Origin: Cellulosimicrobium cellulans
GTDB lineage: Bacteria; Actinomycetota; Actinomycetes; Actinomycetales; Cellulomonadaceae
NCBI RefSeq assembly: GCF_016921195.1
Contig: NZ_JAFGYF010000001.1
Location: forward strand, 620,001-684,000
DNA: 64,000 nt
Direction: 5' to 3'
In this document: positions 1 to 64,000 of the stretch, one piece after another
Position numbering within the stretch: position 1 is the first letter of the stretch
How the letters are laid out: the number at the start of each line of letters is the position of its first letter
Notes under the pieces: model-generated
Databases searched by the model: none
What the model saw: the letters and a program-made list of their open reading frames with translations, nothing else
What the model was told of the DNA's origin: nothing
Program-made: the position numbers and the translations under genes

Positions 1-759
1 CAGTGGGTCAAGGACCACGCCGACCCCACGCTGACGTTCCGGTGGTCGTGCAAGATGGCGGTCTGCGGGAGCTGCGGCGTCAGGGTCAACGGCCGCCCGG
101 TGCTCGGGTGCGAGACGTTCGTGCGCGGCTACCGCACGTCGGGCCTGGTCGTCGAGCCGCTCGCGCACGCCGACGTGCTGCGCGACCTCGTCGTCGACAC
201 CGACACGTTCCTCGGCAAGCTCGCCACCGTGCAGCCCTGGCTCGTGCCCGACGGCGCCACGCGCCTCCCGCTCGTCGACCCGCCCTCGGCCGGGGTCGGG
301 GCTGAAGCCGGCGCCGGGGCGGGGGCCGGCGCCGGGGGCGAGGTGGGCGAGGACGTCGACGGCCCGCCGGCGCCGGACGGCGGCGACGTGCTGCGGGCGG
401 TCGGGCCGACGTTGGGCTACCGGCAGACGCCCGGCGAGCTCGCCGCGTTCAAGGGCTTCGCCGAGTGCATCGACTGCATGCTCTGCTACGCGGCGTGCCC
501 ACAGCTCGACGTCGCGCCCGACTTCCTCGGCCCGGCCGTCGTCGCGACGGCACGCCGCTGGGACGAGGACTCGCGCGACGCGGGCGAGCTCGACCGCGCC
601 GACGTCCTCGACACCGAGTTCGGCGCCTGGCCGTGCATCCAGGTCGGCGCGTGCACGCAGGTCTGCCCCAAGGGTGTGGACCCGGCCCGCGCGCTCCGCG
701 ACGCCCAGCGCGTCGCGACGGACACGTGGGAAGCGCGCGAACGCCGTCGCGCGAGGTAG
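1..759 (+). CDS. sdhB: Succinate dehydrogenase/fumarate reductase iron-sulfur subunit (5' end missing)
   Basis: This subunit carries electrons from the flavoprotein to the membrane quinone site of complex II. The gene enters the window already open in frame 1, so its N-terminus and start lie upstream. Cysteines of the [2Fe-2S] ligand set are seen in SCKMAVCGSCG (about codons 16-26). A CIDCMLCYAACP motif (codons about 157-168) fits the [4Fe-4S] cluster, and CIQVGACTQVCPKG fits the [3Fe-4S] cluster region. An Ala/Gly-rich insert (AEAGAGAGAGAGGEVGEDVD, codons about 101-120) sits between the two cluster domains, where homologues usually have a short linker. The TAG stop (757-759) lies inside the first unit of a 21-bp repeat array. 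The flavoprotein and anchor genes are presumably upstream. Confidence 0.95.
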   Translation, partial: QWVKDHADPTLTFRWSCKMAVCGSCGVRVNGRPVLGCETFVRGYRTSGLVVEPLAHADVLRDLVVDTDTFLGKLATVQPWLVPDGATRLPLVDPPSAGVGAEAGAGAGAGAGGEVGEDVDGPPAPDGGDVLRAVGPTLGYRQTPGELAAFKGFAECIDCMLCYAACPQLDVAPDFLGPAVVATARRWDEDSRDAGELDRADVLDTEFGAWPCIQVGACTQVCPKGVDPARALRDAQRVATDTWEARERRRAR

Positions 760-854
760 AACTTCGGTACGCCGAGGTAGAACCCTGGTTCGCCGAGACA
801 GAACCCTGGTCATGACCACGGTTCTACCTCGCGCTACCAGGGTTCTACCCCGGC
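751..854. repeat. 21-bp repeat array A between convergent sdhB and pgm
   Basis: Three units read forward (751-770, 771-791, 792-812; core CGAGGTAGAACCCTGGT) and two read in reverse (about 815-853), with a 21-bp period. Each set is in the sense of the gene it follows. GGTAGAACCCTGGT at 776-789 is exactly complementary to 836-849. The inner copies (800-825) form a near-palindrome with one mismatch. The sdhB stop codon is part of the first unit. A bidirectional terminator or 3'-end structure is the simplest reading. Confidence 0.85.
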
Positions 855-861
855 GGGACGA

Positions 862-2556
862 TCAGCTGCCGAGAGCGGCGGAGACGACGTCCTTCGCCTC
901 GGCCTGGACCTGGGTCAGGTGCTCGGCGGAGACGAACGACTCGGCGTAGATCTTGTAGACGTTCTCCGTGCCCGACGGCCGGGCCGCGAACCACGCGTTC
1001 TCGGTCGTGACCTTGAGCCCGCCGATCGGGGCGTCGTTACCGGGCGCGTCGGTGAGCTTCGCGGTGATCGGCTCGCCCGCGAGCTCGGTCGCGGTGACCT
1101 GCTCGGGAGAGAGCTTGCCGAGCGTCGCCTTCTCCTCGAGCGTCGCGGGCGCGTCGACCCGGGCGTACCAGGACTCGCCGTACTTCTCGACGAGGTCGCG
1201 GTGGTGCTCGGACGGGGTGCGGCCCGTCGTCGCGATGATCTCCGACGCGAGCAGCGCGAGGAGCAGGCCGTCCTTGTCCGTGGACCAGACGCGGCCGTCC
1301 TTGCGCAGGAACGACGCCCCCGCGGACTCCTCGCCGCCGAACCCGACCGAACCGTCGAGCAGACCGGGCACGAACCACTTGAACCCGACGGGGACCTCGA
1401 CGAGCCGGCGACCGAGCCCGCCCGCGACCCGGTCGATGAGCGCGGACGACACGAGCGTCTTGCCGATCGCGGCGTCGTCGCGCCAGCCCTCGCGCGCGCC
1501 GCCGTAGAGGTACTGGATCGCGACGGCGAGGTAGTGGTTGGGGTTCATGAGCCCGGCGTCGGGCGTGACGATCCCGTGGCGGTCGGAGTCGGCGTCGTTG
1601 CCGGTCGCGACGTCGAACGGCGCGCCGCCCTCGGCGTCGCCGGACTCCCCGGTCATGCCCGAGACGAGGGACGCCATCGCGTACGGCGACGAGCAGTCCA
1701 TGCGGATCTTGCCGTCCCAGTCGAGCGTCATGAACGCCCACCGCGGGTCGACCCGCGGGTTGACGACCGTGAGGTCGAGCCCGTACCGCTCGCCGATCTC
1801 GCCCCAGTACTCGACCGACGCGCCGCCCAGCGGGTCGGCGCCGATCCGCACGCCGGAGTCGCGGATGGCGTCGAGGTCGAGGACGTTCGCCAGGTCGTCG
1901 ACGTACGTGGTGAGGAAGTCGTGCTTGTGCACGTGCTCGGACGTGAGCGCCTGGGTCAGCGGCACGCGCGGCACGCTGCCGACGCCGGTGCGCAGGATCT
2001 CGTTCGCGCGGTCCGCGATCCAGCCGGTCGCCTCGGACCCGGCGGGGCCGCCGTGCGGCGGGTTGTACTTGAAGCCGCCGTCGCGCGGGGGGTTGTGCGA
2101 CGGCGTGACGACGATCCCGTCCGCGAGGCCCGGGCCGGTGGTGCGGACGCCGTCGACCGTCGTCGCCTCGTTGTGCAGGAGGATCGACTGCGAGACGGCG
2201 GGCGTCGGGGTGAACGAGTCGCGCGCGTCGACGTACGTCTGGACGCCCGCCGCGACGAGCACCTCGAGCGCGGTCTGCCACGCGGGCAGCGACAGCGCGT
2301 GCGTGTCGCGCCCGATGAACAGCGGGCCGTCCGTGCCCTGCGAGCGCCGGTACTCGACGATCGCCGCGGTGATGGCGATGATGTGCGCCTCGTTGAACGC
2401 GTGGTCCAGGCTCGACCCCCGGTGGCCCGACGTGCCGAACACGACCTTCTGGGCCGGGTCGTCGACGTCGGGCGTGAGGTCGTAGTAGGCGCCGACCACG
2501 GCGTCGACGTCGATGAGGTCGCTGGGCTGGGCGGGCATGCCGGCGCGGGGATCCAT
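862..2556 (-). CDS. pgm: Alpha-D-glucose-specific phosphoglucomutase
   Basis: Interconverts glucose 1-phosphate and glucose 6-phosphate in glycogen, trehalose and cell-wall sugar metabolism; cytosolic. The 564-residue product is close to the usual ~546 of the E. coli Pgm type. The N-terminus ([15 protein letters not shown]) and the following [13 protein letters not shown] match that family. The phosphoserine loop is [13 protein letters not shown], with a metal-binding DADSDRHG further on. The ATG at 2556 is chosen because its N-terminus aligns with the family start. The gene is monocistronic, between repeat arrays A and B. Confidence 0.97.
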
Positions 2557-2606
2557 GGGTCGATCCTGCCAGGGGTGGCGGTTGCGCGTCAGCCGTTACC
2601 ACGCCC

Positions 2607-2690
2607 GACCAGCGTTCTACCTCGATCGACCAGGGTTCTATTTCGACCGACCAGGGTTCTACCTCGCGCGATCGGGGCTCTACCTCGGCT
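2607..2690 (-). repeat. 21-bp repeat array B downstream of a TetR gene
   Basis: Four head-to-tail units on the minus strand (2607-2627, 2628-2648, 2649-2669, 2670-2690) have an exact 21-bp period. All point in the direction of the TetR gene they follow. No opposite-facing copies are present, and the next gene (pgm) runs the same way. The first unit read by the TetR transcript contains that gene's TAG stop codon (2682-2680). Confidence 0.85.
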
Positions 2691-3612
2691 CGGCGGCGTT
2701 CGCGCGGTCGATCGCCATCTCGACGGCGTCGAGCAGGCGGTCGAGGCTCGCGTCGAACGGGCCCTGGGGGGCGTCGAAACCGCCCGCGACGTAGACGCGC
2801 GTCATGACGGGGTAGCGCTCGACGTCGAACCAGTCCTCCCAGAAGCTGCCGAGCGTCGTCCAGTACTCGTCGTTGCCCACGCCGGTCGCGTCGCGCTCGG
2901 TCCGCTCGGCGATCGTGGCGCGCGCGAGGCCCTGGACGTAGTTGTCGACGAGGCCGAGGGTGTCGACGACCTGGAGCTCGGAGAGGCCCGTGTCGACGAT
3001 CGTCCGCAGCCCGGCCTCCTGGGCGTCGAGCACGTGGGGCGCGAGCGGGGCGCGCCACATGTTGGTCTGCAGGATCCACGGGTGGCGCAGGTAGAGGTTC
3101 CACAGCTCGTGCGCGTACTGCGCGAGCGCGGGCCGCCACGGCGCGCCGGCCTCGGGCAGGTCGAGCTCGGCGTACGCGCGGTCGATCATGAGGTCGACGA
3201 GCTCGGTGCGGCCGGGCACGTACGTGTAGAGCGACATCGCGCCGACGCCGAGCTCCGTCGCGACGCGCCGCATGGAGAGCGCGTCGAGGCCGCCCTCCTG
3301 CGCGACGGCGATCCCGGCGTTGACGACGTCGTCGAGCGTGAGCCGCGGCTTGCGCCCCCGCGTCGCGGGCGCGGGCGGGTCCCAGAGGAGGGCGAGGCGC
3401 CGGGTGATCTCCGGCGTGCGGACGACCTCCGTGAACTGGGCCCGCGCGTGCTCGGCGGCCTGCACGGCGGAGGCGACCCCGGCGTCCGCGGCCGCGACGA
3501 CGCCGCGCGGGCGCTGCTCCGACTCCTCCTGCTCCGGGGTCGCGGGCGAGGGCTGCGGGGAGCCCGACGGCGCGCGGTCGCCGTCGCGCTCGTCGGTGCG
3601 GTCGGTCGTCAC
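2680..3612 (-). CDS. TetR-family regulator, divergent from an ABC exporter
   Basis: Probable repressor of the adjacent DrrAB-like exporter. From the chosen start the product is 310 residues. It has an acidic, disordered N-terminal extension of about 90 residues, then the helix-turn-helix (residues about 90-140, including LDALSMRRVATELGVGAMSL), then a ligand domain resembling the TetR_C (tetracycline-repressor type) family. The GTG at 3612 is chosen because a GGGGAGG ribosome site lies 7 nt upstream. A longer reading from 3690 has no such site and would overlap the promoter region. The stop codon is inside repeat array B. The ligand is unknown. Confidence 0.85.
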   Translation of the reverse strand: MTTDRTDERDGDRAPSGSPQPSPATPEQEESEQRPRGVVAAADAGVASAVQAAEHARAQFTEVVRTPEITRRLALLWDPPAPATRGRKPRLTLDDVVNAGIAVAQEGGLDALSMRRVATELGVGAMSLYTYVPGRTELVDLMIDRAYAELDLPEAGAPWRPALAQYAHELWNLYLRHPWILQTNMWRAPLAPHVLDAQEAGLRTIVDTGLSELQVVDTLGLVDNYVQGLARATIAERTERDATGVGNDEYWTTLGSFWEDWFDVERYPVMTRVYVAGGFDAPQGPFDASLDRLLDAVEMAIDRANAAEPR

Positions 3613-3744
3613 GTGCGTATCCTCCCCGACTTCGGTCGTGCCCCGCCCGGACGACCCCGGCGGGACAAAGGCTTGCCTCTTCCCGTACACCGTATGCTAA
3701 CGTGGGTCGTCAATTTCGGTACGGCGTACGAAAGGGTGGCTCCG
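3613..3744. promoter_or_regulatory. Divergent promoter region with a TetR-type operator
   Basis: The region separates the TetR gene from the ABC exporter. A 20-bp inverted repeat TTTCGGTACGGCGTACGAAA (3714-3733) lies just before the exporter start; its arms are TTTCG-TAC and GTA-GAAA with one asymmetric base each side. A related GTAC/GTAT-containing stretch is at 3684-3702. The position fits an autoregulatory operator that also controls the exporter. This is an inference. Confidence 0.6.
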
Positions 3745-4767
3745 GTGATCCGAGCCCGTGGCCTGACCAAGACCTTCTACCGCAAGAAAGAGACCGTCGA
3801 GGCCGTCAAGGGCATCGACGTCGACGTCCGTGGGGGCGAGCTCGTCGCGTTCCTCGGCCCCAACGGGGCCGGCAAGTCCACGACGTTGAGGATGCTCACG
3901 AGCCTCCTCGAACCGACCGCCGGGACCGCGGAGGTCGCCGGCTACGACGTCGCGCGGCACCCCGCGCACGTGCGCTCGCGCATCGGCTTCATCGGGCAGG
4001 GCAACGGGGGCGGGTACTCCTACCGCGTGCTCGACGAGCTGCACAACCAGGGCCGTTTCTACGGCCTGCCGCCCGGCGAGTACACGCAGCGGGCCGCCGA
4101 CCTGCTCGCCGCGCTCGACCTCGGCGGGCTCGAGAAGCGCGCCGTGCAGTCGCTCTCCGGCGGCCAGCGGCGCCGGCTCGACGTCGCGCTCGGGCTCATG
4201 AACCACCCGCCGCTGCTCTTCCTCGACGAGCCGACGACGGGACTCGACCCCCACGCGCGCGCCAACCTCTGGGAGCACATCGCCGCGATGCGCGAGCGGT
4301 ACGGCATGACGATCGTGCTCACCACGCACTACCTCGATGAGGCCGACAGCATGGCCGAGCGCGTCGTCGTCATCGACCACGGCGAGATCATCGCCGACGC
4401 CACGCCGGACGCGCTCAAGCGCGACCACGCCGACGACGTCATCACGCTCGCGGTGGTCCCCGCGGCCGGCGGTGGCAACCTGTCGGGCGGAGCCTCGGGC
4501 GAGGGGTCGGGCGCGGTGCCCGACGTCGTCGGCCGCGTCCGCGCGTCCCTCGCCGAGGACGTGGGCCAGGTCGAGACCGCGAGCGGCGCCGACGGCGTCG
4601 TGACCGTCCGCATCTCGACGACCCACGGCGCCGACCGGCTGCCCGAGGCCATCGAGGCGCTGCGCGTCGGCGGCCTGGTGGTGCGCTCGGCCGAGCTCAA
4701 GCAGGCGAGCCTCGACGACGTGTTCCTCAACCTCACCGGGCGCAGCCTGCGAGAGGAGGCAGCATGA
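3745..4767 (+). CDS. ABC transporter ATP-binding protein, DrrA type
   Basis: Nucleotide-binding subunit of an ABC-2 exporter, probably for a drug or other hydrophobic compound. It shows Walker A GPNGAGKST, the signature LSGGQRRRLDVALG, Walker B LLFLDEPTTGLDP and the H-loop TTHYLDEAD. A C-terminal extension of about 80 residues resembles DUF4162 of daunorubicin-type exporters. The GTG at 3745 is preferred because AAAGGG lies 8 nt upstream; a GTG at 3736 would be too close to it. The product is 340 residues. The gene overlaps the permease gene by 4 nt (ATGA), so the two are translationally coupled. Confidence 0.93.
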   Translation: MIRARGLTKTFYRKKETVEAVKGIDVDVRGGELVAFLGPNGAGKSTTLRMLTSLLEPTAGTAEVAGYDVARHPAHVRSRIGFIGQGNGGGYSYRVLDELHNQGRFYGLPPGEYTQRAADLLAALDLGGLEKRAVQSLSGGQRRRLDVALGLMNHPPLLFLDEPTTGLDPHARANLWEHIAAMRERYGMTIVLTTHYLDEADSMAERVVVIDHGEIIADATPDALKRDHADDVITLAVVPAAGGGNLSGGASGEGSGAVPDVVGRVRASLAEDVGQVETASGADGVVTVRISTTHGADRLPEAIEALRVGGLVVRSAELKQASLDDVFLNLTGRSLREEAA

Positions 4768-5624
4768 GCACGCGCACCGACCTCCCGTCGCCGGCGAGCC
4801 GGACGACGCCCGGCGGCGACGCCCTCCTGCGGACCGGGGCCGCAAAGTTCCTCGCCGACACCTGGGCCGTCTTCACGCGCGAGATCCTGCTCGTGCTGCG
4901 CGACCCGTTCACGCTGATCTTCTCGTTGCTGCAGCCGCTGATCTTCCTCGGGCTGTTCGGCCCGCTCCTCACCGGAGCCGTCGGCGGGTTCGGGGGCGGG
5001 GCGCCCGGTGGCGGCGGGTCCACCGCGGAGACGCTGCAGTGGTTCGTGCCCGGCGTGATCGTCATGATCTCGCTGTTCGGCACGTCCATGAGCGGGTCCA
5101 ACCTGCTCTACGAGATGATGACCGGCTCCTACGAGCGCGTCCTCGCGACACCGCTCGACCGCTCGGCGATCCTCGTGGGCCGCTCGCTCAAGGAGTTCGC
5201 GCCGCTCGTCGTGCAGGGCCTGCTCATCGCGCTCGTCTGCGTCCCGTTCGGGTTCACGCTCTACCCGCTGCACCTGCTCGTCGGCCTGCTGCTTCTCGGT
5301 CTGTTCGGCATCGGCGTCGGCGCGCTGTCCATCGCGCTCGCGCTCGCCGCGAAGAACCGCGAGTGGCTGTTCTGGGGCGTGCAGCAGTCGCTGCTGTTCC
5401 CCCTTCTCATCCTGTCCGGCATGATGCTGCCGCTCGAGGCCGGGCCGGCGTGGATGCGCACGGCGGCGCTGTTCAACCCGCTCACCTACATCGTGGACGC
5501 CGAGCGCGCGCTGCTCGCCGGGTCGTTCGCGGACACCGACGTGCTGTGGGGCTTCGTCGCCGCCGCGGTGACGTGCGTCGTCGGCCTGTGGGTCGGCATC
5601 CGCCGCACCCGCAAGACCGTCTGA
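4764..5624 (+). CDS. ABC-2 type exporter permease, DrrB type
   Basis: Membrane subunit of the exporter. The 286-residue protein has about six hydrophobic segments: one near residue 55 (FTLIFSLLQPLIFLGLFGPL), a run at about 95-210, and a final one near the C-terminus before the basic tail GIRRTRKTV. FNPLTYIVDAERALLAG near the end is typical of ABC-2 permeases of the DrrB/NodJ group. The start ATG overlaps the stop of the ATPase gene. Repeat array C begins about 7 bp after the TGA. The substrate cannot be told from sequence; TetR control suggests a toxic compound. Confidence 0.92.
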   Translation: MSTRTDLPSPASRTTPGGDALLRTGAAKFLADTWAVFTREILLVLRDPFTLIFSLLQPLIFLGLFGPLLTGAVGGFGGGAPGGGGSTAETLQWFVPGVIVMISLFGTSMSGSNLLYEMMTGSYERVLATPLDRSAILVGRSLKEFAPLVVQGLLIALVCVPFGFTLYPLHLLVGLLLLGLFGIGVGALSIALALAAKNREWLFWGVQQSLLFPLLILSGMMLPLEAGPAWMRTAALFNPLTYIVDAERALLAGSFADTDVLWGFVAAAVTCVVGLWVGIRRTRKTV

Positions 5625-5630
5625 CCAGAA

Positions 5631-5759
5631 CCCGAGGTAGGGGCCCCGGTAGCTCGAGGTAGAGGCCCGGTCCGTGACCCCGCGTCCATCTCGGCCTACC
5701 ACGCCTCTACCTCGAGCTACCGGGCCTCTACCTCGGTGGACCGGAGCTCTATCGCGGCA
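5631..5759. repeat. 21-bp repeat array C between convergent exporter and nrdG
   Basis: Two forward units (5631-5651, 5652-5673) face four reverse units (5676-5696, 5697-5717, 5718-5738, 5739-5759). Here the core is changed to GAGGTAGAGGCCCGGT, and the facing copy at 5719-5735 carries the matching change (ACCGGGCCTCTACCTCG). A 17-bp stem is therefore kept. The last codons of nrdG run through two of the reverse units. Confidence 0.85.
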
Positions 5760-6313
5760 GGTGGATGCCAGGGGACCGCGCGGCTCGACGCGAGGGAGGC
5801 CCGCGCGTCGAGCACGCGCTGGTTGGTGCTGCCGCGGAACGCGAGCGTGAGGTCGCGGCGCGCGAGCTCGAACCGGCCGTCGACCAGCACGTCGACCTCG
5901 GCGAGCAGCGCGCGCTGGTCCGCGGTCCCCGCGCGCAGCTCCTCCAGGGTGTAGCCCGTCCAGCACCACACGTCCCGGCGGTCGCCGAGCTCGGCGCGCA
6001 GCCGACGCACGAGGCGCAGGCACACGCCCGTGTTGAGGAACGGCTCGCCGCCGAGCAGGGACAGGCCCTGCACGGCGGGGTGCGCGAGGTCGGCGAGGAC
6101 GCGGTCCTCCAGGGTGTCGTCGTACGGGCGCCCGTAGCGGAAGCTCCACGCGGCCTCGTTGAAGCAGCCCTCGCACGCGAACAGGCACCCGCTCACGTAC
6201 AGCGAGCAGCGCACGCCCTCGCCGTCCACCATGACGAACGGCTTGTAGTCCGCGACGTACCCCCGGCTGACGCGGTCCGAGCGCCAGCCGGGGCCGGGGG
6301 TGCGCGTGGTCAC
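5717..6313 (-). CDS. nrdG: Anaerobic ribonucleotide reductase activating enzyme
   Basis: Radical-SAM enzyme that makes the glycyl radical on NrdD. The cluster motif C-x3-C-x2-C is present (C43, C47, C50 in CLFACEGC), followed by the SAM-binding LLGGEPF and WCWTGYTLEEL. The product is 198 residues from GTG at 6313; that start overlaps the nrdD stop by 4 nt (GTGA), so the pair is an operon. The family-like sequence ends around AVPWHPP. The last dozen residues (IELRSTEVEAR) are encoded by 21-bp repeat units, so the repeat appears to have been added to the C-terminus. Confidence 0.95.
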   Translation of the reverse strand: MTTRTPGPGWRSDRVSRGYVADYKPFVMVDGEGVRCSLYVSGCLFACEGCFNEAAWSFRYGRPYDDTLEDRVLADLAHPAVQGLSLLGGEPFLNTGVCLRLVRRLRAELGDRRDVWCWTGYTLEELRAGTADQRALLAEVDVLVDGRFELARRDLTLAFRGSTNQRVLDARASLASSRAVPWHPPAAIELRSTEVEAR

Positions 6314-8508
6314 GCCGACGCCGGGTCCGCCAGGTGCTTGACCCGCGCGGAGATCTCCGCGTGGCGGCCGTGCACCATGGGGCGCTGCTGCGGGTTGCCG
6401 AGGTATCCGCACGTGCGCTTCACGACGTCGCACGTGCGCGGGTCGGCGTTGCCGCACGAGGGGCACGCGAAGCCGCGCGCGGTCGGGTCGAAGTCGCCCG
6501 TGAACCCGCACGCGTAGCAGCGGTCGATGGGCGTGTTCGTGCCGAGGTAGCCCACGCGGTCGTACGCGTAGTCCCACACGGCCTCCAGCGCCTTCGGGTT
6601 CTGCTGGAGCACCGGGTACTCGCAGTAGTGGATGAAACCGCCCGACGTGTACCGCGCGTACTCGGCCTCGAAGTCGAGCTTCTCGAACGGCGTCGGGCTC
6701 TTGCGGACGTCGTAGTGGAAGCTGTTCGTGTAGTAGTCCTTGTCGGTGATGTCGGGCACCGCGCCGAACCGCTCCCGGTCGAGGCGGCAGAACCGGTCGG
6801 TCAGGCTCTCGCTCGGCGTCGCGTAGACGCTGATCCGGTAGCCGAGCCGCGCCGTCCACCCGGCGGCGTGCGCGTGCAGGGACCGCAGCACGTCGAGCGT
6901 GAGCTCCTTGGCCCGCGGGTCGTGCTCCCAGGCGCCGCCGTAGAACGCGGCGGCGACCTCGTACAGCCCGATGTACCCGAGCGACACCGTGGCGCGGCCG
7001 TCGCGGAAGAGCCGGTCGACGTCGTCGCCGGGAGCGAGGCGCTCCCCGAACGCCCCGTGGACGTAGAGGATCGGCGCGTTGCCCGGCGTCGCCTCCTTGC
7101 AGCGCTCGATGCGGAGGACGAGCGCGTCGTGCACGGTCTCCAGGCGCTCGTCGAGCAGGCGCCAGAACGCGTCGGGGTCGCCGTCCGCCTCGAGCGCGAT
7201 GCGCGGGAGGTTGAGCGTCACGACGCCGAGGTTCATGCGCCCCTCCGAGACGTCCCGGCCGTGCTCGTCCTGCCAGCCCTGGAGGAACGACCGGCACCCC
7301 ATGGGCACCTTGAACGACCCGGTGAGCTCGACGATCTTGTCGTACGACAGCACGTCCGGGTACATGCGCTTCGTCGCGCACTCGACCGCGAGCTGCTTGA
7401 GGTCGTGGTTGGGGTCGCCGGGGTCGAGGTTCACGCCGCGGCGCAGCGTGAAGATGAGCTTGGGGAAGATCGCGGTGCGGCCCTCGCTGCCGAGACCTCG
7501 GATGCGGATCTGGAGGATCGCGCGCTGGATCTCGCGCTCCAGCCAGCCCGTGCCGAGCCCGAACCCGACCGACGTGAACGGCGTCTGCCCGTTCGACGTG
7601 AACAGGGTGTTGATCTCGTACTCCAGCGACTGCATCGCGTCGTAGATGTCCTTGCGCGTCTTCTCCCGCGCGTACTCCTCGTGCGCGGACTCGTCGGCGA
7701 TCCACCGGCGCGCGTCCGCGCGGTGCTTCTCCAGGTTGCGCTCGGCGTAGGGGGCGAGGAGCTCGTCGATGCGGTTGACCGAGCACCCGCCGTACTGGCT
7801 GGAGGACACGTTCGCGATGATCTGGCTGATCTGCGCCGTCGCGGTCTGGATCGAGCGGGGCGGCTCCACCTGCGCGTTCCCGATCCGGAAGCCGCTCGAC
7901 AGCATCGACCGGAAGTCGATGAGGCAGCAGTTCGTCATGGGCGCGTACGGGTGGTAGTCGAGGTCGTGGTAGTGCAGGTCGCCCTTCTGGTGCGCGTTCG
8001 CGACGTGCGGCGGCAGCATCCGCAGCCCGATCGCCTTGCCCACGGTCCCGGCCGTGAGGTCGCGCTGGGTGTTGAAGACCTCGCTGTCCTTGTTCGCGTT
8101 CTCGTTGACGACCGTCGAGTCCTTGTCGAGCAGCCGCACGATCGAGTGGTTGAGGTCCGTCGCGCGGCTGCGTGCGAAGTCGCGCTGCACGCGGTAGTCG
8201 ATGTAGGCGCGCGCGACGTCGTACTCGTGCGACTCGAGGAGCACGTGCTCGACGACGCCCTGGATCTCGTAGATCTTCACGGTCGCGTCGAACCGCGCCG
8301 CGATCTCCGCGTCGACCCGGTCGACGACCTCCGCCACTCGGCGGCGGTGCGTCGCCGTGAGGTCGCCGTGCACCTCCGCGAACGCCTTCGTCACGGCGGC
8401 GCGGATGCGGGCGTCGTCGAACGGCCGTCGGCGGCCGTCGCGCTTGAGGACCTCCAGCGTGGCGGTCGTGCGGTGCGGTGCTGCCTGGTCGAGCTCGATG
8501 GCGGTCAT
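6310..8508 (-). CDS. nrdD: Anaerobic ribonucleoside-triphosphate reductase, class III
   Basis: Reduces NTPs to dNTPs without oxygen, using a glycyl radical. The 732-residue protein has an N-terminal ATP-cone (residues about 15-110). The catalytic barrel includes NCCLID and GNAPILYVHG, a C-terminal zinc site (CYACGF...CPSCG) follows, and the radical loop RTCGYLG has its glycine at 701. The ATG at 8508 has GAGGGGAC upstream. The gene leads the nrdDG operon, and two NrdR boxes lie about 60-110 bp upstream. Its presence indicates a capacity for anaerobic growth. Confidence 0.97.
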   Translation of the reverse strand: MTAIELDQAAPHRTTATLEVLKRDGRRRPFDDARIRAAVTKAFAEVHGDLTATHRRRVAEVVDRVDAEIAARFDATVKIYEIQGVVEHVLLESHEYDVARAYIDYRVQRDFARSRATDLNHSIVRLLDKDSTVVNENANKDSEVFNTQRDLTAGTVGKAIGLRMLPPHVANAHQKGDLHYHDLDYHPYAPMTNCCLIDFRSMLSSGFRIGNAQVEPPRSIQTATAQISQIIANVSSSQYGGCSVNRIDELLAPYAERNLEKHRADARRWIADESAHEEYAREKTRKDIYDAMQSLEYEINTLFTSNGQTPFTSVGFGLGTGWLEREIQRAILQIRIRGLGSEGRTAIFPKLIFTLRRGVNLDPGDPNHDLKQLAVECATKRMYPDVLSYDKIVELTGSFKVPMGCRSFLQGWQDEHGRDVSEGRMNLGVVTLNLPRIALEADGDPDAFWRLLDERLETVHDALVLRIERCKEATPGNAPILYVHGAFGERLAPGDDVDRLFRDGRATVSLGYIGLYEVAAAFYGGAWEHDPRAKELTLDVLRSLHAHAAGWTARLGYRISVYATPSESLTDRFCRLDRERFGAVPDITDKDYYTNSFHYDVRKSPTPFEKLDFEAEYARYTSGGFIHYCEYPVLQQNPKALEAVWDYAYDRVGYLGTNTPIDRCYACGFTGDFDPTARGFACPSCGNADPRTCDVVKRTCGYLGNPQQRPMVHGRHAEISARVKHLADPASA

Positions 8509-8569
8509 CGCTCGTCCCCTCTGCCCACCGGGTTCTCGCCGGCGCGCAGGGGTTGCGCGACGGACCGTA

Positions 8570-8617
8570 CCCCAACATGTGGGGTGTGAATCACGGCTGC
8601 GCCACCATATCTAGTCC
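8570..8617. promoter_or_regulatory. Tandem NrdR boxes upstream of nrdDG
   Basis: Two 16-bp sites fit the C-x-A-x-A-T-x-T-x-G core of NrdR boxes: CCCCAACATGTGGGGT (8570-8585) and CCACCATATCTAGTCC (8602-8617). They are offset by exactly 32 bp, the spacing typical of NrdR operators (about three helical turns). NrdR is the ATP/dATP-sensing repressor of ribonucleotide reductase genes, so nrdDG is probably under it. The nrdR gene is not in the window. Confidence 0.85.
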
Positions 8618-8764
8618 GACGACGGCGCGTGGCGACCGTCGACGGCGCGCCGCGGGACGCCGTCGAAGGTCAGGACGAAGGTCCTGCGAGGCCGGGACGT
8701 GCGGCCGCGCGGACGGGGGACTCCGCGCGGCCGGAGCCGGCCGCCGCGGCGCTAGCCTCGGGAC

Positions 8765-9323
8765 GTGGCCCGACGTCCGCCCGGCTGGGTGCCGAACCAG
8801 CACGGCGCGTGGCCCATGCTCCTGCTGCCGTTCGTGGTCGGCACGGTGCGCGGCGTGCAGGACCGCGCTCAGGCTGTGGGCGTCGGCGCGGCGCACCGAG
8901 CGGTCCGTCGCCGCGGGCGGCGCCCTGACGGTCGCGGCGTCGCTCATGACGGTCGTCGCCGACGCGGCGTGCCGGCCCACGGGTGCGTCCGTCCTCGCCG
9001 TCCCGGCCGTCGTCTGGCTGGTCGCCGCGCTGCTCCTCGCGTACCTGCTCGGCACGGTGCTCTACGTCAAGACGATGATCCGCGAGCGCGGCATGCTGTC
9101 GTACGTCGTCGCCTCGGTCGCGTACCACGCGGCGGTCACCGTCGCGGCGGGCGTCGTCGCCGTCGTGCACGACCCCACGTGGTGGTGGGCGACGGCGTTC
9201 CTCGCCGCCGCGACCGCGCGGGCGGCGCTCCTGCCGGGCCGGCCGCTGAGCCCGAAGGCCGTCGGGATCGGGGAGATCGTCGCGACGGTGCTGCTGCTCG
9301 CCGTCGCGCTCGTCGTGCGGTAG
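8765..9323 (+). pseudogene. YwiC-like membrane protein, internally deleted and frameshifted
   Basis: The gene begins in one frame with PGWVPNQHGAWPMLLLPFVV, the usual start of YwiC-like proteins. It continues in a different frame from about 8850 with AASLMTVVADA, LLAYLLGTVLYVKTMIRERG and PKAVGIGEIVATV, which are the family's C-terminal half. About 100 residues expected between the two parts are missing. Either an internal deletion changed the frame or the assembly has an error here. A -10-like TAGCCT (8753-8758) sits 6 nt before the GTG. No intact reading frame joins the halves. Confidence 0.75.
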
Positions 9324-9430
9324 CCCTGGGCATTCGCCGGCCCGGCCCACCTCCTGCTGCTCGCGCGTTCCCAGGGCGTTCGACGTCGACGCGGCCGTGC
9401 AGCGCTCGTCGCTCGTGCGGGAGACAGGGC

Positions 9431-10657
9431 TCAGCGGTCGATCGCCGCGGCGATGACCCGGGCGCTCACGACGGCGCCGTCCTCGCGGGCGTAGGCGTCG
9501 CGCACGCGCCCGGCCGCCTCGCGGAACCGCGGCTCGGTGAGAAGGCGCGTCACGGCGTCGGGCAGGGCGGTCGTCCCGGCCTGCTTCGGAGAGAGCGCGA
9601 CGGCGTTGCCCTGCCGGACGCAGACGTCGACGTTCCACATCTGCTCGGGCTGCAGCCCCATGCCGACGAACGGCACGCCCGTGGCGCACGCCGTCTGGAC
9701 GGTGCCCTGCCCGCCGTGCAGGACGGCGGCGTCGACGAGCCCGCCCAGGCGGTGCGCGGGGAGCAGGTCGGTCACATGGACGTTCGGGGGCAGGACGTCG
9801 CCGTCGCGCAGGTAGTGCGCGACGGGCGCGACCACGTGGACGGGGAGATCGCCGAGCCGTCGCGCGGCGGCGAGCGTGAGGTCGCGGCTCGCCGACGACC
9901 CGAGCCCGAGGTAGACGAGCGGCTCGGGCCGCGCGGCGAGCTCGTGGACCACCTCGGGGAGCGGAGTGTCGAGGTGGGCGAAGATCGGCCCGACCCGCTC
10001 GTACCCGGCCGGGAGCGCGTACCCCTCCAGCTCGGACGGCATGACGGTGAGCAGGTTGCGGTCGGCCTCCAGCAGCGACACGACCGTCCGCAGCGGCGGG
10101 ACGCCGTGCGCGCGGGCGACGGTGGTGAACGCGTGCGGGGCGAGAGGGGCGTGGTTGTACGCCCACCGCAGCGCGGTCGTCGCGACGCGGTCGAGCGTCC
10201 GTGCGGCGCGTCCCGTGCCGCGCACGAGGCCGAGGCGCGCCGTCTGCTCCACCTGCGGCCGAGTGAGGGCGAACGGGACGGGGTAGAAGAGCGGTACGTG
10301 CTCGGCGCGGGCCGAGATCATGGACGTGGGGTTGGTGCCGATGACGACCGCCGCCGCCTTCACGTCGCGGATCAGCGCGCGCTCGGCGTCGACGCGCGCG
10401 GCGACGAGCTCGGCGGTGAACGGGTTGCGCAGCGTCCGGCCCTGGTCGAACCGCAGTGCGAGCGCGCGCTCCTCGGGCGTGAACGCGGGGTGCTGGGGCC
10501 GGTACTCGAACCCGGCCTCGGCGACGAGGTGGGCGAAGTCGTCCTCGTAGCCCATGAACACCGGCGTGTGCCGGGCGGGAAGGGCGCGGGCCACCTCGAT
10601 CATGCGCGTCACCTCGGCGAGGTTGAACGTGATCGGGCAGAACACGACGGCGGCCAC
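9431..10657 (-). CDS. Glycosyltransferase, MGT/UGT-like (GT1)
   Basis: Predicted nucleotide-sugar-dependent glycosyltransferase of the GT-B fold; the acceptor is unknown. The N-terminus VVFCPITFNLAEVTRMIEVA resembles the acceptor domain of macrolide-type transferases. The C-terminal donor-binding motif is LHGGQGTVQTACATGVPFVG, followed by EQMWNVD. The GTG at 10657 is chosen because GAGAGGGA lies just upstream and it begins 1 nt after the stop of the preceding TetR gene. The product is 408 residues. The shared operon suggests that a compound sensed by the TetR protein is glycosylated, possibly for detoxification; that is inference. Confidence 0.85.
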   Translation of the reverse strand: MAAVVFCPITFNLAEVTRMIEVARALPARHTPVFMGYEDDFAHLVAEAGFEYRPQHPAFTPEERALALRFDQGRTLRNPFTAELVAARVDAERALIRDVKAAAVVIGTNPTSMISARAEHVPLFYPVPFALTRPQVEQTARLGLVRGTGRAARTLDRVATTALRWAYNHAPLAPHAFTTVARAHGVPPLRTVVSLLEADRNLLTVMPSELEGYALPAGYERVGPIFAHLDTPLPEVVHELAARPEPLVYLGLGSSASRDLTLAAARRLGDLPVHVVAPVAHYLRDGDVLPPNVHVTDLLPAHRLGGLVDAAVLHGGQGTVQTACATGVPFVGMGLQPEQMWNVDVCVRQGNAVALSPKQAGTTALPDAVTRLLTEPRFREAAGRVRDAYAREDGAVVSARVIAAAIDR

Positions 10658-10658
10658 G

Positions 10659-11273
10659 TCAGTCCCTCTCGGTCGGGCGGGTCGAGGGCGCGACGGCGTC
10701 GCGCAGCATGGCGAGCGCCGCGCGCGCGGCGTCCGCGCCGGCGTCGCCCTGGGCGAGGGCCCAGGCGTCGACCGCGAGGAGCGCGGCGAGCGCGACGTCG
10801 GTGAGCAGGTCGGGCGGGACGTCGTCGCGCAGCACTCCGAGCTCCTGGCCCCGCTCGACGTAGGCGCGGGCGCCGGCGGTCCAACGGTCGCGGAGCGCGC
10901 GGAGCGCCGCGTCGGGCTGTGCACGGTGGGCAAGGAGCCCGAGCGCGCGGGCCTCCGGGTGCACGGCGAGCGAGCGCTCGAGCCCCGCGGCCGCGCGGGT
11001 CAGGGCGTCGAGATAGGTCCTCGCGGTGAGCGTCGTCGGGTCGGGCAGGGCGAGTGCCTCGTCCACGAGCGTCGCGAGACGGGCCAGGAGGTCGTCGTAG
11101 AGCGCCCGCTTGTCACCGACGTGGTGGTACACCGAGCTCTTGGCGACGCCCGACGCCTCGACGATCCGGTTGAGCGACGCACGCTCGAAGCCGAGACGCG
11201 CGAACTCCTCCGCGGCGGCCTGCCGTAACCGCGCGCGGGCGGCGGGGTCCATCGGGGCGCGTGGGCGGGACAT
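10659..11273 (-). CDS. TetR-family regulator upstream of a glycosyltransferase
   Basis: A 204-residue repressor-type protein. The N-terminal helix-turn-helix is at residues about 15-65 (FERASLNRIVEASGVAKSSV, then YHHVGDKRALYDDLLARL), followed by a helical ligand domain. It is the first gene of a two-gene operon with the glycosyltransferase and is divergent from a DinB gene. The -10 hexamer TACGGT (11286-11281) is 7 nt before the ATG and there is no ribosome site, so the mRNA is probably leaderless. A long palindrome immediately upstream is the likely operator. Confidence 0.9.
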   Translation of the reverse strand: MSRPRAPMDPAARARLRQAAAEEFARLGFERASLNRIVEASGVAKSSVYHHVGDKRALYDDLLARLATLVDEALALPDPTTLTARTYLDALTRAAAGLERSLAVHPEARALGLLAHRAQPDAALRALRDRWTAGARAYVERGQELGVLRDDVPPDLLTDVALAALLAVDAWALAQGDAGADAARAALAMLRDAVAPSTRPTERD

Positions 11274-11280
11274 GCGCCGG

Positions 11281-11347
11281 ACCGTAGCATTCCTGGACCG
11301 TTGCGGTCTAGGAATCGGCGCCTACGAGAAGGAGCCGCCGCTAGGGT
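11281..11347. promoter_or_regulatory. Divergent leaderless promoters with a TetR operator
   Basis: A 27-bp palindrome at 11289-11315 has arms ATTCCTGGACCG and CGGTCTAGGAAT around TTG. It lies between a minus-strand -10 (TACGGT, 11286-11281) for the TetR gene and a plus-strand -10 (TAGGGT, 11342-11347) for the DinB gene. GACCG/CGGTC arms are common in TetR-family operators. Binding here would block the TetR promoter directly and might also affect the DinB promoter. Confidence 0.75.
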
Positions 11348-11353
11348 GGCGCC

Positions 11354-11884
11354 GTGACCGACCACCGCACCGACCCGCCCGTCGCCGCCGACGAGGTGGC
11401 CACGCTGCGCGGCTTCCTCGACTTCCACCGCGACACGCTGCGGTGGAAGACGTCGGGCCTCGACGCAGCCGAGCTCTCCCGCCGCGTCCCGCCGTCGTCG
11501 ATGACGCTCGGCGGGCTGCTCAAGCACCTCGCGTTCGTCGAGTCCCAGTGGTTCTCGCAGGTGCTCCTCGACGAGCCGCTCCTGGCTCCCTTCGACACCG
11601 CCGACTGGGCTGACGACCGGGACTGGGACTGGACGTCCGCCGCGGGCGACTCCCCGGCGGAGCTGCGCATGCTCTTCGACCGCGCCGTCGCGGCGTCGGA
11701 CGCGATCCTCGACGACGCGCTCGCCGACGGCGGCCTGGACCGGCTGAGCGCGCGGCCCGACCGGCAGACGGGGGAGCGGTGGAACCTGCGCTGGATCCTC
11801 GTCCACATGATCGAGGAGTACGCGCGGCACAACGGTCACGCCGACCTGCTCCGCGAGGCGATCGACGGGACCGTCGGCGAGTAG
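11354..11884 (+). CDS. DinB-superfamily protein (DUF664-like)
   Basis: A 176-residue four-helix-bundle protein of the DinB/DUF664 group. Members bind a metal through conserved histidines and many act as thiol-dependent transferases or isomerases. Likely metal ligands are His in LLKHLAFVESQWF and the two near the end in IEEYARHNGHADLLREA. The start GTG has a TAGGGT -10 six nt upstream, consistent with a leaderless message. It is divergent from the TetR/glycosyltransferase operon and may belong to the same response. The exact reaction is unknown. Confidence 0.85.
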   Translation: MTDHRTDPPVAADEVATLRGFLDFHRDTLRWKTSGLDAAELSRRVPPSSMTLGGLLKHLAFVESQWFSQVLLDEPLLAPFDTADWADDRDWDWTSAAGDSPAELRMLFDRAVAASDAILDDALADGGLDRLSARPDRQTGERWNLRWILVHMIEEYARHNGHADLLREAIDGTVGE

Positions 11885-11937
11885 CGCCCAGCCGCTACGT
11901 CGCCGAGTGCAGGCAACGGTCGCGGTCGGCTGGGCGC
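11884..11937 (+). terminator. Inverted repeat after the DinB gene
   Basis: GCGCCCAGCCG (11884-11894) is exactly complementary to CGGCTGGGCGC (11927-11937), an 11-bp stem with a 32-nt loop. It starts at the stop codon of the DinB gene. There is no T-tract, which is common for terminators in this GC range. Confidence 0.45.
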
Positions 11938-12004
11938 AAGCATCTCAGGCACTCTGCGGATCTTGCCGGGTCGACGGTTGCCCTCGGCTCCGGTGCCCGG
12001 GACG

Positions 12005-12394
12005 ATGGCCCGCGTGACCGCTCCCGAGCAGCCCTCGTCCGTTCCCTCTCCGCGCCGCCCGCGCGTCGCGACGGTCGTCCTCGCGTCGCTCGTCCTGGTC
12101 GGGGTCACCCTGCTGGCCGTCGCGGCCTGGGTCGCGAGCCGCCCGACGTCGTCCGGGTGGTTCGCGTACGCGCCGCTGTCCGGGACCACGTTCGTCCCCA
12201 CCGGGGCGTACCCGCTGGGCACTGCGGCGCTCCTCGCCGGCGCCGGAGCGCTGCTCGTCGGGGGCGCGATCGGGTTCGTCCTGGGTCGCCGCAGCGGCCC
12301 GGCCGCGGTGAAGGGCTCCGCGACGACCGCGTCCGGAACGTCGGGACCCGGGGGAACCGCGGGATCCGCCGGCGACGAGGCGTCGGCCGGATGA
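12005..12394 (+). CDS. Small two-helix membrane protein, unrecognised
   Basis: The 129-residue product has a Pro/Ser-rich cytoplasmic start and two transmembrane segments, about residues 24-45 (VATVVLASLVLVGVTLLAVA) and 67-92 (LGTAALLAGAGALLVGGAIG). The extracellular linker holds WFAYAPLSGTTFVPTGAY, and the tail is low-complexity Gly/Ser/Thr. The pattern resembles small actinobacterial membrane proteins of unknown role. The ATG at 12005 is used; an in-frame GTG 9 nt downstream is an alternative. Neither has a clear ribosome site. The stop overlaps the next gene's ATG (ATGA). Confidence 0.65.
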   Translation: MARVTAPEQPSSVPSPRRPRVATVVLASLVLVGVTLLAVAAWVASRPTSSGWFAYAPLSGTTFVPTGAYPLGTAALLAGAGALLVGGAIGFVLGRRSGPAAVKGSATTASGTSGPGGTAGSAGDEASAG

Positions 12395-13068
12395 GCGCGA
12401 GCGACGACCTCGTCCTGCTCGACCTCGACGGCACGCTCACCGACTCCGCCCCCGGCATCCTCGCGTCGGTGCGGCACGCGTACGGCGTGCTGGGGCTCCC
12501 CGTCCCCGCCGAGCCGCTGCTCCGCGGATTCGTGGGGCCCCCGCTCGGGGAGTCGTTCACGGCGCACGGTGTGCCGGTCGACCTCGTGGCCGACGCCGTC
12601 GCTGCCTACCGCGACGTGTACGCGGCCGGGAAGCTGCTCGACAACGCGGTCTACCCGGGGATCCCGGAGTGCCTGACGGCGCTCCGAGGCGCCGGGCTGC
12701 GCCTCGCCGTCGCGACGTCGAAGCCGGAGCCGATGGCGCGGCGGATCGTCGAGCACTTCGGGCTCGGCGCGCACCTCGACCGCGGCCTCGACGACGTGTT
12801 CGGCGCGACGCTCGACGGGTCGCGCAGCACCAAGGGCGACGTCGTCGCGCACGCGCTCGCGTCGCTCGGCGCCCCGCGTCGCGCGGTCATGGTCGGCGAC
12901 CGCGAGCACGACGTCCTCGGAGCCGCGGCCCACCAGATCCCGTGCGTCGGGGTCGCCTGGGGATACGCGCGCCCTGGCGAGCTGGCCGCGGCGGGGGCGA
13001 CGGTGGTCGTCGGGACACCCGCCGAGCTCGTGACGCTCCTGCTCGACCGGGAGCTGCCCGCCGCCTGA
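12391..13068 (+). CDS. HAD-family hydrolase, phosphoglycolate phosphatase-like
   Basis: A 225-residue haloacid dehalogenase-type phosphatase. The nucleophile motif is LLDLDGTLTDSA (D11, D13), motif II is VATSKPEP, and motif III/IV is KGD with MVGDREHDVLGA. A helical cap (about residues 20-85) places it in the Gph/PGP group. That suggests phosphoglycolate or a similar small phosphoester as substrate, but the group is broad. It is translationally coupled to the preceding membrane protein by a 4-nt overlap and converges on the methyltransferase gene. Confidence 0.9.
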   Translation: MSASDDLVLLDLDGTLTDSAPGILASVRHAYGVLGLPVPAEPLLRGFVGPPLGESFTAHGVPVDLVADAVAAYRDVYAAGKLLDNAVYPGIPECLTALRGAGLRLAVATSKPEPMARRIVEHFGLGAHLDRGLDDVFGATLDGSRSTKGDVVAHALASLGAPRRAVMVGDREHDVLGAAAHQIPCVGVAWGYARPGELAAAGATVVVGTPAELVTLLLDRELPAA

Positions 13069-13142
13069 CGGACCTACGCTCGCCCGGGCGGCGCGGAAGC
13101 CGGGGCGGGCGCCGGGACGCGGCCGACGGTGAGGGGCGATCT

Positions 13143-13928
13143 TCAGGCGCGCGCGAGCACGACGACGGGCGCGAGGAGCCCCGCCCGGGTCGCGGCGACG
13201 TTGTTGCTGATCCGCGTGACGAACTCCTGGCCGAACACGACCACGAGGCCGTCCTGCCCCGGGCCTCCGGCCGCGGCGAGCGCTGCCCGGCGGTCGTCGA
13301 CCCGTAGCACGTCGAACCCGGCCGCCGTCAGCGCGTCCGTGTAGGCGTCGGGGGTCTCGACGAACGACGACCCGGCGTCGACCGCCCACGGCATCGGGAA
13401 CGGCAGGTCGCCGACGCCGACGCGCATCTGCTCGTACAGCCCGAACGGGCCGCCGGGTCGGACGACGCGGTGCACCTCCGCGAACAGGGCGGCCTTGTCG
13501 GGCACGTTCATGCCCACGTGCACGAGCATCGCGCGGTCGTGCGACGCGTCGGCGCACGGGAGCCGGTCCCCGTCACCCAGCGCGAACGTCACGAGGCCGG
13601 CGAGGCCGGTGCGCCCGGTGAGCTCGCGTGCCGCGTCCACGAAGTCCGGGCTGACGTCCACGCCCGTGACGGAGCAGGCATACCGGTGGGCGGCGAGCCG
13701 CGCCGGTCCGCCGATCCCGCACCCGACGTCGAGCAGCGAGACGCCCCGCGCGAGGCCGAGGAGGTCGAGGAGCGCCGAGGTCGCGGCGGCGCCTCCCGCG
13801 TGCAGCTGGTCGTAGGGGGACAGCGCGTCCACGGTCACCGGCCCGGCGTCGGCTCCCGCCGCGGCGAGGATGCGGGCGGCGAGGTCCGTCCCGGCGTAGT
13901 GCCGCCGTACCTGGTCCGTCGTGGCCAT
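13143..13928 (-). CDS. SAM-dependent methyltransferase, class I
   Basis: A 261-residue Rossmann-fold methyltransferase. The SAM-binding loop is LLDVGCGIGGPAR (residues about 67-79), with the acidic residue of motif II in VTGVDVSPDF and motif IV-like HVGMNVPDK. The overall layout resembles sterol/ubiquinone-type C-methyltransferases, but the substrate cannot be named. The ATG at 13928 has CGGAGG upstream. The gene is divergent from the TipA-like MerR regulator, which may control it. Confidence 0.85.
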   Translation of the reverse strand: MATTDQVRRHYAGTDLAARILAAAGADAGPVTVDALSPYDQLHAGGAAATSALLDLLGLARGVSLLDVGCGIGGPARLAAHRYACSVTGVDVSPDFVDAARELTGRTGLAGLVTFALGDGDRLPCADASHDRAMLVHVGMNVPDKAALFAEVHRVVRPGGPFGLYEQMRVGVGDLPFPMPWAVDAGSSFVETPDAYTDALTAAGFDVLRVDDRRAALAAAGGPGQDGLVVVFGQEFVTRISNNVAATRAGLLAPVVVLARA

Positions 13929-14033
13929 GGCGGCCTCCGTGCTCGTCGCGCACCCACCTGCGGGTGCTCTTTCGACGGTACGCCCGTCGACGCCACGTCG
14001 CTCGCGTCCGTCGGCCCGATCCGTTCGAGCCGG

Positions 14034-14061
14034 TTGACCTTGACGTAACGTCAACTTCTAG
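14034..14061 (+). promoter_or_regulatory. MerR-type promoter/operator
   Basis: TTGACC (14034-14039) can serve as -35 and TTCTAG or TCTAGC (14056-14062) as -10. Between them lies the near-palindrome TTGACGTAACGTCAA (14040-14054), with a single central mismatch. An operator placed between -35 and -10 is characteristic of MerR-family regulation. It lies 65 bp before the MerR gene. Confidence 0.6.
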
Positions 14062-14125
14062 CGTGGTTCTCGTTGCCGCACGAGGCACGACCACCGAGAC
14101 GCCGACAGCACGGGAGGAGGCAGAG

Positions 14126-14959
14126 ATGCACCCGCCAGGGACGACGAGCGAGCGCACGGCCGACTGGTCCATCCAGGAGGTCGCGCGCCTCGCCGGCACG
14201 ACGAGCCGCACCCTGCGTCACTACGACGCGGTGGGGCTGCTGCGCCCGAGCAGGGTCGCGTCCAACGGCTACCGCCACTACGACGCGGACGCGCTCGTGC
14301 GTCTCCAGCGGATCCTGCTCCTGCGCGACCTCGGCCTCGGGCTCCCCGCGATCCAGGAGGCGCTCGACGGGGCCTCGGACGCGGGGGCCGACGGACCGCC
14401 GTCGGGCGCCGCCGCGCGTGAAGCGCAGGTGCGCGCCCTGCGCGGCCACCTCGAGTGGCTCCGGGCGGAGCGGCAACGGCTGGCGCGGCAGATCGCGTCG
14501 GTCGAACGGACGATCACCACGATGGAAGGAGGTGGCGAGCTCATGGCGGACGACATGTTCGACGGGTTCGACCACACGCAGTACAAGGACGAGGTCGAGG
14601 CCCGCTGGGGCAAGGACGCGTACGCACGGAGCGACGCCTGGTGGCGCGGGCTGTCCGACGACGAGCGTGCCGCATGGCAGACCCGCACGCGCGAGCTCGG
14701 TGAGGACTGGACCGCTGCGGCCACCCGCGGGGTGGACCCGGCGTCCGAGGAGGCGCAGGCGCTCGCGCGCCGCCACGTCGAGTGGCTCGGCGGCGTTCCC
14801 GGCACGCCGGGTGCCGGCGCCGCTCCGGTCAAGGAGTACGTCGTCGGGCTCGGCGAGATGTACGTCGCCGACGAGCGGTTCGCCAAGAACTACGGCGGGG
14901 TCGAGGGCGCCACGTTCGTGCGCGACGCCCTGCTCGTCTACGCGGACGCCCACCTGTAG
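14126..14959 (+). CDS. MerR-family regulator with TipAS ligand domain
   Basis: A 277-residue TipAL-like activator. The N-terminal MerR winged helix is WSIQEVARLAGTTSRTLRHY and onward (residues about 13-80), followed by a coiled coil at about 100-135 (LRGHLEWLRAERQRLARQIA). The C-terminal TipAS domain (about 145-277) includes YKDEVEARWGKDAYARSDAW. TipAS domains bind thiopeptide-type or other antibiotics and trigger promoter activation. The ATG at 14126 follows a strong GGGAGGAGG site. In TipA genes the ligand domain can also be made separately; the in-frame ATG at 14543 follows GGAGGTGGCG and may allow this here. Confidence 0.9.
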   Translation: MHPPGTTSERTADWSIQEVARLAGTTSRTLRHYDAVGLLRPSRVASNGYRHYDADALVRLQRILLLRDLGLGLPAIQEALDGASDAGADGPPSGAAAREAQVRALRGHLEWLRAERQRLARQIASVERTITTMEGGGELMADDMFDGFDHTQYKDEVEARWGKDAYARSDAWWRGLSDDERAAWQTRTRELGEDWTAAATRGVDPASEEAQALARRHVEWLGGVPGTPGAGAAPVKEYVVGLGEMYVADERFAKNYGGVEGATFVRDALLVYADAHL

Positions 14960-14964
14960 TCGGC

Positions 14965-14991
14965 GCCCGGGCCGGGACCTCCGGCCCGGGC
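14965..14991 (+). terminator. Strong hairpin terminator after the MerR gene
   Basis: GCCCGGGCCGG (14965-14975), loop GACCT, and CCGGCCCGGGC (14981-14991) form a perfect 11-bp stem 6 bp after the stop codon. A T-tract is absent. Confidence 0.7.
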
Positions 14992-15064
14992 ACGAACCGC
15001 GCGACGTCACTAGCCTGGGACGTGGCGGGACACGGCGCCCCGCCCGCTCGCCAGGAGGCAGCCC

Positions 15065-17170
15065 ATGGCCACGACGTCGACGTCCACCGGCCCGGCCACG
15101 ACCCGCAACGTCGCCCTCGTGGGGCACAGCGGATCGGGCAAGACCACCCTCGCGGAGGCGTTCCTCCATCGGGCGGGCGCGATCCCGCGGGCCGGCTCCG
15201 TCGCCGAGGGCACGACCGTCTGCGACCACGAGCCCGAGGAGGTCGCCCGCGGCATCTCGGTCAGCCTCGGCGTCGCACATCTCGACTGGCGGGCGCCCGA
15301 CGGCGTGACGCACCAGATCACCCTGCTCGACACGCCCGGATCGCCGGACTTCGCGGGCTCCGTCGACGCGGCGCTCGCCGTGGCCGACGTCGCGCTCGTG
15401 GTGGTGAGCGCCGTCGACGGGGTCCAGTCGGGCACGGAGGAGGTCTGGCGGCGCTGCGACGAGGCGGGGATCCCCCGCCTCGTCGTCGTCTCCCAGGAGG
15501 ACCGCGCGCGGGCGAGCTTTCGCACCGTGCTCGGCGCGCTGCGCGGCGCGCTCGACGCGCCGTTCGTGCCGCTCGAGCTCCCGCTCGGCGAGGAGCAGTC
15601 GCTGCACGGCGTGGCCGACGTCCTCACGGAGCGCGCGCGGGAGTACGACGGCGCCGGGCGCACCCACGAGGAGGACGTCCCCGCGGACGTGCGCGACGAG
15701 GAGCACGCGCTGCACGACGAGGTCGTGGAGGAGATCGTCACGCACGACGACGACCAGCTCGAGGCGTACCTCGCGGGCGACGGGCCCGGTGCCGCGGACC
15801 TCGAGCGCACGCTCGCGCACGAGGTCCTCGCGGGCGAGGCCGTGCCCGTGCTGCTCGCCTCCGCGGTGACGGGCGTCGGCGTCGACCGGGTGCTCGACCT
15901 CGTGTGCGAGCTCGGTCCCTCGCCGGCCGACCGGGCGGCCGTCGTCGCGCTGCCCGACGGCGCGGGGTCGGGCGGCGCCGACGGCTCTCCCCAGGCGGGC
16001 GCGACGACGGAGGTCACTGCCGACCCCGCGGGGGACACGCTCGTGCACGTCTTCCGGACGGTCGTCGACCCGTTCGTCGGGCAGGTCTCGGTCTTCAAGG
16101 TGCTCTCCGGGTCCGTCGCGACGGGCGACCGCCTCGTGAGCACCGTGACCGGTGAGGAGGACCGCGTGCACGGGCTCTTCCGGCTGCGCGGGCGCGAGCA
16201 CGTCGCCGTCGACCGGGTGGTCGCGGGCGATATCGCCGCCGTCGCGAAGCTCTCGGCCGCCTCGACCGGGACGTTGCTGGCGGCGCGGCGCGCGCCCGTG
16301 TCCGCGCGCGACCTGCCCCAGCGGCCCCCGGTGTACGCCGTCGCCCTGCGGCCCGTGTCGCAGTCCGACGACGACAAGCTGTCCTCCGCGCTCACCCGCC
16401 TGCGCGCCGAGGACCCGACGCTGCACGTCGACCTCACCGGGTCGCAGGCCGTGCTCGGCGGGCTCGGGGACACCCACCTCGCCGTCGCGGTCGAGCGGCT
16501 GGAACGCTCGTTCGGCGTGCGCGTCACGACCGAGCCCGTCCAGGTCGCGTACCGGGAGACCATCACGCGCGCCGTCGAGGTCGAGGGCAAGGTGAAGAAG
16601 CAGTCGGGCGGGCACGGGCAGTTCGCCGTCGTGCAGCTCCGGGTGTCCCCGCTCCCGCGCGGCGAGGGGTTCGCGTTCGTCAGCTCCGTCGTCGGCGGGT
16701 CGGTGCCGCGCCAGTATCTCCCCGCCGTGGAGCGCGGCGCGCGCGAGGCGATGGAGGGCGGCGGACCCCACGGCTACCCGGTCGTCGACCTGCGCGTCGA
16801 GGTCGTCGACGGCAAGGCGCACTCCGTCGACTCCTCCGACATGGCGTTCCGCACCGCGGGCGGCGTCGGGGTGCGCGAGGCGCTCGCGGCGGCGGGCACC
16901 GTCGTCCTGGAACCCGTCTCCGCGGTGTCCGTGACCGTCCCGTCCGACGCGCAGGGCGACGTCATGGGCGACCTCTCCGCACGCCGCGGCCACATCACCG
17001 CGACCGACTCCCTGCCCGACGGCCGCGTGCGCATCGACGCGCTCGTCCCCGAGGCCGAGCTCGCTCGGTACGTCCTCGACCTGCGCTCCCTCACCGGCGG
17101 GCGCGGGTCGTTCACGGCCGTCCCCGACCACTACGAGGTCCTCCCGGGCGGCGTCGGGGCGAGACGCTAG
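15065..17170 (+). CDS. EF-G-like translational GTPase (EF-G2 group)
   Basis: A 701-residue protein with the full EF-G domain order: GTPase domain (residues about 14-265), domain II (about 290-390), domain III, domain IV with GHGQFAVVQL, and domain V with VMGDLSARRGHI. G1 is GHSGSGKT (20-27), G2 is near GTTVCD, and G3 is DTPG (89-92). The usual NKxD guanine-specificity motif (G4) is replaced by SQED (143-146). Actinobacteria carry such a second EF-G paralogue of unclear function besides FusA. CAGGAGG lies 5 nt before the ATG, and a TAGCCT at 15010-15015 may be the -10. Confidence 0.9.
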   Translation: MATTSTSTGPATTRNVALVGHSGSGKTTLAEAFLHRAGAIPRAGSVAEGTTVCDHEPEEVARGISVSLGVAHLDWRAPDGVTHQITLLDTPGSPDFAGSVDAALAVADVALVVVSAVDGVQSGTEEVWRRCDEAGIPRLVVVSQEDRARASFRTVLGALRGALDAPFVPLELPLGEEQSLHGVADVLTERAREYDGAGRTHEEDVPADVRDEEHALHDEVVEEIVTHDDDQLEAYLAGDGPGAADLERTLAHEVLAGEAVPVLLASAVTGVGVDRVLDLVCELGPSPADRAAVVALPDGAGSGGADGSPQAGATTEVTADPAGDTLVHVFRTVVDPFVGQVSVFKVLSGSVATGDRLVSTVTGEEDRVHGLFRLRGREHVAVDRVVAGDIAAVAKLSAASTGTLLAARRAPVSARDLPQRPPVYAVALRPVSQSDDDKLSSALTRLRAEDPTLHVDLTGSQAVLGGLGDTHLAVAVERLERSFGVRVTTEPVQVAYRETITRAVEVEGKVKKQSGGHGQFAVVQLRVSPLPRGEGFAFVSSVVGGSVPRQYLPAVERGAREAMEGGGPHGYPVVDLRVEVVDGKAHSVDSSDMAFRTAGGVGVREALAAAGTVVLEPVSAVSVTVPSDAQGDVMGDLSARRGHITATDSLPDGRVRIDALVPEAELARYVLDLRSLTGGRGSFTAVPDHYEVLPGGVGARR

Positions 17171-17215
17171 CCGATGCCCTCGTGCAGGTGCGAGCGGTCG
17201 GCCTCTGAGGTCGCC

Positions 17216-20200
17216 TCAGGGTGACGCTCGATGCCCGTCCGGGCGTGGTACGGGCGTCGCGCGCCCTCGGACCGCGCGCACGAGCGTCCCGACACCGACG
17301 AGCGCCAGCGCAGCGAGCACCGCGCCCCCGAGCCCCGCCCCGGTGAGCGGCAGGCCGTCGGCCGGGGCCGCGGCGTCGGCCGGGGGCGCCCCGGGTTGCG
17401 AGGGTTCCGCCGGGTCCCCCGGTCCCGGCGGCTGTGGATGCGGCGGCACGACGTGGGTGGTCGTCCGGCAGTCCGGCGCGCTGTCGGCGCAGGCCTCGGC
17501 CCCGTCCGCGGTGACCGCGTTGGTCAGGGTGACGTCGGTGGCGTCGTCGTCGACCACGACCTGGTAGGTGAGCGTCGCGGAGGGGTCCAGGAGCGGGACC
17601 GTCCAGGTGAGAGTCGTCCCGTCCAGGGCCGCCGTGCCGGCGCTCGCCTCGACGCTGGCCTCGACGAGCGTCGCGTGGGCGAGCACTCCCGAGAGGTCGT
17701 CGACGACGACGAGGTCGTGGGGGCGTTCCGCACCTCCGCCCAGGTCTGTCGCCGAGAGGGTGTAGGTGATCGTGCTCCCCGGCGTGACGCGGGAGCCGGG
17801 CTCCGGGTCGCTCGACTTCTCGACCGTCCAGGTCGATGGCTCGGCGACGTTGCGGAACGTGCAGATGATCCCGGCGAGGGGGTCGACGGTCACGGTCGCG
17901 ACCGCGCGCGGGGTGGGCCCCGCACCGCACTGGATCCCGGCGAGGGCGTAGCCGTCGGGCGCGTCGGGCGCAGCGTTCTCGGAGAGCTCGTACACCGTGC
18001 CCGGTCGGACGAAGAACCGGAGGCCGAGCGGGGACGAGGTGCCGGGGACCGTCACGGGCTCCAGATCGGCCGGGAGGTCGTCGCCGACGGGTGTGGCCGT
18101 GAGTGACCATGCGCTCGGCGGCGCCGGCGACCCGTCGCCGTTCTCGACGACCTTGCGCAGCGCGAGCTGTGCGGTCCGGTTCACGATCTCGCAGGACGTG
18201 TGCTGCCCGAGCGGGGGTACGACGCCGCCGGTGAGACCGTCGACGACGGCGTCGAACACCGTGCCGTCGGCACTGACGGTGCGGCAGTACGCGGAGCCGG
18301 TCGAGCCGGGGTACTGGGAGCTGTCGCCCCGGAGGTCGTTCTGGACGTACCAGGGAGGCCCACCGGCCTCCGTGATCTCGTAGGGCACGTCGGGGGTGAC
18401 CTCGACCTCGGTGACAGCGGGAGTTCCTGTCGCACCGCTGATGACCCCCGGTGCGGTGCCGTCGGGTCCGGTGGCCGTCAGGGTCCACGCTCCGGGGCTG
18501 GTGGCCCCGCCCAGCACGGCCTTCGAGAGCGTGAGCAGCGTGGGACACGTGAGGGTGTTGGTGACCGCGACCGTCGTCTCCGGTGCCGTGAGCGTCACGT
18601 CGTAGAAGGCGCTGACGGCCGGCGGAGCGCCCGGATCGCCGGGGTCGCGAGGGGCCGCCGGGAAGTCGTCGCCGACGGGCTGCCCGTTGATCGCGGTCAC
18701 CGTCGCACTGTCGAGCGTGCACAGATCGAGCGACCCGACGTCGACCGTCTCGGCCAGACCGACCGTGTCGCCCTCGTTGAAGACCCGAGGTGGGCTCGGA
18801 GCCCACCCCGCGGTCGTGGGCGGGCGGACCCCCTCCGTGTCCGGAGGGTCCAGCCACAGCTCGGCGGAGAGACCGGGTGGTTGCTCGCCGTTCTCGAGCT
18901 CCACACCGTTGACCACCCATGTCTTGCTGACGCTCAGGCTCGCACGCGGGGCGGGCGCCTGGTTGTAGATCACGCAGCTCACCGCGCTCCCGGAGCTCAT
19001 CGGGAACGAGAAGCCCGGGCTCTCGGCGTCTCCCGTGTTCGAGACCTCGAGGGCGACACCCTCCGGCTGGTCCGCGGTCCTGAGCGTGCAGACGGCGTTG
19101 GATCCCGCCACGGGGACGACCGTGTGACCCGGTTGCTGCGCCTCGGTCACGGTGACCGTGGTCTCGCCCGGAAAGTCCTCGAGGGGGAAGTTGACGGCGC
19201 CCGTGCCGTCGTCGGTGGTGGTCTGGGTCCCCGGGAGTCCGCCGATGTCGGGTGTCGAGTCGGCGGTGAACGTCCACCCCGGTCCTGCCGGTGCGGCGTC
19301 GTCGAGGGTGCCGCCGGGCGGGACGATCGCCTTGACCACGGAGAGCGAGGGAGCGCACTTGGCGAAGACCAGCTCACGGAGCGCGGCGCCGGCCTCGGCG
19401 AAGCCTGTCCGGTAGAAGTCGGCCGTCTCCGCGTTGCCCCCCGTGAACTCCTCGGTGCCGGACAGCGACGCGAGGTTGAGCGCGGCCTGGTCGCTCGCGA
19501 CGCCGGAGCCCACGCCGACGGACAGCACACGCGTTCCCTCCGCCTTCAGCGCGTTGGCCGAGAAGATGCCGTTCTCCAGCTCACGGAAACGGGTGTTGGA
19601 CCCGTTGCCCTGGTTGGGGTCGCCGTAGTAGGTGGGGTTGCCGTCCGTGATGACGACAGTGAGGTCGTAGGTCTCGCTCGCCTCGGCCACGGCCGCCACG
19701 CCACGGTCCCAGTTGGTGCCACCGCCCACGCCCCAGCCTGCGTACAGCGCCTTGAAAGCCTCGGCGTCCGCCGTCGTCGAGATCGGGAAGTGTCCGGGGT
19801 AGTTCGCCGAACCGTCGGCGGGCGAGACGCGGGAGAACGTGAACAGCGACATGCGCGACGGCGTGCCCGTGAGGGCGTCGACGAACGTGTCCGCCGAGGC
19901 CTTGAGGTCCGGCAGGTTCGCTCCCACCGACCCCGACAGGTCGAGGAGCAGCGCGACGTCGAGCCCGCACCGGCCGGGCAGCGGCGGATTGGCGCGCGAC
20001 TGCTGCCAGACGCCGCTCGAGGCGTTTCGCGTCTGGCTCTGGGACACCATGAAGGTCGACGTACCTCCGGGTGAGCCCGACGTGACGACCTGGTCCGCGT
20101 ACACCGCGGGGGTCTGGAACTCGTACCGGGTGGCCTGGGCCGAGCCGCTCAGCGTCGTGCTCAGCGAGTCGTTCGGGTACCAGCCGGGCGGGACGCCGAC

Positions 20201-20572
20201 CTGGCGGACGAAGAAGCGGACGCCGCAGTTCTCGCCACCTCCCGCGCACGTGCCGGTCGGTCCCCGCTGTGCGTCGGGCACGACGAAGCTGCAGTCGCCC
20301 TCGGCGTCGGAGGTGCACGTGCCCCACTCCTGCGTGACCGGCGCGACGCCACCCGCGCCGCGGAAGAGCTGGAGGACGACGCCGGGCAAGCCTGCCACCG
20401 TGTTGACCCCGGTCCGGTCGCCGCCAGCGCGCACGCTGACGACCGCCTGGTTCACCGCGGGATCCGGCACCGCGGCCTCAGCGCGCGGTCCGGCGCCGGG
20501 CGCAGCCACCCAGGCGAGCAGGACGAGCAGGACGAGAGCCACCACCGTGCCGTGCGCGCGAGCCGCAGCCAT
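17216..20572 (-). CDS. Sortase-anchored von Willebrand A adhesin (LPLTG)
   Basis: A 1,118-residue secreted surface protein. The signal peptide is at about residues 8-34 (ending near AEAA). A prealbumin/SpaA-like segment is followed by a VWA domain (about 200-410) whose metal site is DLSGS (211-215), with GGTNWDRG and VVITDGNP. Several SpaA/Cna-B-like and DUF11-like beta domains come next. The C-terminus has LPLTG at 1074-1078, a membrane helix and a basic tail, which makes it a sortase substrate. The layout resembles pilus-tip or matrix-binding adhesins. GGAG lies upstream of the ATG. No sortase or other pilin is adjacent. Confidence 0.9.
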   Translation of the reverse strand: MAAARAHGTVVALVLLVLLAWVAAPGAGPRAEAAVPDPAVNQAVVSVRAGGDRTGVNTVAGLPGVVLQLFRGAGGVAPVTQEWGTCTSDAEGDCSFVVPDAQRGPTGTCAGGGENCGVRFFVRQVGVPPGWYPNDSLSTTLSGSAQATRYEFQTPAVYADQVVTSGSPGGTSTFMVSQSQTRNASSGVWQQSRANPPLPGRCGLDVALLLDLSGSVGANLPDLKASADTFVDALTGTPSRMSLFTFSRVSPADGSANYPGHFPISTTADAEAFKALYAGWGVGGGTNWDRGVAAVAEASETYDLTVVITDGNPTYYGDPNQGNGSNTRFRELENGIFSANALKAEGTRVLSVGVGSGVASDQAALNLASLSGTEEFTGGNAETADFYRTGFAEAGAALRELVFAKCAPSLSVVKAIVPPGGTLDDAAPAGPGWTFTADSTPDIGGLPGTQTTTDDGTGAVNFPLEDFPGETTVTVTEAQQPGHTVVPVAGSNAVCTLRTADQPEGVALEVSNTGDAESPGFSFPMSSGSAVSCVIYNQAPAPRASLSVSKTWVVNGVELENGEQPPGLSAELWLDPPDTEGVRPPTTAGWAPSPPRVFNEGDTVGLAETVDVGSLDLCTLDSATVTAINGQPVGDDFPAAPRDPGDPGAPPAVSAFYDVTLTAPETTVAVTNTLTCPTLLTLSKAVLGGATSPGAWTLTATGPDGTAPGVISGATGTPAVTEVEVTPDVPYEITEAGGPPWYVQNDLRGDSSQYPGSTGSAYCRTVSADGTVFDAVVDGLTGGVVPPLGQHTSCEIVNRTAQLALRKVVENGDGSPAPPSAWSLTATPVGDDLPADLEPVTVPGTSSPLGLRFFVRPGTVYELSENAAPDAPDGYALAGIQCGAGPTPRAVATVTVDPLAGIICTFRNVAEPSTWTVEKSSDPEPGSRVTPGSTITYTLSATDLGGGAERPHDLVVVDDLSGVLAHATLVEASVEASAGTAALDGTTLTWTVPLLDPSATLTYQVVVDDDATDVTLTNAVTADGAEACADSAPDCRTTTHVVPPHPQPPGPGDPAEPSQPGAPPADAAAPADGLPLTGAGLGGAVLAALALVGVGTLVRAVRGRATPVPRPDGHRASP

Positions 20573-20905
20573 ACGATCTCCGATCGCCGGCGCCCGGCAC
20601 CCCCGTGCACCGGGCTCCCGGCCTCAAGTGTCACCCGCGCTCGACGACCGCTCAACCGCGAGCCGGCGCCTGCACTTCGCCCCGCGGGAGCGTGCCGGGG
20701 CGACGCGGAGCGCTCGCAGGGCTCCCAGGTGCAGGGACGCTCCGGTGACCTGCGTCCGCGGCACCCGCGCCTTGCGCCCCGACCCGGATCCCGGTCGCGG
20801 TGGTCACCATGTCGCGGCGGAGGAAGCTGATTTCTGTTTGCGCGCACGAGGCGTTCGTGCGCGATCACCCGCCGTCCGTCCGAGGCGTCGGCTAACCTGC
20901 TCGCG
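20573..20905. other. 333-bp divergent intergenic region
   Basis: No convincing gene is present. It must hold the promoter of the VWA adhesin (minus strand) and the leaderless promoter of the downstream DUF3592 gene (-10 TAACCT at 20893-20898, 7 nt before the ATG). An inverted repeat CGCGCAC (20841-20847) / GTGCGCG (20857-20863) lies next to the AT-richer stretch CTGATTTCTGTTTG (20827-20840) and may be a regulator site. Confidence 0.5.
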
Positions 20906-21307
20906 ATGTCAGCCTTCGGTGTCCTCCTGGTGGTCGGCGCGAGCGTCGCCGCGCTCGGTCTCATCTTCTGGCTCGTCGGCTTCGCTGTGGGCCGGGGTCG
21001 CCGGCGCGGCTGGGTACGGACGACGGGCACGTGGACCAGGTTCGAGACCCGTCTCGTGCGGTCGAGCCGGGTGACCTTCAGGACGCCCGACGGGCAGGAG
21101 CATCACGTCTACCCCGCCATGAACGCGACGTCCGTCCGCCCGAACGGCACCGTCCCGGTCGCGTACGACCCCGGTCACCCGAGCCGTGCCGTGATCGACA
21201 CGTTCTACCACCGCGGAGACGTGCTGAAGACGATCGGCGCGGCCCTCGTCGGGCTGGCGGTGCTCACCGTCGTCGTCGCGGTGGTCGTGCTGCGTCCGGC
21301 ACCGTAG
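20906..21307 (+). CDS. DUF3592-like membrane protein
   Basis: A 133-residue protein with one N-terminal transmembrane helix (about 5-27), a beta-rich extracytoplasmic domain (VTFRTPDGQEHHVYPAM, then VAYDPGHPSRAVID) and a second helix at about 107-130. This is the pattern of DUF3592. The function is unknown. The ATG has TAACCT seven nt upstream and no ribosome site. Confidence 0.8.
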   Translation: MSAFGVLLVVGASVAALGLIFWLVGFAVGRGRRRGWVRTTGTWTRFETRLVRSSRVTFRTPDGQEHHVYPAMNATSVRPNGTVPVAYDPGHPSRAVIDTFYHRGDVLKTIGAALVGLAVLTVVVAVVVLRPAP

Positions 21308-21367
21308 GAGGCCGGCCGGACGGCCGAGCCCGCACAGCGGGTGCCACTCGTCACGGCGCGACATCGC

Positions 21368-21634
21368 TCAGCGTCTCTCGACGTGGGGACCACTGCCGCG
21401 GTGCTTGGTACGGATGGCGTCGATGAGCTCCCGGCCGTCGTCGTCGAGGGTGGTGGCTCCGCCGACGAGGACGAGGGTGGTGAGGAACAGGGCTGCGTCG
21501 CGCAGGAAGGCGACGTCGTCGCCGTCGTCCGGCCCGACGGCCAGGCTCATGGCGTCGTCGATGACGGCCCGCTGCTCGGGCGTCATGGGGCCGAGCGAGT
21601 CGATGTACGCGCCGACGTCGAACGGCTCGCTCAC
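21368..21634 (-). CDS. Small hypothetical protein
   Basis: From the GTG at 21634 the product is 88 residues (VSEPFDVGAYIDSLGPMTPE and onward). It is acidic with a hydrophobic stretch at about 42-60 (DVAFLRDAALFLTTLVLVGG). This start is preferred because GGGGAGGGG lies a few nt upstream; an ATG at 21661 and a GTG further up are also in frame. No family is recognised. A TetR-type operator-like palindrome lies about 180 bp upstream. Confidence 0.6.
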   Translation of the reverse strand: MSEPFDVGAYIDSLGPMTPEQRAVIDDAMSLAVGPDDGDDVAFLRDAALFLTTLVLVGGATTLDDDGRELIDAIRTKHRGSGPHVERR

Positions 21635-21948
21635 CTGGCCCCTCCCCCCAGAGGTCGCCATCGTCGCGATGGCCAGTTCTGCTGATCGTGCGGTCGTGCT
21701 CACCGGATCTGTCTCCGTGCCGAATGCTCCACGCACCCGTCGGTACGGCGACGCCGACGGGCGCGTGCGCGACCGCTTCTCGGGTGTGGCCGCACATTCA
21801 CACCGTACGTAGTTGGACGGGTGTCCAGTACTATCACGAGCGTCCGGTGTCGGGTTGTTGCAGGTAGAGAGGGTGTCAGCCGGGCGCGGTGATGCATGCC
21901 ACGACGCAATTTCACCCGGCGTTCCCCAGCAGGTTCATCAACGCGCGG
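21635..21948. other. Intergenic region with an orphan TetR-type operator
   Basis: No confident gene is seen. The palindrome TGGAC-GGGT-GTCCA (21814-21827), within TTGGACGGGTGTCCAGTAC, matches the form of many TetR-family operators and is followed by TACTAT. No TetR gene is adjacent. It probably regulates the small hypothetical gene to its left. Confidence 0.45.
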
Positions 21949-22512
21949 TCACGTCTGGTCGAGGGCGTCGGTGGTGGTGTCGGCGTGCTGGTCGAGGGTG
22001 AGGTGGCGTAGTGCGGTGGCGGCGTCGAGGACCTGGGTGAGGTGGTGGTCGCGGGCGGCGTGGATGGCGCACCACACGAGCTGGCGGGCGAGGGCGTCGT
22101 GGGTCTGGGTGAGGTGGGCCTGCTCGGCGCGGCGCATGGCGCGCACGAGTGCGGCGAACGCGGCGTCGCGGGGTGTGGGTGCTGGGTTGGTGCGGTGCAG
22201 GGTCAGGGCGGTGGTGGTGCGCACGTCGACGGCGTGGCGTAGCAGGTCGTAGCGGCCGGCGGCGGTTGCGGCGGCTCGGGGTCGGCGTCGGTGGGCGGGG
22301 CGTAGCAGGAGGTAGGTGTGGAAGTTCTGGAGGTCGTCGGTGGTGAGGTCGGGGGGCAGGACGGTGTCGATGCGGCGTGTGGTGCCGGTGAGCAGGGGGG
22401 CGACGTCGTCGGTGGGGGCGAGGGGGCCGGTGGGGTGGGTGTCGCGGGTGCGGACGAGGGTGGCGTAGCCGAACGGGGTCGGGACGATGATGCGGTGGAC
22501 GTCACGGTGCAT
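21949..22512 (-). CDS. Hypothetical protein with unusual codon use
   Basis: A 187-residue product beginning MHRDVHRIIVPTPFGYATLV; not recognised. It is rich in Thr, His, Arg and Asp, has no signal peptide or membrane segment, and the second half looks helical. GAGG lies just upstream of the ATG. Codons end in C far more than in G (ACC, GCC, CTC, CGC), whereas most neighbours mix C and G. This suggests a different origin or selection. It lies between the surface-protein genes, on the same strand as the large LATTG gene, after three hairpins. Confidence 0.65.
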   Translation of the reverse strand: MHRDVHRIIVPTPFGYATLVRTRDTHPTGPLAPTDDVAPLLTGTTRRIDTVLPPDLTTDDLQNFHTYLLLRPAHRRRPRAAATAAGRYDLLRHAVDVRTTTALTLHRTNPAPTPRDAAFAALVRAMRRAEQAHLTQTHDALARQLVWCAIHAARDHHLTQVLDAATALRHLTLDQHADTTTDALDQT

Positions 22513-22614
22513 GGTGGCCTCACAGGGCAGGGTGTGCGCGTCGACGGTGACGGGCGCCGGGACGAGGAAGCTGGGTGCCGCAGGTGCGCGGTAGCGGCGG
22601 TGTGGGGGTGGGGT

Positions 22615-22654
22615 GGCGGCCCGGCGCCCGGGCTTCTTCAGGCGCTGGGCCGCC
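22615..22654. terminator. Hairpin 1 of 3 downstream of the LATTG protein gene
   Basis: GGCGGCCCGGCGC (22615-22627) and GCGCTGGGCCGCC (22642-22654) form a 13-bp stem with one mismatch and a 14-nt loop. Confidence 0.55.
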
Positions 22655-22667
22655 GCCCCGTGGGGTG

Positions 22668-22700
22668 CCGGTTCGTGAGCGAGGGGCGGGCACGAACCGG
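22668..22700. terminator. Hairpin 2 of 3 downstream of the LATTG protein gene
   Basis: CCGGTTCGTG (22668-22677) and CACGAACCGG (22691-22700) form a perfect 10-bp stem with a 13-nt loop. Confidence 0.55.
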
Positions 22701-22707
22701 TGTCGGG

Positions 22708-22740
22708 TGAGGCCCGCCCGCTGGTGGTGGGCGGGCCTCA
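22708..22740 (-). terminator. Hairpin 3 of 3: main terminator of the LATTG protein gene
   Basis: TGAGGCCCGCCC (22708-22719), a 9-nt loop, and GGGCGGGCCTCA (22729-22740) form a perfect 12-bp stem about 75 bp past the stop codon of the 2,138-residue gene. Of the three it is the closest to that gene. Confidence 0.7.
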
Positions 22741-22813
22741 CGAATGGTCAGGGCACGGTCAGCTGGGTTGGCCGGTCGCCCCGCCCCCGTGGTCCGGGGC
22801 GACCGGCCATGCC

Positions 22814-25800
22814 TCAGCTGATCGTGGTGCGGCGGTTGCGGGCGACGACCAGCACGATCGCGCCGAGCAGGAGCAGCAACGCCGCCCCACCGGCGACCCA
22901 GGCGAGGGTCGCACCGGTGGTGGCGAGGGCCCCGCCGGGCTTGCCGGGCTTGCCCGGGGTCCCGGGCTTGTCCGGGGTGTCGCACGCCTCGGCGGTGTCG
23001 GTGAGCCCGTTGTGGGCGATGCCCGCGGTGTTCGCGAACCCGCCGTTGCCGTCGCTGCCCGGTGCGGGGCAGGCGAAGGTGGACTCGTTCACCGCGCCCG
23101 CGTCGAGGCTCGCGACGACCTGCACCTGGTAGGTGTGGGTCGCCCCCGCGGGCAGGCCCACGCCGCTGGCCACGACGTTGGCCGGGTCGCCCTCGGCGCC
23201 CTGACCCGTCCACGTGGACGACGCCGTGACGCCCTCGGGCGTCGCGGTCACCGTCGCTGTCTTGACCGTGATGCCCGCGCCGTAGCGCAGACGGTCGGTC
23301 AGGTCGTAGACCCCTGCCGTGGCGCCGTCGTTGCTGGCGGTGATGGTGTAGTTCACCGTCCAGGTCCCGTCGGCGTTCTTGGCGGGCTTGCCGTCCATGA
23401 CCTTGGTGATGTCGATGGAGGGCACCGGGGCGCAGTCCGTGTCGGTCTGCGTCCCACCCGTCTCGTCCGTCAGCGTGGCCGCGTTGTTCAGACCCTGCTC
23501 CAGCGTGTTCGACCCCGCCGGAACCGTGCACGCAGGCGAACCGGTCCCGTCCTCGTCCACGTCGCCGTCGGCGAAGTGCAGGGGCACGTTCGCGACCACG
23601 GTCACGCGGTAGACGTGCGGGGCATACCCGTCGTCGTCCAGACCCGCGATGGCCACACCGGTGGCGATCCGCTGATCGCCGTCACCGTCGAACCCGCTGT
23701 TAACAGTCACACCCTGCGGGCCGGTGACGTTCACCGAGTCCACGGTGATGACCGGGGCGAAGAGCAGCTCGTCGTCCAGGTCGTACGTGGTCGCCTCGGT
23801 GCCGACGTTGCCCACGGTGAGGTCGTAGACGACTTCCCACTTGCCATCCCCGACGGGCTTGGCCGAGACCAGGGCCTTGTCCAGGGTCGGCTTGCCGGGA
23901 CGCACGCACTCGTCGTCGGAGTCCTCGATCCCGTTCCAGCCGATGCTGGCGACGTTGTTCAGGCCACCCGGCACCGTGGAACCGTCACCGGTGGTGCAGG
24001 TGTCAGTCTCGGGGATCTCGACGTCGGTCAGGTCCGCGGAGTACCGGACCGTGACCGTGTAGGTGTGCACGACCGGGGCGGTGCCCGCGCCGTCGATCGG
24101 CTGACCCGTCACGACCCGGACGTCGCCGACACCGTTGAAGCCGGGGTTGATCCCCACCGACGCCGGAGCATCGGTGACGACGTCCTGGATCCCGACGATC
24201 GTGACCCCGTCGCCCGGGGCCAGGGTGTCGTCCAGGTCGTAGATCCCGGCGCCCGGGCCCCGGTTGGTCGCCGTGACCTCGTAGACCACGTCGTAGACAC
24301 CGTCCTGCCCGGCCACGGGGGTGACCGCACCCGACAGGGACTTGGTGATCTCGATCAGCGGCAGCGGCGCGCAGTCCTCGTCCTCGGACGTCTCGCCGTT
24401 GTGCTCGAGCTCGACCGTGTTCGCCAGCCCGCCGTTCTCACCGGACCCCGGTGCAGGGCAGGTCAGGTCCGCGGGGGTGACAACGTCCAGGTCGAGAGAC
24501 ACCACGACCTGCACCTGGTACGTGTGCGTGCCACCGGCGTCCAGGTTGACGCCACCGGCGATCAGGTTGGCCGCGTCCTTGATGTCACCGCCCTGACCGG
24601 TCCACCCGGCCTCGGCCGTGACCCCTGCCGGCGTCGTGATGACGTCGGCGGACTCGACCGTGATCCCGTTGCCGTACCGGAGCTGGTCGCGCACGTCGTA
24701 CTCGCCCGCGGCCTGGCCCGTGTTGGTCGCGACCAGGTCGTAGGTGATGGTCCACGTCCCGTCACCGTTCGGCGTCGGACCGTCCGAGATCGACTTGTCG
24801 ATCCCGATCAGGGGCAGGGACGCGCACGCGTCGTCCTCGGCGATGATCCCGTTGTGGTCCAGGCTGACCGAGTTCGCCAGCCCACCCTTGTCACCCGACC
24901 CGGGGGGCGGGCACTGCAGGTTCACCGGATCGATCGTCGCCTCGTCCATCTCGACGACGACCTCGACCTGATAGGTGTGAACCCCACCGGCGGCCAGCGT
25001 CACGTCGCCCGCGATCAGGTTCTGCGGCGACCTCTTGTCCGGGCCCAGACCCGTCCAGGAGCCCTCCGCCGTCACCCCGGTCGGAGTGGTGACGACGTCG
25101 GCGGAGACGATGTCGATGCCGGTGCCGTAGTCGAGCCGGTCGAACACGTCGTACTCACCTGCGTCACCGCCCACGTTCTCCGCGACGATGTCGTACGTGA
25201 TCGTGAACGTGCCGTCACCGTTCGGGGTCGGGCCGTTGCTGATCGTCTTGTCGACGGTGATGTACGCGATCGTGATGCACGCGGTCGCCTCGTCGGTCAG
25301 GTCGTTGTGCTCGACCCCGGCCGCGTTCGACAGGCCACCGTTGTCGCCCTCACCGAGCGCGGAGCACGGCGTGATCACCGGCACCCCGGTCACACCGTCG
25401 GCGATGCCGACGATGACCTCGACCTGGTACGTGTGGCTACCACCCGCAGGCAGGGCCACACCGGAGGCGATCACGTTCTCCGCCGCACCCTCGGCACCCA
25501 GACCGGTCCACGACGCGTTCGGCGTGACACCGGCCGGCGCCGTGACGACGCTGCCAGAGACGACCTCCAGGTCGCCGTCGGCGGTCATGCGGTCGGTGAC
25601 CTCGTAGGTGCCCTCGACCTCGCCGTCGTTGGTGGCGACGATGTCGTAGGTCACCGTCCAGGTCCCGTCCCCGTTCGGGGTCGGGCCCGCGGACACGGTC
25701 TTGGTGATGTCGATCGACGGGATCGGCGCGCACGCCTGGTCGTCCTCGACCTCACCACGACCATCGGTCAGCTGGGAGGTGTTGTTGAACCCCTGCTCAG

Positions 25801-28800
25801 CGTCCGAACCCTCCGCGGGGCACGCCGTCGGCGCGTCCGAGCCGGAACCGGCGCCGTCGAGCTGCAGCGGGACGTCCGCGACCACCGTCACCTCGTAGTG
25901 GTGCGCCGCATACCCCGCGTCGTCGTTGCCCAGCAGGGGCACGTTCGCCGCGATCACGACATTGCCCTGACCGTCCCACGCCGGCGACGCCAACGTCACG
26001 CCCGCCGGTGCGGTCGTCACCTGTGCGGAAACGATGCTCGCCTCGGGGGCGAAGCGCAGCGTGTCGTCCAGCGAGTATGACGTCGACGCGGTTGACGTGT
26101 TGGTCACGTCGATCCCGTACACGACCTCCCACTGACCGTTGCCGATCGGCGTCGCCGAGAGCAGCGTCTTGACGTGGGTCGGGTCGCCGTCCACCTCGAA
26201 CCCGGCCGGGTCACAGTTGATCGTCGGCGGCACCTGGGAGTCAGCGGGGACGTCTGCGGACGCGCACGCCGTGTTGACGAGCGTGTCGGGGGTGGAGGCG
26301 TCGATGACGATCTCGAACTCGTGCGACTGCGACTGTCCGGGATCCAGCGAGACGATCGGGAAGGACCCGAGGCCAGGCTGCTGGTCGTCGGTGACGTCGA
26401 TGCCCGTGAGCGTGCCCTGACCGGTGTTCGTCACCGTGATCCGGTAGCGGACCGTGTCCCCCACCCTGAACGACGGGTAGTCGGTCACGTCGTTCGCGTC
26501 ACGCCACACACCATCGGCGTCCAGGATCTCCTTCTTCAACGCCGCCGAGTAGTAGTTCGCGACCGTGATCGGCGCCGACGTGCGCATCACGAGCTCGGTG
26601 TGCTCCGCGACCGCCTGCGCCCGGTTGACCAGGACGTCACCGCCCTCGACCCCGTCCGTCGCGATCCGCACCTTGAACTGCTGCGTCGCCCCCGGGGCCA
26701 GCTCGGGACCGACCACGCGGATCGCCGTGGCGTCGGGGCTGTACGTCGTCGACCAGATCGACGACGGCGTACCCGGCGCACCGTTCTGCGGGTCCTCCGG
26801 GTCGTCTGACAACGTCGCCGGGTCCTCGGCCGTGTAGTACACCGTCGCACCCGCCACCGCGTCCACGCCCTCGAGCGTGTAGTCGCCGGTGAAAGCCGTC
26901 CCGCGACCGTCACCGTTGAACGGCAGGATGTCGATCGTGTCCGTGAACGCCTGCGACAGCGGGTCGAACGAGCGCAACGTCACCGTCCACGACCCCTGAC
27001 CGACGCCGTCACCGGCGAGGTTCGGGATGAACGGCGTGTCAGCCGACTTCCCGATCGCGGTGTAACCGTTCGTGCTCACGGTGACCTGTGCCGTGTCGCT
27101 CGCCTCTCCGCCCGCGTAAGTGGCGTTGGCGGTGTTCGTCAGGATCGAGCCCGGGTCGACCGAGCTGTCGGCGACGGCCTGGTACGACAGGGGCACGTTG
27201 GTGTTCGTCGGCACGCCGTCCAGCGTCCAGGTGAGCACCTGCTGGCCTGACCCGTTGGTCGTGATCACCGGGGCCGGCGTGGCTGACCCGGCGACGTAGG
27301 TGACCCCCAGAGGGAGGGTGTCGATCAGCTCGTAGCCGTCAACGGTGGGCGGAACACCACCCGCACCGTTGGCCGAGTAGGTGAGCGTGTACGTGATCGG
27401 CTCACCCGGGCGCACAGCCGCGCGGTCCACGCTCTTGTCCACGGCCGGACTCGCGCTGACCACACGCAGGATGTCACGCAGCGACGTCGTCCGGGGGTAG
27501 CGTGCGTCGTCGATGTCCTGGATGGTCGGCACAGTGTTCCAGTTGAACCATGACCCGTTGACCATGGGTGAGCCCCACGACCAGATGTCCTGTCCGGCGG
27601 GTGCGTCGTCCTTGATGCGCGAGACCGTCTGGAGAGTTTCACGGGTACGCGGGTCCGCGATCGCCGCGGAGAAGGGGTAGATCGCCCGCACGGCCTTGAC
27701 GGTGGAGAGGTCTGCCGGTGGGGTGGTGACCCAGCCGCCGCCCCCGGTCATCGAGTTGCCCCCCGTGGCGCAGGAGAAGCTGTTGGGGTCGTACGTCGCA
27801 GAAGTCGGGTCCACGGAGGGGTCGTTGCCGACGTAGTACTGCAGCGGGTACAGGGAGGTGTCGATGTCGGTCGGTGTCACGCTGACGAACTCGACGTAGC
27901 GGGTATCGAGTACCTCGCACACGCCGTAGAGCGACGTCGGAGTCGTACCCGGGTAGGACCGGACATCGATGCTGACGACCTGCCGCACCTCGGTGCCGGG
28001 GGAGACACGGTAGCTGTCGTCCCAGGCCGTGCCGCCGGCTCCCGTGTACCCACGCTCCCAAGCGGCGCTGTAGGCGCCAGGGAACTGGATGGCCTTGCTG
28101 GTGGTGTTGTTGCTCGGGTCGTCGGTCGCCGAGTCCCCGCTACCGGGTGCGACGTAGGTGGGCGCGTTCGACGTCAGGGTGGTGCCGGTGTTCGTGGTCG
28201 TCGCGATGCGGAAGGTGACCTGACCGCTGGCGACCGCCGACGCGTCGGAGCGCATCGGGTTGCCCTGCGAGTCCCGTGTCGGCACCTGAGCGAGGGAGTA
28301 GTCGATACCGGTGAGGGTGAGCGTGAACTGACCCGGGACGCCGGTCGGCGTCAGCGTGCACGAGGAGACGAACGGCGCCGTCTGATCGGCCGGGTGGCCA
28401 CCGCCCGACCACGGGTGCCCCGGTGCGACCCCGGTGGTGAACGCCGAGCACGCACCGGGAGCGATCGAGACGGCCGACCCGTTCTGCGTGGACACGTCGA
28501 TCGTGTACGACACCGAGTCGGGTCCCGCCTCGGACTCGTCCCCGAGGAAGAGCGTCCACTGGTAGTCGACGTCGACGTAGCCGGTCCCGAAGCTGAGGTT
28601 CCCCGTGGGAGTCCCCCAGGCCATGTCCATCGAGAACACGTTCTGGATCTCGATCGGCGTCAGCTGTGTCGAGCCGCCCTCGATCGTGCCAGAACCGGTC
28701 AACTCAGCGCCCGTGGGGCCGTCTGCCTTGATCGGTGTCTGCAGCACGTGGGCCGTGCCCTCGTCCTGGGTGCCGATGTTGCACACCATCGTCTTGCCGT

Positions 28801-29230
28801 CGGCCGAGATGCTCGAGGGCGGTGTGACGCCGGTGACGAGACAGGAGTCCGGCAGCTCCGCAAACGTGCCGTTGTCGATCGTGAGCGTGAAGTTCACGTT
28901 GTCAACCGGGTCGTTCGACGGTGCGGCCTGGTCGTCGTTGACGTTGACGCGCCACTCGGCGTTGACGACGTCACCGGTGCGTACCGTGGTCGGCGTCCCG
29001 TCGGCCCACCGGCCTTCGATCTCGTACACCGTCGCCGCCGCGGCGGGCAGCGCGGCCGAGGCCGCGATACCGGTGCCGGCTGTCGCGAGCGCGACGGCAC
29101 CGGCGACGGCGCGCTTCCACGTCCGTGTCCGGTGCCTCGGTCGGGCGTGGCGTGCTGTCCTCGTCCCGGCGCGAGACCAGCGCCGAGGGGCGCTGTCGGC
29201 GCCCGTCGTGCTCCATGGTCGTGGTCGCAT
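22814..29230 (-). CDS. Giant repeat-containing surface protein, LATTG-anchored
   Basis: A 2,138-residue secreted protein. A basic N-terminus and hydrophobic helix (about 38-66, ending ALPAAAAT) form a long signal peptide. Residues to about 1000 hold non-identical beta domains, including a DUF11-like unit near 600. From about 1013 to 2090 come seven tandem domains of roughly 150 residues, each starting like SIDITKTVSAGPTPNGDGTW and containing HTYQV and GGLxNxxxxxHNG. After a PGKPGKPGG linker, LATTG (2102-2106), a helix and a basic tail mark a substrate of class E (LAXTG) sortase. The ATG has GGGGAG upstream. Probable role: surface layer or adhesion stalk. Confidence 0.9.
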   Translation of the reverse strand: MRPRPWSTTGADSAPRRWSRAGTRTARHARPRHRTRTWKRAVAGAVALATAGTGIAASAALPAAAATVYEIEGRWADGTPTTVRTGDVVNAEWRVNVNDDQAAPSNDPVDNVNFTLTIDNGTFAELPDSCLVTGVTPPSSISADGKTMVCNIGTQDEGTAHVLQTPIKADGPTGAELTGSGTIEGGSTQLTPIEIQNVFSMDMAWGTPTGNLSFGTGYVDVDYQWTLFLGDESEAGPDSVSYTIDVSTQNGSAVSIAPGACSAFTTGVAPGHPWSGGGHPADQTAPFVSSCTLTPTGVPGQFTLTLTGIDYSLAQVPTRDSQGNPMRSDASAVASGQVTFRIATTTNTGTTLTSNAPTYVAPGSGDSATDDPSNNTTSKAIQFPGAYSAAWERGYTGAGGTAWDDSYRVSPGTEVRQVVSIDVRSYPGTTPTSLYGVCEVLDTRYVEFVSVTPTDIDTSLYPLQYYVGNDPSVDPTSATYDPNSFSCATGGNSMTGGGGWVTTPPADLSTVKAVRAIYPFSAAIADPRTRETLQTVSRIKDDAPAGQDIWSWGSPMVNGSWFNWNTVPTIQDIDDARYPRTTSLRDILRVVSASPAVDKSVDRAAVRPGEPITYTLTYSANGAGGVPPTVDGYELIDTLPLGVTYVAGSATPAPVITTNGSGQQVLTWTLDGVPTNTNVPLSYQAVADSSVDPGSILTNTANATYAGGEASDTAQVTVSTNGYTAIGKSADTPFIPNLAGDGVGQGSWTVTLRSFDPLSQAFTDTIDILPFNGDGRGTAFTGDYTLEGVDAVAGATVYYTAEDPATLSDDPEDPQNGAPGTPSSIWSTTYSPDATAIRVVGPELAPGATQQFKVRIATDGVEGGDVLVNRAQAVAEHTELVMRTSAPITVANYYSAALKKEILDADGVWRDANDVTDYPSFRVGDTVRYRITVTNTGQGTLTGIDVTDDQQPGLGSFPIVSLDPGQSQSHEFEIVIDASTPDTLVNTACASADVPADSQVPPTINCDPAGFEVDGDPTHVKTLLSATPIGNGQWEVVYGIDVTNTSTASTSYSLDDTLRFAPEASIVSAQVTTAPAGVTLASPAWDGQGNVVIAANVPLLGNDDAGYAAHHYEVTVVADVPLQLDGAGSGSDAPTACPAEGSDAEQGFNNTSQLTDGRGEVEDDQACAPIPSIDITKTVSAGPTPNGDGTWTVTYDIVATNDGEVEGTYEVTDRMTADGDLEVVSGSVVTAPAGVTPNASWTGLGAEGAAENVIASGVALPAGGSHTYQVEVIVGIADGVTGVPVITPCSALGEGDNGGLSNAAGVEHNDLTDEATACITIAYITVDKTISNGPTPNGDGTFTITYDIVAENVGGDAGEYDVFDRLDYGTGIDIVSADVVTTPTGVTAEGSWTGLGPDKRSPQNLIAGDVTLAAGGVHTYQVEVVVEMDEATIDPVNLQCPPPGSGDKGGLANSVSLDHNGIIAEDDACASLPLIGIDKSISDGPTPNGDGTWTITYDLVATNTGQAAGEYDVRDQLRYGNGITVESADVITTPAGVTAEAGWTGQGGDIKDAANLIAGGVNLDAGGTHTYQVQVVVSLDLDVVTPADLTCPAPGSGENGGLANTVELEHNGETSEDEDCAPLPLIEITKSLSGAVTPVAGQDGVYDVVYEVTATNRGPGAGIYDLDDTLAPGDGVTIVGIQDVVTDAPASVGINPGFNGVGDVRVVTGQPIDGAGTAPVVHTYTVTVRYSADLTDVEIPETDTCTTGDGSTVPGGLNNVASIGWNGIEDSDDECVRPGKPTLDKALVSAKPVGDGKWEVVYDLTVGNVGTEATTYDLDDELLFAPVITVDSVNVTGPQGVTVNSGFDGDGDQRIATGVAIAGLDDDGYAPHVYRVTVVANVPLHFADGDVDEDGTGSPACTVPAGSNTLEQGLNNAATLTDETGGTQTDTDCAPVPSIDITKVMDGKPAKNADGTWTVNYTITASNDGATAGVYDLTDRLRYGAGITVKTATVTATPEGVTASSTWTGQGAEGDPANVVASGVGLPAGATHTYQVQVVASLDAGAVNESTFACPAPGSDGNGGFANTAGIAHNGLTDTAEACDTPDKPGTPGKPGKPGGALATTGATLAWVAGGAALLLLLGAIVLVVARNRRTTIS

Positions 29231-29334
29231 GAGCTCCCCATCGGTTCCGTGGCGCGCGCCCCTCGCGCGCTCGTCAATACCCCATGTGACCCAGGCGACA
29301 GCGGTCCGTGAAGGAAACGTGACGGAACCTCATC

Positions 29335-29350
29335 AACGGATTCATCCGTT
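29335..29350. promoter_or_regulatory. Perfect palindrome upstream of the giant surface-protein gene
   Basis: AACGGATTCATCCGTT (arms AACGGAT/ATCCGTT) lies 105 bp before the start codon. Next to it are the weaker repeats CGTGTG/CACACG (29371-29388) and ACCAG/CTGGT (29398-29414). It is a plausible regulator site for the surface-protein gene; the regulator is unknown. Confidence 0.45.
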
Positions 29351-29432
29351 CTGAGCAGAATTCACCCGTGCGTGTGCTCGTTCACACGTGGGGGTGGACC
29401 AGAGTTGATCTGGTGAACCCACCGCTCGGCGC

Positions 29433-30305
29433 TCAGCGCCGCGGCACGACGATCGGTGCGCCGCCGCCAGGGTGGTCGACGACCTCGACGGGGTAGTCGT
29501 AGACGCCGCTCAGCAGGTCGGCGGTGAGGACGTCGCGCGGGCCGCCGTCGGCGACGACGCGCCCGCAGGCGAGGACGGTGACCTGGTCGGCGTACGCGGC
29601 CGCGAGGGAGAGGTCGTGCACGACGACGACCACGGCACCGCCAGCGGCGCCGTGCGCCCGGGCGAGCTGGAGCACGAGCTCCTGGTGCTTGAGGTCGAGG
29701 GCGGCGGTCGGCTCGTCGAGCATGAGGAGCGCGGTGCGCTGCGCGAGCACCCGCGCGAGCGCGACGCGCGCCTTCTCCCCGCCGGACAGCGACGTGAAGT
29801 GTCGGTCGGCCAGGTGCTCGACGTCGGTCGCGGCCAGAGCCTCGGCGACCGCCGCGTCGTCCTCGTCCTCGAAGGGGGTTCCGCGCCAGGGCGAGCGTCC
29901 CATGCGCACGACGTCGACGGCGGTGAACGGGAAGCTCAAGGAGACCTGCTGGAGCATGACCGACCGCCGCAGCGCGAGCTCGGTCGGGGTCCACGCGGCG
30001 AGCGGGCGCCCGTCCACGGTGACGTCCCCGGCCTGGGGGCGCAGGTCGCCCGTGAGCACGGCGAGCAGCGACGACTTCCCCGCCCCGTTCGGGCCGAGCA
30101 GCGCGCGGACCTCGCCCGCGCGCACGTCGACCGACACGTCCCGCAGGATCGGCGCCTCGCCGAGCGTGAGCGACACGCCGTGCGCGGCGGTGACGACCTC
30201 GCCGGGCGCGGCCGGCCCGGGGAGGCGGGACCGCCGTCGGGCACCGGTGACCGCGGTGCGGAGGGAGCCGAGGAACGACGAGCCCTCGTGGCGCAGGTCG
30301 CTCAT
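29433..30305 (-). CDS. hmuV: Heme ABC transporter ATP-binding protein
   Basis: Energises heme import with HmuU and HmuT. The 290-residue protein has Walker A GPNGAGKSS, Q-loop MLQQVSLSFPF, signature LSGGEKARVALARVL, Walker B LLMLDEPTAALD and switch VVHDLSLAAAYAD. The wording of these motifs matches HmuV/BtuD-type importers. The start ATG overlaps the hmuU stop (ATGA). It is the last gene of hmuTUV, with iron control presumably from the box ahead of hmuT. Confidence 0.93.
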   Translation of the reverse strand: MSDLRHEGSSFLGSLRTAVTGARRRSRLPGPAAPGEVVTAAHGVSLTLGEAPILRDVSVDVRAGEVRALLGPNGAGKSSLLAVLTGDLRPQAGDVTVDGRPLAAWTPTELALRRSVMLQQVSLSFPFTAVDVVRMGRSPWRGTPFEDEDDAAVAEALAATDVEHLADRHFTSLSGGEKARVALARVLAQRTALLMLDEPTAALDLKHQELVLQLARAHGAAGGAVVVVVHDLSLAAAYADQVTVLACGRVVADGGPRDVLTADLLSGVYDYPVEVVDHPGGGAPIVVPRR

Positions 30306-31465
30306 GCCCAGCCTCCCTGGCGCGAGCGCGTGCGGCGCAGGAGGTAGAAGAAGAACGGCCCGCCGACGAGCGAGGTGATCATGCCGAGCGGCAGCTCGAC
30401 GTTCGCGACGGCGCTGCGCGCGAGGAGGTCGGCGGCGAGCAGCACGACGGCGCCGCCCAGTACGGACGCGGGGACGAGCGTGCGGTGGCTCGGCCCGCAC
30501 ACCATGCGCACGAGGTGCGGCACGACGAGCCCGACGAACGCGATGATCCCCGTGAACGCGACCCCGGCGGACACGAGGAGCGCGACGAGGACGATGACGA
30601 GCTGGCGCAGCCGCTCGACGTCGACCCCGAGGTGCTGCGCGGCGCGCTCGCCGAGCGCGAGCAGGTCCATCCTGCGGCGCACGAGCATCGCGCCCGTGAC
30701 GCCCAGGACCGCGATCGGCAGCACGACCGCGACGGACCGCCACGTCGCGCCGCCGAGCGACCCGAGCTGCCAGAAGACGATCTGCTCGCGCGCGGCCGGG
30801 TCGGCGACGAACGTGAAGAACGCGAGCATCCCGCCCGCGAACGCGTTGACCGCGATGCCCGTGAGGACGAGCGTCACGACCTCGGTGCGCCCGCCGGCGC
30901 GCGCGAGCGCGTAGACGACGAACGTCGTGACGAGCCCACCGGCGAACGCGGCCGCGGCGACCCACGTCCCGGGCACGAGCGCGCCCGCGGTGACGATGAC
31001 CGCGCACGCGCCCACGGCCGCGCCCGACGAGACCCCGATGACGCCGGGCTCGGCGAGCGGGTTGCCGAACACGCCCTGCATGAGCGCGCCCGAGCACGCG
31101 AGCGCCGCGCCCACCACGATCGCCATGACGACGCGTGGGAACCGCACGACCCACAGCGCGTTCTCGCCCTGCGGGTGCGACGGCATCGGGCCCCAGTCGA
31201 GCCCGACGTGGTGCGCGAGCGAGCCCAGTACCTCCGCGGGCGACACGGGCACCTGACCCGTCATCCCGGACACGACCGTGAGCACCGCGAGCGCGACGCC
31301 CAGACCGATCATCAGCCAGCGCGCGGCGCGGCGGCGCTGCTGCCCGACGGCGGGCCCCACCCGGGCGGGCCGACCACCGGGGCGCGGGGTGCCGTCGGGC
31401 ACGGCGACGCCGGGACCGGGCGCGGCCTCGGGCGTGCCGAGGGGGCGGGTGGCGGGCGCGCTCAC
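30302..31465 (-). CDS. hmuU: Heme ABC transporter permease (FecCD family)
   Basis: A 387-residue inner-membrane permease with about ten transmembrane helices and the FecCD hallmarks LMQGVFGNPLAEPGVIGVSS, NVELPLGMITSLVGGPFFFY and VGLVVPHLVRM. The first about 45 residues are a Pro/Gly-rich cytoplasmic lead not usual for the family. The GTG at 31465 overlaps the hmuT stop by 4 nt (GTGA). It forms the heme channel with HmuV. Confidence 0.93.
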   Translation of the reverse strand: MSAPATRPLGTPEAAPGPGVAVPDGTPRPGGRPARVGPAVGQQRRRAARWLMIGLGVALAVLTVVSGMTGQVPVSPAEVLGSLAHHVGLDWGPMPSHPQGENALWVVRFPRVVMAIVVGAALACSGALMQGVFGNPLAEPGVIGVSSGAAVGACAVIVTAGALVPGTWVAAAAFAGGLVTTFVVYALARAGGRTEVVTLVLTGIAVNAFAGGMLAFFTFVADPAAREQIVFWQLGSLGGATWRSVAVVLPIAVLGVTGAMLVRRRMDLLALGERAAQHLGVDVERLRQLVIVLVALLVSAGVAFTGIIAFVGLVVPHLVRMVCGPSHRTLVPASVLGGAVVLLAADLLARSAVANVELPLGMITSLVGGPFFFYLLRRTRSRQGGWA

Positions 31466-32736
31466 GACGCCGGGAGCTCCGGTGCGGGCACGCCGTAGAA
31501 CGCCTCGACGAGCGACGCGATCGTGGAGCCGGTGCGCGGGCCGAACGTGAGCAGGCGCGAGCCGTCCATGTCGACGACGCGGCGCGCCTCGCCCGCGGGC
31601 GTCTGCGCGAGGCCCGGGATCGCCATCATGGCGTCGAGGCCGCCCATCGACTCGAGCCCGTCGGTCATGACGAGGTAGGCGTCGGGCGCGGCGCTGATGA
31701 TCGCCTCGCTCGTGACCGGTGCGTACTGCTGCGTGAGGCCGATCGCGGTCCCGGCGTCCTCGCCGCCGATCTCGCGGATCAGGTCGTCGGCGCCCGAGCC
31801 GGGCCCGAAGAGCATCTTGATGTTGGAGCCGCGCAGGTAGAGGAACGCTACGCGCGGCGTCCCGGTGTCCTGCGGGACGGCGTCGAGCGCCGCGCAGATC
31901 TGCCGGTCCGTGCGCTCGACGAGCGCCTCGCCCTGCTCGGGCACGCCGAGCGCGGTCGCGACGGCGCGGATCCGGTCGTCGACCCCGTCGAGCGTGCGGG
32001 CCTCGTCGAAGTACACGACGGGGATGCCCGAGCTCTCGAGCTGGCCCCGCACGTCGTCGGTGAGGATCGTCGCGTCGGTGAGGATCACGGACGGGTCGAG
32101 CCCGAGGATCGCCTCGACGTCGAGCGCGTGGCCCGCTCCCGTGACGACGGGGACGTCGGCAGCCTCGGGGAAGCCGGTGGGCAGGTCGCGCCCGACGACG
32201 TTGTCGCCCAGGCCCAGGCTGTAGACGATCTCGCCGAGCGTCCCGTACAGGTCGACGGGGACGATGCGGCTCACGTCGGTGATCTCGACCTGGCGCCCGT
32301 CGACCGAGTCGACCGTCACCGGGAGCTGCGGGGCGGGCGCCTCGGCGACCGGGTGGATCGCGTCGTCGGCGAACGTCGCCGTCGCCGGTCCGGTGGGGAA
32401 CGACGCCGGGTCGACGTCGGTGCCGCCGCCCGCGGCCCGCGACTCCTCGAGCGTCGTGCACGCCGGCGCGCCGGTCGTCGCGTCGGCGGTCTCCGTCGGC
32501 GCCGCCTCGACCGGCGCGGCGTCCTGGCTCGCCTCCGCCGACGGCGTCGCGGGCGGCTCGTAGGGGAGCGGCGAGCACGCGGCCACGAGCCCCAGCACGA
32601 CGGCGGCGCCCGTCCCGGCCAGCGCCGACGCCGCCCGCCGCGCCCGACCGGGTGCGGTGCCTGCCGGACCCGAGCGCGACGTCGTCCGGCTCGTCGGCGA
32701 GCCGAGGTGCAGCACGGAACGGGCAGCGTGAGGCAT
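31462..32736 (-). CDS. hmuT: Heme-binding lipoprotein of an ABC importer
   Basis: A 424-residue extracellular lipoprotein. The signal region ends in the lipobox LVAAC (Cys54). After a linker of about 100 residues comes the periplasmic-binding fold (RIVPVDLYGTLGEIVYSLGL, DPSVILTDATI, SGIPVVYFD, PDAYLVMTDGL). Its place ahead of hmuU and hmuV, and the nearby heme oxygenase, favour heme over siderophores. The ATG at 32736 has GGAGA 5 nt upstream and gives a normal lipoprotein signal; longer readings do not. A DtxR/IdeR-type iron box is 65 bp upstream. Confidence 0.92.
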   Translation of the reverse strand: MPHAARSVLHLGSPTSRTTSRSGPAGTAPGRARRAASALAGTGAAVVLGLVAACSPLPYEPPATPSAEASQDAAPVEAAPTETADATTGAPACTTLEESRAAGGGTDVDPASFPTGPATATFADDAIHPVAEAPAPQLPVTVDSVDGRQVEITDVSRIVPVDLYGTLGEIVYSLGLGDNVVGRDLPTGFPEAADVPVVTGAGHALDVEAILGLDPSVILTDATILTDDVRGQLESSGIPVVYFDEARTLDGVDDRIRAVATALGVPEQGEALVERTDRQICAALDAVPQDTGTPRVAFLYLRGSNIKMLFGPGSGADDLIREIGGEDAGTAIGLTQQYAPVTSEAIISAAPDAYLVMTDGLESMGGLDAMMAIPGLAQTPAGEARRVVDMDGSRLLTFGPRTGSTIASLVEAFYGVPAPELPAS

Positions 32737-32800
32737 GGGAGTCTCCAGGAAGGCGGTGCGCGGGAGGGCGCGACCAGGCGAGATCGTCGCCCGCCCCAGA

Positions 32801-32819
32801 TAAGACGAGCCTAACCTGA
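32801..32819 (-). promoter_or_regulatory. Iron box upstream of hmuTUV
   Basis: TAAGACGAGCCTAACCTGA matches 14 of 19 positions of the DtxR/IdeR consensus (TTAGGTTAGCCTAACCTAA), with the right half nearly perfect. Repression by iron-loaded DtxR/IdeR is the expected control. Confidence 0.8.
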
Positions 32820-32911
32820 CTTGAAGGCGATCCCCGACCGTCTCACGAGTAACGCACCTCACGTGAAGGGCGCCGACCGGACCCGGCCGACGGAGCGGAA
32901 GTCCCGACTAC

Positions 32912-33103
32912 CGCGAGGTAGAACCGCAGTCACCCGAGAGAGAACGCTGGTCGCGCGAGGTAGAACCGTGGTTACCACCCGCTCCGAACACCCGAGCCGA
33001 CCGGGCGCCGTCGGGCACAAAGACCCACGGTTCTACTTCGCGTGACCACGGTTCTACTTCGCGCGACCAGCGTTCTACTTCGCGCGATCGGGTTCCCTCG
33101 GCG
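32912..33103. repeat. 21-bp repeat array D between hmuO and hmuT
   Basis: Three forward units (from 32912, 32933 and 32954) face three good reverse units and a fourth degenerate one (33023-33103), all with a 21-bp period. The local core is GAGGTAGAACCGTGGT and the facing copies read ACCACGGTTCTACTTCG, so complementarity is kept, with one G-U-compatible change. The reverse units follow hmuO in its sense. The forward units lie upstream of hmuT with no plus-strand gene before them. Confidence 0.85.
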
Positions 33104-33772
33104 TTAGGGGTGGACGGCACCGAGGTCGGCGAAGAGGTCGCTGTTGAGGCGGAAGGCGTGCTTGGCCTCCGCGACGGTCTCGTCGAGCTGCTCGGGTGTG
33201 AGGACCAGGCCGTCGAGGCGCTCGCGGTAGACGTCCTTGAACGGCTTGGACTTGGGGATCTCGACGAACGTGTAGAACGCGAGGCCGTCGCCCGACAGGC
33301 CGTAGTGGCGCTCGAGCATGCGCTTGATGATCTGTCCGCCGGAGAGGTCGCCGAGGTAGCGCGTGTACGCGTGCGCGGCGTACGCGGGCAGCGACGTGCC
33401 GACGGTCCGCAGCCGCGCGACGTAGCGCTCGGTCGCGGGGTGGATGGTGATGCGCTCGGCCCAGTCGGCACCGACGAGGAACGTGAGGTCCTTCTCGATC
33501 TCCGGCGTGCGCGTGAGCTCGTCGAAGACGAGCGTGGAGCCCTGGGCGTCGGCGCGCATGTGCGCGCTCGCGTCCTCGAGCGCGCCGTAGACGGCCCACT
33601 GCTGCGCGGCGAGGTCGGCGTACGCCGCGACGTCGAGCCGCCCGGACATGAGCCGCTCGACGAACCCGGAGCTCTCCGCCTGCTCGTGCTCGGGGCGCGT
33701 GCCCTCGCGCAGGCGCTGGGACAGCGGCACGGTCTCGTCGGCGCGGTCGAGGTCGTGGGTGAGAGCAGTCAC
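33104..33772 (-). CDS. hmuO: Heme oxygenase
   Basis: Opens imported heme to biliverdin, CO and iron in the cytosol. The 222-residue protein has the proximal ligand His29 in TRPEHEQAESSGF and the distal-helix signature AYTRYLGDLSGGQ (about 140-152). The GTG at 33772 has AGGAG 6 nt upstream. It is transcribed alone in the same direction as hmuTUV, and an iron box about 85 bp upstream indicates shared iron control. Its TAA stop lies at the edge of repeat array D. Confidence 0.96.
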   Translation of the reverse strand: MTALTHDLDRADETVPLSQRLREGTRPEHEQAESSGFVERLMSGRLDVAAYADLAAQQWAVYGALEDASAHMRADAQGSTLVFDELTRTPEIEKDLTFLVGADWAERITIHPATERYVARLRTVGTSLPAYAAHAYTRYLGDLSGGQIIKRMLERHYGLSGDGLAFYTFVEIPKSKPFKDVYRERLDGLVLTPEQLDETVAEAKHAFRLNSDLFADLGAVHP

Positions 33773-33854
33773 GGGTGGCTCCTGCGGGTAGCGTCGGGTC
33801 AGGGCGCCCGTCCTGACGTCCTGTCATGACGATGCGTCAGGAACTCTAACGCAC

Positions 33855-33873
33855 TCAGGTGAGGCTTGCCTAT
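33855..33873 (-). promoter_or_regulatory. Iron box upstream of hmuO
   Basis: TCAGGTGAGGCTTGCCTAT matches 14 of 19 positions of the symmetrical DtxR/IdeR site (TTAGGTTAGGCTAACCTAA). It overlaps the stop codon (33870-33872) of the upstream MFS gene. Confidence 0.8.
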
Positions 33874-35174
33874 CCTCTGTCCGGGATCTGGTCGACGTCC
33901 TCGGGGTCCGGGAGGCCGGTGAGGAACCGGAAGCCCAGCAGGGCGACCAGGGTGCCCAGCCCGCCGCCGACGACGAGCGGCGTCGTGAGGTCCGTGCGGG
34001 CCAGGAGCCCGCCGAGGAACGACCCGAGCGGCATGACGCCCCACAGGAGCGTGCGCCACGTGCCGTGCACCCGGCCGAGCAGGCGACCGGGGATCATCGC
34101 CTGGCGCAGCGACATGACGAGCACGTTCCACACGGTGACCGCGCCGAACCCGACGGCGAGGAGCACGGCCGCGACGGCGACACCCCCGTCGGGCAGGAGC
34201 GGCACGACCCCCAGGAGGACGAGCGCGACGGGCGTCACGAGGTTCGCGACGGCGATCGTCCGGCCGGTCCCGAAGCGCTCCTTCGCGGGGTTCGCGACGG
34301 CAGCCGCGACGAGCGACCCCGCCGCCCCGACGAGCAGGAACGTGCCGTACCAGCCCTCGGGGACGCCGAGCACGTCGAGGACGTAGAGGACCGTCGTCGC
34401 GGTCGCGGCGGAGAAGCACAGCCCGACGACGACGGACAGGATCCACAAGGGCCGCAGCGTCGGGTGCGCCCACAGGTAGCGGAACCCGTCGCCGAGCTGA
34501 CGGAACCACGGCGGGGCGGGCTCGGCACCCTCGACGGCCGCGGCGCGGTGCTCGCCCGCCGCGACGGCGGGCAGGAACAGGGCGAGCGCGCCCGCGACGG
34601 CGTACGCGGCGGCGCCGGTCCCGAGCGGCACGACGACGGCGACCGCGAACAACGCCGACGTGAGCGGCGCGGAGAGGAAGTTCTGGACGGTGATCTCGCC
34701 CGCCTCGATGCGCGAGTTCGCGCGCGGGAGGTCGGCGGGCCGCACGATCGAGGGCAGCACCGCGCGGATCGCGCCGTCGTAGACGGTCTCCAGGGCGCCG
34801 TAGAGGAACACGACGGCGTAGAGCCACCAGATCGTCAGCGTGCCGGTCGCGGCCAGGGCGACGAGCCCGAGGGCGAGGAGCGTGCGCGCGCCGTTCGCGA
34901 GCGCGAGCGCGTGTCGGCGGTCGATGCGGTCGAGGAGGACGCCGGCGGGGATCGCGAAGAACAGCCAGGGCAGGAGCGAGACGGCGGCGACGCCGGACAC
35001 GAGGAACGGGTCGTCGGTGAGCCGCGCGGCGAGCAGCGGCGACGCGACGCGCGCGATGCCGTCGCCCAGGCTGGAGCTGAGGTTCGCGGTGAAGACGTTC
35101 CGGAACGGCACGCCGAGGCCGCCGCGCACCCGGGAGGGGGCGTCGGGCGGCCTGCGGCGGCGGAGGGTCGGCAC
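33870..35174 (-). CDS. MFS exporter (EntS-like)
   Basis: A 434-residue major facilitator with about 12 helices. DRIDRRHALALANGAR after helix 2 is the cytoplasmic loop typical of the EntS/MFS_3 exporters. The substrate is unknown; closeness to heme genes is suggestive, but no iron box precedes it. The GTG start has TAGCCT six nt upstream (35186-35181), so the message is probably leaderless. Its end overlaps the hmuO iron box. Confidence 0.85.
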   Translation of the reverse strand: MPTLRRRRPPDAPSRVRGGLGVPFRNVFTANLSSSLGDGIARVASPLLAARLTDDPFLVSGVAAVSLLPWLFFAIPAGVLLDRIDRRHALALANGARTLLALGLVALAATGTLTIWWLYAVVFLYGALETVYDGAIRAVLPSIVRPADLPRANSRIEAGEITVQNFLSAPLTSALFAVAVVVPLGTGAAAYAVAGALALFLPAVAAGEHRAAAVEGAEPAPPWFRQLGDGFRYLWAHPTLRPLWILSVVVGLCFSAATATTVLYVLDVLGVPEGWYGTFLLVGAAGSLVAAAVANPAKERFGTGRTIAVANLVTPVALVLLGVVPLLPDGGVAVAAVLLAVGFGAVTVWNVLVMSLRQAMIPGRLLGRVHGTWRTLLWGVMPLGSFLGGLLARTDLTTPLVVGGGLGTLVALLGFRFLTGLPDPEDVDQIPDRG

Positions 35175-35266
35175 CTCCCGAGGCTAGGCGACCGTTGCCG
35201 CGGGCATCGCGCTGTTTCCGTCGCTTCTGCTCGGGGGAGAAGGGCCGGCGGCCGGGGCGGGCCGGG

Positions 35267-35881
35267 TCAGCGCGTGAGCGCGGGCGAGGTCGCGTCGGCC
35301 CCGACGGCGCGCAGCACGAACGCCTCGGTGGCCTCGATCGCCTGCTCGCGCGCGGCCGGGTCGTCGGGGACGAGCCGGCCGGACAGGCACGCGTTGACGA
35401 GCTGCACGGTGGTGTCGATGTCCTGCTCGGGGAACTCCCCGGCCTCGATCCCCGACGCCACGATGCGGCGCAGGATCGCCTCGACGAGCTCGGCGTGCTC
35501 GCGCAGGCGCTGGCGCGTCGTGCGCGAGAGCACCGTGCGCAGGTCCGGGCCGGGTGCGAGGTGGAAGATGCGCTTGAGCTGCGCCTGCTGGCGGATGTAG
35601 GTGCGGAGCTGCTCGACCGGGTCGTCGACGTGCTCCAGCGCCCGCTCGAGCGTCCCGACGTACTGCTCCGTCTCGTGGGTGATGAACCCGAGGAGCAGCG
35701 CCTCCTTGTCGGGGAAGTGGTTGTACACCGCGGTCCGGCCGACGCCCGCGGCGGCGGCGATGTCGGCGAGCGAGATGGCGTCGAAGCCGCGGTCCATCAT
35801 GAGGGTCGAGAGCGCCGCGAAGAGCTTCTGCCGGGTCTGTGCGCGGTGCTCGTGGAGGGACCCTCCGATGATCTTGGGCAT
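35267..35881 (-). CDS. TetR-family regulator
   Basis: A 204-residue regulator. The helix-turn-helix (about residues 12-60) includes FDAISLADIAAAAGVGRTAV and YNHFPDKEALLLGFI, followed by an all-helical ligand domain. A very good -10 TATGAT (35893-35888) lies 6 nt before the ATG with no ribosome site, so the mRNA is probably leaderless. An inverted repeat overlaps this -10 and suggests self-repression. It may also control the MFS gene just downstream, which has its own promoter. Confidence 0.88.
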   Translation of the reverse strand: MPKIIGGSLHEHRAQTRQKLFAALSTLMMDRGFDAISLADIAAAAGVGRTAVYNHFPDKEALLLGFITHETEQYVGTLERALEHVDDPVEQLRTYIRQQAQLKRIFHLAPGPDLRTVLSRTTRQRLREHAELVEAILRRIVASGIEAGEFPEQDIDTTVQLVNACLSGRLVPDDPAAREQAIEATEAFVLRAVGADATSPALTR

Positions 35882-35883
35882 GC

Positions 35884-35907
35884 TGACATCATAGGGCGGT
35901 TGTGTCA
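35884..35907. promoter_or_regulatory. Probable self-operator of the TetR gene
   Basis: TGACA (35884-35888) and TGTCA (35903-35907) are inverted around 14 bp and overlap the -10 TATGAT of the TetR gene. The arms are short, so this is moderate evidence. Confidence 0.45.
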
Positions 35908-35986
35908 GAACGCTAATCCGTCGACCGGGGACCGCCGGGGTGACGCGCCCTCCTGTGCGCGCTGCGCCGTCTGGCACACTGCCGCC

Positions 35987-36562
35987 ATGGACACGACCGC
36001 CTCGCCCGACGGCGTCCCCGGGAGCGCCCCCGACCCCGACTTCCCGCCCGTCCCCGCGGACACCAAGGACTGGACGTGGGTCATGGAGCGTCCGTGCCCG
36101 GAGTGCGGGTTCGTGGCGGGCGAGGTGACGCCCGACCGCGTGGGCGCCGCGGTGCGCGACGCGGTCCCGCGCTACGTCGCCGCGCTGGGCCGCGAGGACG
36201 TGCGCGTCCGTCCCGACCCCGCGACGTGGTCCGTGCTCGAGTACGCGGCGCACGTGCGCGACGTCTTCTCGGTGTTCGACGTCCGAGTGCAGTCGATGGT
36301 CGAGGGCGACGACCCGCAGTTCGCGAACTGGGACCAGGACGCGACGGCGGTCGAGGAGGACTACGCGCACCAGGAGCCCGACGCCGTCGCGCGCGAGCTC
36401 GCGATCGCGGGCGAGCGGGTCGCGGGCCGCTTCGACGCGCTCGTCCCGGACCAGTGGGAGCGCCCCGGGCGGCGGTCGAACGGATCCGTGTTCACGGTCC
36501 GCACGCTCGGTCAGTACTTCGTGCACGACGTCGTCCACCACCTGCACGACGTCGGCGCCTGA
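35987..36562 (+). CDS. DinB-superfamily / maleylpyruvate isomerase-like protein
   Basis: A 191-residue protein with an N-terminal CPECGFV element (residues about 36-42). The DinB-type four-helix bundle follows (WSVLEYAAHVRDVFSVFDVR, then TLGQYFVHDVVHHLHDVG), with three likely metal-ligand histidines (His in AAHVRD, and HD and HH near the end). Such proteins often use mycothiol, but the reaction here is not known. A weak -10 (CACACT) is 6 nt before the ATG. Confidence 0.82.
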   Translation: MDTTASPDGVPGSAPDPDFPPVPADTKDWTWVMERPCPECGFVAGEVTPDRVGAAVRDAVPRYVAALGREDVRVRPDPATWSVLEYAAHVRDVFSVFDVRVQSMVEGDDPQFANWDQDATAVEEDYAHQEPDAVARELAIAGERVAGRFDALVPDQWERPGRRSNGSVFTVRTLGQYFVHDVVHHLHDVGA

Positions 36563-36645
36563 CCGGACGCGCGGCACCCGGCGGCGCCGCGCCAGGAGAC
36601 GCACGGTCGTGACACGGGCGTAACATCCCGGCATTCCGGACCCCC

Positions 36646-36651
36646 TACGGT
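36646..36651 (+). promoter_or_regulatory. -10 hexamer of a leaderless promoter
   Basis: TACGGT lies 6 nt before the ATG at 36658. No ribosome-binding site is present, consistent with transcription starting at the start codon. Confidence 0.55.
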
Positions 36652-36657
36652 CCGGTC

Positions 36658-37665
36658 ATGGACGCCACCGTCGCCGGCCTCGTGCCGGACGCGCACGCAG
36701 GAGCGCACCTCCTCGCGGTGCCTCGTTCCCGCGGAGCGGCGCGTACGCCCGTGGACACCCTGGCGCGAGCCTGGTTCCCCGATGCCGCGTGGACGACGCC
36801 CCCGGGCGGCGGGGGAGCGACCCGCCCGATGGTGGGCGCGAGGTTCCGTGGCGTGGTGCCGGACGGCGTCGTGGCGCCGGGCGAGCTCCGGCTCGCCGAG
36901 GGCGCACGCGTCGTCGGGCCGTTCCCGCTCACGCCGCCGCAGACGCAGGCGCTCGACCTCGCGAGCGGGAGCGCCGAGGTGTTCGCGCTGCACGTCGACG
37001 CCTCGGCGCCGCGCGGTGCGCCGGTGCCTCTCGCCGACGACCGCGACGGTCTCGCGCGGGCCTTCGCCGCCGGGCTGCCCCAGGGTCTCGAGCTCCAGGT
37101 GCTGGGCTGGGCCGTCGCGGCGGCGCGCCGCGTCGGGGGCGCCGTCGTCCCGGACGGCCGGACGGTGCTCACGCCGGACCCCGCCTCGGGGGTCGACCTC
37201 ACGCTGTACAGCGCCCAGGTCCTCGGGCCCGACGACGCGCTCGGCGTCCTGCGCACGACGGTCCCGAGCGCGCGCGTCGTCGCGGTCCACCCCCGCCCGG
37301 ACGGCCTCGCCGAGTACGTGCTGTCGGGGGAGACCCCGTACGACGGCGCGGTCCGCCTGACGGCGCAGCGCGTGCCGCAGGTGCCGCTCGCCCTCGGCGC
37401 GCTCGACTGGCGCGAGCACGGCCCGCACGCCTTCCGTCTCACGTGGGTCCCCACGGACCCGTACGAGCTCGAGGTCGAGCACCCGTCGGGACTGCACGTC
37501 ATCGCGCGCTCGCGGGCCCGGGTGCTCGTCGCGCGCCTCGCGGCGATGCTCCAGGGGCGCCTCGCGGGCACGCTCGTCGACGACGGCGGGTTCGTGGTGC
37601 GCGACCTCGACCTGGACGAGCGGCTCGCGCCGGCGGCCACGCCGACGACGCACTTCTGGGTCTGA
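36658..37665 (+). CDS. Hypothetical protein, 335 residues
   Basis: No family is recognised. The product (MDATVAGLVPDAHAGAHLLA and onward) has no signal peptide or clear membrane helix and looks like a mixed alpha/beta cytosolic protein. Segments such as FPLTPPQTQALDLASGSAEV, TLYSAQVLGPDDALGVLRTT and PYELEVEHPSGLHVIARSRA are well formed, and codon use is that of the host, so it is very likely real. A similar-looking repeat of beta segments may be present in both halves. Confidence 0.75.
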   Translation: MDATVAGLVPDAHAGAHLLAVPRSRGAARTPVDTLARAWFPDAAWTTPPGGGGATRPMVGARFRGVVPDGVVAPGELRLAEGARVVGPFPLTPPQTQALDLASGSAEVFALHVDASAPRGAPVPLADDRDGLARAFAAGLPQGLELQVLGWAVAAARRVGGAVVPDGRTVLTPDPASGVDLTLYSAQVLGPDDALGVLRTTVPSARVVAVHPRPDGLAEYVLSGETPYDGAVRLTAQRVPQVPLALGALDWREHGPHAFRLTWVPTDPYELEVEHPSGLHVIARSRARVLVARLAAMLQGRLAGTLVDDGGFVVRDLDLDERLAPAATPTTHFWV

Positions 37666-37726
37666 CGGACGGGGCGTGCGCACGAGGCGCGCGGCGCCAC
37701 CGAACCGGGCGTGTCGACCGGGCGAA

Positions 37727-37793
37727 CTGTCCACAGATTTCATCCACAGGGTTGTGGGTTCCGTGGGAATGGCGCGGGGCCGCCTGTGGACGA
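37727..37793. promoter_or_regulatory. Cluster of three DnaA-box-like nonamers
   Basis: CTGTCCACA (37727-37735), TCATCCACA (37740-37748) and, on the other strand, TCGTCCACA (37793-37785) each differ by one or two bases from TTATCCACA/TTGTCCACA. dnaA, dnaN or other origin genes are not nearby, so this is not the chromosomal origin. Confidence 0.4.
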
Positions 37794-38194
37794 ACCTGTG
37801 GCCTTCGTGACCGGCCGAATGACATCGGTGGGAACCCTTGCAGGCCCTCCGGGTGAGGACTACAAACGTGCCTAACGGCCCGGACGGGCGCACACGGACG
37901 ACGGAGTTCCGGCACGCATCACGCAGGGGTCTCACGGCCCCGCCAGGAGCCCACGGCATCCGGAGCGAACGCGAGGGCACGGCCGACCGGAGAACGGTGG
38001 ACGACCCGCGACCCCCTGCTGCGGGCTGCGCGCGACGGCGCAGGCTCCGACCGGACCCGGAAGGCCGACCGCGATCGGCGTCACGTGCCCGCCCGGGACA
38101 GCCCGGGCCGGGCGCGACGACGCCGGGCCGCCACGTCGCGAGCGGCGCCCCGACGGGCCACGTGCCCGACCGCCCCGGGGTCGCGCGGACACGG

Positions 38195-38229
38195 CGAGGC
38201 CCCTCGGAATCCTGCTCCGAGGGGCCTCG
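38195..38229 (+). terminator. Strong hairpin, probable terminator
   Basis: CGAGGCCCCTCGG (38195-38207), loop of 9 nt, and CCGAGGGGCCTCG (38217-38229) form a perfect 13-bp stem, followed by TCGCCATTC. It lies about 565 bp after the preceding gene. Confidence 0.65.
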
Positions 38230-38316
38230 TCGCCATTCTCCCGCGAGGGCGCCGTGCCGCGAAGACCCGTCCGCGGGCCGGAGGCCGCTCCCGCCCGGCA
38301 GGCCTACGCTCGGGGC

Positions 38317-39408
38317 ATGAGCAACCTCGAGACCCGGCCCGAGGAGCGCGTGTGCTCCGCCGGTGCACTCCACGGCGCGGAGGCCGGCGGTCCGCCGGTG
38401 GTCGAGATCCTCGAGCACCGGGACGTCCCGCTCGGCGGTACGCGGGCGATGCGCGTGCGGCGCACGATCCCGCAGCGCGCGCGCTCGCTCGTGGGGGCGT
38501 GGTGCTTCCTCGACCACTACGGCCCGGACCCGCTGCCCGCGATCGGCGACGGGGCCGACGGGATGCAGGTGCCGCCTCACCCGCACACCGGCCTCCAGAC
38601 CGTCACGTGGCTGTTCGCCGGCGAGATCCTGCACCGGGACTCCGTGGGGTCGCTCCAGACCGTCCGCCCCGGCGAGCTCAACCTCATGACCGCGGGGCGC
38701 GGCATCTCCCACTCCGAGGAGTCGCCGCGCGGCGTCCGCCCGCCGGTCCTGCACGGGGTGCAGCTCTGGGTCGCGCTCCCGGGCGACCGGCTCACGGACC
38801 CGCCCGCGTTCGAGCACCACGCCGACCTGCCGGTCGCGGACGACCAGGGGGCCCGGGTCCAGGTCTTCCTCGGGAGCCTGCGTGTGGCGGGCGCGGAGCT
38901 GCGCTCGCCCGCCACGACGTACTCGCCGCTCGTCGGCGCGCAGGTCGACCTGGAGCCGGGCGCGCGCGTCACGCTCGACGTCGACCCGGCGTTCGAGCAC
39001 GGCCTGCTCGTCGACGACGGCGCGGTGCGCCTCGAGGGCGAGCCCGTCCCGCCGTCGTCGCTCGGGTACGTCGCGCCGGGGCGCGCGACGCTCACGGTCG
39101 AGGCCGGCCCTGACGGGCCCGCGCGGGTCGTGCTCGTGGGCGGCGAGCCGTTCGGCGAGGACATCGTCATGTGGTGGAACTTCGTGGGGCGGTCGCACGA
39201 CGACGTCGCGCGCGCCCGCGCGGACTGGCAGGCGCAGCTCGTGGTCACCGGAGGAGAGGGTCCGAACCACGGCGGGACCCGGTACGCCGACGGCGCGCGC
39301 GACGGGCGCTACGGCGAGGTCGTCGGGTACGACGGCGGCCCGCTGCCCGCGCCCGCGCTGCCCGACGTCCGCCTGCGCCCCCGCACCCGTCCCGCGGGGC
39401 GCCAGTAG
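38317..39408 (+). CDS. Pirin-family protein
   Basis: A 363-residue bicupin of the pirin family. The metal site of the N-terminal cupin is intact: His88 and His90 in PPHPHTGLQTV, His132 and Glu134 in GISHSEES. Pirins bind Fe(II); some act as quercetin dioxygenases and others as regulators. The protein is longer than the usual ~290 residues, mainly from a C-terminal extension (about 295-363) after the second cupin. TACGCT lies 6 nt before the ATG (leaderless). Confidence 0.92.
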   Translation: MSNLETRPEERVCSAGALHGAEAGGPPVVEILEHRDVPLGGTRAMRVRRTIPQRARSLVGAWCFLDHYGPDPLPAIGDGADGMQVPPHPHTGLQTVTWLFAGEILHRDSVGSLQTVRPGELNLMTAGRGISHSEESPRGVRPPVLHGVQLWVALPGDRLTDPPAFEHHADLPVADDQGARVQVFLGSLRVAGAELRSPATTYSPLVGAQVDLEPGARVTLDVDPAFEHGLLVDDGAVRLEGEPVPPSSLGYVAPGRATLTVEAGPDGPARVVLVGGEPFGEDIVMWWNFVGRSHDDVARARADWQAQLVVTGGEGPNHGGTRYADGARDGRYGEVVGYDGGPLPAPALPDVRLRPRTRPAGRQ

Positions 39409-39418
39409 ACTGCCGCGC

Positions 39419-40243
39419 ATGGCCAAGAACACCACGCCCGACTTCGTGCTGCGCCCGTTCGAGGGGCTGCCCGGCGAGACCGACTGGGTCGCGATGCGCG
39501 AGGTCGTGCCCTCGGCCACCGCGACCGCCCGCACCACCGCGGAGCACGGCGCTCGCGACGTCACCGTCGTCACCGTCCTGCCCGCGGGCTGGGCCGCGCT
39601 GCACCGTCAGGACGGCGCGATCCTCCTCGCGGTCCAGACGCTCGCGGGCTCGGGTGACACGAGCCGCGACCTCGCCGCCGCGCTGCTCGAGGCGATCGAC
39701 GCCGAGCCGGGCACGTCCATCGAGATGAGCGCGCTGCCCGACGCCGGCCCGCGCCTCCAGGACGTCCTCGACCTCTCGGTCCCGTTCGACGTCACCGTCC
39801 ACGAGGACTTCGCGTTCTGGCTCGACCCGGCCGAGGAGATCACGCCGGACCTGCGCGCGTCGCTCGACCAGGCGGCCGAGTCGATGGTGCCCACGGTCAA
39901 GCTCGACGCGGTGCCCTCGGCGTACTGGTGCCGCATGTCGCGCGAGTTCCTGCGCTGGGCGCGCCCGGAGCCCGAGGACGCGCTCATCGACGCGATCTCG
40001 CGCCTGCACGCGCGGCGCGAGTCCGGGCTCGCGGACGGCAAGTTCGTCGGCGCCTTCCGGTCCAGCGGCCTGCTGGTCCCCGTGTGGGAGCTCCCGCGCG
40101 GCACGGAGGCCGACGAGCTCGAGGGCCCGGTCGCGGAGCTCGACGCGCGCCTCACCGAGGCGCTCGCCGTGACGGAGCCGCTCGACGCGAACGAGCGTCG
40201 TGCGCGCGCGGGGATCGTGTCGCGCCAGGTGACCCTGCGCTGA
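39419..40243 (+). CDS. DUF5926 family protein
   Basis: A 274-residue actinobacterial protein of unknown function, recognised from FVLRPFEGLPGETDWVAMRE and the overall pattern. It has no signal peptide or membrane helix. TAGACT lies 7 nt upstream of the ATG, which again suggests a leaderless message. It begins 10 bp after the pirin stop but has its own promoter. A strong terminator follows. Confidence 0.8.
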   Translation: MAKNTTPDFVLRPFEGLPGETDWVAMREVVPSATATARTTAEHGARDVTVVTVLPAGWAALHRQDGAILLAVQTLAGSGDTSRDLAAALLEAIDAEPGTSIEMSALPDAGPRLQDVLDLSVPFDVTVHEDFAFWLDPAEEITPDLRASLDQAAESMVPTVKLDAVPSAYWCRMSREFLRWARPEPEDALIDAISRLHARRESGLADGKFVGAFRSSGLLVPVWELPRGTEADELEGPVAELDARLTEALAVTEPLDANERRARAGIVSRQVTLR

Positions 40244-40260
40244 CGGTCCCGCCTGCCCGA

Positions 40261-40295
40261 CGACGGCCCGCCGGCACCCTGTCGGCGGGCCGTCG
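40261..40295 (+). terminator. Terminator after the DUF5926 gene
   Basis: CGACGGCCCGCCG (40261-40273), loop GCACCCTGT, and CGGCGGGCCGTCG (40283-40295) form a perfect 13-bp stem followed by CGTCTTGT, 17 bp after the stop. Confidence 0.8.
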
Positions 40296-40419
40296 CGTCT
40301 TGTAGGATCCGGGGGACCTGGGAACGCAGCCCGGTCGTCCTGCGAAGATCCCGAGCGGATCCGCTGGTGGAACGACGACACTTCTGCGGCCAACTCTTTG
40401 CACTACTAGGCTGGACGGC

Positions 40420-41313
40420 GTGAACGCGGACCATCGGTCGACTGAGTCGGGGAACAACACGGGCAGTGCTCCTCCAAGTGCCCCTGCGGGCGCGGCGAGC
40501 ACGCCGCCGACGTACCTCTCGGCGTCCGGCACGCGGGCACGGACGCCCCGCCCGGTGGTCGGGGACGGCCGGACCGGACGCGCGGTGCGGCAGCGCGTCG
40601 CCGTGATCATCCCGGCGAAGGACGAGACGCGGCGCATCGCCGCGACGGTCCGCGCCGCCAAGGCGATCCCGCACGTCGACCTCGTGCTCGTCGTGGACGA
40701 CGGGAGCGAGGACGACACCCAGCACGTCGCGCGCGAGGCGGGGGCCGTCGTCGTGCGCCACTCGCACAACCGTGGCAAGGCCGCGGCCATGGAGACCGGC
40801 GCGGCCGTCGTCGCCATGCGCGACGCCGCCGACCGCCCCCCGCGCCTCCTGCTCTTCATCGACGGCGACCTCGGGGAGACCGCGGTGAACACCGCGCCGC
40901 TGGTCGCGCCGGTGCTCGACGGGTACGCCGACCTCGCGATCGCGCTGCTCCCGCCGCAGCCGGGCGCGGGCGGCCGGGGGATCGTCGTCGGAGCCGCGCG
41001 CCGCGCGATCCAGTCCCTCACGGGGTGGACCCCGACGCAGCCGCTCTCCGGGATGCGCTGCCTCACGCGCGAGGCGTTCGAGGCCGCGACCCCGCTCGCG
41101 CGCGGCTGGGGCGTGGAGACCGGCATGACGATCGACCTGCTCCGCAAGGGGTACGTCGCGGTCGAGGTGCCGTGCGACCTGCGCCACCGCGCGTCGTCGA
41201 ACGACCTCAAGGGCCAGCTCCACCGCGCGGCGCAGTATCGCGACGTGCTGCTCGCGGTGAACGCGCGCAAGATGCGCTCCGCCGTCGACCGCGTGCGCGC
41301 GGGCGACCACTAG
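40420..41313 (+). CDS. Family 2 glycosyltransferase
   Basis: A 297-residue GT-A glycosyltransferase with VAVIIPAKDE, VVDDGSEDDT and a DxD-like FIDGDLGE. It resembles the polyprenyl-phosphate/glucosyl-phosphoglycerate group rather than large synthases. The first about 55 residues are a disordered Ser/Pro/Thr-rich lead. The acceptor is unknown. The GTG has TAGGCT 7 nt upstream and no ribosome site. Confidence 0.88.
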   Translation: MNADHRSTESGNNTGSAPPSAPAGAASTPPTYLSASGTRARTPRPVVGDGRTGRAVRQRVAVIIPAKDETRRIAATVRAAKAIPHVDLVLVVDDGSEDDTQHVAREAGAVVVRHSHNRGKAAAMETGAAVVAMRDAADRPPRLLLFIDGDLGETAVNTAPLVAPVLDGYADLAIALLPPQPGAGGRGIVVGAARRAIQSLTGWTPTQPLSGMRCLTREAFEAATPLARGWGVETGMTIDLLRKGYVAVEVPCDLRHRASSNDLKGQLHRAAQYRDVLLAVNARKMRSAVDRVRAGDH

Positions 41314-41339
41314 CCGGAGCGGCGGCTCGACGGCGGAGC

Positions 41340-41906
41340 TCAGGGCTTCGGCGCGCGGACCATGCCGTGCACGACGGGGCCGTCGTGCACCTGCGTGGTC
41401 GCGGTGCGCAGGAAGCCCAGCCGCTCGTAGAAGATGACGTTGCGCGCGTCCGACGTCTCGAGCGCGACGGGCGCGTCCCCGAGGGCGGGGTCGCGCAGCG
41501 CGGCCCGGCACACCGCGCTGCCGAGCCCGGTGCCCTGGCGCGACGGCAGGACCCCCACCGTCGCGAGCACCCAGGCGTCCGGGCGGGGCGGCGGGAGCTC
41601 CGCGGCGGCCACGGCCTGCAGGCGCGGGCCGTGCAGCGCGGCGACGCGCTCCTGGACGTCCCCGGGGGGAGCGGGGGCGTCGGGCGGCATGAGCGCGGCG
41701 ACGGCGTCCACCGGCTCGTGGACGACCACGATCCCGTGCGCGAGGGCGTGCTCGAGGTAGATCTCCTGGAGCGCGGTGAGGCGCTCGGGGTAGCCGTCCT
41801 CCGGGACGGCCCAGCGGGTCCAGGGGTAGTCGTGGAACGCGGCGGCAAGGGTGCGAGCCGCGGCGGGCACGTCGGCGGCGGTGGCTCGACGGAACGTCGG
41901 CGTCAT
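41340..41906 (-). CDS. GNAT-family N-acetyltransferase
   Basis: A 188-residue GNAT protein. The acetyl-CoA loop is VLPSRQGTGLGSAVC (motif A) and the C-terminal part has NVIFYERLGF. The order of motifs matches acetyltransferases of unknown substrate near the puromycin-acetyltransferase-like group. It overlaps the upstream wHTH gene by 4 nt (ATGA) and is the third gene of a three-gene operon. Confidence 0.9.
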   Translation of the reverse strand: MTPTFRRATAADVPAAARTLAAAFHDYPWTRWAVPEDGYPERLTALQEIYLEHALAHGIVVVHEPVDAVAALMPPDAPAPPGDVQERVAALHGPRLQAVAAAELPPPRPDAWVLATVGVLPSRQGTGLGSAVCRAALRDPALGDAPVALETSDARNVIFYERLGFLRTATTQVHDGPVVHGMVRAPKP

Positions 41907-42244
41907 GGTGCGGTGCCTCTCGGGGTCGGGTCGGGCTGCGGCTCGATCGCGCCGGTGCGGGCGATCTGCTCGAGGGTGCGCACGTGCTGCCGGAACGCGT
42001 CGAGCCCGCGGTCGCTGATGCGGACCCACGTGCGCGTCCGGCGCCCGGCGGCCTCCTTGCTGATCTCCACGAGGCCCGCGTCGGCGAGCGCGGTGAGGGC
42101 CTGGGAGAGGGACGAGTCGCTCAGCTCGACCAGGTCGGCCAGGAAGCGGAAGTCCGCGCTCTCGACGTTCGCCAGGGCGGCGAGGATCGAGAAGCGGACG
42201 GGCGAGTGGATGAGCGCGTCGAGGCCCTTGCGCGGGTGGCTCAT
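41903..42244 (-). CDS. Winged-helix regulator, MarR/ArsR-like
   Basis: A 113-residue DNA-binding protein of the HTH_27 type. LSDSSLSQALTALADAGLVE is the recognition segment and GRRTRTWVRISDRGLDAF the wing. It has no ligand domain beyond that. It is coupled by ATGA overlaps to the membrane protein before it and the GNAT gene after it. It is the best candidate to bind the long palindrome in front of the operon. Confidence 0.88.
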   Translation of the reverse strand: MSHPRKGLDALIHSPVRFSILAALANVESADFRFLADLVELSDSSLSQALTALADAGLVEISKEAAGRRTRTWVRISDRGLDAFRQHVRTLEQIARTGAIEPQPDPTPRGTAP

Positions 42245-42666
42245 CGGCGTGCGCTCGCGAAGGCGCACGCCGCGAACGGCGAGGCGGCGACGACGCCGGC
42301 GAGGACCCACCAGGCGGGCGACGTCGCTCCGACGAGCTGGAGCGCCGGGTCGAGCATCGCGAAGTAGAGCACCACCCAGGCGATCAGGGCGATGCCCATG
42401 TCGCGCACCCAGTGCCGCGGGGCCGTGCGGTGGTTGCGCGCGACGGCGGACCACAGCAGGGCGAGGACGACCACGAGCACCGTGGTGGCGGGCCACCACG
42501 GTGCGTCGAGGACGTCGACCGCGATCGTGTAGGCGAGGGCGACGACGGCGTGCCCGACGCTGAGCCAGGGGTACCAGCGGGTCGCGCGGTGGGCCTGGGC
42601 GGCGACCTCCTCCGCCTGGCCGAGCTGACGACGGGCCTGCTCCGGGGTCATGGAGTTCTGGATCAT
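42241..42666 (-). CDS. Membrane protein co-transcribed with a wHTH regulator
   Basis: A 141-residue protein. A short charged amphipathic start (TPEQARRQLGQAEEVAAQAH) is followed by four hydrophobic segments at about 31-50, 58-77, 90-105 and 115-135. It resembles the small membrane partners found with PadR/ArsR-type regulators. The first ATG (42666) touches the palindrome and has TAAAGT 6 nt upstream, fitting a leaderless transcript. A second ATG, 15 nt downstream, is possible. Confidence 0.75.
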   Translation of the reverse strand: MIQNSMTPEQARRQLGQAEEVAAQAHRATRWYPWLSVGHAVVALAYTIAVDVLDAPWWPATTVLVVVLALLWSAVARNHRTAPRHWVRDMGIALIAWVVLYFAMLDPALQLVGATSPAWWVLAGVVAASPFAACAFASARR

Positions 42667-42697
42667 GTAATCACTTTAACACTCATAAAGTGATTAC
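42667..42697. promoter_or_regulatory. Long perfect palindrome at the operon promoter
   Basis: GTAATCACTTTA (42667-42678) and TAAAGTGATTAC (42686-42697) are 12-bp perfect arms around 7 bp. It is strikingly AT-rich for this genome. It covers the leaderless -10 (TAAAGT) of the membrane/wHTH/GNAT operon and also the stop codon of the sugar porter (42694-42696). Operator for the wHTH protein is the best reading; a terminator for the sugar porter is possible. Confidence 0.75.
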
Positions 42698-44127
42698 TGT
42701 CCACCCGCCGCGGTCTCCTCCCGCATCTCCTCGAGCGGGCGGTTCGCCGTCTCGGGCAGCGCGCGGAGCACGAGCACGAACGACGCGGCCGCGAACACCG
42801 CGTAGAGGGCGTAGCTGCCGGGGAGCGACAGGTCCCGGAGCGAGGGGAACGTGAGGTTGACGGCGATGCCCGCCGCCCAGTTCGCGGCGGCGGCGAGCGA
42901 CGCGGCGCGGGCGCGCAGCAGGTTGGGGAACATCTCGCCGACGAGGATCCACACCACCGGACCCCACGAGACGGCGAAGGCCACGACGAAGACGTTCGCC
43001 GCGACCAGGGTCACGACGCCCCACGCGTCGACGAACACGAGGCCGTCCGCGGCCTGCCGCGCCTGGGCGAACCCGGTCGCCATGACGGCCAGGGCGGCCG
43101 TCATGCCCACCGATCCCACGAGCAGCAGGCGACGCCGCCCCACGCGGTCGACGAGGAAGATCGCGACGACGGTCGCCGCGACGTTGACGAGCGACGTGAG
43201 GGCCGAGAGCCAGAAGGCCTGCTGCTCGCCGAAGCCCACCTGCGCCCACAGCGACGTGGAGTAGTAGAAGATGACGTCGATCCCCACGAGCGCCTGGAGC
43301 GCCGCGAGCGTGATCCCCAGCCAGACGATGGGCTTGAGGCGGCCCGGGCCGGAGAAGAGGTGGGACCACGCCGGTCGGGCCTCGTGGAGCGTCCCCTCGA
43401 TGGTCGCGACGCCCAGCAGCGCGTCGCCCTCCGGGACGCGGTGGAGGCGCCGCAGCGTGCGGGCGGCGCCGTCCCGGTCGCCGCGCATCACGAGGTACCG
43501 CGGCGACTCGGGCAGGAGGACCGCCGCGACGACGTACGCCAGCGACGGCACGACCGCGACGAGGAACATCCACCGCCAGGCGGGCAGGCCGAGGGCCAGC
43601 TCGGCCTCGGCCCCGCCCGCGGCGCGGACGAGGAACGCGTTCGAGACGAGCGCGGCGAAGATGCCCAGGACGATCGACATCTGCTGCGCCGTCGCGAGCC
43701 GCCCACGCAGCCGGGCGGGCGCGATCTCGGCGATGTAGAGCGGGGCGACGACGGACGCCATCCCCACCCCCACGCCCCCCAGGAAGCGCCACAGCGCGAG
43801 GGTCGGGCCGTCGTGCGCGACGGCGCACAGCACCGACGTGGTGACGAACAGGGTCCCGGCGACCATCATGAGGCGCCGTCGTCCGAAGCGGTCCGCGATC
43901 GTGCCCGCGGAGAAGGCGCCCACCGCCGCGCCGAGGAGCGCGCTCGCGACGATCACGCCGACGAGCGCGCTCCCCACGCCGAGCTCGGCCTTGAGGGCGT
44001 CGACGGCGCCGTTGACCACGGCCGTGTCGAAGCCGAACATGAACCCGCCGAGCGCCGCCCCGACGGTCGACGCGACGACGAGCGGGGTGAGGGCGCCGTG
44101 GCCGAGGCGGCCCGTCGCGGCGTTCAC
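42694..44127 (-). CDS. MFS sugar porter
   Basis: A 477-residue, 12-helix transporter of the sugar porter family with GGFMFGFDTAVVNGA in helix 1, DRFGRRR after helix 2, PESPRYLVMRG in the central loop and DRVGRRRLLLVG in the second half. It probably imports the compound used by the enolase-superfamily and SDR enzymes encoded upstream in the same operon. The GTG at 44127 overlaps the stop of a 15-codon frame that itself overlaps the previous gene, which suggests stepwise translational coupling. Confidence 0.9.
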   Translation of the reverse strand: MNAATGRLGHGALTPLVVASTVGAALGGFMFGFDTAVVNGAVDALKAELGVGSALVGVIVASALLGAAVGAFSAGTIADRFGRRRLMMVAGTLFVTTSVLCAVAHDGPTLALWRFLGGVGVGMASVVAPLYIAEIAPARLRGRLATAQQMSIVLGIFAALVSNAFLVRAAGGAEAELALGLPAWRWMFLVAVVPSLAYVVAAVLLPESPRYLVMRGDRDGAARTLRRLHRVPEGDALLGVATIEGTLHEARPAWSHLFSGPGRLKPIVWLGITLAALQALVGIDVIFYYSTSLWAQVGFGEQQAFWLSALTSLVNVAATVVAIFLVDRVGRRRLLLVGSVGMTAALAVMATGFAQARQAADGLVFVDAWGVVTLVAANVFVVAFAVSWGPVVWILVGEMFPNLLRARAASLAAAANWAAGIAVNLTFPSLRDLSLPGSYALYAVFAAASFVLVLRALPETANRPLEEMREETAAGGQ

Positions 44128-44171
44128 GGCGTGCCCCGGCGGCGGGTCGTCGGGATGGAGGTCTGCGTCAT
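44124..44171 (-). CDS. Possible 15-codon coupling ORF
   Basis: MTQTSIPTTRRRGTP starts in an ATGA overlap with the preceding gene's stop and ends in a GTGA overlap with the sugar porter start. It may keep ribosomes moving between the two genes. Alternatively it marks a frameshift error, and the transporter truly starts here. It is too short to judge by codon use. Confidence 0.35.
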   Translation of the reverse strand: MTQTSIPTTRRRGTP

Positions 44172-44590
44172 CGGAGGTCCTCTCGGAAGGTGTCGACGGG
44201 GTGGGCGATCGTGCTGAACAGGGCGTTGGCGGCCTGTCGCGAGTCGAGCCGCGTGTGCTGGACGACGACGGGCGCCGACGCGAGGACGACGGCCGAGTAG
44301 TCGGTGCCGTGGGGCACGGGCTCGGGGTCGTCGAGGTCGTTGAGCGTCACGTGGCGCACCCGCTCGGCGGGCACCACCACGACGTACGGGCCGGCCGGCG
44401 GGCGGTCGGCGAAGTAGAGCCGGATCTCGACGTGCGCGTCGTCGGGACCGGCGTTGAGCAGGCACAGGCTCTCGTGGCTCGCGAGCGTCGGGTCGTCGCC
44501 CGTGCCGTACGGCGGGATCCAGCCGTCGCCGATCGCCCAGCACGTCGCCCCGACCCGGGGGCGACGTTCCGGGGCGTCCGGCGCGCTCAT
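44168..44590 (-). CDS. Sensory-rhodopsin-transducer-like family protein
   Basis: A 140-residue protein resembling the Anabaena sensory rhodopsin transducer family (PF07100-type): GATCWAIGDGWIPPYGTGD near the start, then a beta-sandwich-like core (SLCLLNAGPDDAHVEIRLYF). No rhodopsin gene is nearby. The family also occurs in sugar-catabolic operons, where a small-molecule-binding role has been proposed. It is coupled by 4-nt overlaps to the SDR gene before it. Its function in this operon is inferred, not known. Confidence 0.8.
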   Translation of the reverse strand: MSAPDAPERRPRVGATCWAIGDGWIPPYGTGDDPTLASHESLCLLNAGPDDAHVEIRLYFADRPPAGPYVVVVPAERVRHVTLNDLDDPEPVPHGTDYSAVVLASAPVVVQHTRLDSRQAANALFSTIAHPVDTFREDLR

Positions 44591-45360
44591 ACGCTGATCG
44601 ACGACTTGGCGAGGACGCCGCCGTCGCACCCGACGAGCGACCCGGTCGTGTACGACGAGCGGTCCGACAGCAGCCAGAGCACGGGCTCGGCGATCTCCTC
44701 GGGCCGCGCGAGCCGACCCAGCGGGACCTCGTGCTCGATCTGCGCGCGCGTGGCGGCGACGTCGGCGGCCGGCACGTTGGCCCACATGAGCGGGGTCTCC
44801 GTCGGGCCGGGCACGATCGCGTTCACCCGGACGCCGTGGCGCGCGTAGTCCACCGCGAGGGTGCGGACCATGGAGGAGATCGCGCCCTTCGACGCGCCGT
44901 AGGCGGTCGCGCCGCCGGCCGCGAAGCCGACCGACGCGGCAGGGGACCCGCACAGCACGACGCTCCCGCCGTCGCCGTCGATCATCGTGCGCAGCACCTC
45001 GCGCACGACGAGGAAGGTGCCCGTCACGTTGACGTCGAGCACGCGGCGCCACCTGGCCGGGTCGAGCTCGTGCGCCGCCCCGCCCACGTCGATCCCGGCG
45101 CCCGCGAAGAGCCCGCGCAGCGGCGGCCCGGCGTCCGCGACCGTCCCGACCGCCGCCGCGACGGCGGTCGCGTCGGTCACGTCGAGCACGTGCGCGCGCC
45201 CGTCCCCGCCCGCCTCCCGGACGAGGTCGACCGTGGTGGCGGCGCCGTCGGGGTCGAGGTCGAGCACGTGCACGAACCAGCCGTCCCGTGCCGCGCCCAC
45301 GGCGACCGCGCGGCCGATCCCCGACGCCGCGCCCGTCACGACGAGCGACCGGGGGCTCAT
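44587..45360 (-). CDS. Short-chain dehydrogenase/reductase
   Basis: A 257-residue classical SDR. The NAD(P) loop is TGAASGIG (9-16), the acidic residue after beta-2 in HVLDLD favours NAD, and the catalytic residues are Ser139 or Ser143, Tyr154 and Lys158 (YGASK). The product probably oxidises a sugar or sugar-acid hydroxyl in the same pathway as the enolase-superfamily enzyme. The two genes overlap by 4 nt. Confidence 0.92.
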   Translation of the reverse strand: MSPRSLVVTGAASGIGRAVAVGAARDGWFVHVLDLDPDGAATTVDLVREAGGDGRAHVLDVTDATAVAAAVGTVADAGPPLRGLFAGAGIDVGGAAHELDPARWRRVLDVNVTGTFLVVREVLRTMIDGDGGSVVLCGSPAASVGFAAGGATAYGASKGAISSMVRTLAVDYARHGVRVNAIVPGPTETPLMWANVPAADVAATRAQIEHEVPLGRLARPEEIAEPVLWLLSDRSSYTTGSLVGCDGGVLAKSSISV

Positions 45361-46499
45361 GCCGCGCTCCCGAGCAGCGCGTCGACGTCGCAGTAGCGCG
45401 CGAGGCGCTCGCGGTCGAGCGTGACGCCGAGGCCGGGCCCGTCCGGGATCGGGAGCATCCCGTCCGCGTCGAGCGTCCAGCGGTCGGTCGTCAGGTCGTC
45501 GATGTAGGGCGAGCCGGTGACGTACTCGACGAGGTCCGTGTCCGGCAGGGCGGAGGCGAGCTGGAGGTCGGTGGCGAGCCCGACGGCGGTGTTCCACCCG
45601 TGCGGCACGAGCTTGACGCCGTGGTCGTGCGCGGACCACGCGATGCGCCGCAGCTCGCTCGTCCCACCGACCTTCGTGACGTCGGGCTGCACGATGTCGA
45701 GGGCGCCCCCCTCGATCCACGGCTGGAACGCCTGGCGGCGCGTGAGCACCTCGCCGCCCGAGATCGGCACGGGCGAGCGCCGGCGCAGGTGCGTGTAGTC
45801 CTCGATCGCGTCCGGCGGCAGCGGCTCCTCGAACCACGCGACACCGTACGCGTCGAGCATGCGTGCGGTGCGCAGGGCCCACTTGTAGCCCTGGCTCCAC
45901 GCGCTGTCGCTGCCGCCCGCGTCGACCATGAGCATCGCGTCGGGACCGACCGCGTCGCGCGCCGCGGCGACGATGCGCTCGTCGAGCCGCTCGTCGACCC
46001 GGCCGAAGGGGCCCCAGCCGATCTTGAACGCGGTCCACCCCTCGGCGCGCAGCGCGGTGAGGTGGTCGCGCAGCGCGTCGGGCTGGTCCATGAGCAGCGA
46101 GGCGTACGGGCGCACCCGGTCGCGGTACCGCCCGCCGAGGAGGCGCCCGACGGGCTGCCCCGTCGCCTGACCGAGGAGGTCCCACAGCGCGGTGTCGACG
46201 CCGCTGATCGCGTGCGTGATCGACCCGCCGCGCCCCATCCAGAACGTCGTGCGGTGCAGCCGCTCGCTCGTGCGCTCCGGCTCCAGAGCGTTCGCCCCCA
46301 GGAGCAGGGGCCGCAGGACGTCGAGCGCGCCGCGCACGAGGTCTTCGGTGGTGAACACGCTCCCGACGCCCACGAGTCCCTCGTCGGTGTGGACGGCGAC
46401 GAGGGTGTGCACGACGTCGTCCTGGCGCAGCTCCTCCTGCCAGCCGCCCTCGGGGGTGGCGCCGCGCAGGCCGGCGGCGGTGATGGCGGTGATCCTCAT
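45357..46499 (-). CDS. Mandelate racemase/enolase superfamily enzyme, probable sugar-acid dehydratase
   Basis: A 380-residue protein with the two-domain fold. Likely active-site residues are Lys159 (FKIGWG), metal ligands Asp193, Glu225 and Glu250, and the Asp273-His300 dyad (QPDVTKVGG, VPHGWN). The second Lys of the usual K-x-K is Gly161 here, so acid-base chemistry on one face is probably altered. Dehydration of an aldonic acid is likely but the substrate is open. It is the first gene of a five-step operon divergent from a GntR regulator. Confidence 0.88.
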   Translation of the reverse strand: MRITAITAAGLRGATPEGGWQEELRQDDVVHTLVAVHTDEGLVGVGSVFTTEDLVRGALDVLRPLLLGANALEPERTSERLHRTTFWMGRGGSITHAISGVDTALWDLLGQATGQPVGRLLGGRYRDRVRPYASLLMDQPDALRDHLTALRAEGWTAFKIGWGPFGRVDERLDERIVAAARDAVGPDAMLMVDAGGSDSAWSQGYKWALRTARMLDAYGVAWFEEPLPPDAIEDYTHLRRRSPVPISGGEVLTRRQAFQPWIEGGALDIVQPDVTKVGGTSELRRIAWSAHDHGVKLVPHGWNTAVGLATDLQLASALPDTDLVEYVTGSPYIDDLTTDRWTLDADGMLPIPDGPGLGVTLDRERLARYCDVDALLGSAA

Positions 46500-46551
46500 G
46501 GGTGTCCTCTCGTCGGTGCCGTGGACCGCGACTCTAGGTCGCGCGGTGGTA

Positions 46552-46582
46552 GATGGTCAACCATCGGCCATCCATTAGGATG
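46552..46582. promoter_or_regulatory. GntR-type operators in the divergent promoter region
   Basis: GATGGT-CA-ACCATC (46552-46565) is a perfect inverted repeat. CATCC-ATTA-GGATG (46569-46582) is a second. They sit between the sugar-acid operon and the GntR gene and are the likely control sites. Confidence 0.65.
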
Positions 46583-46611
46583 AATCCCTCCCGACTGAGA
46601 GGGTCGCCGTC

Positions 46612-47253
46612 GTGCACGTCCTGCCCGCATCGCCGCCCGAGTCCCGGCGCGACTGGGTCCTGCGCCACCTGCGCGAACGCATCGCCTCCGGCGACCTGGC
46701 CGCCGGGGACCGCCTCGTCGAGCGCGACCTCTCCGCCGCCTACGGCATCAGCCGCGGCCCGGTGCGCGAGGCGATCATGGTGCTCGAGCAGGAAGGGCTC
46801 GTCGTCTCCCACCCGTACCGCGGCGCCGTCGTGGTGGACATCTCCCAGGAGGAGATCGCCGAGATCCTCGTCCCGGTGCGGACCGTCATCGAGAAGGTCG
46901 CGTTCCGGTCGGCGGCGCGCGCGCAGGACGCCGCGCTCCTGGACGCGCTCGACCGCACGGTGGCCGCGATGGAGCGCGCGGCGGACCCGCTCGACGCCCG
47001 TCGCCTCGCCGATCTCGACCTCGCGTTCCACGAGGCGGTGATCGCCGCCGCGAGCCACACGCAGTCGCTGCAGATCTGGCGGCTCATCCAGCCGCGCGTC
47101 CGGGCGTACTTCGTCCGCGACGCGCCGCACCACGAGGACCCGCACGCCGTCGTCGAGCAGCACCGGGACCTGCTCTCGGCGCTGCGGTCGGGAGACCCGG
47201 ACCGCGCGGAGCGCGCGGTCGAGGAGCACATCGCCGTCTACCTGCAGCCCTGA
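46612..47253 (+). CDS. GntR-family regulator (FCD subfamily)
   Basis: A 213-residue FadR-type regulator. The winged helix (about residues 13-75) contains LVERDLSAAYGISRGPVREA, and a helical FCD ligand domain follows. Metal-ligand positions are around DLAFHEAVI and, near the C-terminus, EQHRDLL and EEHIAVY. The GTG at 46612 has GAGAGGG upstream. It most likely represses the divergent sugar-acid operon until its substrate or an intermediate binds. Confidence 0.92.
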   Translation: MHVLPASPPESRRDWVLRHLRERIASGDLAAGDRLVERDLSAAYGISRGPVREAIMVLEQEGLVVSHPYRGAVVVDISQEEIAEILVPVRTVIEKVAFRSAARAQDAALLDALDRTVAAMERAADPLDARRLADLDLAFHEAVIAAASHTQSLQIWRLIQPRVRAYFVRDAPHHEDPHAVVEQHRDLLSALRSGDPDRAERAVEEHIAVYLQP

Positions 47254-47375
47254 GCCGCATCCCTGCCGGTGGTCCCGGTCCGGGCCCGGACGCACCATGG
47301 GAGGACGGGGCACGGCGTCGTGACCCGGCGGTGCGCGGTCACGCGTGCCGCGCCGACGACGACGGGGGCAGCGCG

Positions 47376-48323
47376 ATGTGCACAGGGATCAGGTTCTCGG
47401 ACGACCAGGGCAGCGTGTACCTGGCACGGAACCTCGACTGGACGAGCGGTTACGGGCAGCAGGTCGTGGTGACGCCCACGGGCTACGCGCCGCGGTCGCC
47501 GTTCGGCGCGGTGCGCGCGATCGAGCACGCCGTCATCGGCATGGGCATCGTGGAGGAGGACACCCCGCTCTACTTCGACTGCGGCAACGACGCGGGCCTG
47601 GCCGTCGCGGGGCTCAACTTCCCGGGGTACGCCGCCTACGCGCCTGGGCCGGTCGACGGCGCGGTCAACGTCGCCGCGTTCGAGCTCCCGCTGTGGGTGT
47701 GCGCGCAGTTCGCGAGCGTGGACGAGGTCGAGGCGGCCCTGGCGGACGTGGTGGTCGTCGACCGTCCCATCAACGAGAAGTACCCCAGCTCGATGCTGCA
47801 CTGGATCGTCGCCGACGGGCAGCGCGCGATCGTGCTGGAGCACACGGCGGACGGCCTGCACGTGTTCGAGGACGACGTCGACGTGCTCACGAACCAGCCC
47901 GGGTTCGACTGGCACCACGAGAACCTGCGGAACTACCTCAACACGTCGCCCGAGTTCCCCGAGGACACGGTCGTGGGCCGAGCCCACCTCGCCCCGTTCG
48001 GGTCGGGCTCGCACATGCGGGGGATCCCCGGCGACTACTACTCGCCGTCCCGGTTCGTCCGGGCCGCGTACGTCAACTCCCACTACCCGACGAAGGGCAC
48101 CGAGGAGGAGAACGTCAGCCGCGCCTTCCACACGCTGCAGCAGGTCGCGATGGTCGACGGCTGCGCCGCGATGGGGTCGGGCGAGTTCGAGATCACGGTT
48201 TACACCGGGCTCTTCTCGTCCCGCACGTCGACGTACTACTGGAACACGTACGAGGACCCGGCGATCCGGAGCGTGGCCCTGGGCGAGCACGCGTCGGACG
48301 GCTCGGAGCTCGTGCTCGCGTAG
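47376..48323 (+). CDS. Linear amide C-N hydrolase (choloylglycine hydrolase/penicillin V acylase family)
   Basis: A 315-residue Ntn-hydrolase. After removal of Met1 the nucleophile is Cys2 (MCTGIRF). Arg18 and Asp21 (LARNLDW), Asn81 (LNFPGY), Asn173 (TNQPGF) and Arg226 or Arg229 occupy the positions of the bile-salt-hydrolase active site. No signal peptide is present. In a soil-type actinobacterium the substrate may be an N-acyl amide such as an acyl homoserine lactone or penicillin V rather than bile salt. The start is set by Cys2. Confidence 0.93.
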   Translation: MCTGIRFSDDQGSVYLARNLDWTSGYGQQVVVTPTGYAPRSPFGAVRAIEHAVIGMGIVEEDTPLYFDCGNDAGLAVAGLNFPGYAAYAPGPVDGAVNVAAFELPLWVCAQFASVDEVEAALADVVVVDRPINEKYPSSMLHWIVADGQRAIVLEHTADGLHVFEDDVDVLTNQPGFDWHHENLRNYLNTSPEFPEDTVVGRAHLAPFGSGSHMRGIPGDYYSPSRFVRAAYVNSHYPTKGTEEENVSRAFHTLQQVAMVDGCAAMGSGEFEITVYTGLFSSRTSTYYWNTYEDPAIRSVALGEHASDGSELVLA

Positions 48324-48351
48324 GGGCCTCGGGGACGGGCGCCGACGTGCG

Positions 48352-49038
48352 TCAGCGGCCGAGCCGCGCCGCGGCCCGCCGCACGGTCTCCTCGCGCGTC
48401 GCGCGCGCCCACCCCCGCATCATCTCCACGCGCTCCGGGTCCGTGTCCGCGCCGTCGGGCGAGCCGGAGTCGAAGGGCGGCGCGGGCTCGTACTCCATCA
48501 TGAGCTGGATGCCGCGAGCGACCTCGGGGCCGCACAGCTCGGCCGCGACGGTCAGGGCGAAGTCGATGCCGCTCGTCACGCCCCCGCCCGTGATGACGTC
48601 GCCGTCCCGGACGACGCGGGCCTTCTCGGGGACCACGCCGAGGAGCTCCAGCATCGGGTGGGAGGCCCAGTGCGTCGTGGCGCGTCGTCCGTCGAGGAGA
48701 CCGGCCGCGGCGAGCACGAACGAGCCGGTGCACACGCTCGTCACGTACCTCGCTCCGGCAGCCTGCCGGCGCACGAAGTCGAGCGCGACCTCGTCCTCCA
48801 GCAGATCGAACGCCCCTTGCCCTCCGGGCACCATGAGCACGTCCGCCTGCGGGGCATCGTCGAAGGTCACCGTCGGCAGGAGGGAGAGCCCCGAGTCGCT
48901 CTCCACGGGCTCGACGCGGTGCCACGCGAGATGGCTCACGGCGCCGGGCACGCGCGCGAAGACCTCGAAGGGCGCGGTCAGGTCGAGCTGCGTCACCCGC
49001 GGGAACAGCACGGAGACGAAGCAGGTGCTCCCGGTCAT
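48352..49038 (-). CDS. DJ-1/PfpI superfamily protein, isonitrile hydratase-like
   Basis: A 228-residue protein with the class I amidotransferase-like fold. The nucleophile elbow is SVCTGSFVLAAAGLLDGRRA (Cys103), with Glu25 upstream and His in TTHW. This pattern is shared with isonitrile hydratase and with the sensor half of GlxA regulators, but there is no AraC domain. It is coupled by ATGA to the 1,570-residue membrane protein gene upstream. Confidence 0.88.
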   Translation of the reverse strand: MTGSTCFVSVLFPRVTQLDLTAPFEVFARVPGAVSHLAWHRVEPVESDSGLSLLPTVTFDDAPQADVLMVPGGQGAFDLLEDEVALDFVRRQAAGARYVTSVCTGSFVLAAAGLLDGRRATTHWASHPMLELLGVVPEKARVVRDGDVITGGGVTSGIDFALTVAAELCGPEVARGIQLMMEYEPAPPFDSGSPDGADTDPERVEMMRGWARATREETVRRAAARLGR

Positions 49039-52000
49039 GGCGCCACGCTCCCGACGCGCGACGCGGAGCCCGCCGCCCCGGTGCGTTCGTCCGGATCCTC
49101 GCCCGTGCCCTCGCCGGTGCCGTCGCCTTCGTCCGCCGCGTGGAGCGCGGCGACGGTGAGCAGCGGCACCGCCGGGATGAGCGCGACGAGCGCGATCCGC
49201 ACGCCGAAGTCGTTGACGAGCGAGCCCGCGACGGCCACGATCCACAGCGCGAGCAGGGTCGGGCGCACGAGGGGCCACGCGGCCTCCGTGCGTGCGAACC
49301 AGCGCGGCGTGAAGCGCCGGGGCCAGAAGAGCAGCAGCGCGGCGCCGACGAGCACGGCGATCGTCAGCCACACCGGCACTCCGCCGAGCACGGACCGCGC
49401 CGCGTAGCCCGCCTTGCGGAGCAGCGTCTCCCACGCCGACCCGTCGACGACCTGCCCGACGAACCGGCCGAGGTGCGAGCGCTCGTCGGCCGGGCGCAGC
49501 CAGTCGAGCACGCCGACGGCGGCGACGAGCGCGACGCCCGCCGCGGCGACGAGCAGGAAGCGCCGCCACGTGACGCGCGCGCCCGAGGCGGCGAGCCCTA
49601 GCACCGCGAACGCCGGCACGACGACGAGCCCGCCGCCGAGGTCGGCGCCGAGCGTCGGCCACACGTCCACGACCATCGTCACGAGGCCGATGACGCCCAC
49701 GGTCGCGGCGGCGGCGTACCGGTGGCCGCGCGCGACGAGCCACTGTGCGAGCGCCGCGGCGACGACGAGCGCGGCGACCGCGTACACGGAGAACGTCGGG
49801 TTCCCGAACCCGTAGAACCGCGCACCGAAGGTGGGCGCGGAGCCGAGCGGGCTCGCCCGGTTGAGCGGGGTGCCGACGAGCGCGTCGAGCGTGAGCACCG
49901 CGAACGTGAGTCCCGCGACGATCCCCGGGCCGAGCCAGACCGGGCGACGCGGGGCGAGCGCGCCCAGTCCGGCGACGGCGGCCGTCGCGAGGACCGTGGA
50001 CACGACGATCGCGAGCGTCTGGTCACCGAACCGCCACCAGCCCGTGAGCGACACGAGGAAGGCGGCGGTGGGCACCGCGGCGACGACGAGCGCCGCCCCG
50101 CGGGCCCAGTGCGTCGCCCGGGCCCACCGGGCGCGTGCCCGGTCGCCCGTCGCGCGCGCGGCGCGCGGCGCGAGCAGGAGGCAGAGCCCGGCGACCACGA
50201 GTCCCGCGTAGAGCGGCACGTCGACGAACGCGGTGTAGACGGCGCGGCGCACGTGGTCGCGCGTCGTGAGGTCGGCGAGGGCGTCGGCGGTCGACGTCGC
50301 GTCCGCCGGGCGCGGCGAGCCCCAGGCGAGCGGCGTGTCCTGGATGCGCGCCGGCATCGCGGCGCCTGCGGCGTCGAGCACGGTCGCGGGCACGTCGAGC
50401 ACGCGCGCGACGCCGTCGGTCCGGGTGGCGGCGCTCGTCAGGTAGCGCGACTGGTCGGGTCCGTCGGACGACGGGCGCACGAGCGCCGTGCCGAGCGCCG
50501 GCCGCGTGCCGGGCGTGCCGGCGACGTCGACGACGAGCACGGTCGTGCCGCTCGGGGCGGCGTCGAGCACGGCGCCGACGGTCGCGTCGACCGCGGTCAG
50601 GCGGTCGGCGCGCAGGGTGCTGCGCAGCGTGGCGCGCTCGTCCGCCGGGAGGTCGGGGTCGACGACGGGCGGGGTCGCGTCGCCCGCGTCCACGACGGTC
50701 ACCGGGCACGCGAACGCGTCGGAGCCGGCGGTCGTCGCGGCCGGGAGGTCGCGGTAGCGCGCGACACGGCCCGTGGAGTCCGCGAGCACGACCGCCGCGC
50801 CCGGGCCGACCGCCGTCGCGCACACCGCGCCGTCGGCGCCGGCCGCGGCGAGCGCGTCGCCGAGGACGCCGAGGCGTGCCTGGTAGCCCGAGCCGCGCTG
50901 GAGCGCGACCAGGTCGTCCCAGCCCTCGACCTGCGCACCGTCCGCGCCGTCGGGGGCGGGCTGCGCCGTCGGGCACGCCCACGCGCCGTCGGGCGCGCGC
51001 TCGGTCGCGACCTCGGCGAGCTGGCCGGCGGAGAGCGCGAGCCAGCCGCCGACGGTGCAGCGGCTCGCCGCGCCCGTGGGCTGGGAGACGCCGCCGGCGC
51101 CCGCGCCATCGGTGAGCAGGGCGTGGAGGGTCGGGGTGGCCGACGACGTGACGTCGCCCCACGTGACGCCCGTGGTGCCGACGACGACGATCGGCCGGTC
51201 CGTCGCGATCGCGTCGGAGCGGGTCGCCGAGGCCTCGCCGCCCGCCGGGGCGGCGCTGGCCGCCGGCCGGAGCCCCGCGGAGGCGAGCACCGTCGAGGCG
51301 AGCAGGACGACGAGCAGGAGCCCGCCCCCCACGGTCGCGAGCATGGTCGGCATGCGCCGGATCCCCGGCTCGGGGACGGTGCCCGCAGGCTGCCGGGGCG
51401 CGGGGCGGGCGAGGAACCCCGGGACGATCATCGCGGTCGCGACGACGACGACCATGACGGCGATGATGACGCCCGAGTCGTTGAGGACGGAGCCGACGCC
51501 CGCGACGACGACGAGCGCCACGACCAGCGGGCGCAGCATCGGCCAGGTCTCGTAGGCCCGCGCGACCTCCGGGAGGCGGAACCGCTCGGGGCGCAGCACG
51601 GCGACGGCCACGAGGACCACGAGGACCGCGGCGACCGCGCCCAGCGGGTTCGCGAGGGTGGCCCACGCGCCGAGCGCCTTGCGGCCGATCACGTCGAGCG
51701 CGGCGCCGTCCACGACGGTCTGGACGAACCCGCCGAGGTGCGACCGCCCGCCCGGCAGCAGCCAGTCCACGACCGCGACGACCACGACGACGAGCACCGT
51801 CGCCAGCGCGACGACGAGCGCGCGCAGCCACGTGATGCGGATGCGGCCCACGAGCAGCGCAAGGACGGCGAACGCGGGGACGAGGGCGAGGATGCCGCCG
51901 AAGTCGGCGCCGAACGCGGGCCAGCCGTCGATGACGACCGTGACCGCGCCGACGGCGACGACGGCCCAGGCGGCGAGCCGGCGTCGTCCGCGGGCGATCG

Positions 52001-53747
52001 CGGCCGACGCGAGACCGCCCGCGAGGACGAGGCCGGCGACGGCGTACACGGCGAACGTCACGTTGTTGAAGCCGTAGAAGCGCGTGAAGCCGACGACGGC
52101 CGACGTCCCGAGCAGGGACGCCTGCTGGAGCGTCGTCCCGGTCGCGCCGTCGACCGTGAGCACGAGCCACGTGACCCCGGCCAGGGCCGACGGCAGCGCC
52201 CACGGGCGCCGTGGCAGGAGGCGCGAGAGGACCCACGCGACGAGGGCGACGGCGACCGCGCTCACCGCGAGCGCGAGCGTGAGCGCCGGCGCGGGCGCGC
52301 TCCACACCCACCAGCGCGACAGGCTCGCCAGCGACGCCGCGACCGGAGCCGCCGCCGCGACCATGAGGACGGCGGACAGCACGCGCAGGCCGCGCGGCCC
52401 CGGGCCGGGCTCGCGCCCGCGGCGGACGGCGGCGCGGCGCGCCCACAGGACGCCGCCGAGCGCGAGGGCCAGGGTGGCGACGAGGAGACCCACGAGCACG
52501 GGGTAGAGCGTGGGGATGGTGCTGGTGAGGACGTTGAGGTACTGCCGGTTCTCGACCGTCCGGGCGACGTCCATGCGCCGCACCTCGCCGTGCTCCAGGG
52601 CGGCGCCCTCGAGCCCTTCCGTGTTGCCGCCCACCGACTCCACGACGGTCGCCGTCAGGTCGGTGAGCTGGACGATGCCGTCCTTCTGCGTGCTCGGCGA
52701 GTGGAGCCAGCGGCTCGTCGGCTGCCCCTTGCGCCAGTCGACGACGACCTGGAGCCCCGTCTCGCCGACCGGTCCGGCGGACACGCCGGCCACGACGACG
52801 CGCGTGCCGCGGTCGACCTCGTCCATGACCCGGTCGAGCGCCTCGTCGAGCTCGTCGAGGCTCTCGCCGCGGCCGGTGGCCGAGTCGACGATCTCGCCCT
52901 GGTCCACGACGGTCACGTCGCACGCGTCGAGGCCGCCGTCGGGGAGCGTCGCGAGCGAGGGCACGTACCGCTCGACGTGGCCGGCGGCGTCCGCGAGCAT
53001 CACCGCGGCACCCGGTCCGACGGCGGTCGTGCAGACGCCCGTCTCGGCGATCCGGGCCGCGGCGGTCCCGGGGTCGTGCCGCGCCGCCTGCGCGGGCGTC
53101 TCCTCCGTGGCGGGCGCCGTGAGGACGGCCCAGCCGGGGACGTCGGCGGGCCGCGCGTCGGGCGTGGTCGCGCTCGTCGTCGCGACGGTCGGAGTGGGCA
53201 GGGGGAGGCAGCCGCTCGCCGGTTCCTCCGCGTCGGCCGGGAGCGGCTCCCCGGGCTGCTCCGCCGTCTGGGCCGAGACCATGCGTCCCGCCGAGAGCGT
53301 GAGCCACGCGTCGGTCGTGCACACCGTGCGCCCGAGGTTGAGCGACGCGACGGACCCCGTCCGGATCATCGACCACAGCGTGGGCGTCGCGGTGGGGGAG
53401 ACGTCGCTCCAGTACAGGCCGGCCACCGCGACGAGCACGACCGGCCGCGGGTCGTGCGTGGGTGCGGCGGCGAGCGGGTCTGCGGCGTCGACGGCGCCGG
53501 CGGTGTCGGTGCTGCCCGCGGCGTCGAGGACGCCGGGGGCCGCGGCGGTCTCGGTGGCGGCACCTCCCGGCGGGACGGCCGGAGCGGCCGCAACCGGGGT
53601 CGTCGCCGCCGCGGGCCCGGCTGTCGCGAGGAGCGTCAGCAGCAGCGCGACGGCCGTGGCGAGCGCCGCCGTCCGCGGCCCGAGGCTCCGCTCCCGGCGG
53701 GCGGGCTGGGTGCGGGCAGGGGGGAGCGCGGCGGCCGGGAACGTCAC
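49035..53747 (-). CDS. Internally duplicated polytopic membrane protein
   Basis: A 1,570-residue protein made of two homologous halves (about 1-796 and 797-1570). Each half has a signal/anchor helix, an extracytoplasmic phosphatase-like domain (RPVVLVAVAGLYWSDV and RPIVVVGTTGVTWGDV, then AVGPGAAVMLAD and AVGPGAAVVLAD) and about ten membrane helices with FTRFYGFNNVTFAVYAVA or FGARFYGFGNPTFSVYAVA. RSHLGGFVQTVVDG and RSHLGRFVGQVVDG also match. Actinobacterial relatives are normally single units, so this is a head-to-tail duplication. GTG start with TAGGCT 6 nt upstream. Function unknown. Confidence 0.88.
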   Translation of the reverse strand: MTFPAAALPPARTQPARRERSLGPRTAALATAVALLLTLLATAGPAAATTPVAAAPAVPPGGAATETAAAPGVLDAAGSTDTAGAVDAADPLAAAPTHDPRPVVLVAVAGLYWSDVSPTATPTLWSMIRTGSVASLNLGRTVCTTDAWLTLSAGRMVSAQTAEQPGEPLPADAEEPASGCLPLPTPTVATTSATTPDARPADVPGWAVLTAPATEETPAQAARHDPGTAAARIAETGVCTTAVGPGAAVMLADAAGHVERYVPSLATLPDGGLDACDVTVVDQGEIVDSATGRGESLDELDEALDRVMDEVDRGTRVVVAGVSAGPVGETGLQVVVDWRKGQPTSRWLHSPSTQKDGIVQLTDLTATVVESVGGNTEGLEGAALEHGEVRRMDVARTVENRQYLNVLTSTIPTLYPVLVGLLVATLALALGGVLWARRAAVRRGREPGPGPRGLRVLSAVLMVAAAAPVAASLASLSRWWVWSAPAPALTLALAVSAVAVALVAWVLSRLLPRRPWALPSALAGVTWLVLTVDGATGTTLQQASLLGTSAVVGFTRFYGFNNVTFAVYAVAGLVLAGGLASAAIARGRRRLAAWAVVAVGAVTVVIDGWPAFGADFGGILALVPAFAVLALLVGRIRITWLRALVVALATVLVVVVVAVVDWLLPGGRSHLGGFVQTVVDGAALDVIGRKALGAWATLANPLGAVAAVLVVLVAVAVLRPERFRLPEVARAYETWPMLRPLVVALVVVAGVGSVLNDSGVIIAVMVVVVATAMIVPGFLARPAPRQPAGTVPEPGIRRMPTMLATVGGGLLLVVLLASTVLASAGLRPAASAAPAGGEASATRSDAIATDRPIVVVGTTGVTWGDVTSSATPTLHALLTDGAGAGGVSQPTGAASRCTVGGWLALSAGQLAEVATERAPDGAWACPTAQPAPDGADGAQVEGWDDLVALQRGSGYQARLGVLGDALAAAGADGAVCATAVGPGAAVVLADSTGRVARYRDLPAATTAGSDAFACPVTVVDAGDATPPVVDPDLPADERATLRSTLRADRLTAVDATVGAVLDAAPSGTTVLVVDVAGTPGTRPALGTALVRPSSDGPDQSRYLTSAATRTDGVARVLDVPATVLDAAGAAMPARIQDTPLAWGSPRPADATSTADALADLTTRDHVRRAVYTAFVDVPLYAGLVVAGLCLLLAPRAARATGDRARARWARATHWARGAALVVAAVPTAAFLVSLTGWWRFGDQTLAIVVSTVLATAAVAGLGALAPRRPVWLGPGIVAGLTFAVLTLDALVGTPLNRASPLGSAPTFGARFYGFGNPTFSVYAVAALVVAAALAQWLVARGHRYAAAATVGVIGLVTMVVDVWPTLGADLGGGLVVVPAFAVLGLAASGARVTWRRFLLVAAAGVALVAAVGVLDWLRPADERSHLGRFVGQVVDGSAWETLLRKAGYAARSVLGGVPVWLTIAVLVGAALLLFWPRRFTPRWFARTEAAWPLVRPTLLALWIVAVAGSLVNDFGVRIALVALIPAVPLLTVAALHAADEGDGTGEGTGEDPDERTGAAGSASRVGSVAP

Positions 53748-53753
53748 CGGACC

Positions 53754-53759
53754 AGCCTA
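53754..53759 (-). promoter_or_regulatory. -10 hexamer of a leaderless promoter
   Basis: TAGGCT on the minus strand lies 6 nt before the GTG (53747) of the duplicated membrane protein gene. No ribosome-binding site is present. Confidence 0.55.
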
Positions 53760-53871
53760 CGGGGGTGCGTCGCGCCACCCCCGACCGTCGCGGCGGCGTC
53801 GCCGCAGGTCCGCGCGCGACGCTCACGCGGCCTCCACGGCGGCTGCGCGCAATCCCCTGGACGTCCCAATC

Positions 53872-53905
53872 TGTACCCGTGTACAACTTGTACCCATGTA
53901 CAAGT
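53872..53905. promoter_or_regulatory. Double TetR operator before the FBP-TetR operon
   Basis: TGTAC-CCGT-GTACA (53872-53885) is followed at once by the perfect palindrome ACTTGTAC-CCAT-GTACAAGT (53886-53905). Two adjacent sites 13-14 bp apart suggest cooperative binding by the TetR protein encoded second in the operon. Confidence 0.8.
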
Positions 53906-53918
53906 CTTGGATCCGGTC

Positions 53919-54443
53919 GTGCGAGCGCTGACCCGGGCGGAGGTGCGGGCCGCCGTCGTCAACGTCGACCCGACGGAGGGGAGGGTCCGCCTGCCCGGCC
54001 ACTTCGACGAGCTGCGCTGGGACGAGCTCGACTACCTCGGGTGGCGTGACCCGCGCGCGCCGTCGCGCGCCTTCCTCGTGGCGGACGTCGACGGGCGGGC
54101 GCTCGGCGCGGTCCTGCGCCAGAGCCCGAGCCATGCCGAGGTCGGCTCGCGCGCCGTGATGTGCGCGCTGTGCCGGTTCTCGCGGCGGTTCAACGAGGTG
54201 GCGCTCTTCGCGGCGCACCGGCCGTCGACGGACCGGAGGAAGCGGCTCAGCAGCGTGGGCCTCCTGCTGTGCACCGACCTGGACTGCCACCGGAACGTCC
54301 GGGTCGTGCACGCCGGCGGCCCGCTCGACCCCTCGCCGGAGGAGGTCGTGCGGACTCGTCGGGAGGGCCTGCGGGCGCGTACCGTCGCGTTCCTGAACAC
54401 CCTGACCGACGGCGCCCCCGCGGCGCGGACGAGGAGTCGTTGA
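53919..54443 (+). CDS. FBP-type treble-clef zinc-finger protein
   Basis: A 174-residue protein with the C-terminal treble-clef zinc finger found in the FBP family: C82-x2-C85 (CALCRFSRR) and C118-x4-C123 (CTDLDC). The N-terminal domain (LGWRDPRAPSRAFLVADVDG) is typical of these actinobacterial proteins. The finger resembles one in EF-G-binding (FusB-like) proteins, so a ribosome- or EF-G-related role in drug resistance is possible but unproven. The GTG at 53919 is the likely start. The stop overlaps the next ATG by one base. Confidence 0.85.
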   Translation: MRALTRAEVRAAVVNVDPTEGRVRLPGHFDELRWDELDYLGWRDPRAPSRAFLVADVDGRALGAVLRQSPSHAEVGSRAVMCALCRFSRRFNEVALFAAHRPSTDRRKRLSSVGLLLCTDLDCHRNVRVVHAGGPLDPSPEEVVRTRREGLRARTVAFLNTLTDGAPAARTRSR

Positions 54444-55009
54444 TGGCCTACCTGCCGCGCGCGGAGCGTCGGGACTCCATCGTCGCCGCGGCCGCCGCCG
54501 TCGTGCGCCGCGACGGTCTCGGGGCCGTCACCGCGCGCGTCGTCGCCGACGAGCTCGGCGGGTCGCCCGGGCAGATCCACCACCACTTCACGTCGACGGA
54601 CGAGCTGGTCGCCGAGGCGTGGCGGCGGTACGCCGACGAGGAGGTCGCCCGCTTCGAGGACGTGGCACGCGGCCGCTCCGCGCGGGCCGCGGTGGAGCTC
54701 TTCTTCGAGGACCTCCTCGCACCCGGGGGCGACGGGCGGGCGCTCGCCCGCTGGGCGGAGGCCGGGGCGCACGCCCAGCTGCGGCCGGTCGTCGCGCGGG
54801 CGTACGTCGACACGCTCGCGCGGCTGACGGACGTCCTGGCCGACCACCTCGGCGACCGGGGCGACGGGGGCCGCCGGGAGGCCGCGGGGCGCCTGCTCAT
54901 GGTCGGCGTCGGGCTCGCCGGCCTCACCCGGATCGGCGGGGACCGTGTGGTCCCCTCCTCTGCCGTCATAGGGTCGGCGATCGACGCGGAGACGGCCGCG
55001 GCGGGCTGA
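54443..55009 (+). CDS. TetR-family regulator
   Basis: A 188-residue regulator with an N-terminal helix-turn-helix (about 10-55) including VTARVVADELGGSPGQIHHH. It is the second gene of an operon with the FBP protein (TGATG overlap). It probably represses its own operon through the double GTAC palindrome upstream. Confidence 0.9.
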   Translation: MAYLPRAERRDSIVAAAAAVVRRDGLGAVTARVVADELGGSPGQIHHHFTSTDELVAEAWRRYADEEVARFEDVARGRSARAAVELFFEDLLAPGGDGRALARWAEAGAHAQLRPVVARAYVDTLARLTDVLADHLGDRGDGGRREAAGRLLMVGVGLAGLTRIGGDRVVPSSAVIGSAIDAETAAAG

Positions 55010-55046
55010 CCGCGCGACGCCGTCCCGGCGACGCCGGGACAGCGGG

Positions 55047-56180
55047 TCAGGCCGTGCGCACCACGAGCGCCCCCGGGTCGACGCGCGACTCGATCTCGAC
55101 CGCGAGGCCGAGCACGTCGCCGTCGACCTGCGCCTGCTCCCCGCCCTCGACGCGCACGCGCACGCGCCGTGCCCGCGCGTGGTCGATCCGCCCGATCTTG
55201 GCGGGCAGGTCGTTCCGGACGCCGAGACCCTGCATGACGACCTCGCCGAAGAGCTGCGCCCAGCCCACCACGCCACCGCGCGTGTCGACCGCCGCGACGT
55301 CGAGCACACCGTCGTCGATCACGGCGTCGGGCAGGAGCGTGATGCCGCCGGGGAGCCGGCCGCAGTTGCCGATCATGAGCGAGCGCAGGCGCGCGTCGAC
55401 GGGCGGCGAGTCGTCGAGCTGGATGCGGGCGCGCATGCGCCGACCGTGCAGGTGGCGGATCCCGGCGACGAAGTACGCGACCCACCCGACCTTCGCCTTG
55501 AGCTCGTCGTCGGCGTCGGCCACCATCGCGGCGTCGAACCCGAGACCCGCGATGACGAGGAAGATGTGCTCCTTGCCGGGCTCCCGGGCGGGGTCGAGGG
55601 TCGTGCCCTCCACGTCCCCGGGGCCCGCGGGGTCCGCGTACCGCAGGACCGTGACCCAGCCGACGTCGACCGGGCGGTCCGACCCCGCGATCACGACGGC
55701 GAGCGCGGCGCGCGCGTCGCCCACCGGGAGGTCGAGGTTGCGCGCGAGGAGGTTGCCGGTCCCCACCGGGACCAGCCCCATGGTGCGGCCGCTGCCGACC
55801 ATGCCCTCCGCGACCGCCCGGACCGTGCCGTCCCCGCCCACGGCGACGACGACGTCCGCCCCCTGGGCGAGCGCGGCGCGCGTCTGCCCGACGCCCGGGT
55901 CGGCGATCGTCGTCTCGAACCACAGCGGGTCCGGGAGGGCGGCGTCGGCGAAGGCGCGGCGCACCACGGCCTCCAGCCCCGCGACGTCGGGCTTCGACGG
56001 GTTGGCGACGAACGCGACGAGCTCGCGCGGGTCGTCCTCGACCGGGGGCTCCTGGGCGGGGGGCACGTCGCCGTGCGCGCGGCGCTGACGGGTCTGCTGC
56101 GCGCGCAGGCCCAGCGCGACGACGAGTGCCACGACCGCGACGGCGAGCGCCGCGATCGCGAGCCAGAGCGTCCAGGACAT
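55047..56180 (-). CDS. Diacylglycerol kinase-family lipid kinase
   Basis: A 377-residue protein. An N-terminal membrane anchor (about 4-27) is followed by a DAGK catalytic domain with VANPSK (58-63), GGDGT (115-119) and VPVGTGNLLARNLDLP. Such proteins phosphorylate diacylglycerol or related lipids and feed phospholipid recycling. The C-terminal beta domain (VEGGEQAQVDGDVLGLAVEI) is also typical. TACGGT lies 6 nt before the ATG (leaderless), only 49 bp from the serS -10 on the other strand. Confidence 0.9.
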   Translation of the reverse strand: MSWTLWLAIAALAVAVVALVVALGLRAQQTRQRRAHGDVPPAQEPPVEDDPRELVAFVANPSKPDVAGLEAVVRRAFADAALPDPLWFETTIADPGVGQTRAALAQGADVVVAVGGDGTVRAVAEGMVGSGRTMGLVPVGTGNLLARNLDLPVGDARAALAVVIAGSDRPVDVGWVTVLRYADPAGPGDVEGTTLDPAREPGKEHIFLVIAGLGFDAAMVADADDELKAKVGWVAYFVAGIRHLHGRRMRARIQLDDSPPVDARLRSLMIGNCGRLPGGITLLPDAVIDDGVLDVAAVDTRGGVVGWAQLFGEVVMQGLGVRNDLPAKIGRIDHARARRVRVRVEGGEQAQVDGDVLGLAVEIESRVDPGALVVRTA

Positions 56181-56186
56181 GGCGAC

Positions 56187-56246
56187 ACCGTAGCGGGGCC
56201 GGGGCGGGAAAGGACCGCGACCGGCGAGCGCGCGGTTCGTTAGGCT
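56187..56246. promoter_or_regulatory. Two divergent leaderless promoters
   Basis: Minus-strand TACGGT (56192-56187) is 6 nt before the lipid-kinase ATG. Plus-strand TAGGCT (56241-56246) is 6 nt before the serS GTG. The whole intergenic gap is only 72 bp, and neither start has a ribosome site. Confidence 0.65.
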
Positions 56247-56252
56247 GCTGGC

Positions 56253-57536
56253 GTGATCGACCTCCGCCTCCTGCGCGACAACCCCGACATCGTCCGTGCC
56301 AGCCAGGTCACCCGTGGTGACGACCCCGCGCTGGTGGACGCCGCCCTCGACGCCGACGCCCGCCACCGCGCCGCGCTGAGCGAGTTCGAGAGCCTGCGCG
56401 CCGAGCAGAAGTCCCTCGGCAAGCAGGTCGCCCAGGCGCAGGGCGAGGAGAAGCAGGAGCTGCTCGCACGTACCAAGCAGCTCGCGGCCGACGTCAAGGC
56501 GCGCCAGGCCGACGCGGACGCCGCCGGGGAGGAGCTGCGCGGGCTGCTATATCGCATCTCCAACGTCGTCGCGGGCGCGCCCGCGGGCGGCGAGGACGAC
56601 TACGTCGTGCTGCGCGAGGAGGGCACGATCCGCGACTTCGCCGCGGAAGGCTTCACCCCGCGCGACCACCTCGACCTCGGCGAGGGCCTGCGCGCGATCG
56701 ACACCGAGCGCGGAGCCAAGGTGTCGGGCGCGCGGTTCTACTACCTCACGGGTGTGGGCGCGCGCCTCGAGCTCGCGCTGCTCAACGCCGCGATGGACAC
56801 GGCGGTCGCCGCCGGGTTCACGCCCGTCATCACGCCGACGCTCGTGCGGCCCGAGGTCATGCAGGGCACCGGGTTCCTCGGCGCCCACGCGGACGAGATC
56901 TACCGCCTCGAGAAGGACGACCTCTACCTCGTCGGGACGAGCGAGGTGGCGCTCGCGGGCTACCACGCGAACGAGATCGTCGACCTCTCGGACGGGCCGC
57001 TGCGCTACGCCGGCTGGAGCGCGTGCTACCGCCGCGAGGCCGGCTCGCACGGCAAGGACGTGCGCGGCATCATCCGCGTGCACCAGTTCCACAAGGTCGA
57101 GATGTTCTCCTACTGCGACCCGGCCGACGCCGAGGCGGAGCACCAGCGCCTGCTCGGCTGGGAGGAGCAGATGCTGCGCCTCGTCGACCTGCCGTACCGC
57201 GTCATCGACACCGCCGCGGGCGACCTCGGGTCGAGCGCCGCGCGCAAGTTCGACTGCGAGGCGTGGCTGCCCACGCAGCAGCGCTACCTCGAGCTCACGT
57301 CGACGTCCAACTGCACGACCTTCCAGGCACGCCGCCTCAACGTGCGCGAGCGCGTCGAGGTGGACGGCAAGAGCGAGACGCGCACGGTCGCGACGCTCAA
57401 CGGCACGCTCGGCACGACGCGCTGGATCGTCGCGATCCTCGAGAACCACCAGCAGGCCGACGGCTCGGTCCGCGTGCCGGAGGGCCTGCGCCCGTACCTC
57501 GGGGGCCTCGAGGTCCTCGAGCCGGTGGTGGCGTGA
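56253..57536 (+). CDS. serS: Seryl-tRNA synthetase
   Basis: Charges tRNA-Ser. The 427-residue class II enzyme has an N-terminal coiled-coil arm (about 30-100), then the catalytic core with motif 2 ([20 protein letters not shown]) and motif 3 ([19 protein letters not shown]). [15 protein letters not shown] contributes to the active site. The start is GTG with TAGGCT 6 nt upstream and no ribosome site, so the mRNA is probably leaderless. The stop overlaps the next gene's GTG (GTGA). Confidence 0.98.
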
Positions 57537-58363
57537 CGGCTCCCCTGGTCCCGGACGACGCGTCCGGGCCGATGCTCGTCGCGCTCGACATCGACGGCAC
57601 GCTCATGTCGTACGACCAGGAGCTGTCGGAGGACGTGCGCGACGCCGTCGCGGACCTGCGCGCCGCGGGCCACCACGTCGTGCTCGCGTCCGGGCGCTCG
57701 CTCATCGCGATCACGCCCGTCGCGGAGATCCTGGGGATCGACCGCGGCTGGGTCGTCGCCTCGAACGGTGCGGTGACGGCGCGGCTGGACCCGGACGAGC
57801 CCGAGGGGTACGCGTTGGAGGACGTCGTCACGTTCGACCCGGGCCCGGCCCTGCGGCTCCTGCGCGAGCACCTGCCCGACGCGCGGTACGCGGTCGAGGA
57901 CGTCGGCGTCGGGTTCCGCATGAACGAGCTCTTCCCCGACGGCGAGCTCGACGGCGTGCACCGCGTCGTCGAGTTCGACGAGCTGTGGTCGGGCGAGGTC
58001 ACGCGCGTCATCGTCCGCTCGCCGGGGTCGACGAGCGAGCAGTTCCACGAGCTCGTCGAGCGCCTCGGCCTGGACGACGTGACGTACGCCGTCGGCTGGA
58101 CGGCGTGGATGGACATCGCGCCGCTGGGCGTCACGAAGGCGACCGGGCTCGAGCTCGTGCGGCGCGCGCTGCACGTCCAGCCCCACCGGACCGTCGCGGT
58201 CGGCGACGGGCGCAACGACGTCGAGATGCTCCGCTGGGCGGCCCGCGGCGTCGCGATGGGTCACGCGGACGCCGTCGTGCAGGCCGCAGCCGACGAGGTC
58301 ACCGGCTCGATCGAGGACGACGGCGCGGCCCACCTCCTGCGCGGCCTCCTGCCCGCGAGGTAG
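57533..58363 (+). CDS. Cof-type HAD phosphatase
   Basis: A 276-residue HAD-IIB hydrolase. The nucleophile motif is [13 protein letters not shown] (D19, D21), the Lys motif follows [11 protein letters not shown], and motif IV is [13 protein letters not shown] large C2-type cap lies in the middle (about 90-200). Substrates in this group are sugar phosphates or flavin-type phosphates. It is co-transcribed with serS. The last codons (ending PAR) and the TAG stop lie in the first unit of repeat array E. Confidence 0.92.
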
Positions 58364-58430
58364 AGCCCAGGTCCTACCTCGCGGTACCTGGGCTCTACCT
58401 CGGCGGACCGGGGCTCTACCTCGCGGGGAC
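58354..58430. repeat. 21-bp repeat array E between convergent HAD and map genes
   Basis: One forward unit (58354-58373) faces three reverse units with TA steps at 58375, 58396 and 58417. CGAGGTAGAGCCCAGGT (58356-58372) pairs exactly with ACCTGGGCTCTACCTCG (58386-58402), a 17-bp stem with a 13-nt loop. The TAG stop of the HAD gene (58361-58363) is inside this stem. Confidence 0.85.
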
Positions 58431-58432
58431 GG

Positions 58433-59224
58433 TCAGTCGCGGGGCTCGCGCGCGGTGAGGACGACGGGGCCGTCCTCCGTGATCGCGACGGTGTGCTCGC
58501 TGTGGGCGCCGCGCGAGCCGTCGGCCGAGCGCAGGGTCCAGCCGTCGGGGTCGGTGTAGATCTCGTCCGTGGTCTCGAGGAACCAGGGCTCGATCGCGAT
58601 GACGAGGCCCGGCTTGAGCGGGAACCCACGCTTGCGGCGGCCGTCGTTGGGGATGTGGGGCTCGCCGTGCATCGTCCGGCCCACGCCGTGCCCGCCGAAG
58701 TCGGTGTTCACCGAGTAGCCCGCGGCGTGCGCGACGTCCGCGATCGCGGCGGAGATGTCGCCGACCTTCTTGCCCGGCTGCGCGGCCGCGATGCCCGCCT
58801 CGAGCGCGCGCTCGGTCGTCTGGATGAGCTTCGCGTCCGCTTCGCCGAGCGCACCCGCGCGCGGCGTGCCGACGACGAACGACAGCGCCGAGTCCGCGAC
58901 CCACCCGTCCACGGACGCGGCGAAGTCGATGCTCAGCAGGTCGCCGTCGCGCAGCGCGTAGTCGTGGGGGAGGCCGTGCAGCACGGCGTCGTTGACCGAC
59001 GTGCAGATCACCTTGCCGAACGGGCTCGCGCCGAACGACGGGTGGTAGTCGATGTAGCAGGACTCGGCCCCGCGGTCCCGGATCATCTTGTGCGCGACCT
59101 CGTCGAGCTCGAGCAGGTTCGTCCCGACCTTGGTGGCGGCGCGCACCGTGGTGAGGACGTCGGCGACGAACCGCCCCGCGGGTCGCATCTGGTCGATCTC
59201 CCGCGGGGTCCTGAGCTCGATCAT
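58433..59224 (-). CDS. map: Type I methionine aminopeptidase
   Basis: Removes the initiator methionine from new proteins. The 263-residue product has the metal ligands of the pita-bread fold: the Asp pair in IDFAASVDGWVADSA, His in GHGVGRTMHGEPHI, Glu in AIEPWF and Glu in SEHTVAI. The substrate His is in HGLPHDY. ATG codons at 59227 and 59224 are adjacent; the second has better spacing from GGAAGGA. Convergent with the Cof phosphatase gene across array E. Confidence 0.96.
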   Translation of the reverse strand: MIELRTPREIDQMRPAGRFVADVLTTVRAATKVGTNLLELDEVAHKMIRDRGAESCYIDYHPSFGASPFGKVICTSVNDAVLHGLPHDYALRDGDLLSIDFAASVDGWVADSALSFVVGTPRAGALGEADAKLIQTTERALEAGIAAAQPGKKVGDISAAIADVAHAAGYSVNTDFGGHGVGRTMHGEPHIPNDGRRKRGFPLKPGLVIAIEPWFLETTDEIYTDPDGWTLRSADGSRGAHSEHTVAITEDGPVVLTAREPRD

Positions 59225-59379
59225 CATGGTCCTTCCGGTTCGCAGGTGGGGCGCCCGACGGCGGCGCGGCCGGCTTGAGCGGTGCCGAGCGGTGGCGCGT
59301 GACGGGCCCGTCCACGATATCGGTCCACCGCGCCCGCGGTGGGCGGGTGCGAGCGCGGCGCGAGCCGACCGGCCGCGGC

Positions 59380-59391
59380 GCAAGCGCTTGC
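59380..59391. promoter_or_regulatory. LacI-type operator upstream of the lacI-family gene
   Basis: GCAAGCGCTTGC is a perfect 12-bp palindrome with the central CG of LacI-family sites. It lies 69 bp before the regulator start, fitting autoregulation. Confidence 0.75.
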
Positions 59392-59459
59392 ACCGATCTG
59401 CTCACGATGCGGCACGGCGCCTCGCCACCCGGCGTCCCGGCGTGGCAGCATCACCCGTC

Positions 59460-60470
59460 GTGGCAGGTATCGACGACGTCGCCCAGGCCGCCGGGGTGTC
59501 CACGGCGACCGTCTCGCGCGCCCTGCGCGGCCTGCCGAACGTGTCGGAGGCGACGCGCCTGCGCGTGCTCGCGGAGGCCGCGCGCCTCGGCTACGTGCCC
59601 ACCCCGTCGGCGTCGTCGCTGGCCACGGGCCGCACGCGCACGATCGGCGTGCTCACCCCGTGGGTCAACCGCTGGTTCTTCGCCAACGTCATCGAGGGCG
59701 CCGAGCGCGCGCTGCGGGACCTCGGCTACGACGTGCTGCTCTACACGTTCGACGTGCGCCGTGCGTCGTCCCGCCGCCGGGTCGACCCGAGCGTCCTGCG
59801 CCACCGGGTGGACGGCACGCTCGTCGTGGGTCTGCCGCTGGACGACGACGAGGTGCGCTCGCTGGTCGGGCTCGCCCGGCCGCTCGCGTTCGTCGGGTCG
59901 GGACCGGCCGACCAGGTGACGGTCCGCCTCGACGACGTCGCGACGGGGCGGGCCGCGACCCGCCACCTGCTCGACCTGGGGCACCGGGTGATCGGCCACG
60001 TGACCGGCGTGCCCGACCTCGTGTCGTCCTGGTCCCCGCCCGTCGAGCGCGCGCGGGGCTACGTGCGCGCGCTGGAGGACGCGGGCGTCGCCGTCGAGCC
60101 CGACCTCGAGGTGAACGGGGACTTCGACGTCGCGGGCGGGCGTGAGTCGACGGCGGAGCTCCTGCGCCGCCGTCCGGACGTGACCGCCGTGTTCGCGGCG
60201 TCGGACGAGATGGCCATGGGGGCCATCCTCGCGGCGCGGGACCTGGGGCTGCGCGTGCCCGACGACCTGTCCGTCGTCGGGGTGGACGGCCACGACCTCG
60301 GCGAGCTCGTCGGTCTGACGACGATCGCCCAGGACGCGTACCAGCAGGGGTTCGACGCCGCGCTCCTCCTGCTCGAGATGATCAACGGCGCACCCGTGCC
60401 GGAGAGCATCACGTACCCGACCGAGCTGGTGCGGCGCGGCTCGACCGCGCCCCCGCGCGAGCGTCGGTAG
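59460..60470 (+). CDS. LacI-family regulator of a sugar transporter
   Basis: A 336-residue repressor. The N-terminal helix-turn-helix is IDDVAQAAGVSTATVSRALR, the hinge is near PSASSLATGRT, and a periplasmic-binding-like sensor domain follows (TIGVLTPWVNRWFFANVIEG). GTG at 59460 gives the normal LacI start. Matching operators lie before this gene and before the downstream ABC transporter, so it very likely controls both in response to an oligosaccharide. Confidence 0.93.
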   Translation: MAGIDDVAQAAGVSTATVSRALRGLPNVSEATRLRVLAEAARLGYVPTPSASSLATGRTRTIGVLTPWVNRWFFANVIEGAERALRDLGYDVLLYTFDVRRASSRRRVDPSVLRHRVDGTLVVGLPLDDDEVRSLVGLARPLAFVGSGPADQVTVRLDDVATGRAATRHLLDLGHRVIGHVTGVPDLVSSWSPPVERARGYVRALEDAGVAVEPDLEVNGDFDVAGGRESTAELLRRRPDVTAVFAASDEMAMGAILAARDLGLRVPDDLSVVGVDGHDLGELVGLTTIAQDAYQQGFDAALLLLEMINGAPVPESITYPTELVRRGSTAPPRERR

Positions 60471-60612
60471 GTCACGACGGCGCCGCCTCGCCGCGCGGTC
60501 CGGTCCTGACCGTGGGAGCGTGGCCAGGGGAGCGGGGCCGAGAGAGCGCGCACCCGGCGCACGTGACGGAATCGTTACGCAAACTCGCCTCTCCTGTGCT
60601 TGCGGCACCGCG

Positions 60613-60628
60613 ATGCAACCGCTTGCAT
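60613..60628. promoter_or_regulatory. LacI-type operator upstream of the sugar ABC operon
   Basis: ATGCAACCGCTTGCAT is a palindrome with one central mismatch and shares GCAA-CG-TTGC with the site before lacI. A promoter-like TTGCGG, 17 bp, TTGCAT arrangement overlaps it, so binding would block transcription. Confidence 0.75.
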
Positions 60629-60733
60629 GGTGCCTAGGGCGAGAGCGCACCCGCGCTCGCGACGTCGCGATGCGCCCGGTCCTCACCGGACCGGGAACGC
60701 GGCGTCCGTACCCACGACGAGGTGGAGGCTGAC

Positions 60734-62134
60734 ATGACCAGGACCACGAGGACCAGCGCGGCGCGTCGCCGCACGCTGGCGGTCGCCGCCGGCGGCGCGA
60801 GCCTCGCGCTCGTGCTCGCGGCGTGCGGTGGCGGAGGCGACGGCGACGGGGGCGGTGGTGACGGCGGCGGGGACGCCGCGACGCCGGAGATCGACTGCTC
60901 CGCGTACGAGGAGTTCGGTGACCTCGAGGGGACGGAGGTCTCCGTCTACACCTCGATCGTCGAGCCTGAGCAGGCGACGCAGGAGGCGTCCTACGACCCG
61001 TTCGAGGAGTGCACCGGCGTCACCGTCAACTACGAGGGCTCGCGCGAGTTCGAGGCACAGCTCCTCGTGCGGATCCAGGCGGGCAACGCGCCCGACATCG
61101 CCTACCTGCCCCAGCCGGGCCTGCTCAAGACGATCGTCACGGACTTCCCGGACGAGATCGTCCCGGCGCCGGAGCAGACCGTCGCGAACGTCGACGAGTT
61201 CTTCAGCGAGTCCTGGAAGGAGTACGGCACCGTCGACGGCACGTTCTACGCCGCGCCGCTCGGGTCGAACGTGAAGTCCTACGTCTGGTACTCCCCGTCC
61301 ATGTTCGAGGACGCCGGCTACGAGGTGCCGACCACGTGGACCGAGATGATGGACCTCTCGGAGCAGATCGTCGAGGACGGCTCCATGCCGTGGTGTGCGG
61401 GCGTCGAGTCCGGCGACGCGACCGGCTGGCCCGCGACGGACTGGATCGAGGACGTCGTCCTGCGGACCGCCGGGCCTGAGGTCTACGACCAGTGGTACAC
61501 GCACGAGATCCCGTTCAACGACCCGCAGATCGTCGAGGCCTTCGACACCGCGGGCGAGATCCTCAAGAACCCCGAGATGGTCAACGCGGGTCTGGGCGGA
61601 GTCGACTCGATCGCCACGACGACGTGGACCGACGCGGGCTTCCCGATCCTCGACGGCACCTGCTGGCTGCACCGCGCCGCGAACTTCTACCAGACGCAGT
61701 GGCCCGAGGGCACGGAGGTCGCCGAGGACGGTGACGTCTACGCCTTCTACCTGCCGACCGACCAGACGGACATCAAGCCGGTCCTCGGCGGCGGCGAGTT
61801 CGTCGCGGCCTTCGACGACCGCCCCGAGGTGCAGGCCTTCCAGACCTACCTCTCGAGCGCCGACTGGGCCAACACGAAGGCGCTCACGACGCCCCAGGGC
61901 GGCTGGGTCAGTGCCAACAACGGCCTCGACCCGGAGAACCTGGCGACCTCGTTCGACCAGCTCTCCGCCGAGATCCTCGCCGACCCGGACGCCGTCATCC
62001 GCTTCGACGCCTCCGACCTCATGCCCGGCGAGGTCGGCGCAGGGACCTTCTGGACCGGCATGGTGAACTGGTTCACCGGCTCCGACACGCAGGAGGTCGT
62101 CGACACGATCGAGGCGTCCTGGCCGTCGTCCTGA
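60734..62134 (+). CDS. Sugar ABC transporter substrate-binding lipoprotein
   Basis: A 466-residue family 1 solute-binding lipoprotein. The signal ends in LVLAAC (Cys31), followed by a Gly/Asp-rich flexible spacer. The mature domain shows APDIAYLPQPGLLKTIV, PLGSNVKSYVWYSPSMFED and AGTFWTGMVNWF. The pattern resembles alpha-glucoside-binding proteins of the AglE type. The ATG at 60734 has GGAGG upstream. It is the first gene of a binding-protein/permease/permease operon under LacI control. Confidence 0.93.
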   Translation: MTRTTRTSAARRRTLAVAAGGASLALVLAACGGGGDGDGGGGDGGGDAATPEIDCSAYEEFGDLEGTEVSVYTSIVEPEQATQEASYDPFEECTGVTVNYEGSREFEAQLLVRIQAGNAPDIAYLPQPGLLKTIVTDFPDEIVPAPEQTVANVDEFFSESWKEYGTVDGTFYAAPLGSNVKSYVWYSPSMFEDAGYEVPTTWTEMMDLSEQIVEDGSMPWCAGVESGDATGWPATDWIEDVVLRTAGPEVYDQWYTHEIPFNDPQIVEAFDTAGEILKNPEMVNAGLGGVDSIATTTWTDAGFPILDGTCWLHRAANFYQTQWPEGTEVAEDGDVYAFYLPTDQTDIKPVLGGGEFVAAFDDRPEVQAFQTYLSSADWANTKALTTPQGGWVSANNGLDPENLATSFDQLSAEILADPDAVIRFDASDLMPGEVGAGTFWTGMVNWFTGSDTQEVVDTIEASWPSS

Positions 62135-62183
62135 CCCGGCCGACCGACGGGGCTCTCCCCGTCTGAGGTGCGCACGACCGGAC

Positions 62184-62213
62184 GGGGGGTCCGCCCACTG
62201 TGGCGGGCCCCCC
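62184..62213 (+). terminator. Hairpin between binding protein and permease genes
   Basis: GGGGGG-T-CCGCC (62184-62195) pairs with GGCGG-G-CCCCCC (62202-62213) around CACTGT. Such hairpins inside sugar ABC operons often give partial termination, so more binding protein than permease is made. Confidence 0.65.
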
Positions 62214-62280
62214 GCTTCCCGGGCCAGGATGTAGACCACTCTCGCCCTCGATGCCGCGGGCGACCCGACCGGAGGCCACC

Positions 62281-63270
62281 ATGGACTGGTTGACCGAACC
62301 GAGCTCTCCCGTGGAGAAGTTCGGCCTGATGTTCCTCGCGATCCTGCTCTTCGTCGTGGTGATGGGGGCGATCCTCCTCGCGGTGGACCGGCCCAAGCGG
62401 ATCCCGCGCTGGGTCGTCGTCCTCGGCTTCGTCGGTCCGGCGGTGCTCGGGCTCGCCTGGGGGCTCGTCCGGCCCGCGATCATCACCATCTGGAACTCGC
62501 TCTTCGACCGACGCGGCAACGAGTTCGTCGGGCTCGACAACTACGTCACGGCGTTCACCACGGACCAGTTCCAGCTCGTGCTGCGCAACACGGCCATCTG
62601 GGTCGTCGTCGTCCCGCTGCTGTCGACGTTCATCGGCATCGTCTACGCCGTGCTCGTCGACCGCTCCCGCTTCGAGAAGTTCGCGAAGGCGCTCGTCTTC
62701 CTCCCGATGGCCATCTCGATGGTCGGTGCGTCCATCATCTGGGGCTTCGTCTACGAGTTCCGGCCCGACCAGCCGGGCGTCAACCAGATCGGGTTGCTCA
62801 ACCAGGTGCTCGTGTGGCTCGGGCTCCCGCCGCAGCAGTTCCTCATCGGCCAGCCGTGGAACACGTTCTTCCTCATCGTGGTGATGATCTGGATCCAGAC
62901 CGGGTTCGCGATGACGATCCTCTCCGCCGCGATCAAGGCGATCCCCGACGACATCGTCGAGGCGGCCCGTCTCGACGGGCTCAAGGGCTGGGGCATGTTC
63001 CGCTACATCACGGTTCCCAGCGTGCGCCCGGCGCTCGTCGTCGTCCTCACGACGATCGCCATGGCGACGCTCAAGATCTTCGACATCGTGCGCACGATGA
63101 CCGGCGGCCAGTTCGGCACGCAGGTCGTGGCGAACGAGTTCTACACGCAGGCGTTCCGGCAGAACAACCAGGGCCTGAGCTCCGCGCTCGCGGTCATCCT
63201 GTTCATCCTGGTCATCCCGATCATCGTCTACAACGTCCGTCAGATGCGGCTCGCGGAGGAGATCCGATGA
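62281..63270 (+). CDS. Sugar ABC transporter permease 1 (MalF/AglF-like)
   Basis: A 329-residue inner-membrane permease. It has two extra N-terminal helices (about 14-37 and 44-64), then the six-helix BPD-transporter core. The EAA loop is EAARLDGLKGWGMFRYITVP, which contacts the shared ATPase. GGAGG lies just before the ATG. It overlaps permease 2 by 4 nt. No ATPase gene is seen, so a general MsiK-type ATPase may power it. Confidence 0.94.
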   Translation: MDWLTEPSSPVEKFGLMFLAILLFVVVMGAILLAVDRPKRIPRWVVVLGFVGPAVLGLAWGLVRPAIITIWNSLFDRRGNEFVGLDNYVTAFTTDQFQLVLRNTAIWVVVVPLLSTFIGIVYAVLVDRSRFEKFAKALVFLPMAISMVGASIIWGFVYEFRPDQPGVNQIGLLNQVLVWLGLPPQQFLIGQPWNTFFLIVVMIWIQTGFAMTILSAAIKAIPDDIVEAARLDGLKGWGMFRYITVPSVRPALVVVLTTIAMATLKIFDIVRTMTGGQFGTQVVANEFYTQAFRQNNQGLSSALAVILFILVIPIIVYNVRQMRLAEEIR

Positions 63271-64000
63271 CCAGCACGCCGATCCCCCCGGTCGTCCCCG
63301 ACACCGACCTCACGACCGAGGCGGAGCTCGAAGGGCCGAGCCGACCGCGCAAGCTGACCCGGCTCGAGAAGCGGGCGATCGCCGCCAAGGGCAAGCTCAG
63401 CTCTCCCTGGGCGTCGTTCCTCGCGATCCTCATCGCCATCCTGTGGACCATCCCCTCGGTCGGCCTCCTCGTGACGTCCTTCCGTCCCGAGCTCGACATC
63501 CGCCGGAGCGGGTGGTGGACCGTCATCCCGGGCCTCTTCAACGGCGAGGCCGAGTTCACGCTCGACAACTACGAGCAGGCGCTCTACGGCAGCGGCAGCA
63601 ACCTCTCGACCTACTTCGTCAACTCCTTCGTCATCACGTTGCCGGCCGTCGTCATCCCGATCACGCTCGCCCTCCTCGCGGCCTACGCCTTCGCGTGGAT
63701 CGAGTTCCGGGGTCGCGAGATCCTCTTCGTCGCGATCTTCGCGCTCCAGGTCGTGCCCTTGCAGGTGGCGCTCGTCCCGCTCCTGCGCGACTACGTCAAC
63801 GTGGGCCTCAACGGGACCTTCTGGACCGTGTGGCTGTCCCACTCGATCTTCGCGCTGCCGCTCGCGATCTTCCTCCTCCACAACTTCATGAAGGACATCC
63901 CGCGGTCGCTCGTCGAGGCCGCGCGCGTCGACGGCGCCGGTCACGTCAAGATCTTCTTCCAGGTGCTCCTGCCCCTGCTCGTACCCGCGATCGCGTCGTT
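63267..64000 (+). CDS. Sugar ABC transporter permease 2 (MalG/AglG-like), 3' end missing
   Basis: The second permease of the transporter begins at an ATGA overlap with permease 1 and runs off the window. The first 244 codons show a cytoplasmic lead (about 45 residues), helices at about 50-72, 115-145 and 150-178, and the EAA loop EAARVDGAGHVKIFFQVLLP. It is the usual partner of the binding protein and MalF-like permease. Confidence 0.94.
   Translation, partial: MTSTPIPPVVPDTDLTTEAELEGPSRPRKLTRLEKRAIAAKGKLSSPWASFLAILIAILWTIPSVGLLVTSFRPELDIRRSGWWTVIPGLFNGEAEFTLDNYEQALYGSGSNLSTYFVNSFVITLPAVVIPITLALLAAYAFAWIEFRGREILFVAIFALQVVPLQVALVPLLRDYVNVGLNGTFWTVWLSHSIFALPLAIFLLHNFMKDIPRSLVEAARVDGAGHVKIFFQVLLPLLVPAIAS

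Follow-up and report, generated by a model that had tools for sequence, protein, structure and literature searches.

Arrays of a 21-bp repeat located behind gene 3′ ends in Cellulosimicrobium cellulans probably belong to a dispersed, proliferating, REP-like repeat of a new form, whose facing blocks are predicted to fold into hairpins that would most likely serve as U-less bidirectional terminators or 3′-end caps. The stretch of DNA analyzed, hereafter the window, comprises 64,000 nucleotides (G000:C1:620001-684000) from a genome of 4.58 Mb (23 contigs) and contains 25 units in five arrays (752-852, 2608-2687, 5633-5756, 32914-33082, and 58356-58423). The genus assignment is supported by two named loci with a unit pair, both from C. 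cellulans, one of which (L204) aligns with the own-genome stretch L101 across 8,038 bases with 91.4% identity; Cellulosimicrobium is assigned to Micrococcales by NCBI. An earlier note on this DNA had reported five arrays at these sites, their 21-bp period, and the eight genes that end at them, and we confirmed all three observations. Core matches with up to three mismatches number 21 in the window, far above the shuffled mean of 0.10 (0 of 100 shuffles reach 21), and 136 of 149 same-strand seed pairs no more than 64 bp apart in the own-genome stretches read are spaced by exactly 21 bp. The eight gene ends were identified correctly according to Pfam.

Repeat unit and its arrays in the window

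The unit can be approximated as CGAGGTAGARCCSYGGT plus 4 bp, and its length of 21 bp corresponds to two helix turns and also to seven codons. The shared core proposed earlier stood as far as inexact matches are concerned, but only two units in the window match the quoted core exactly, and the array at 5633-5756 is built from a GAGGCCCGG-type variant. The 4.58-Mb genome contains 281 exact CGAGGTAGARCNNNGGT units (129 forward and 152 reverse) and no match to the reversed pattern. Units were called by consensus with anchored extension, a low-threshold iterated PWM having been discarded after it drifted to coding noise. Lone matches with two mismatches were taken as chance because random sequence of matched size and dinucleotide make-up yields 5 to 11 such units, none of them in arrays of at least two. 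A single unit does not resemble a palindrome beyond chance, as a stem of at least 5 bp is present in 20 of 255 units versus 17 of 255 letter shuffles.

In the first array, three forward units (752..810, + strand) follow the gene of an SdhB-like 4Fe-4S protein (100..759, +), which uses the TAG of unit 1 (757-759, +) as its stop. Beyond a CATG spacer between the inner units (811-814), two reverse units (815..852, −) lie after the phosphoglucomutase gene pgm (862..2538, −; Pfam PGM), and the forward and reverse units together are predicted to form a long hairpin on both strands. Four reverse units (2608..2687, −) are found after a TetR-family regulator gene (2680..3612, −), with the TAG stop of this gene (2680-2682, −) inside the first unit; the array is one-way and has no predicted hairpin. 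Two forward units (5633..5671, +) after an ABC-2 type permease gene (4764..5624, +) face four reverse units (5677..5756, −), one with five mismatches, at the 3′ end of an NrdG-like 4Fe-4S gene (5717..6313, −; Pfam Fer4_12) beside an NrdD gene. The called NrdG-like reading frame enters its reverse units and stops at 5717-5719. The fourth array consists of three forward units (32914..32972, +) upstream of an hmuT-like periplasmic-binding-protein gene, antisense to both neighboring genes, and three reverse units (33024..33082, −) after a heme oxygenase gene (33104..33772, −). Between its halves lies a remnant of a second repeat, the ~166-bp hub element (32985..33023, −; approximate limits), whose left end abuts the reverse units. 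Finally, one forward unit (58356..58372, +) provides the TAG stop (58361-58363, +) of a HAD-type hydrolase gene (57533..58363, +), and three reverse units (58365..58423, −), the first of which is degenerate and overlaps the forward unit, follow an M24 peptidase gene (map, methionine aminopeptidase-like; 58433..59227, −). A TAG within a unit is the stop codon of three window genes in all. Units are in the sense of the gene just ended in 22 of 25 cases, the three exceptions being the forward units at 32914-32972, as had been claimed.

Position at gene ends and within genes

Gene calls came from a codon model for which 864 kb of the own genome served as training sequence. Positions were tallied for arrays with two or more units after neighboring runs had been joined, and single units were excluded. 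The 864 kb contain 19 such arrays, of which seven lie between convergent genes, seven between codirectional genes, one between divergent genes, and four in called genes; one of these four (A 225753) is doubtful and perhaps reflects coding chance. By length, 16.1 of the 19 arrays would be expected in coding sequence (p 1e-9). Convergent spacers harbor 7 of the 15 intergenic arrays versus 2.66 expected (p 0.009), and divergent spacers harbor one versus 3.8 expected (p 0.14). One own-genome array pair with a hub is located between divergent genes (B 404050). In 54 own-genome array rows, which include stretches selected around known units, 15 gene stops fall at unit positions 6 to 8, and 14 of them are TAG and one is TAA; overall, TAG is the stop of 79 of 680 called genes. 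The 36 arrays from other genomes (15 genus genomes and G011), taken from loci chosen for holding units and excluding arrays less than 300 bases from a locus end, include 17 between convergent genes, 5 in called genes, and 14 stops at unit positions 6 to 8. The tie to gene 3′ ends put forward in the earlier note is therefore strong but not absolute: arrays are concentrated at gene 3′ ends and not scattered without bias, yet some also occur inside genes.

Coding arrays of the own genome are present in genes matching a FabG4-like reductase, an EamA transporter, GcvP, a heavy-metal P-type ATPase, and HemD. The FabG4-, EamA-, and GcvP-like genes possess 0 to 8 units at the same site across 13, 16, and 13 genomes, respectively. 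Their presence is patchy, and every linker length is a multiple of 3 in this comparison, which omits loci with a split gene or a stop (L259-L262 for the reductase, L271 for EamA, and L293-L296 for GcvP). Reverse units in all five coding arrays share one frame, read as DQGSTS, GQGSTS, DHGSTS, or, in GcvP, DQASTS, while RGRGVV is encoded by the forward unit in GcvP and HemD. The in-frame copies are seven-residue linker repeats in the proteins, and this frame may be tolerated because it yields a hydrophilic linker.

Facing blocks, predicted hairpins, and the hub element

Forward units precede reverse units in all 16 mixed intergenic rows of the own genome, 7 of which sit between codirectional genes with only one gene ending there, and in 24 of 25 mixed arrays of other genomes. 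The opposite order was found in two own-genome rows, inside the GcvP- and HemD-like genes, and the sole exception in other genomes (L186) is the site of the GcvP-like gene in G065.

The earlier note saw no hairpin at the gene ends of the window, which applies only to 2608-2687; the other four arrays are predicted to fold strongly. Folding z scores reach −8.6 (+ strand) and −8.3 (− strand) for the region 740-880. On the + strand only, they are −6.9 for 5620-5765, −5.3 for 58340-58440, and −4.0 for 32905-33045, a region covering part of its array; the one-way array at 2600-2700 gives +0.31 on the − strand. When all 16 mixed intergenic runs of the own genome were folded (+ strand, letter shuffles), z ranged from −4.1 to −11.5 with a median of −7.9, and the median was −0.4 for 31 one-way intergenic runs, many of which represent only one side of a facing pair whose halves are separated by a hub or spacer. 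A GC-rich hairpin behind the stop codon is thus predicted for mixed arrays only, and gene ends with one-way, hairpin-free arrays are exemplified by 2608 in the window, A 222224, 223393, and 343528, L112 5015, and L113 17874. No terminator composed of a stem and a T-run was detected at the arrays at 752, 2608, 5633, and 58356 (window positions 1-6500 and 57500-59500 scanned). Agreement over 17 positions is 15.5 between inner facing arms (24 pairs), compared with 14.0 between tandem neighbors (370 pairs; p 4e-5) and 14.6 between arms from different arrays (3000 pairs; p 0.0016). This is no clean proof of selection because only 24 pairs of inner arms are available and arrays homogenize. The inner arms are often mismatched at position 12 (58% agreement).

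It is plausible that hairpins of mixed arrays act as bidirectional terminators or 3′-end protectors, a role that does not fit the one-way arrays. It is also possible, though not probable, that the arrays are primarily functional bidirectional terminators, in which case the facing units would have arisen and been maintained by selection for termination where genes are densely packed, with tandem copies adding strength. The location right after stops, the convergent bias, the hairpins, and the better matched inner arms are consistent with such an origin, as is the recurrence of the forward-then-reverse layout in G007 and G124, where the unit sequences differ, and in G011, where the unit is canonical. 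Hairpin-free one-way arrays, arrays in coding sequence, orthologous junctions of sister species without arrays, and the lack of a T-run argue against it.

The hub, which often adjoins 21-bp arrays, was matched in 17 of 17 genus genomes. Its core was matched at E ≤0.001 in 48 of 150 family genomes and 14 of 25 genera, many with single weak matches, and at E values below 1e-8 in 33 genomes and 7 genera. In a covariation set of 16 sequences, hand-picked for spread from 13 genus genomes and G010, pairing holds in 97.2% of cells, and both partners have changed at 13 of 31 pairs, compared with a shuffled mean of 3.7 and with none of 500 shuffles reaching that number; the hub loop is nearly invariant. 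An Rfam covariance-model search of the window returned no match, and a search with E up to 1 of L107, L103, and L115, in which arrays and hub copies are present, returned only a tRNA.

We consider it unlikely that the arrays derive from the hub as its ends or by-products, in which case the hub would be a non-autonomous mobile hairpin leaving units at each insertion or excision. Consistent with this idea, of 15 distinct hub matches (14 from own-genome stretches and 1 from G124), 10 start precisely at a unit, and unit and hub counts are correlated in 17 genomes (rho 0.74, p 0.0007), the hub counts being rough because the search scored 40 candidates per genome. Moreover, among 117 distinct runs of at least three units from all genomes, a set that includes orthologous arrays, the more degenerate end unit is on the gene side in 62 and on the centre side in 33 (p 0.004). 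However, many arrays have no hub, and no unit adjoins the remaining 5 of the 15 hub matches, of which 1 is truncated at the start of a contig and 4 are partial or diverged. G134 and G142 are rich in hub matches (43 and 35, by rough counts) and have 1 and 0 exact units. The gradient in the own genome alone is 28 versus 15 (p 0.066), and the outermost centre-side unit is worse than its neighbor (mean mismatch 1.46 versus 0.88), so that the degeneracy pattern gives only a hint of polar growth. It is improbable that array and hub constitute one RAYT-independent repeat-growing system, in which the hub hairpin would nucleate the addition of 21-bp units at its edge, with young units at the centre and old ones at the gene, growth at gene ends would thereby be polar, and the same process would write the heptapeptide linkers.

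Distribution among species and relation to known repeats

CGAGGTAGARCNNNGGT was matched in 29 of 200 family genomes, including 16 of 17 of this genus and 13 of 183 others. The 17 genus genomes have 0 to 281 exact units and no match to the reversed pattern. Outside the genus, only G011 exceeds four matches (19), and one or two matches are meaningless there because the reversed pattern also matches once in each of five non-genus genomes. Word counts in 200 kb per genome brought up GAGATCGACC in G007, CGAGGTAGTACC and GAGATCGGCAG in G124, and CGAGGTAGAACC in G011. No such word was found in 200 kb of G184, which speaks against a trait of the whole family. At the sdhB-pgm and map junctions, the number and variants of units differ by species, and several species have no units. 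In G007, two facing pairs of the different unit GAGATCGACC are located at map, and a single facing pair is located at sdhB-pgm. Because orthologous junctions without arrays exist, the hairpin would be dispensable or replaceable. At unit position 9, 93% of 46 G098 units carry G and 95% of 39 G124 units carry A; at position 8, T occurs in 74% of G124 units versus 1% of 230 G000 units. Such species-typical variants are expected if units are homogenized or spread within a genome. That the arrays are sites of a dedicated DNA-binding protein, involved in chromosome organization or acting as a roadblock with the 21-bp period defining one helix face, is very improbable: the spacing in 136 of 149 neighboring seeds and several strongly conserved positions would agree with it, but the period also equals seven codons, the unit sequence drifts between species, and exact units are scarce or missing in sister species.

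Among possible carriers, viral contigs contained no unit pair, and the array with the hub was unmatched in plasmids or phages. Mobilization by RAYTs is unsupported, as PF01797 (Y1/RAYT-type transposase) had no match in any of the 17 genus genomes, while 5 of 14 control genomes were positive. Neither a transposition event nor a target-site duplication nor an enzyme was found.

A search of the open-licence literature gave no description of this 21-bp repeat. The assertion that no named element is like it was nonetheless too strong. In Di Nocera et al. 2013 (PMC3733652), where the word Actinobacteria is absent, GTAG-tagged REPs are described as lying between convergent and unidirectional genes near 3′ ends, often supplying the TAG stop, and also occurring within genes; they may be mobilized by RAYTs, and a table lists stems of 5-13 bp. 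The C. cellulans repeat has in common with them the gene 3′-end position, TAG as stop, facing pairs, within-gene copies, and species-typical families. Unlike them, it shows no single-unit stem beyond chance, forms strict 21-bp head-to-tail blocks, and is accompanied by no Y1/RAYT match in the 17 genus genomes. In GTAG-tagged REPs, the GTAG is unpaired and placed at one end of the unit; here GTAG is found in most genus units, but preceded by conserved CGAG or CGAG-like bases, and is missing from the G007 word and one of the two G124 words. The repeat works like a GTAG-tagged REP but lacks two defining features, and we did not file it as a member of that class because its unit is non-palindromic and no Y1 transposase was found in the genus.

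Other known elements share single aspects. Like REPINs, the repeat is dispersed and non-autonomous, with facing doublets predicted to fold, whereas REPINs are RAYT-linked and the tandem arrays described for them are few and mostly of longer period, tandem blocks being usual here (Bertels and Rainey 2011, PMC3116915). Like Rickettsia palindromic elements, it has in-frame copies within unrelated protein genes, but those elements are ~150 bp long and the 21-bp tandem units give a heptapeptide repeat (PMC10969869). Hairpins close behind stop codons are also a property of hairpin-cluster intrinsic terminators; here the predicted hairpins are made from a dispersed repeat (PMC8355165). The earlier comparison with BIMEs is apt for the dispersal, the gene 3′ ends, the convergent bias, and the folding of facing blocks, but not for the unit structure, since BIMEs consist of palindromic units in alternating orientation and the units here are non-palindromic and arranged in blocks, forward then reverse. 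BIMEs are bound by gyrase, IHF, or DNA polymerase I.

We favor a dispersed, proliferating, REP-like repeat as the more probable reading. In the mechanism proposed, the 21-bp unit would multiply in tandem and spread between loci, presumably as a selfish repeat, in a genus where no RAYT-type transposase was found. Units may survive mainly where they do little harm, either behind stop codons or as one-frame protein linkers. Forward blocks followed by reverse blocks are predicted to give the transcript a stem of at least 17 bp, mostly with a 4-nt loop, and at gene ends such hairpins may act as U-less bidirectional terminators or 3′-end caps and be retained where useful.

REP-like repeats would thereby be extended to an actinobacterial genus without a RAYT-type transposase found, and one sequence, arranged in tandem non-palindromic facing blocks, would give rise both to gene-end hairpins and to protein linkers. 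If the hairpins terminate transcription, transcript ending in this GC-rich genus could be tested at individual loci, using natural pairs of sister species that differ in the presence of an array.

The hub hairpin

The 21-bp units often abut a second repeat, a ~166-bp hairpin termed the hub, of which one copy lies in stretch L107 (4504-4672) and a remnant in the window (32985-33023). The hub stem covaries, its loop of ~45 nt is nearly invariant, and no Rfam match was found for it. Many copies occur in Cellulosimicrobium, and the hairpin is also present in further genera of the same family.

Unit arrays and facing repeats

Unit arrays were seen on both sides of a GNAT acetyltransferase gene (L106:5134-5568). 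At the map junction of G007, a congeneric genome (L167), the facing units are GAGATCGACC; sister species have GAGGTAGA units at that site. In G124, another genome of the genus, the CGAGGTAGTACC family is accompanied by a second family of facing repeats, GAGATCGGCAG, whose period is near 19 bp (C1:56141-56246 and 132483-132550, in L218 and L222).

Contig starts

Eight contig starts were read, and a unit array lies within about 400 bases of six of them (L104, L110, L111, L116, L118, and L119, the starts of C2, C3, C4, C5, C7, and C8); five of these six fall inside a hub copy. The unit and hub repeats therefore probably break the assembly.
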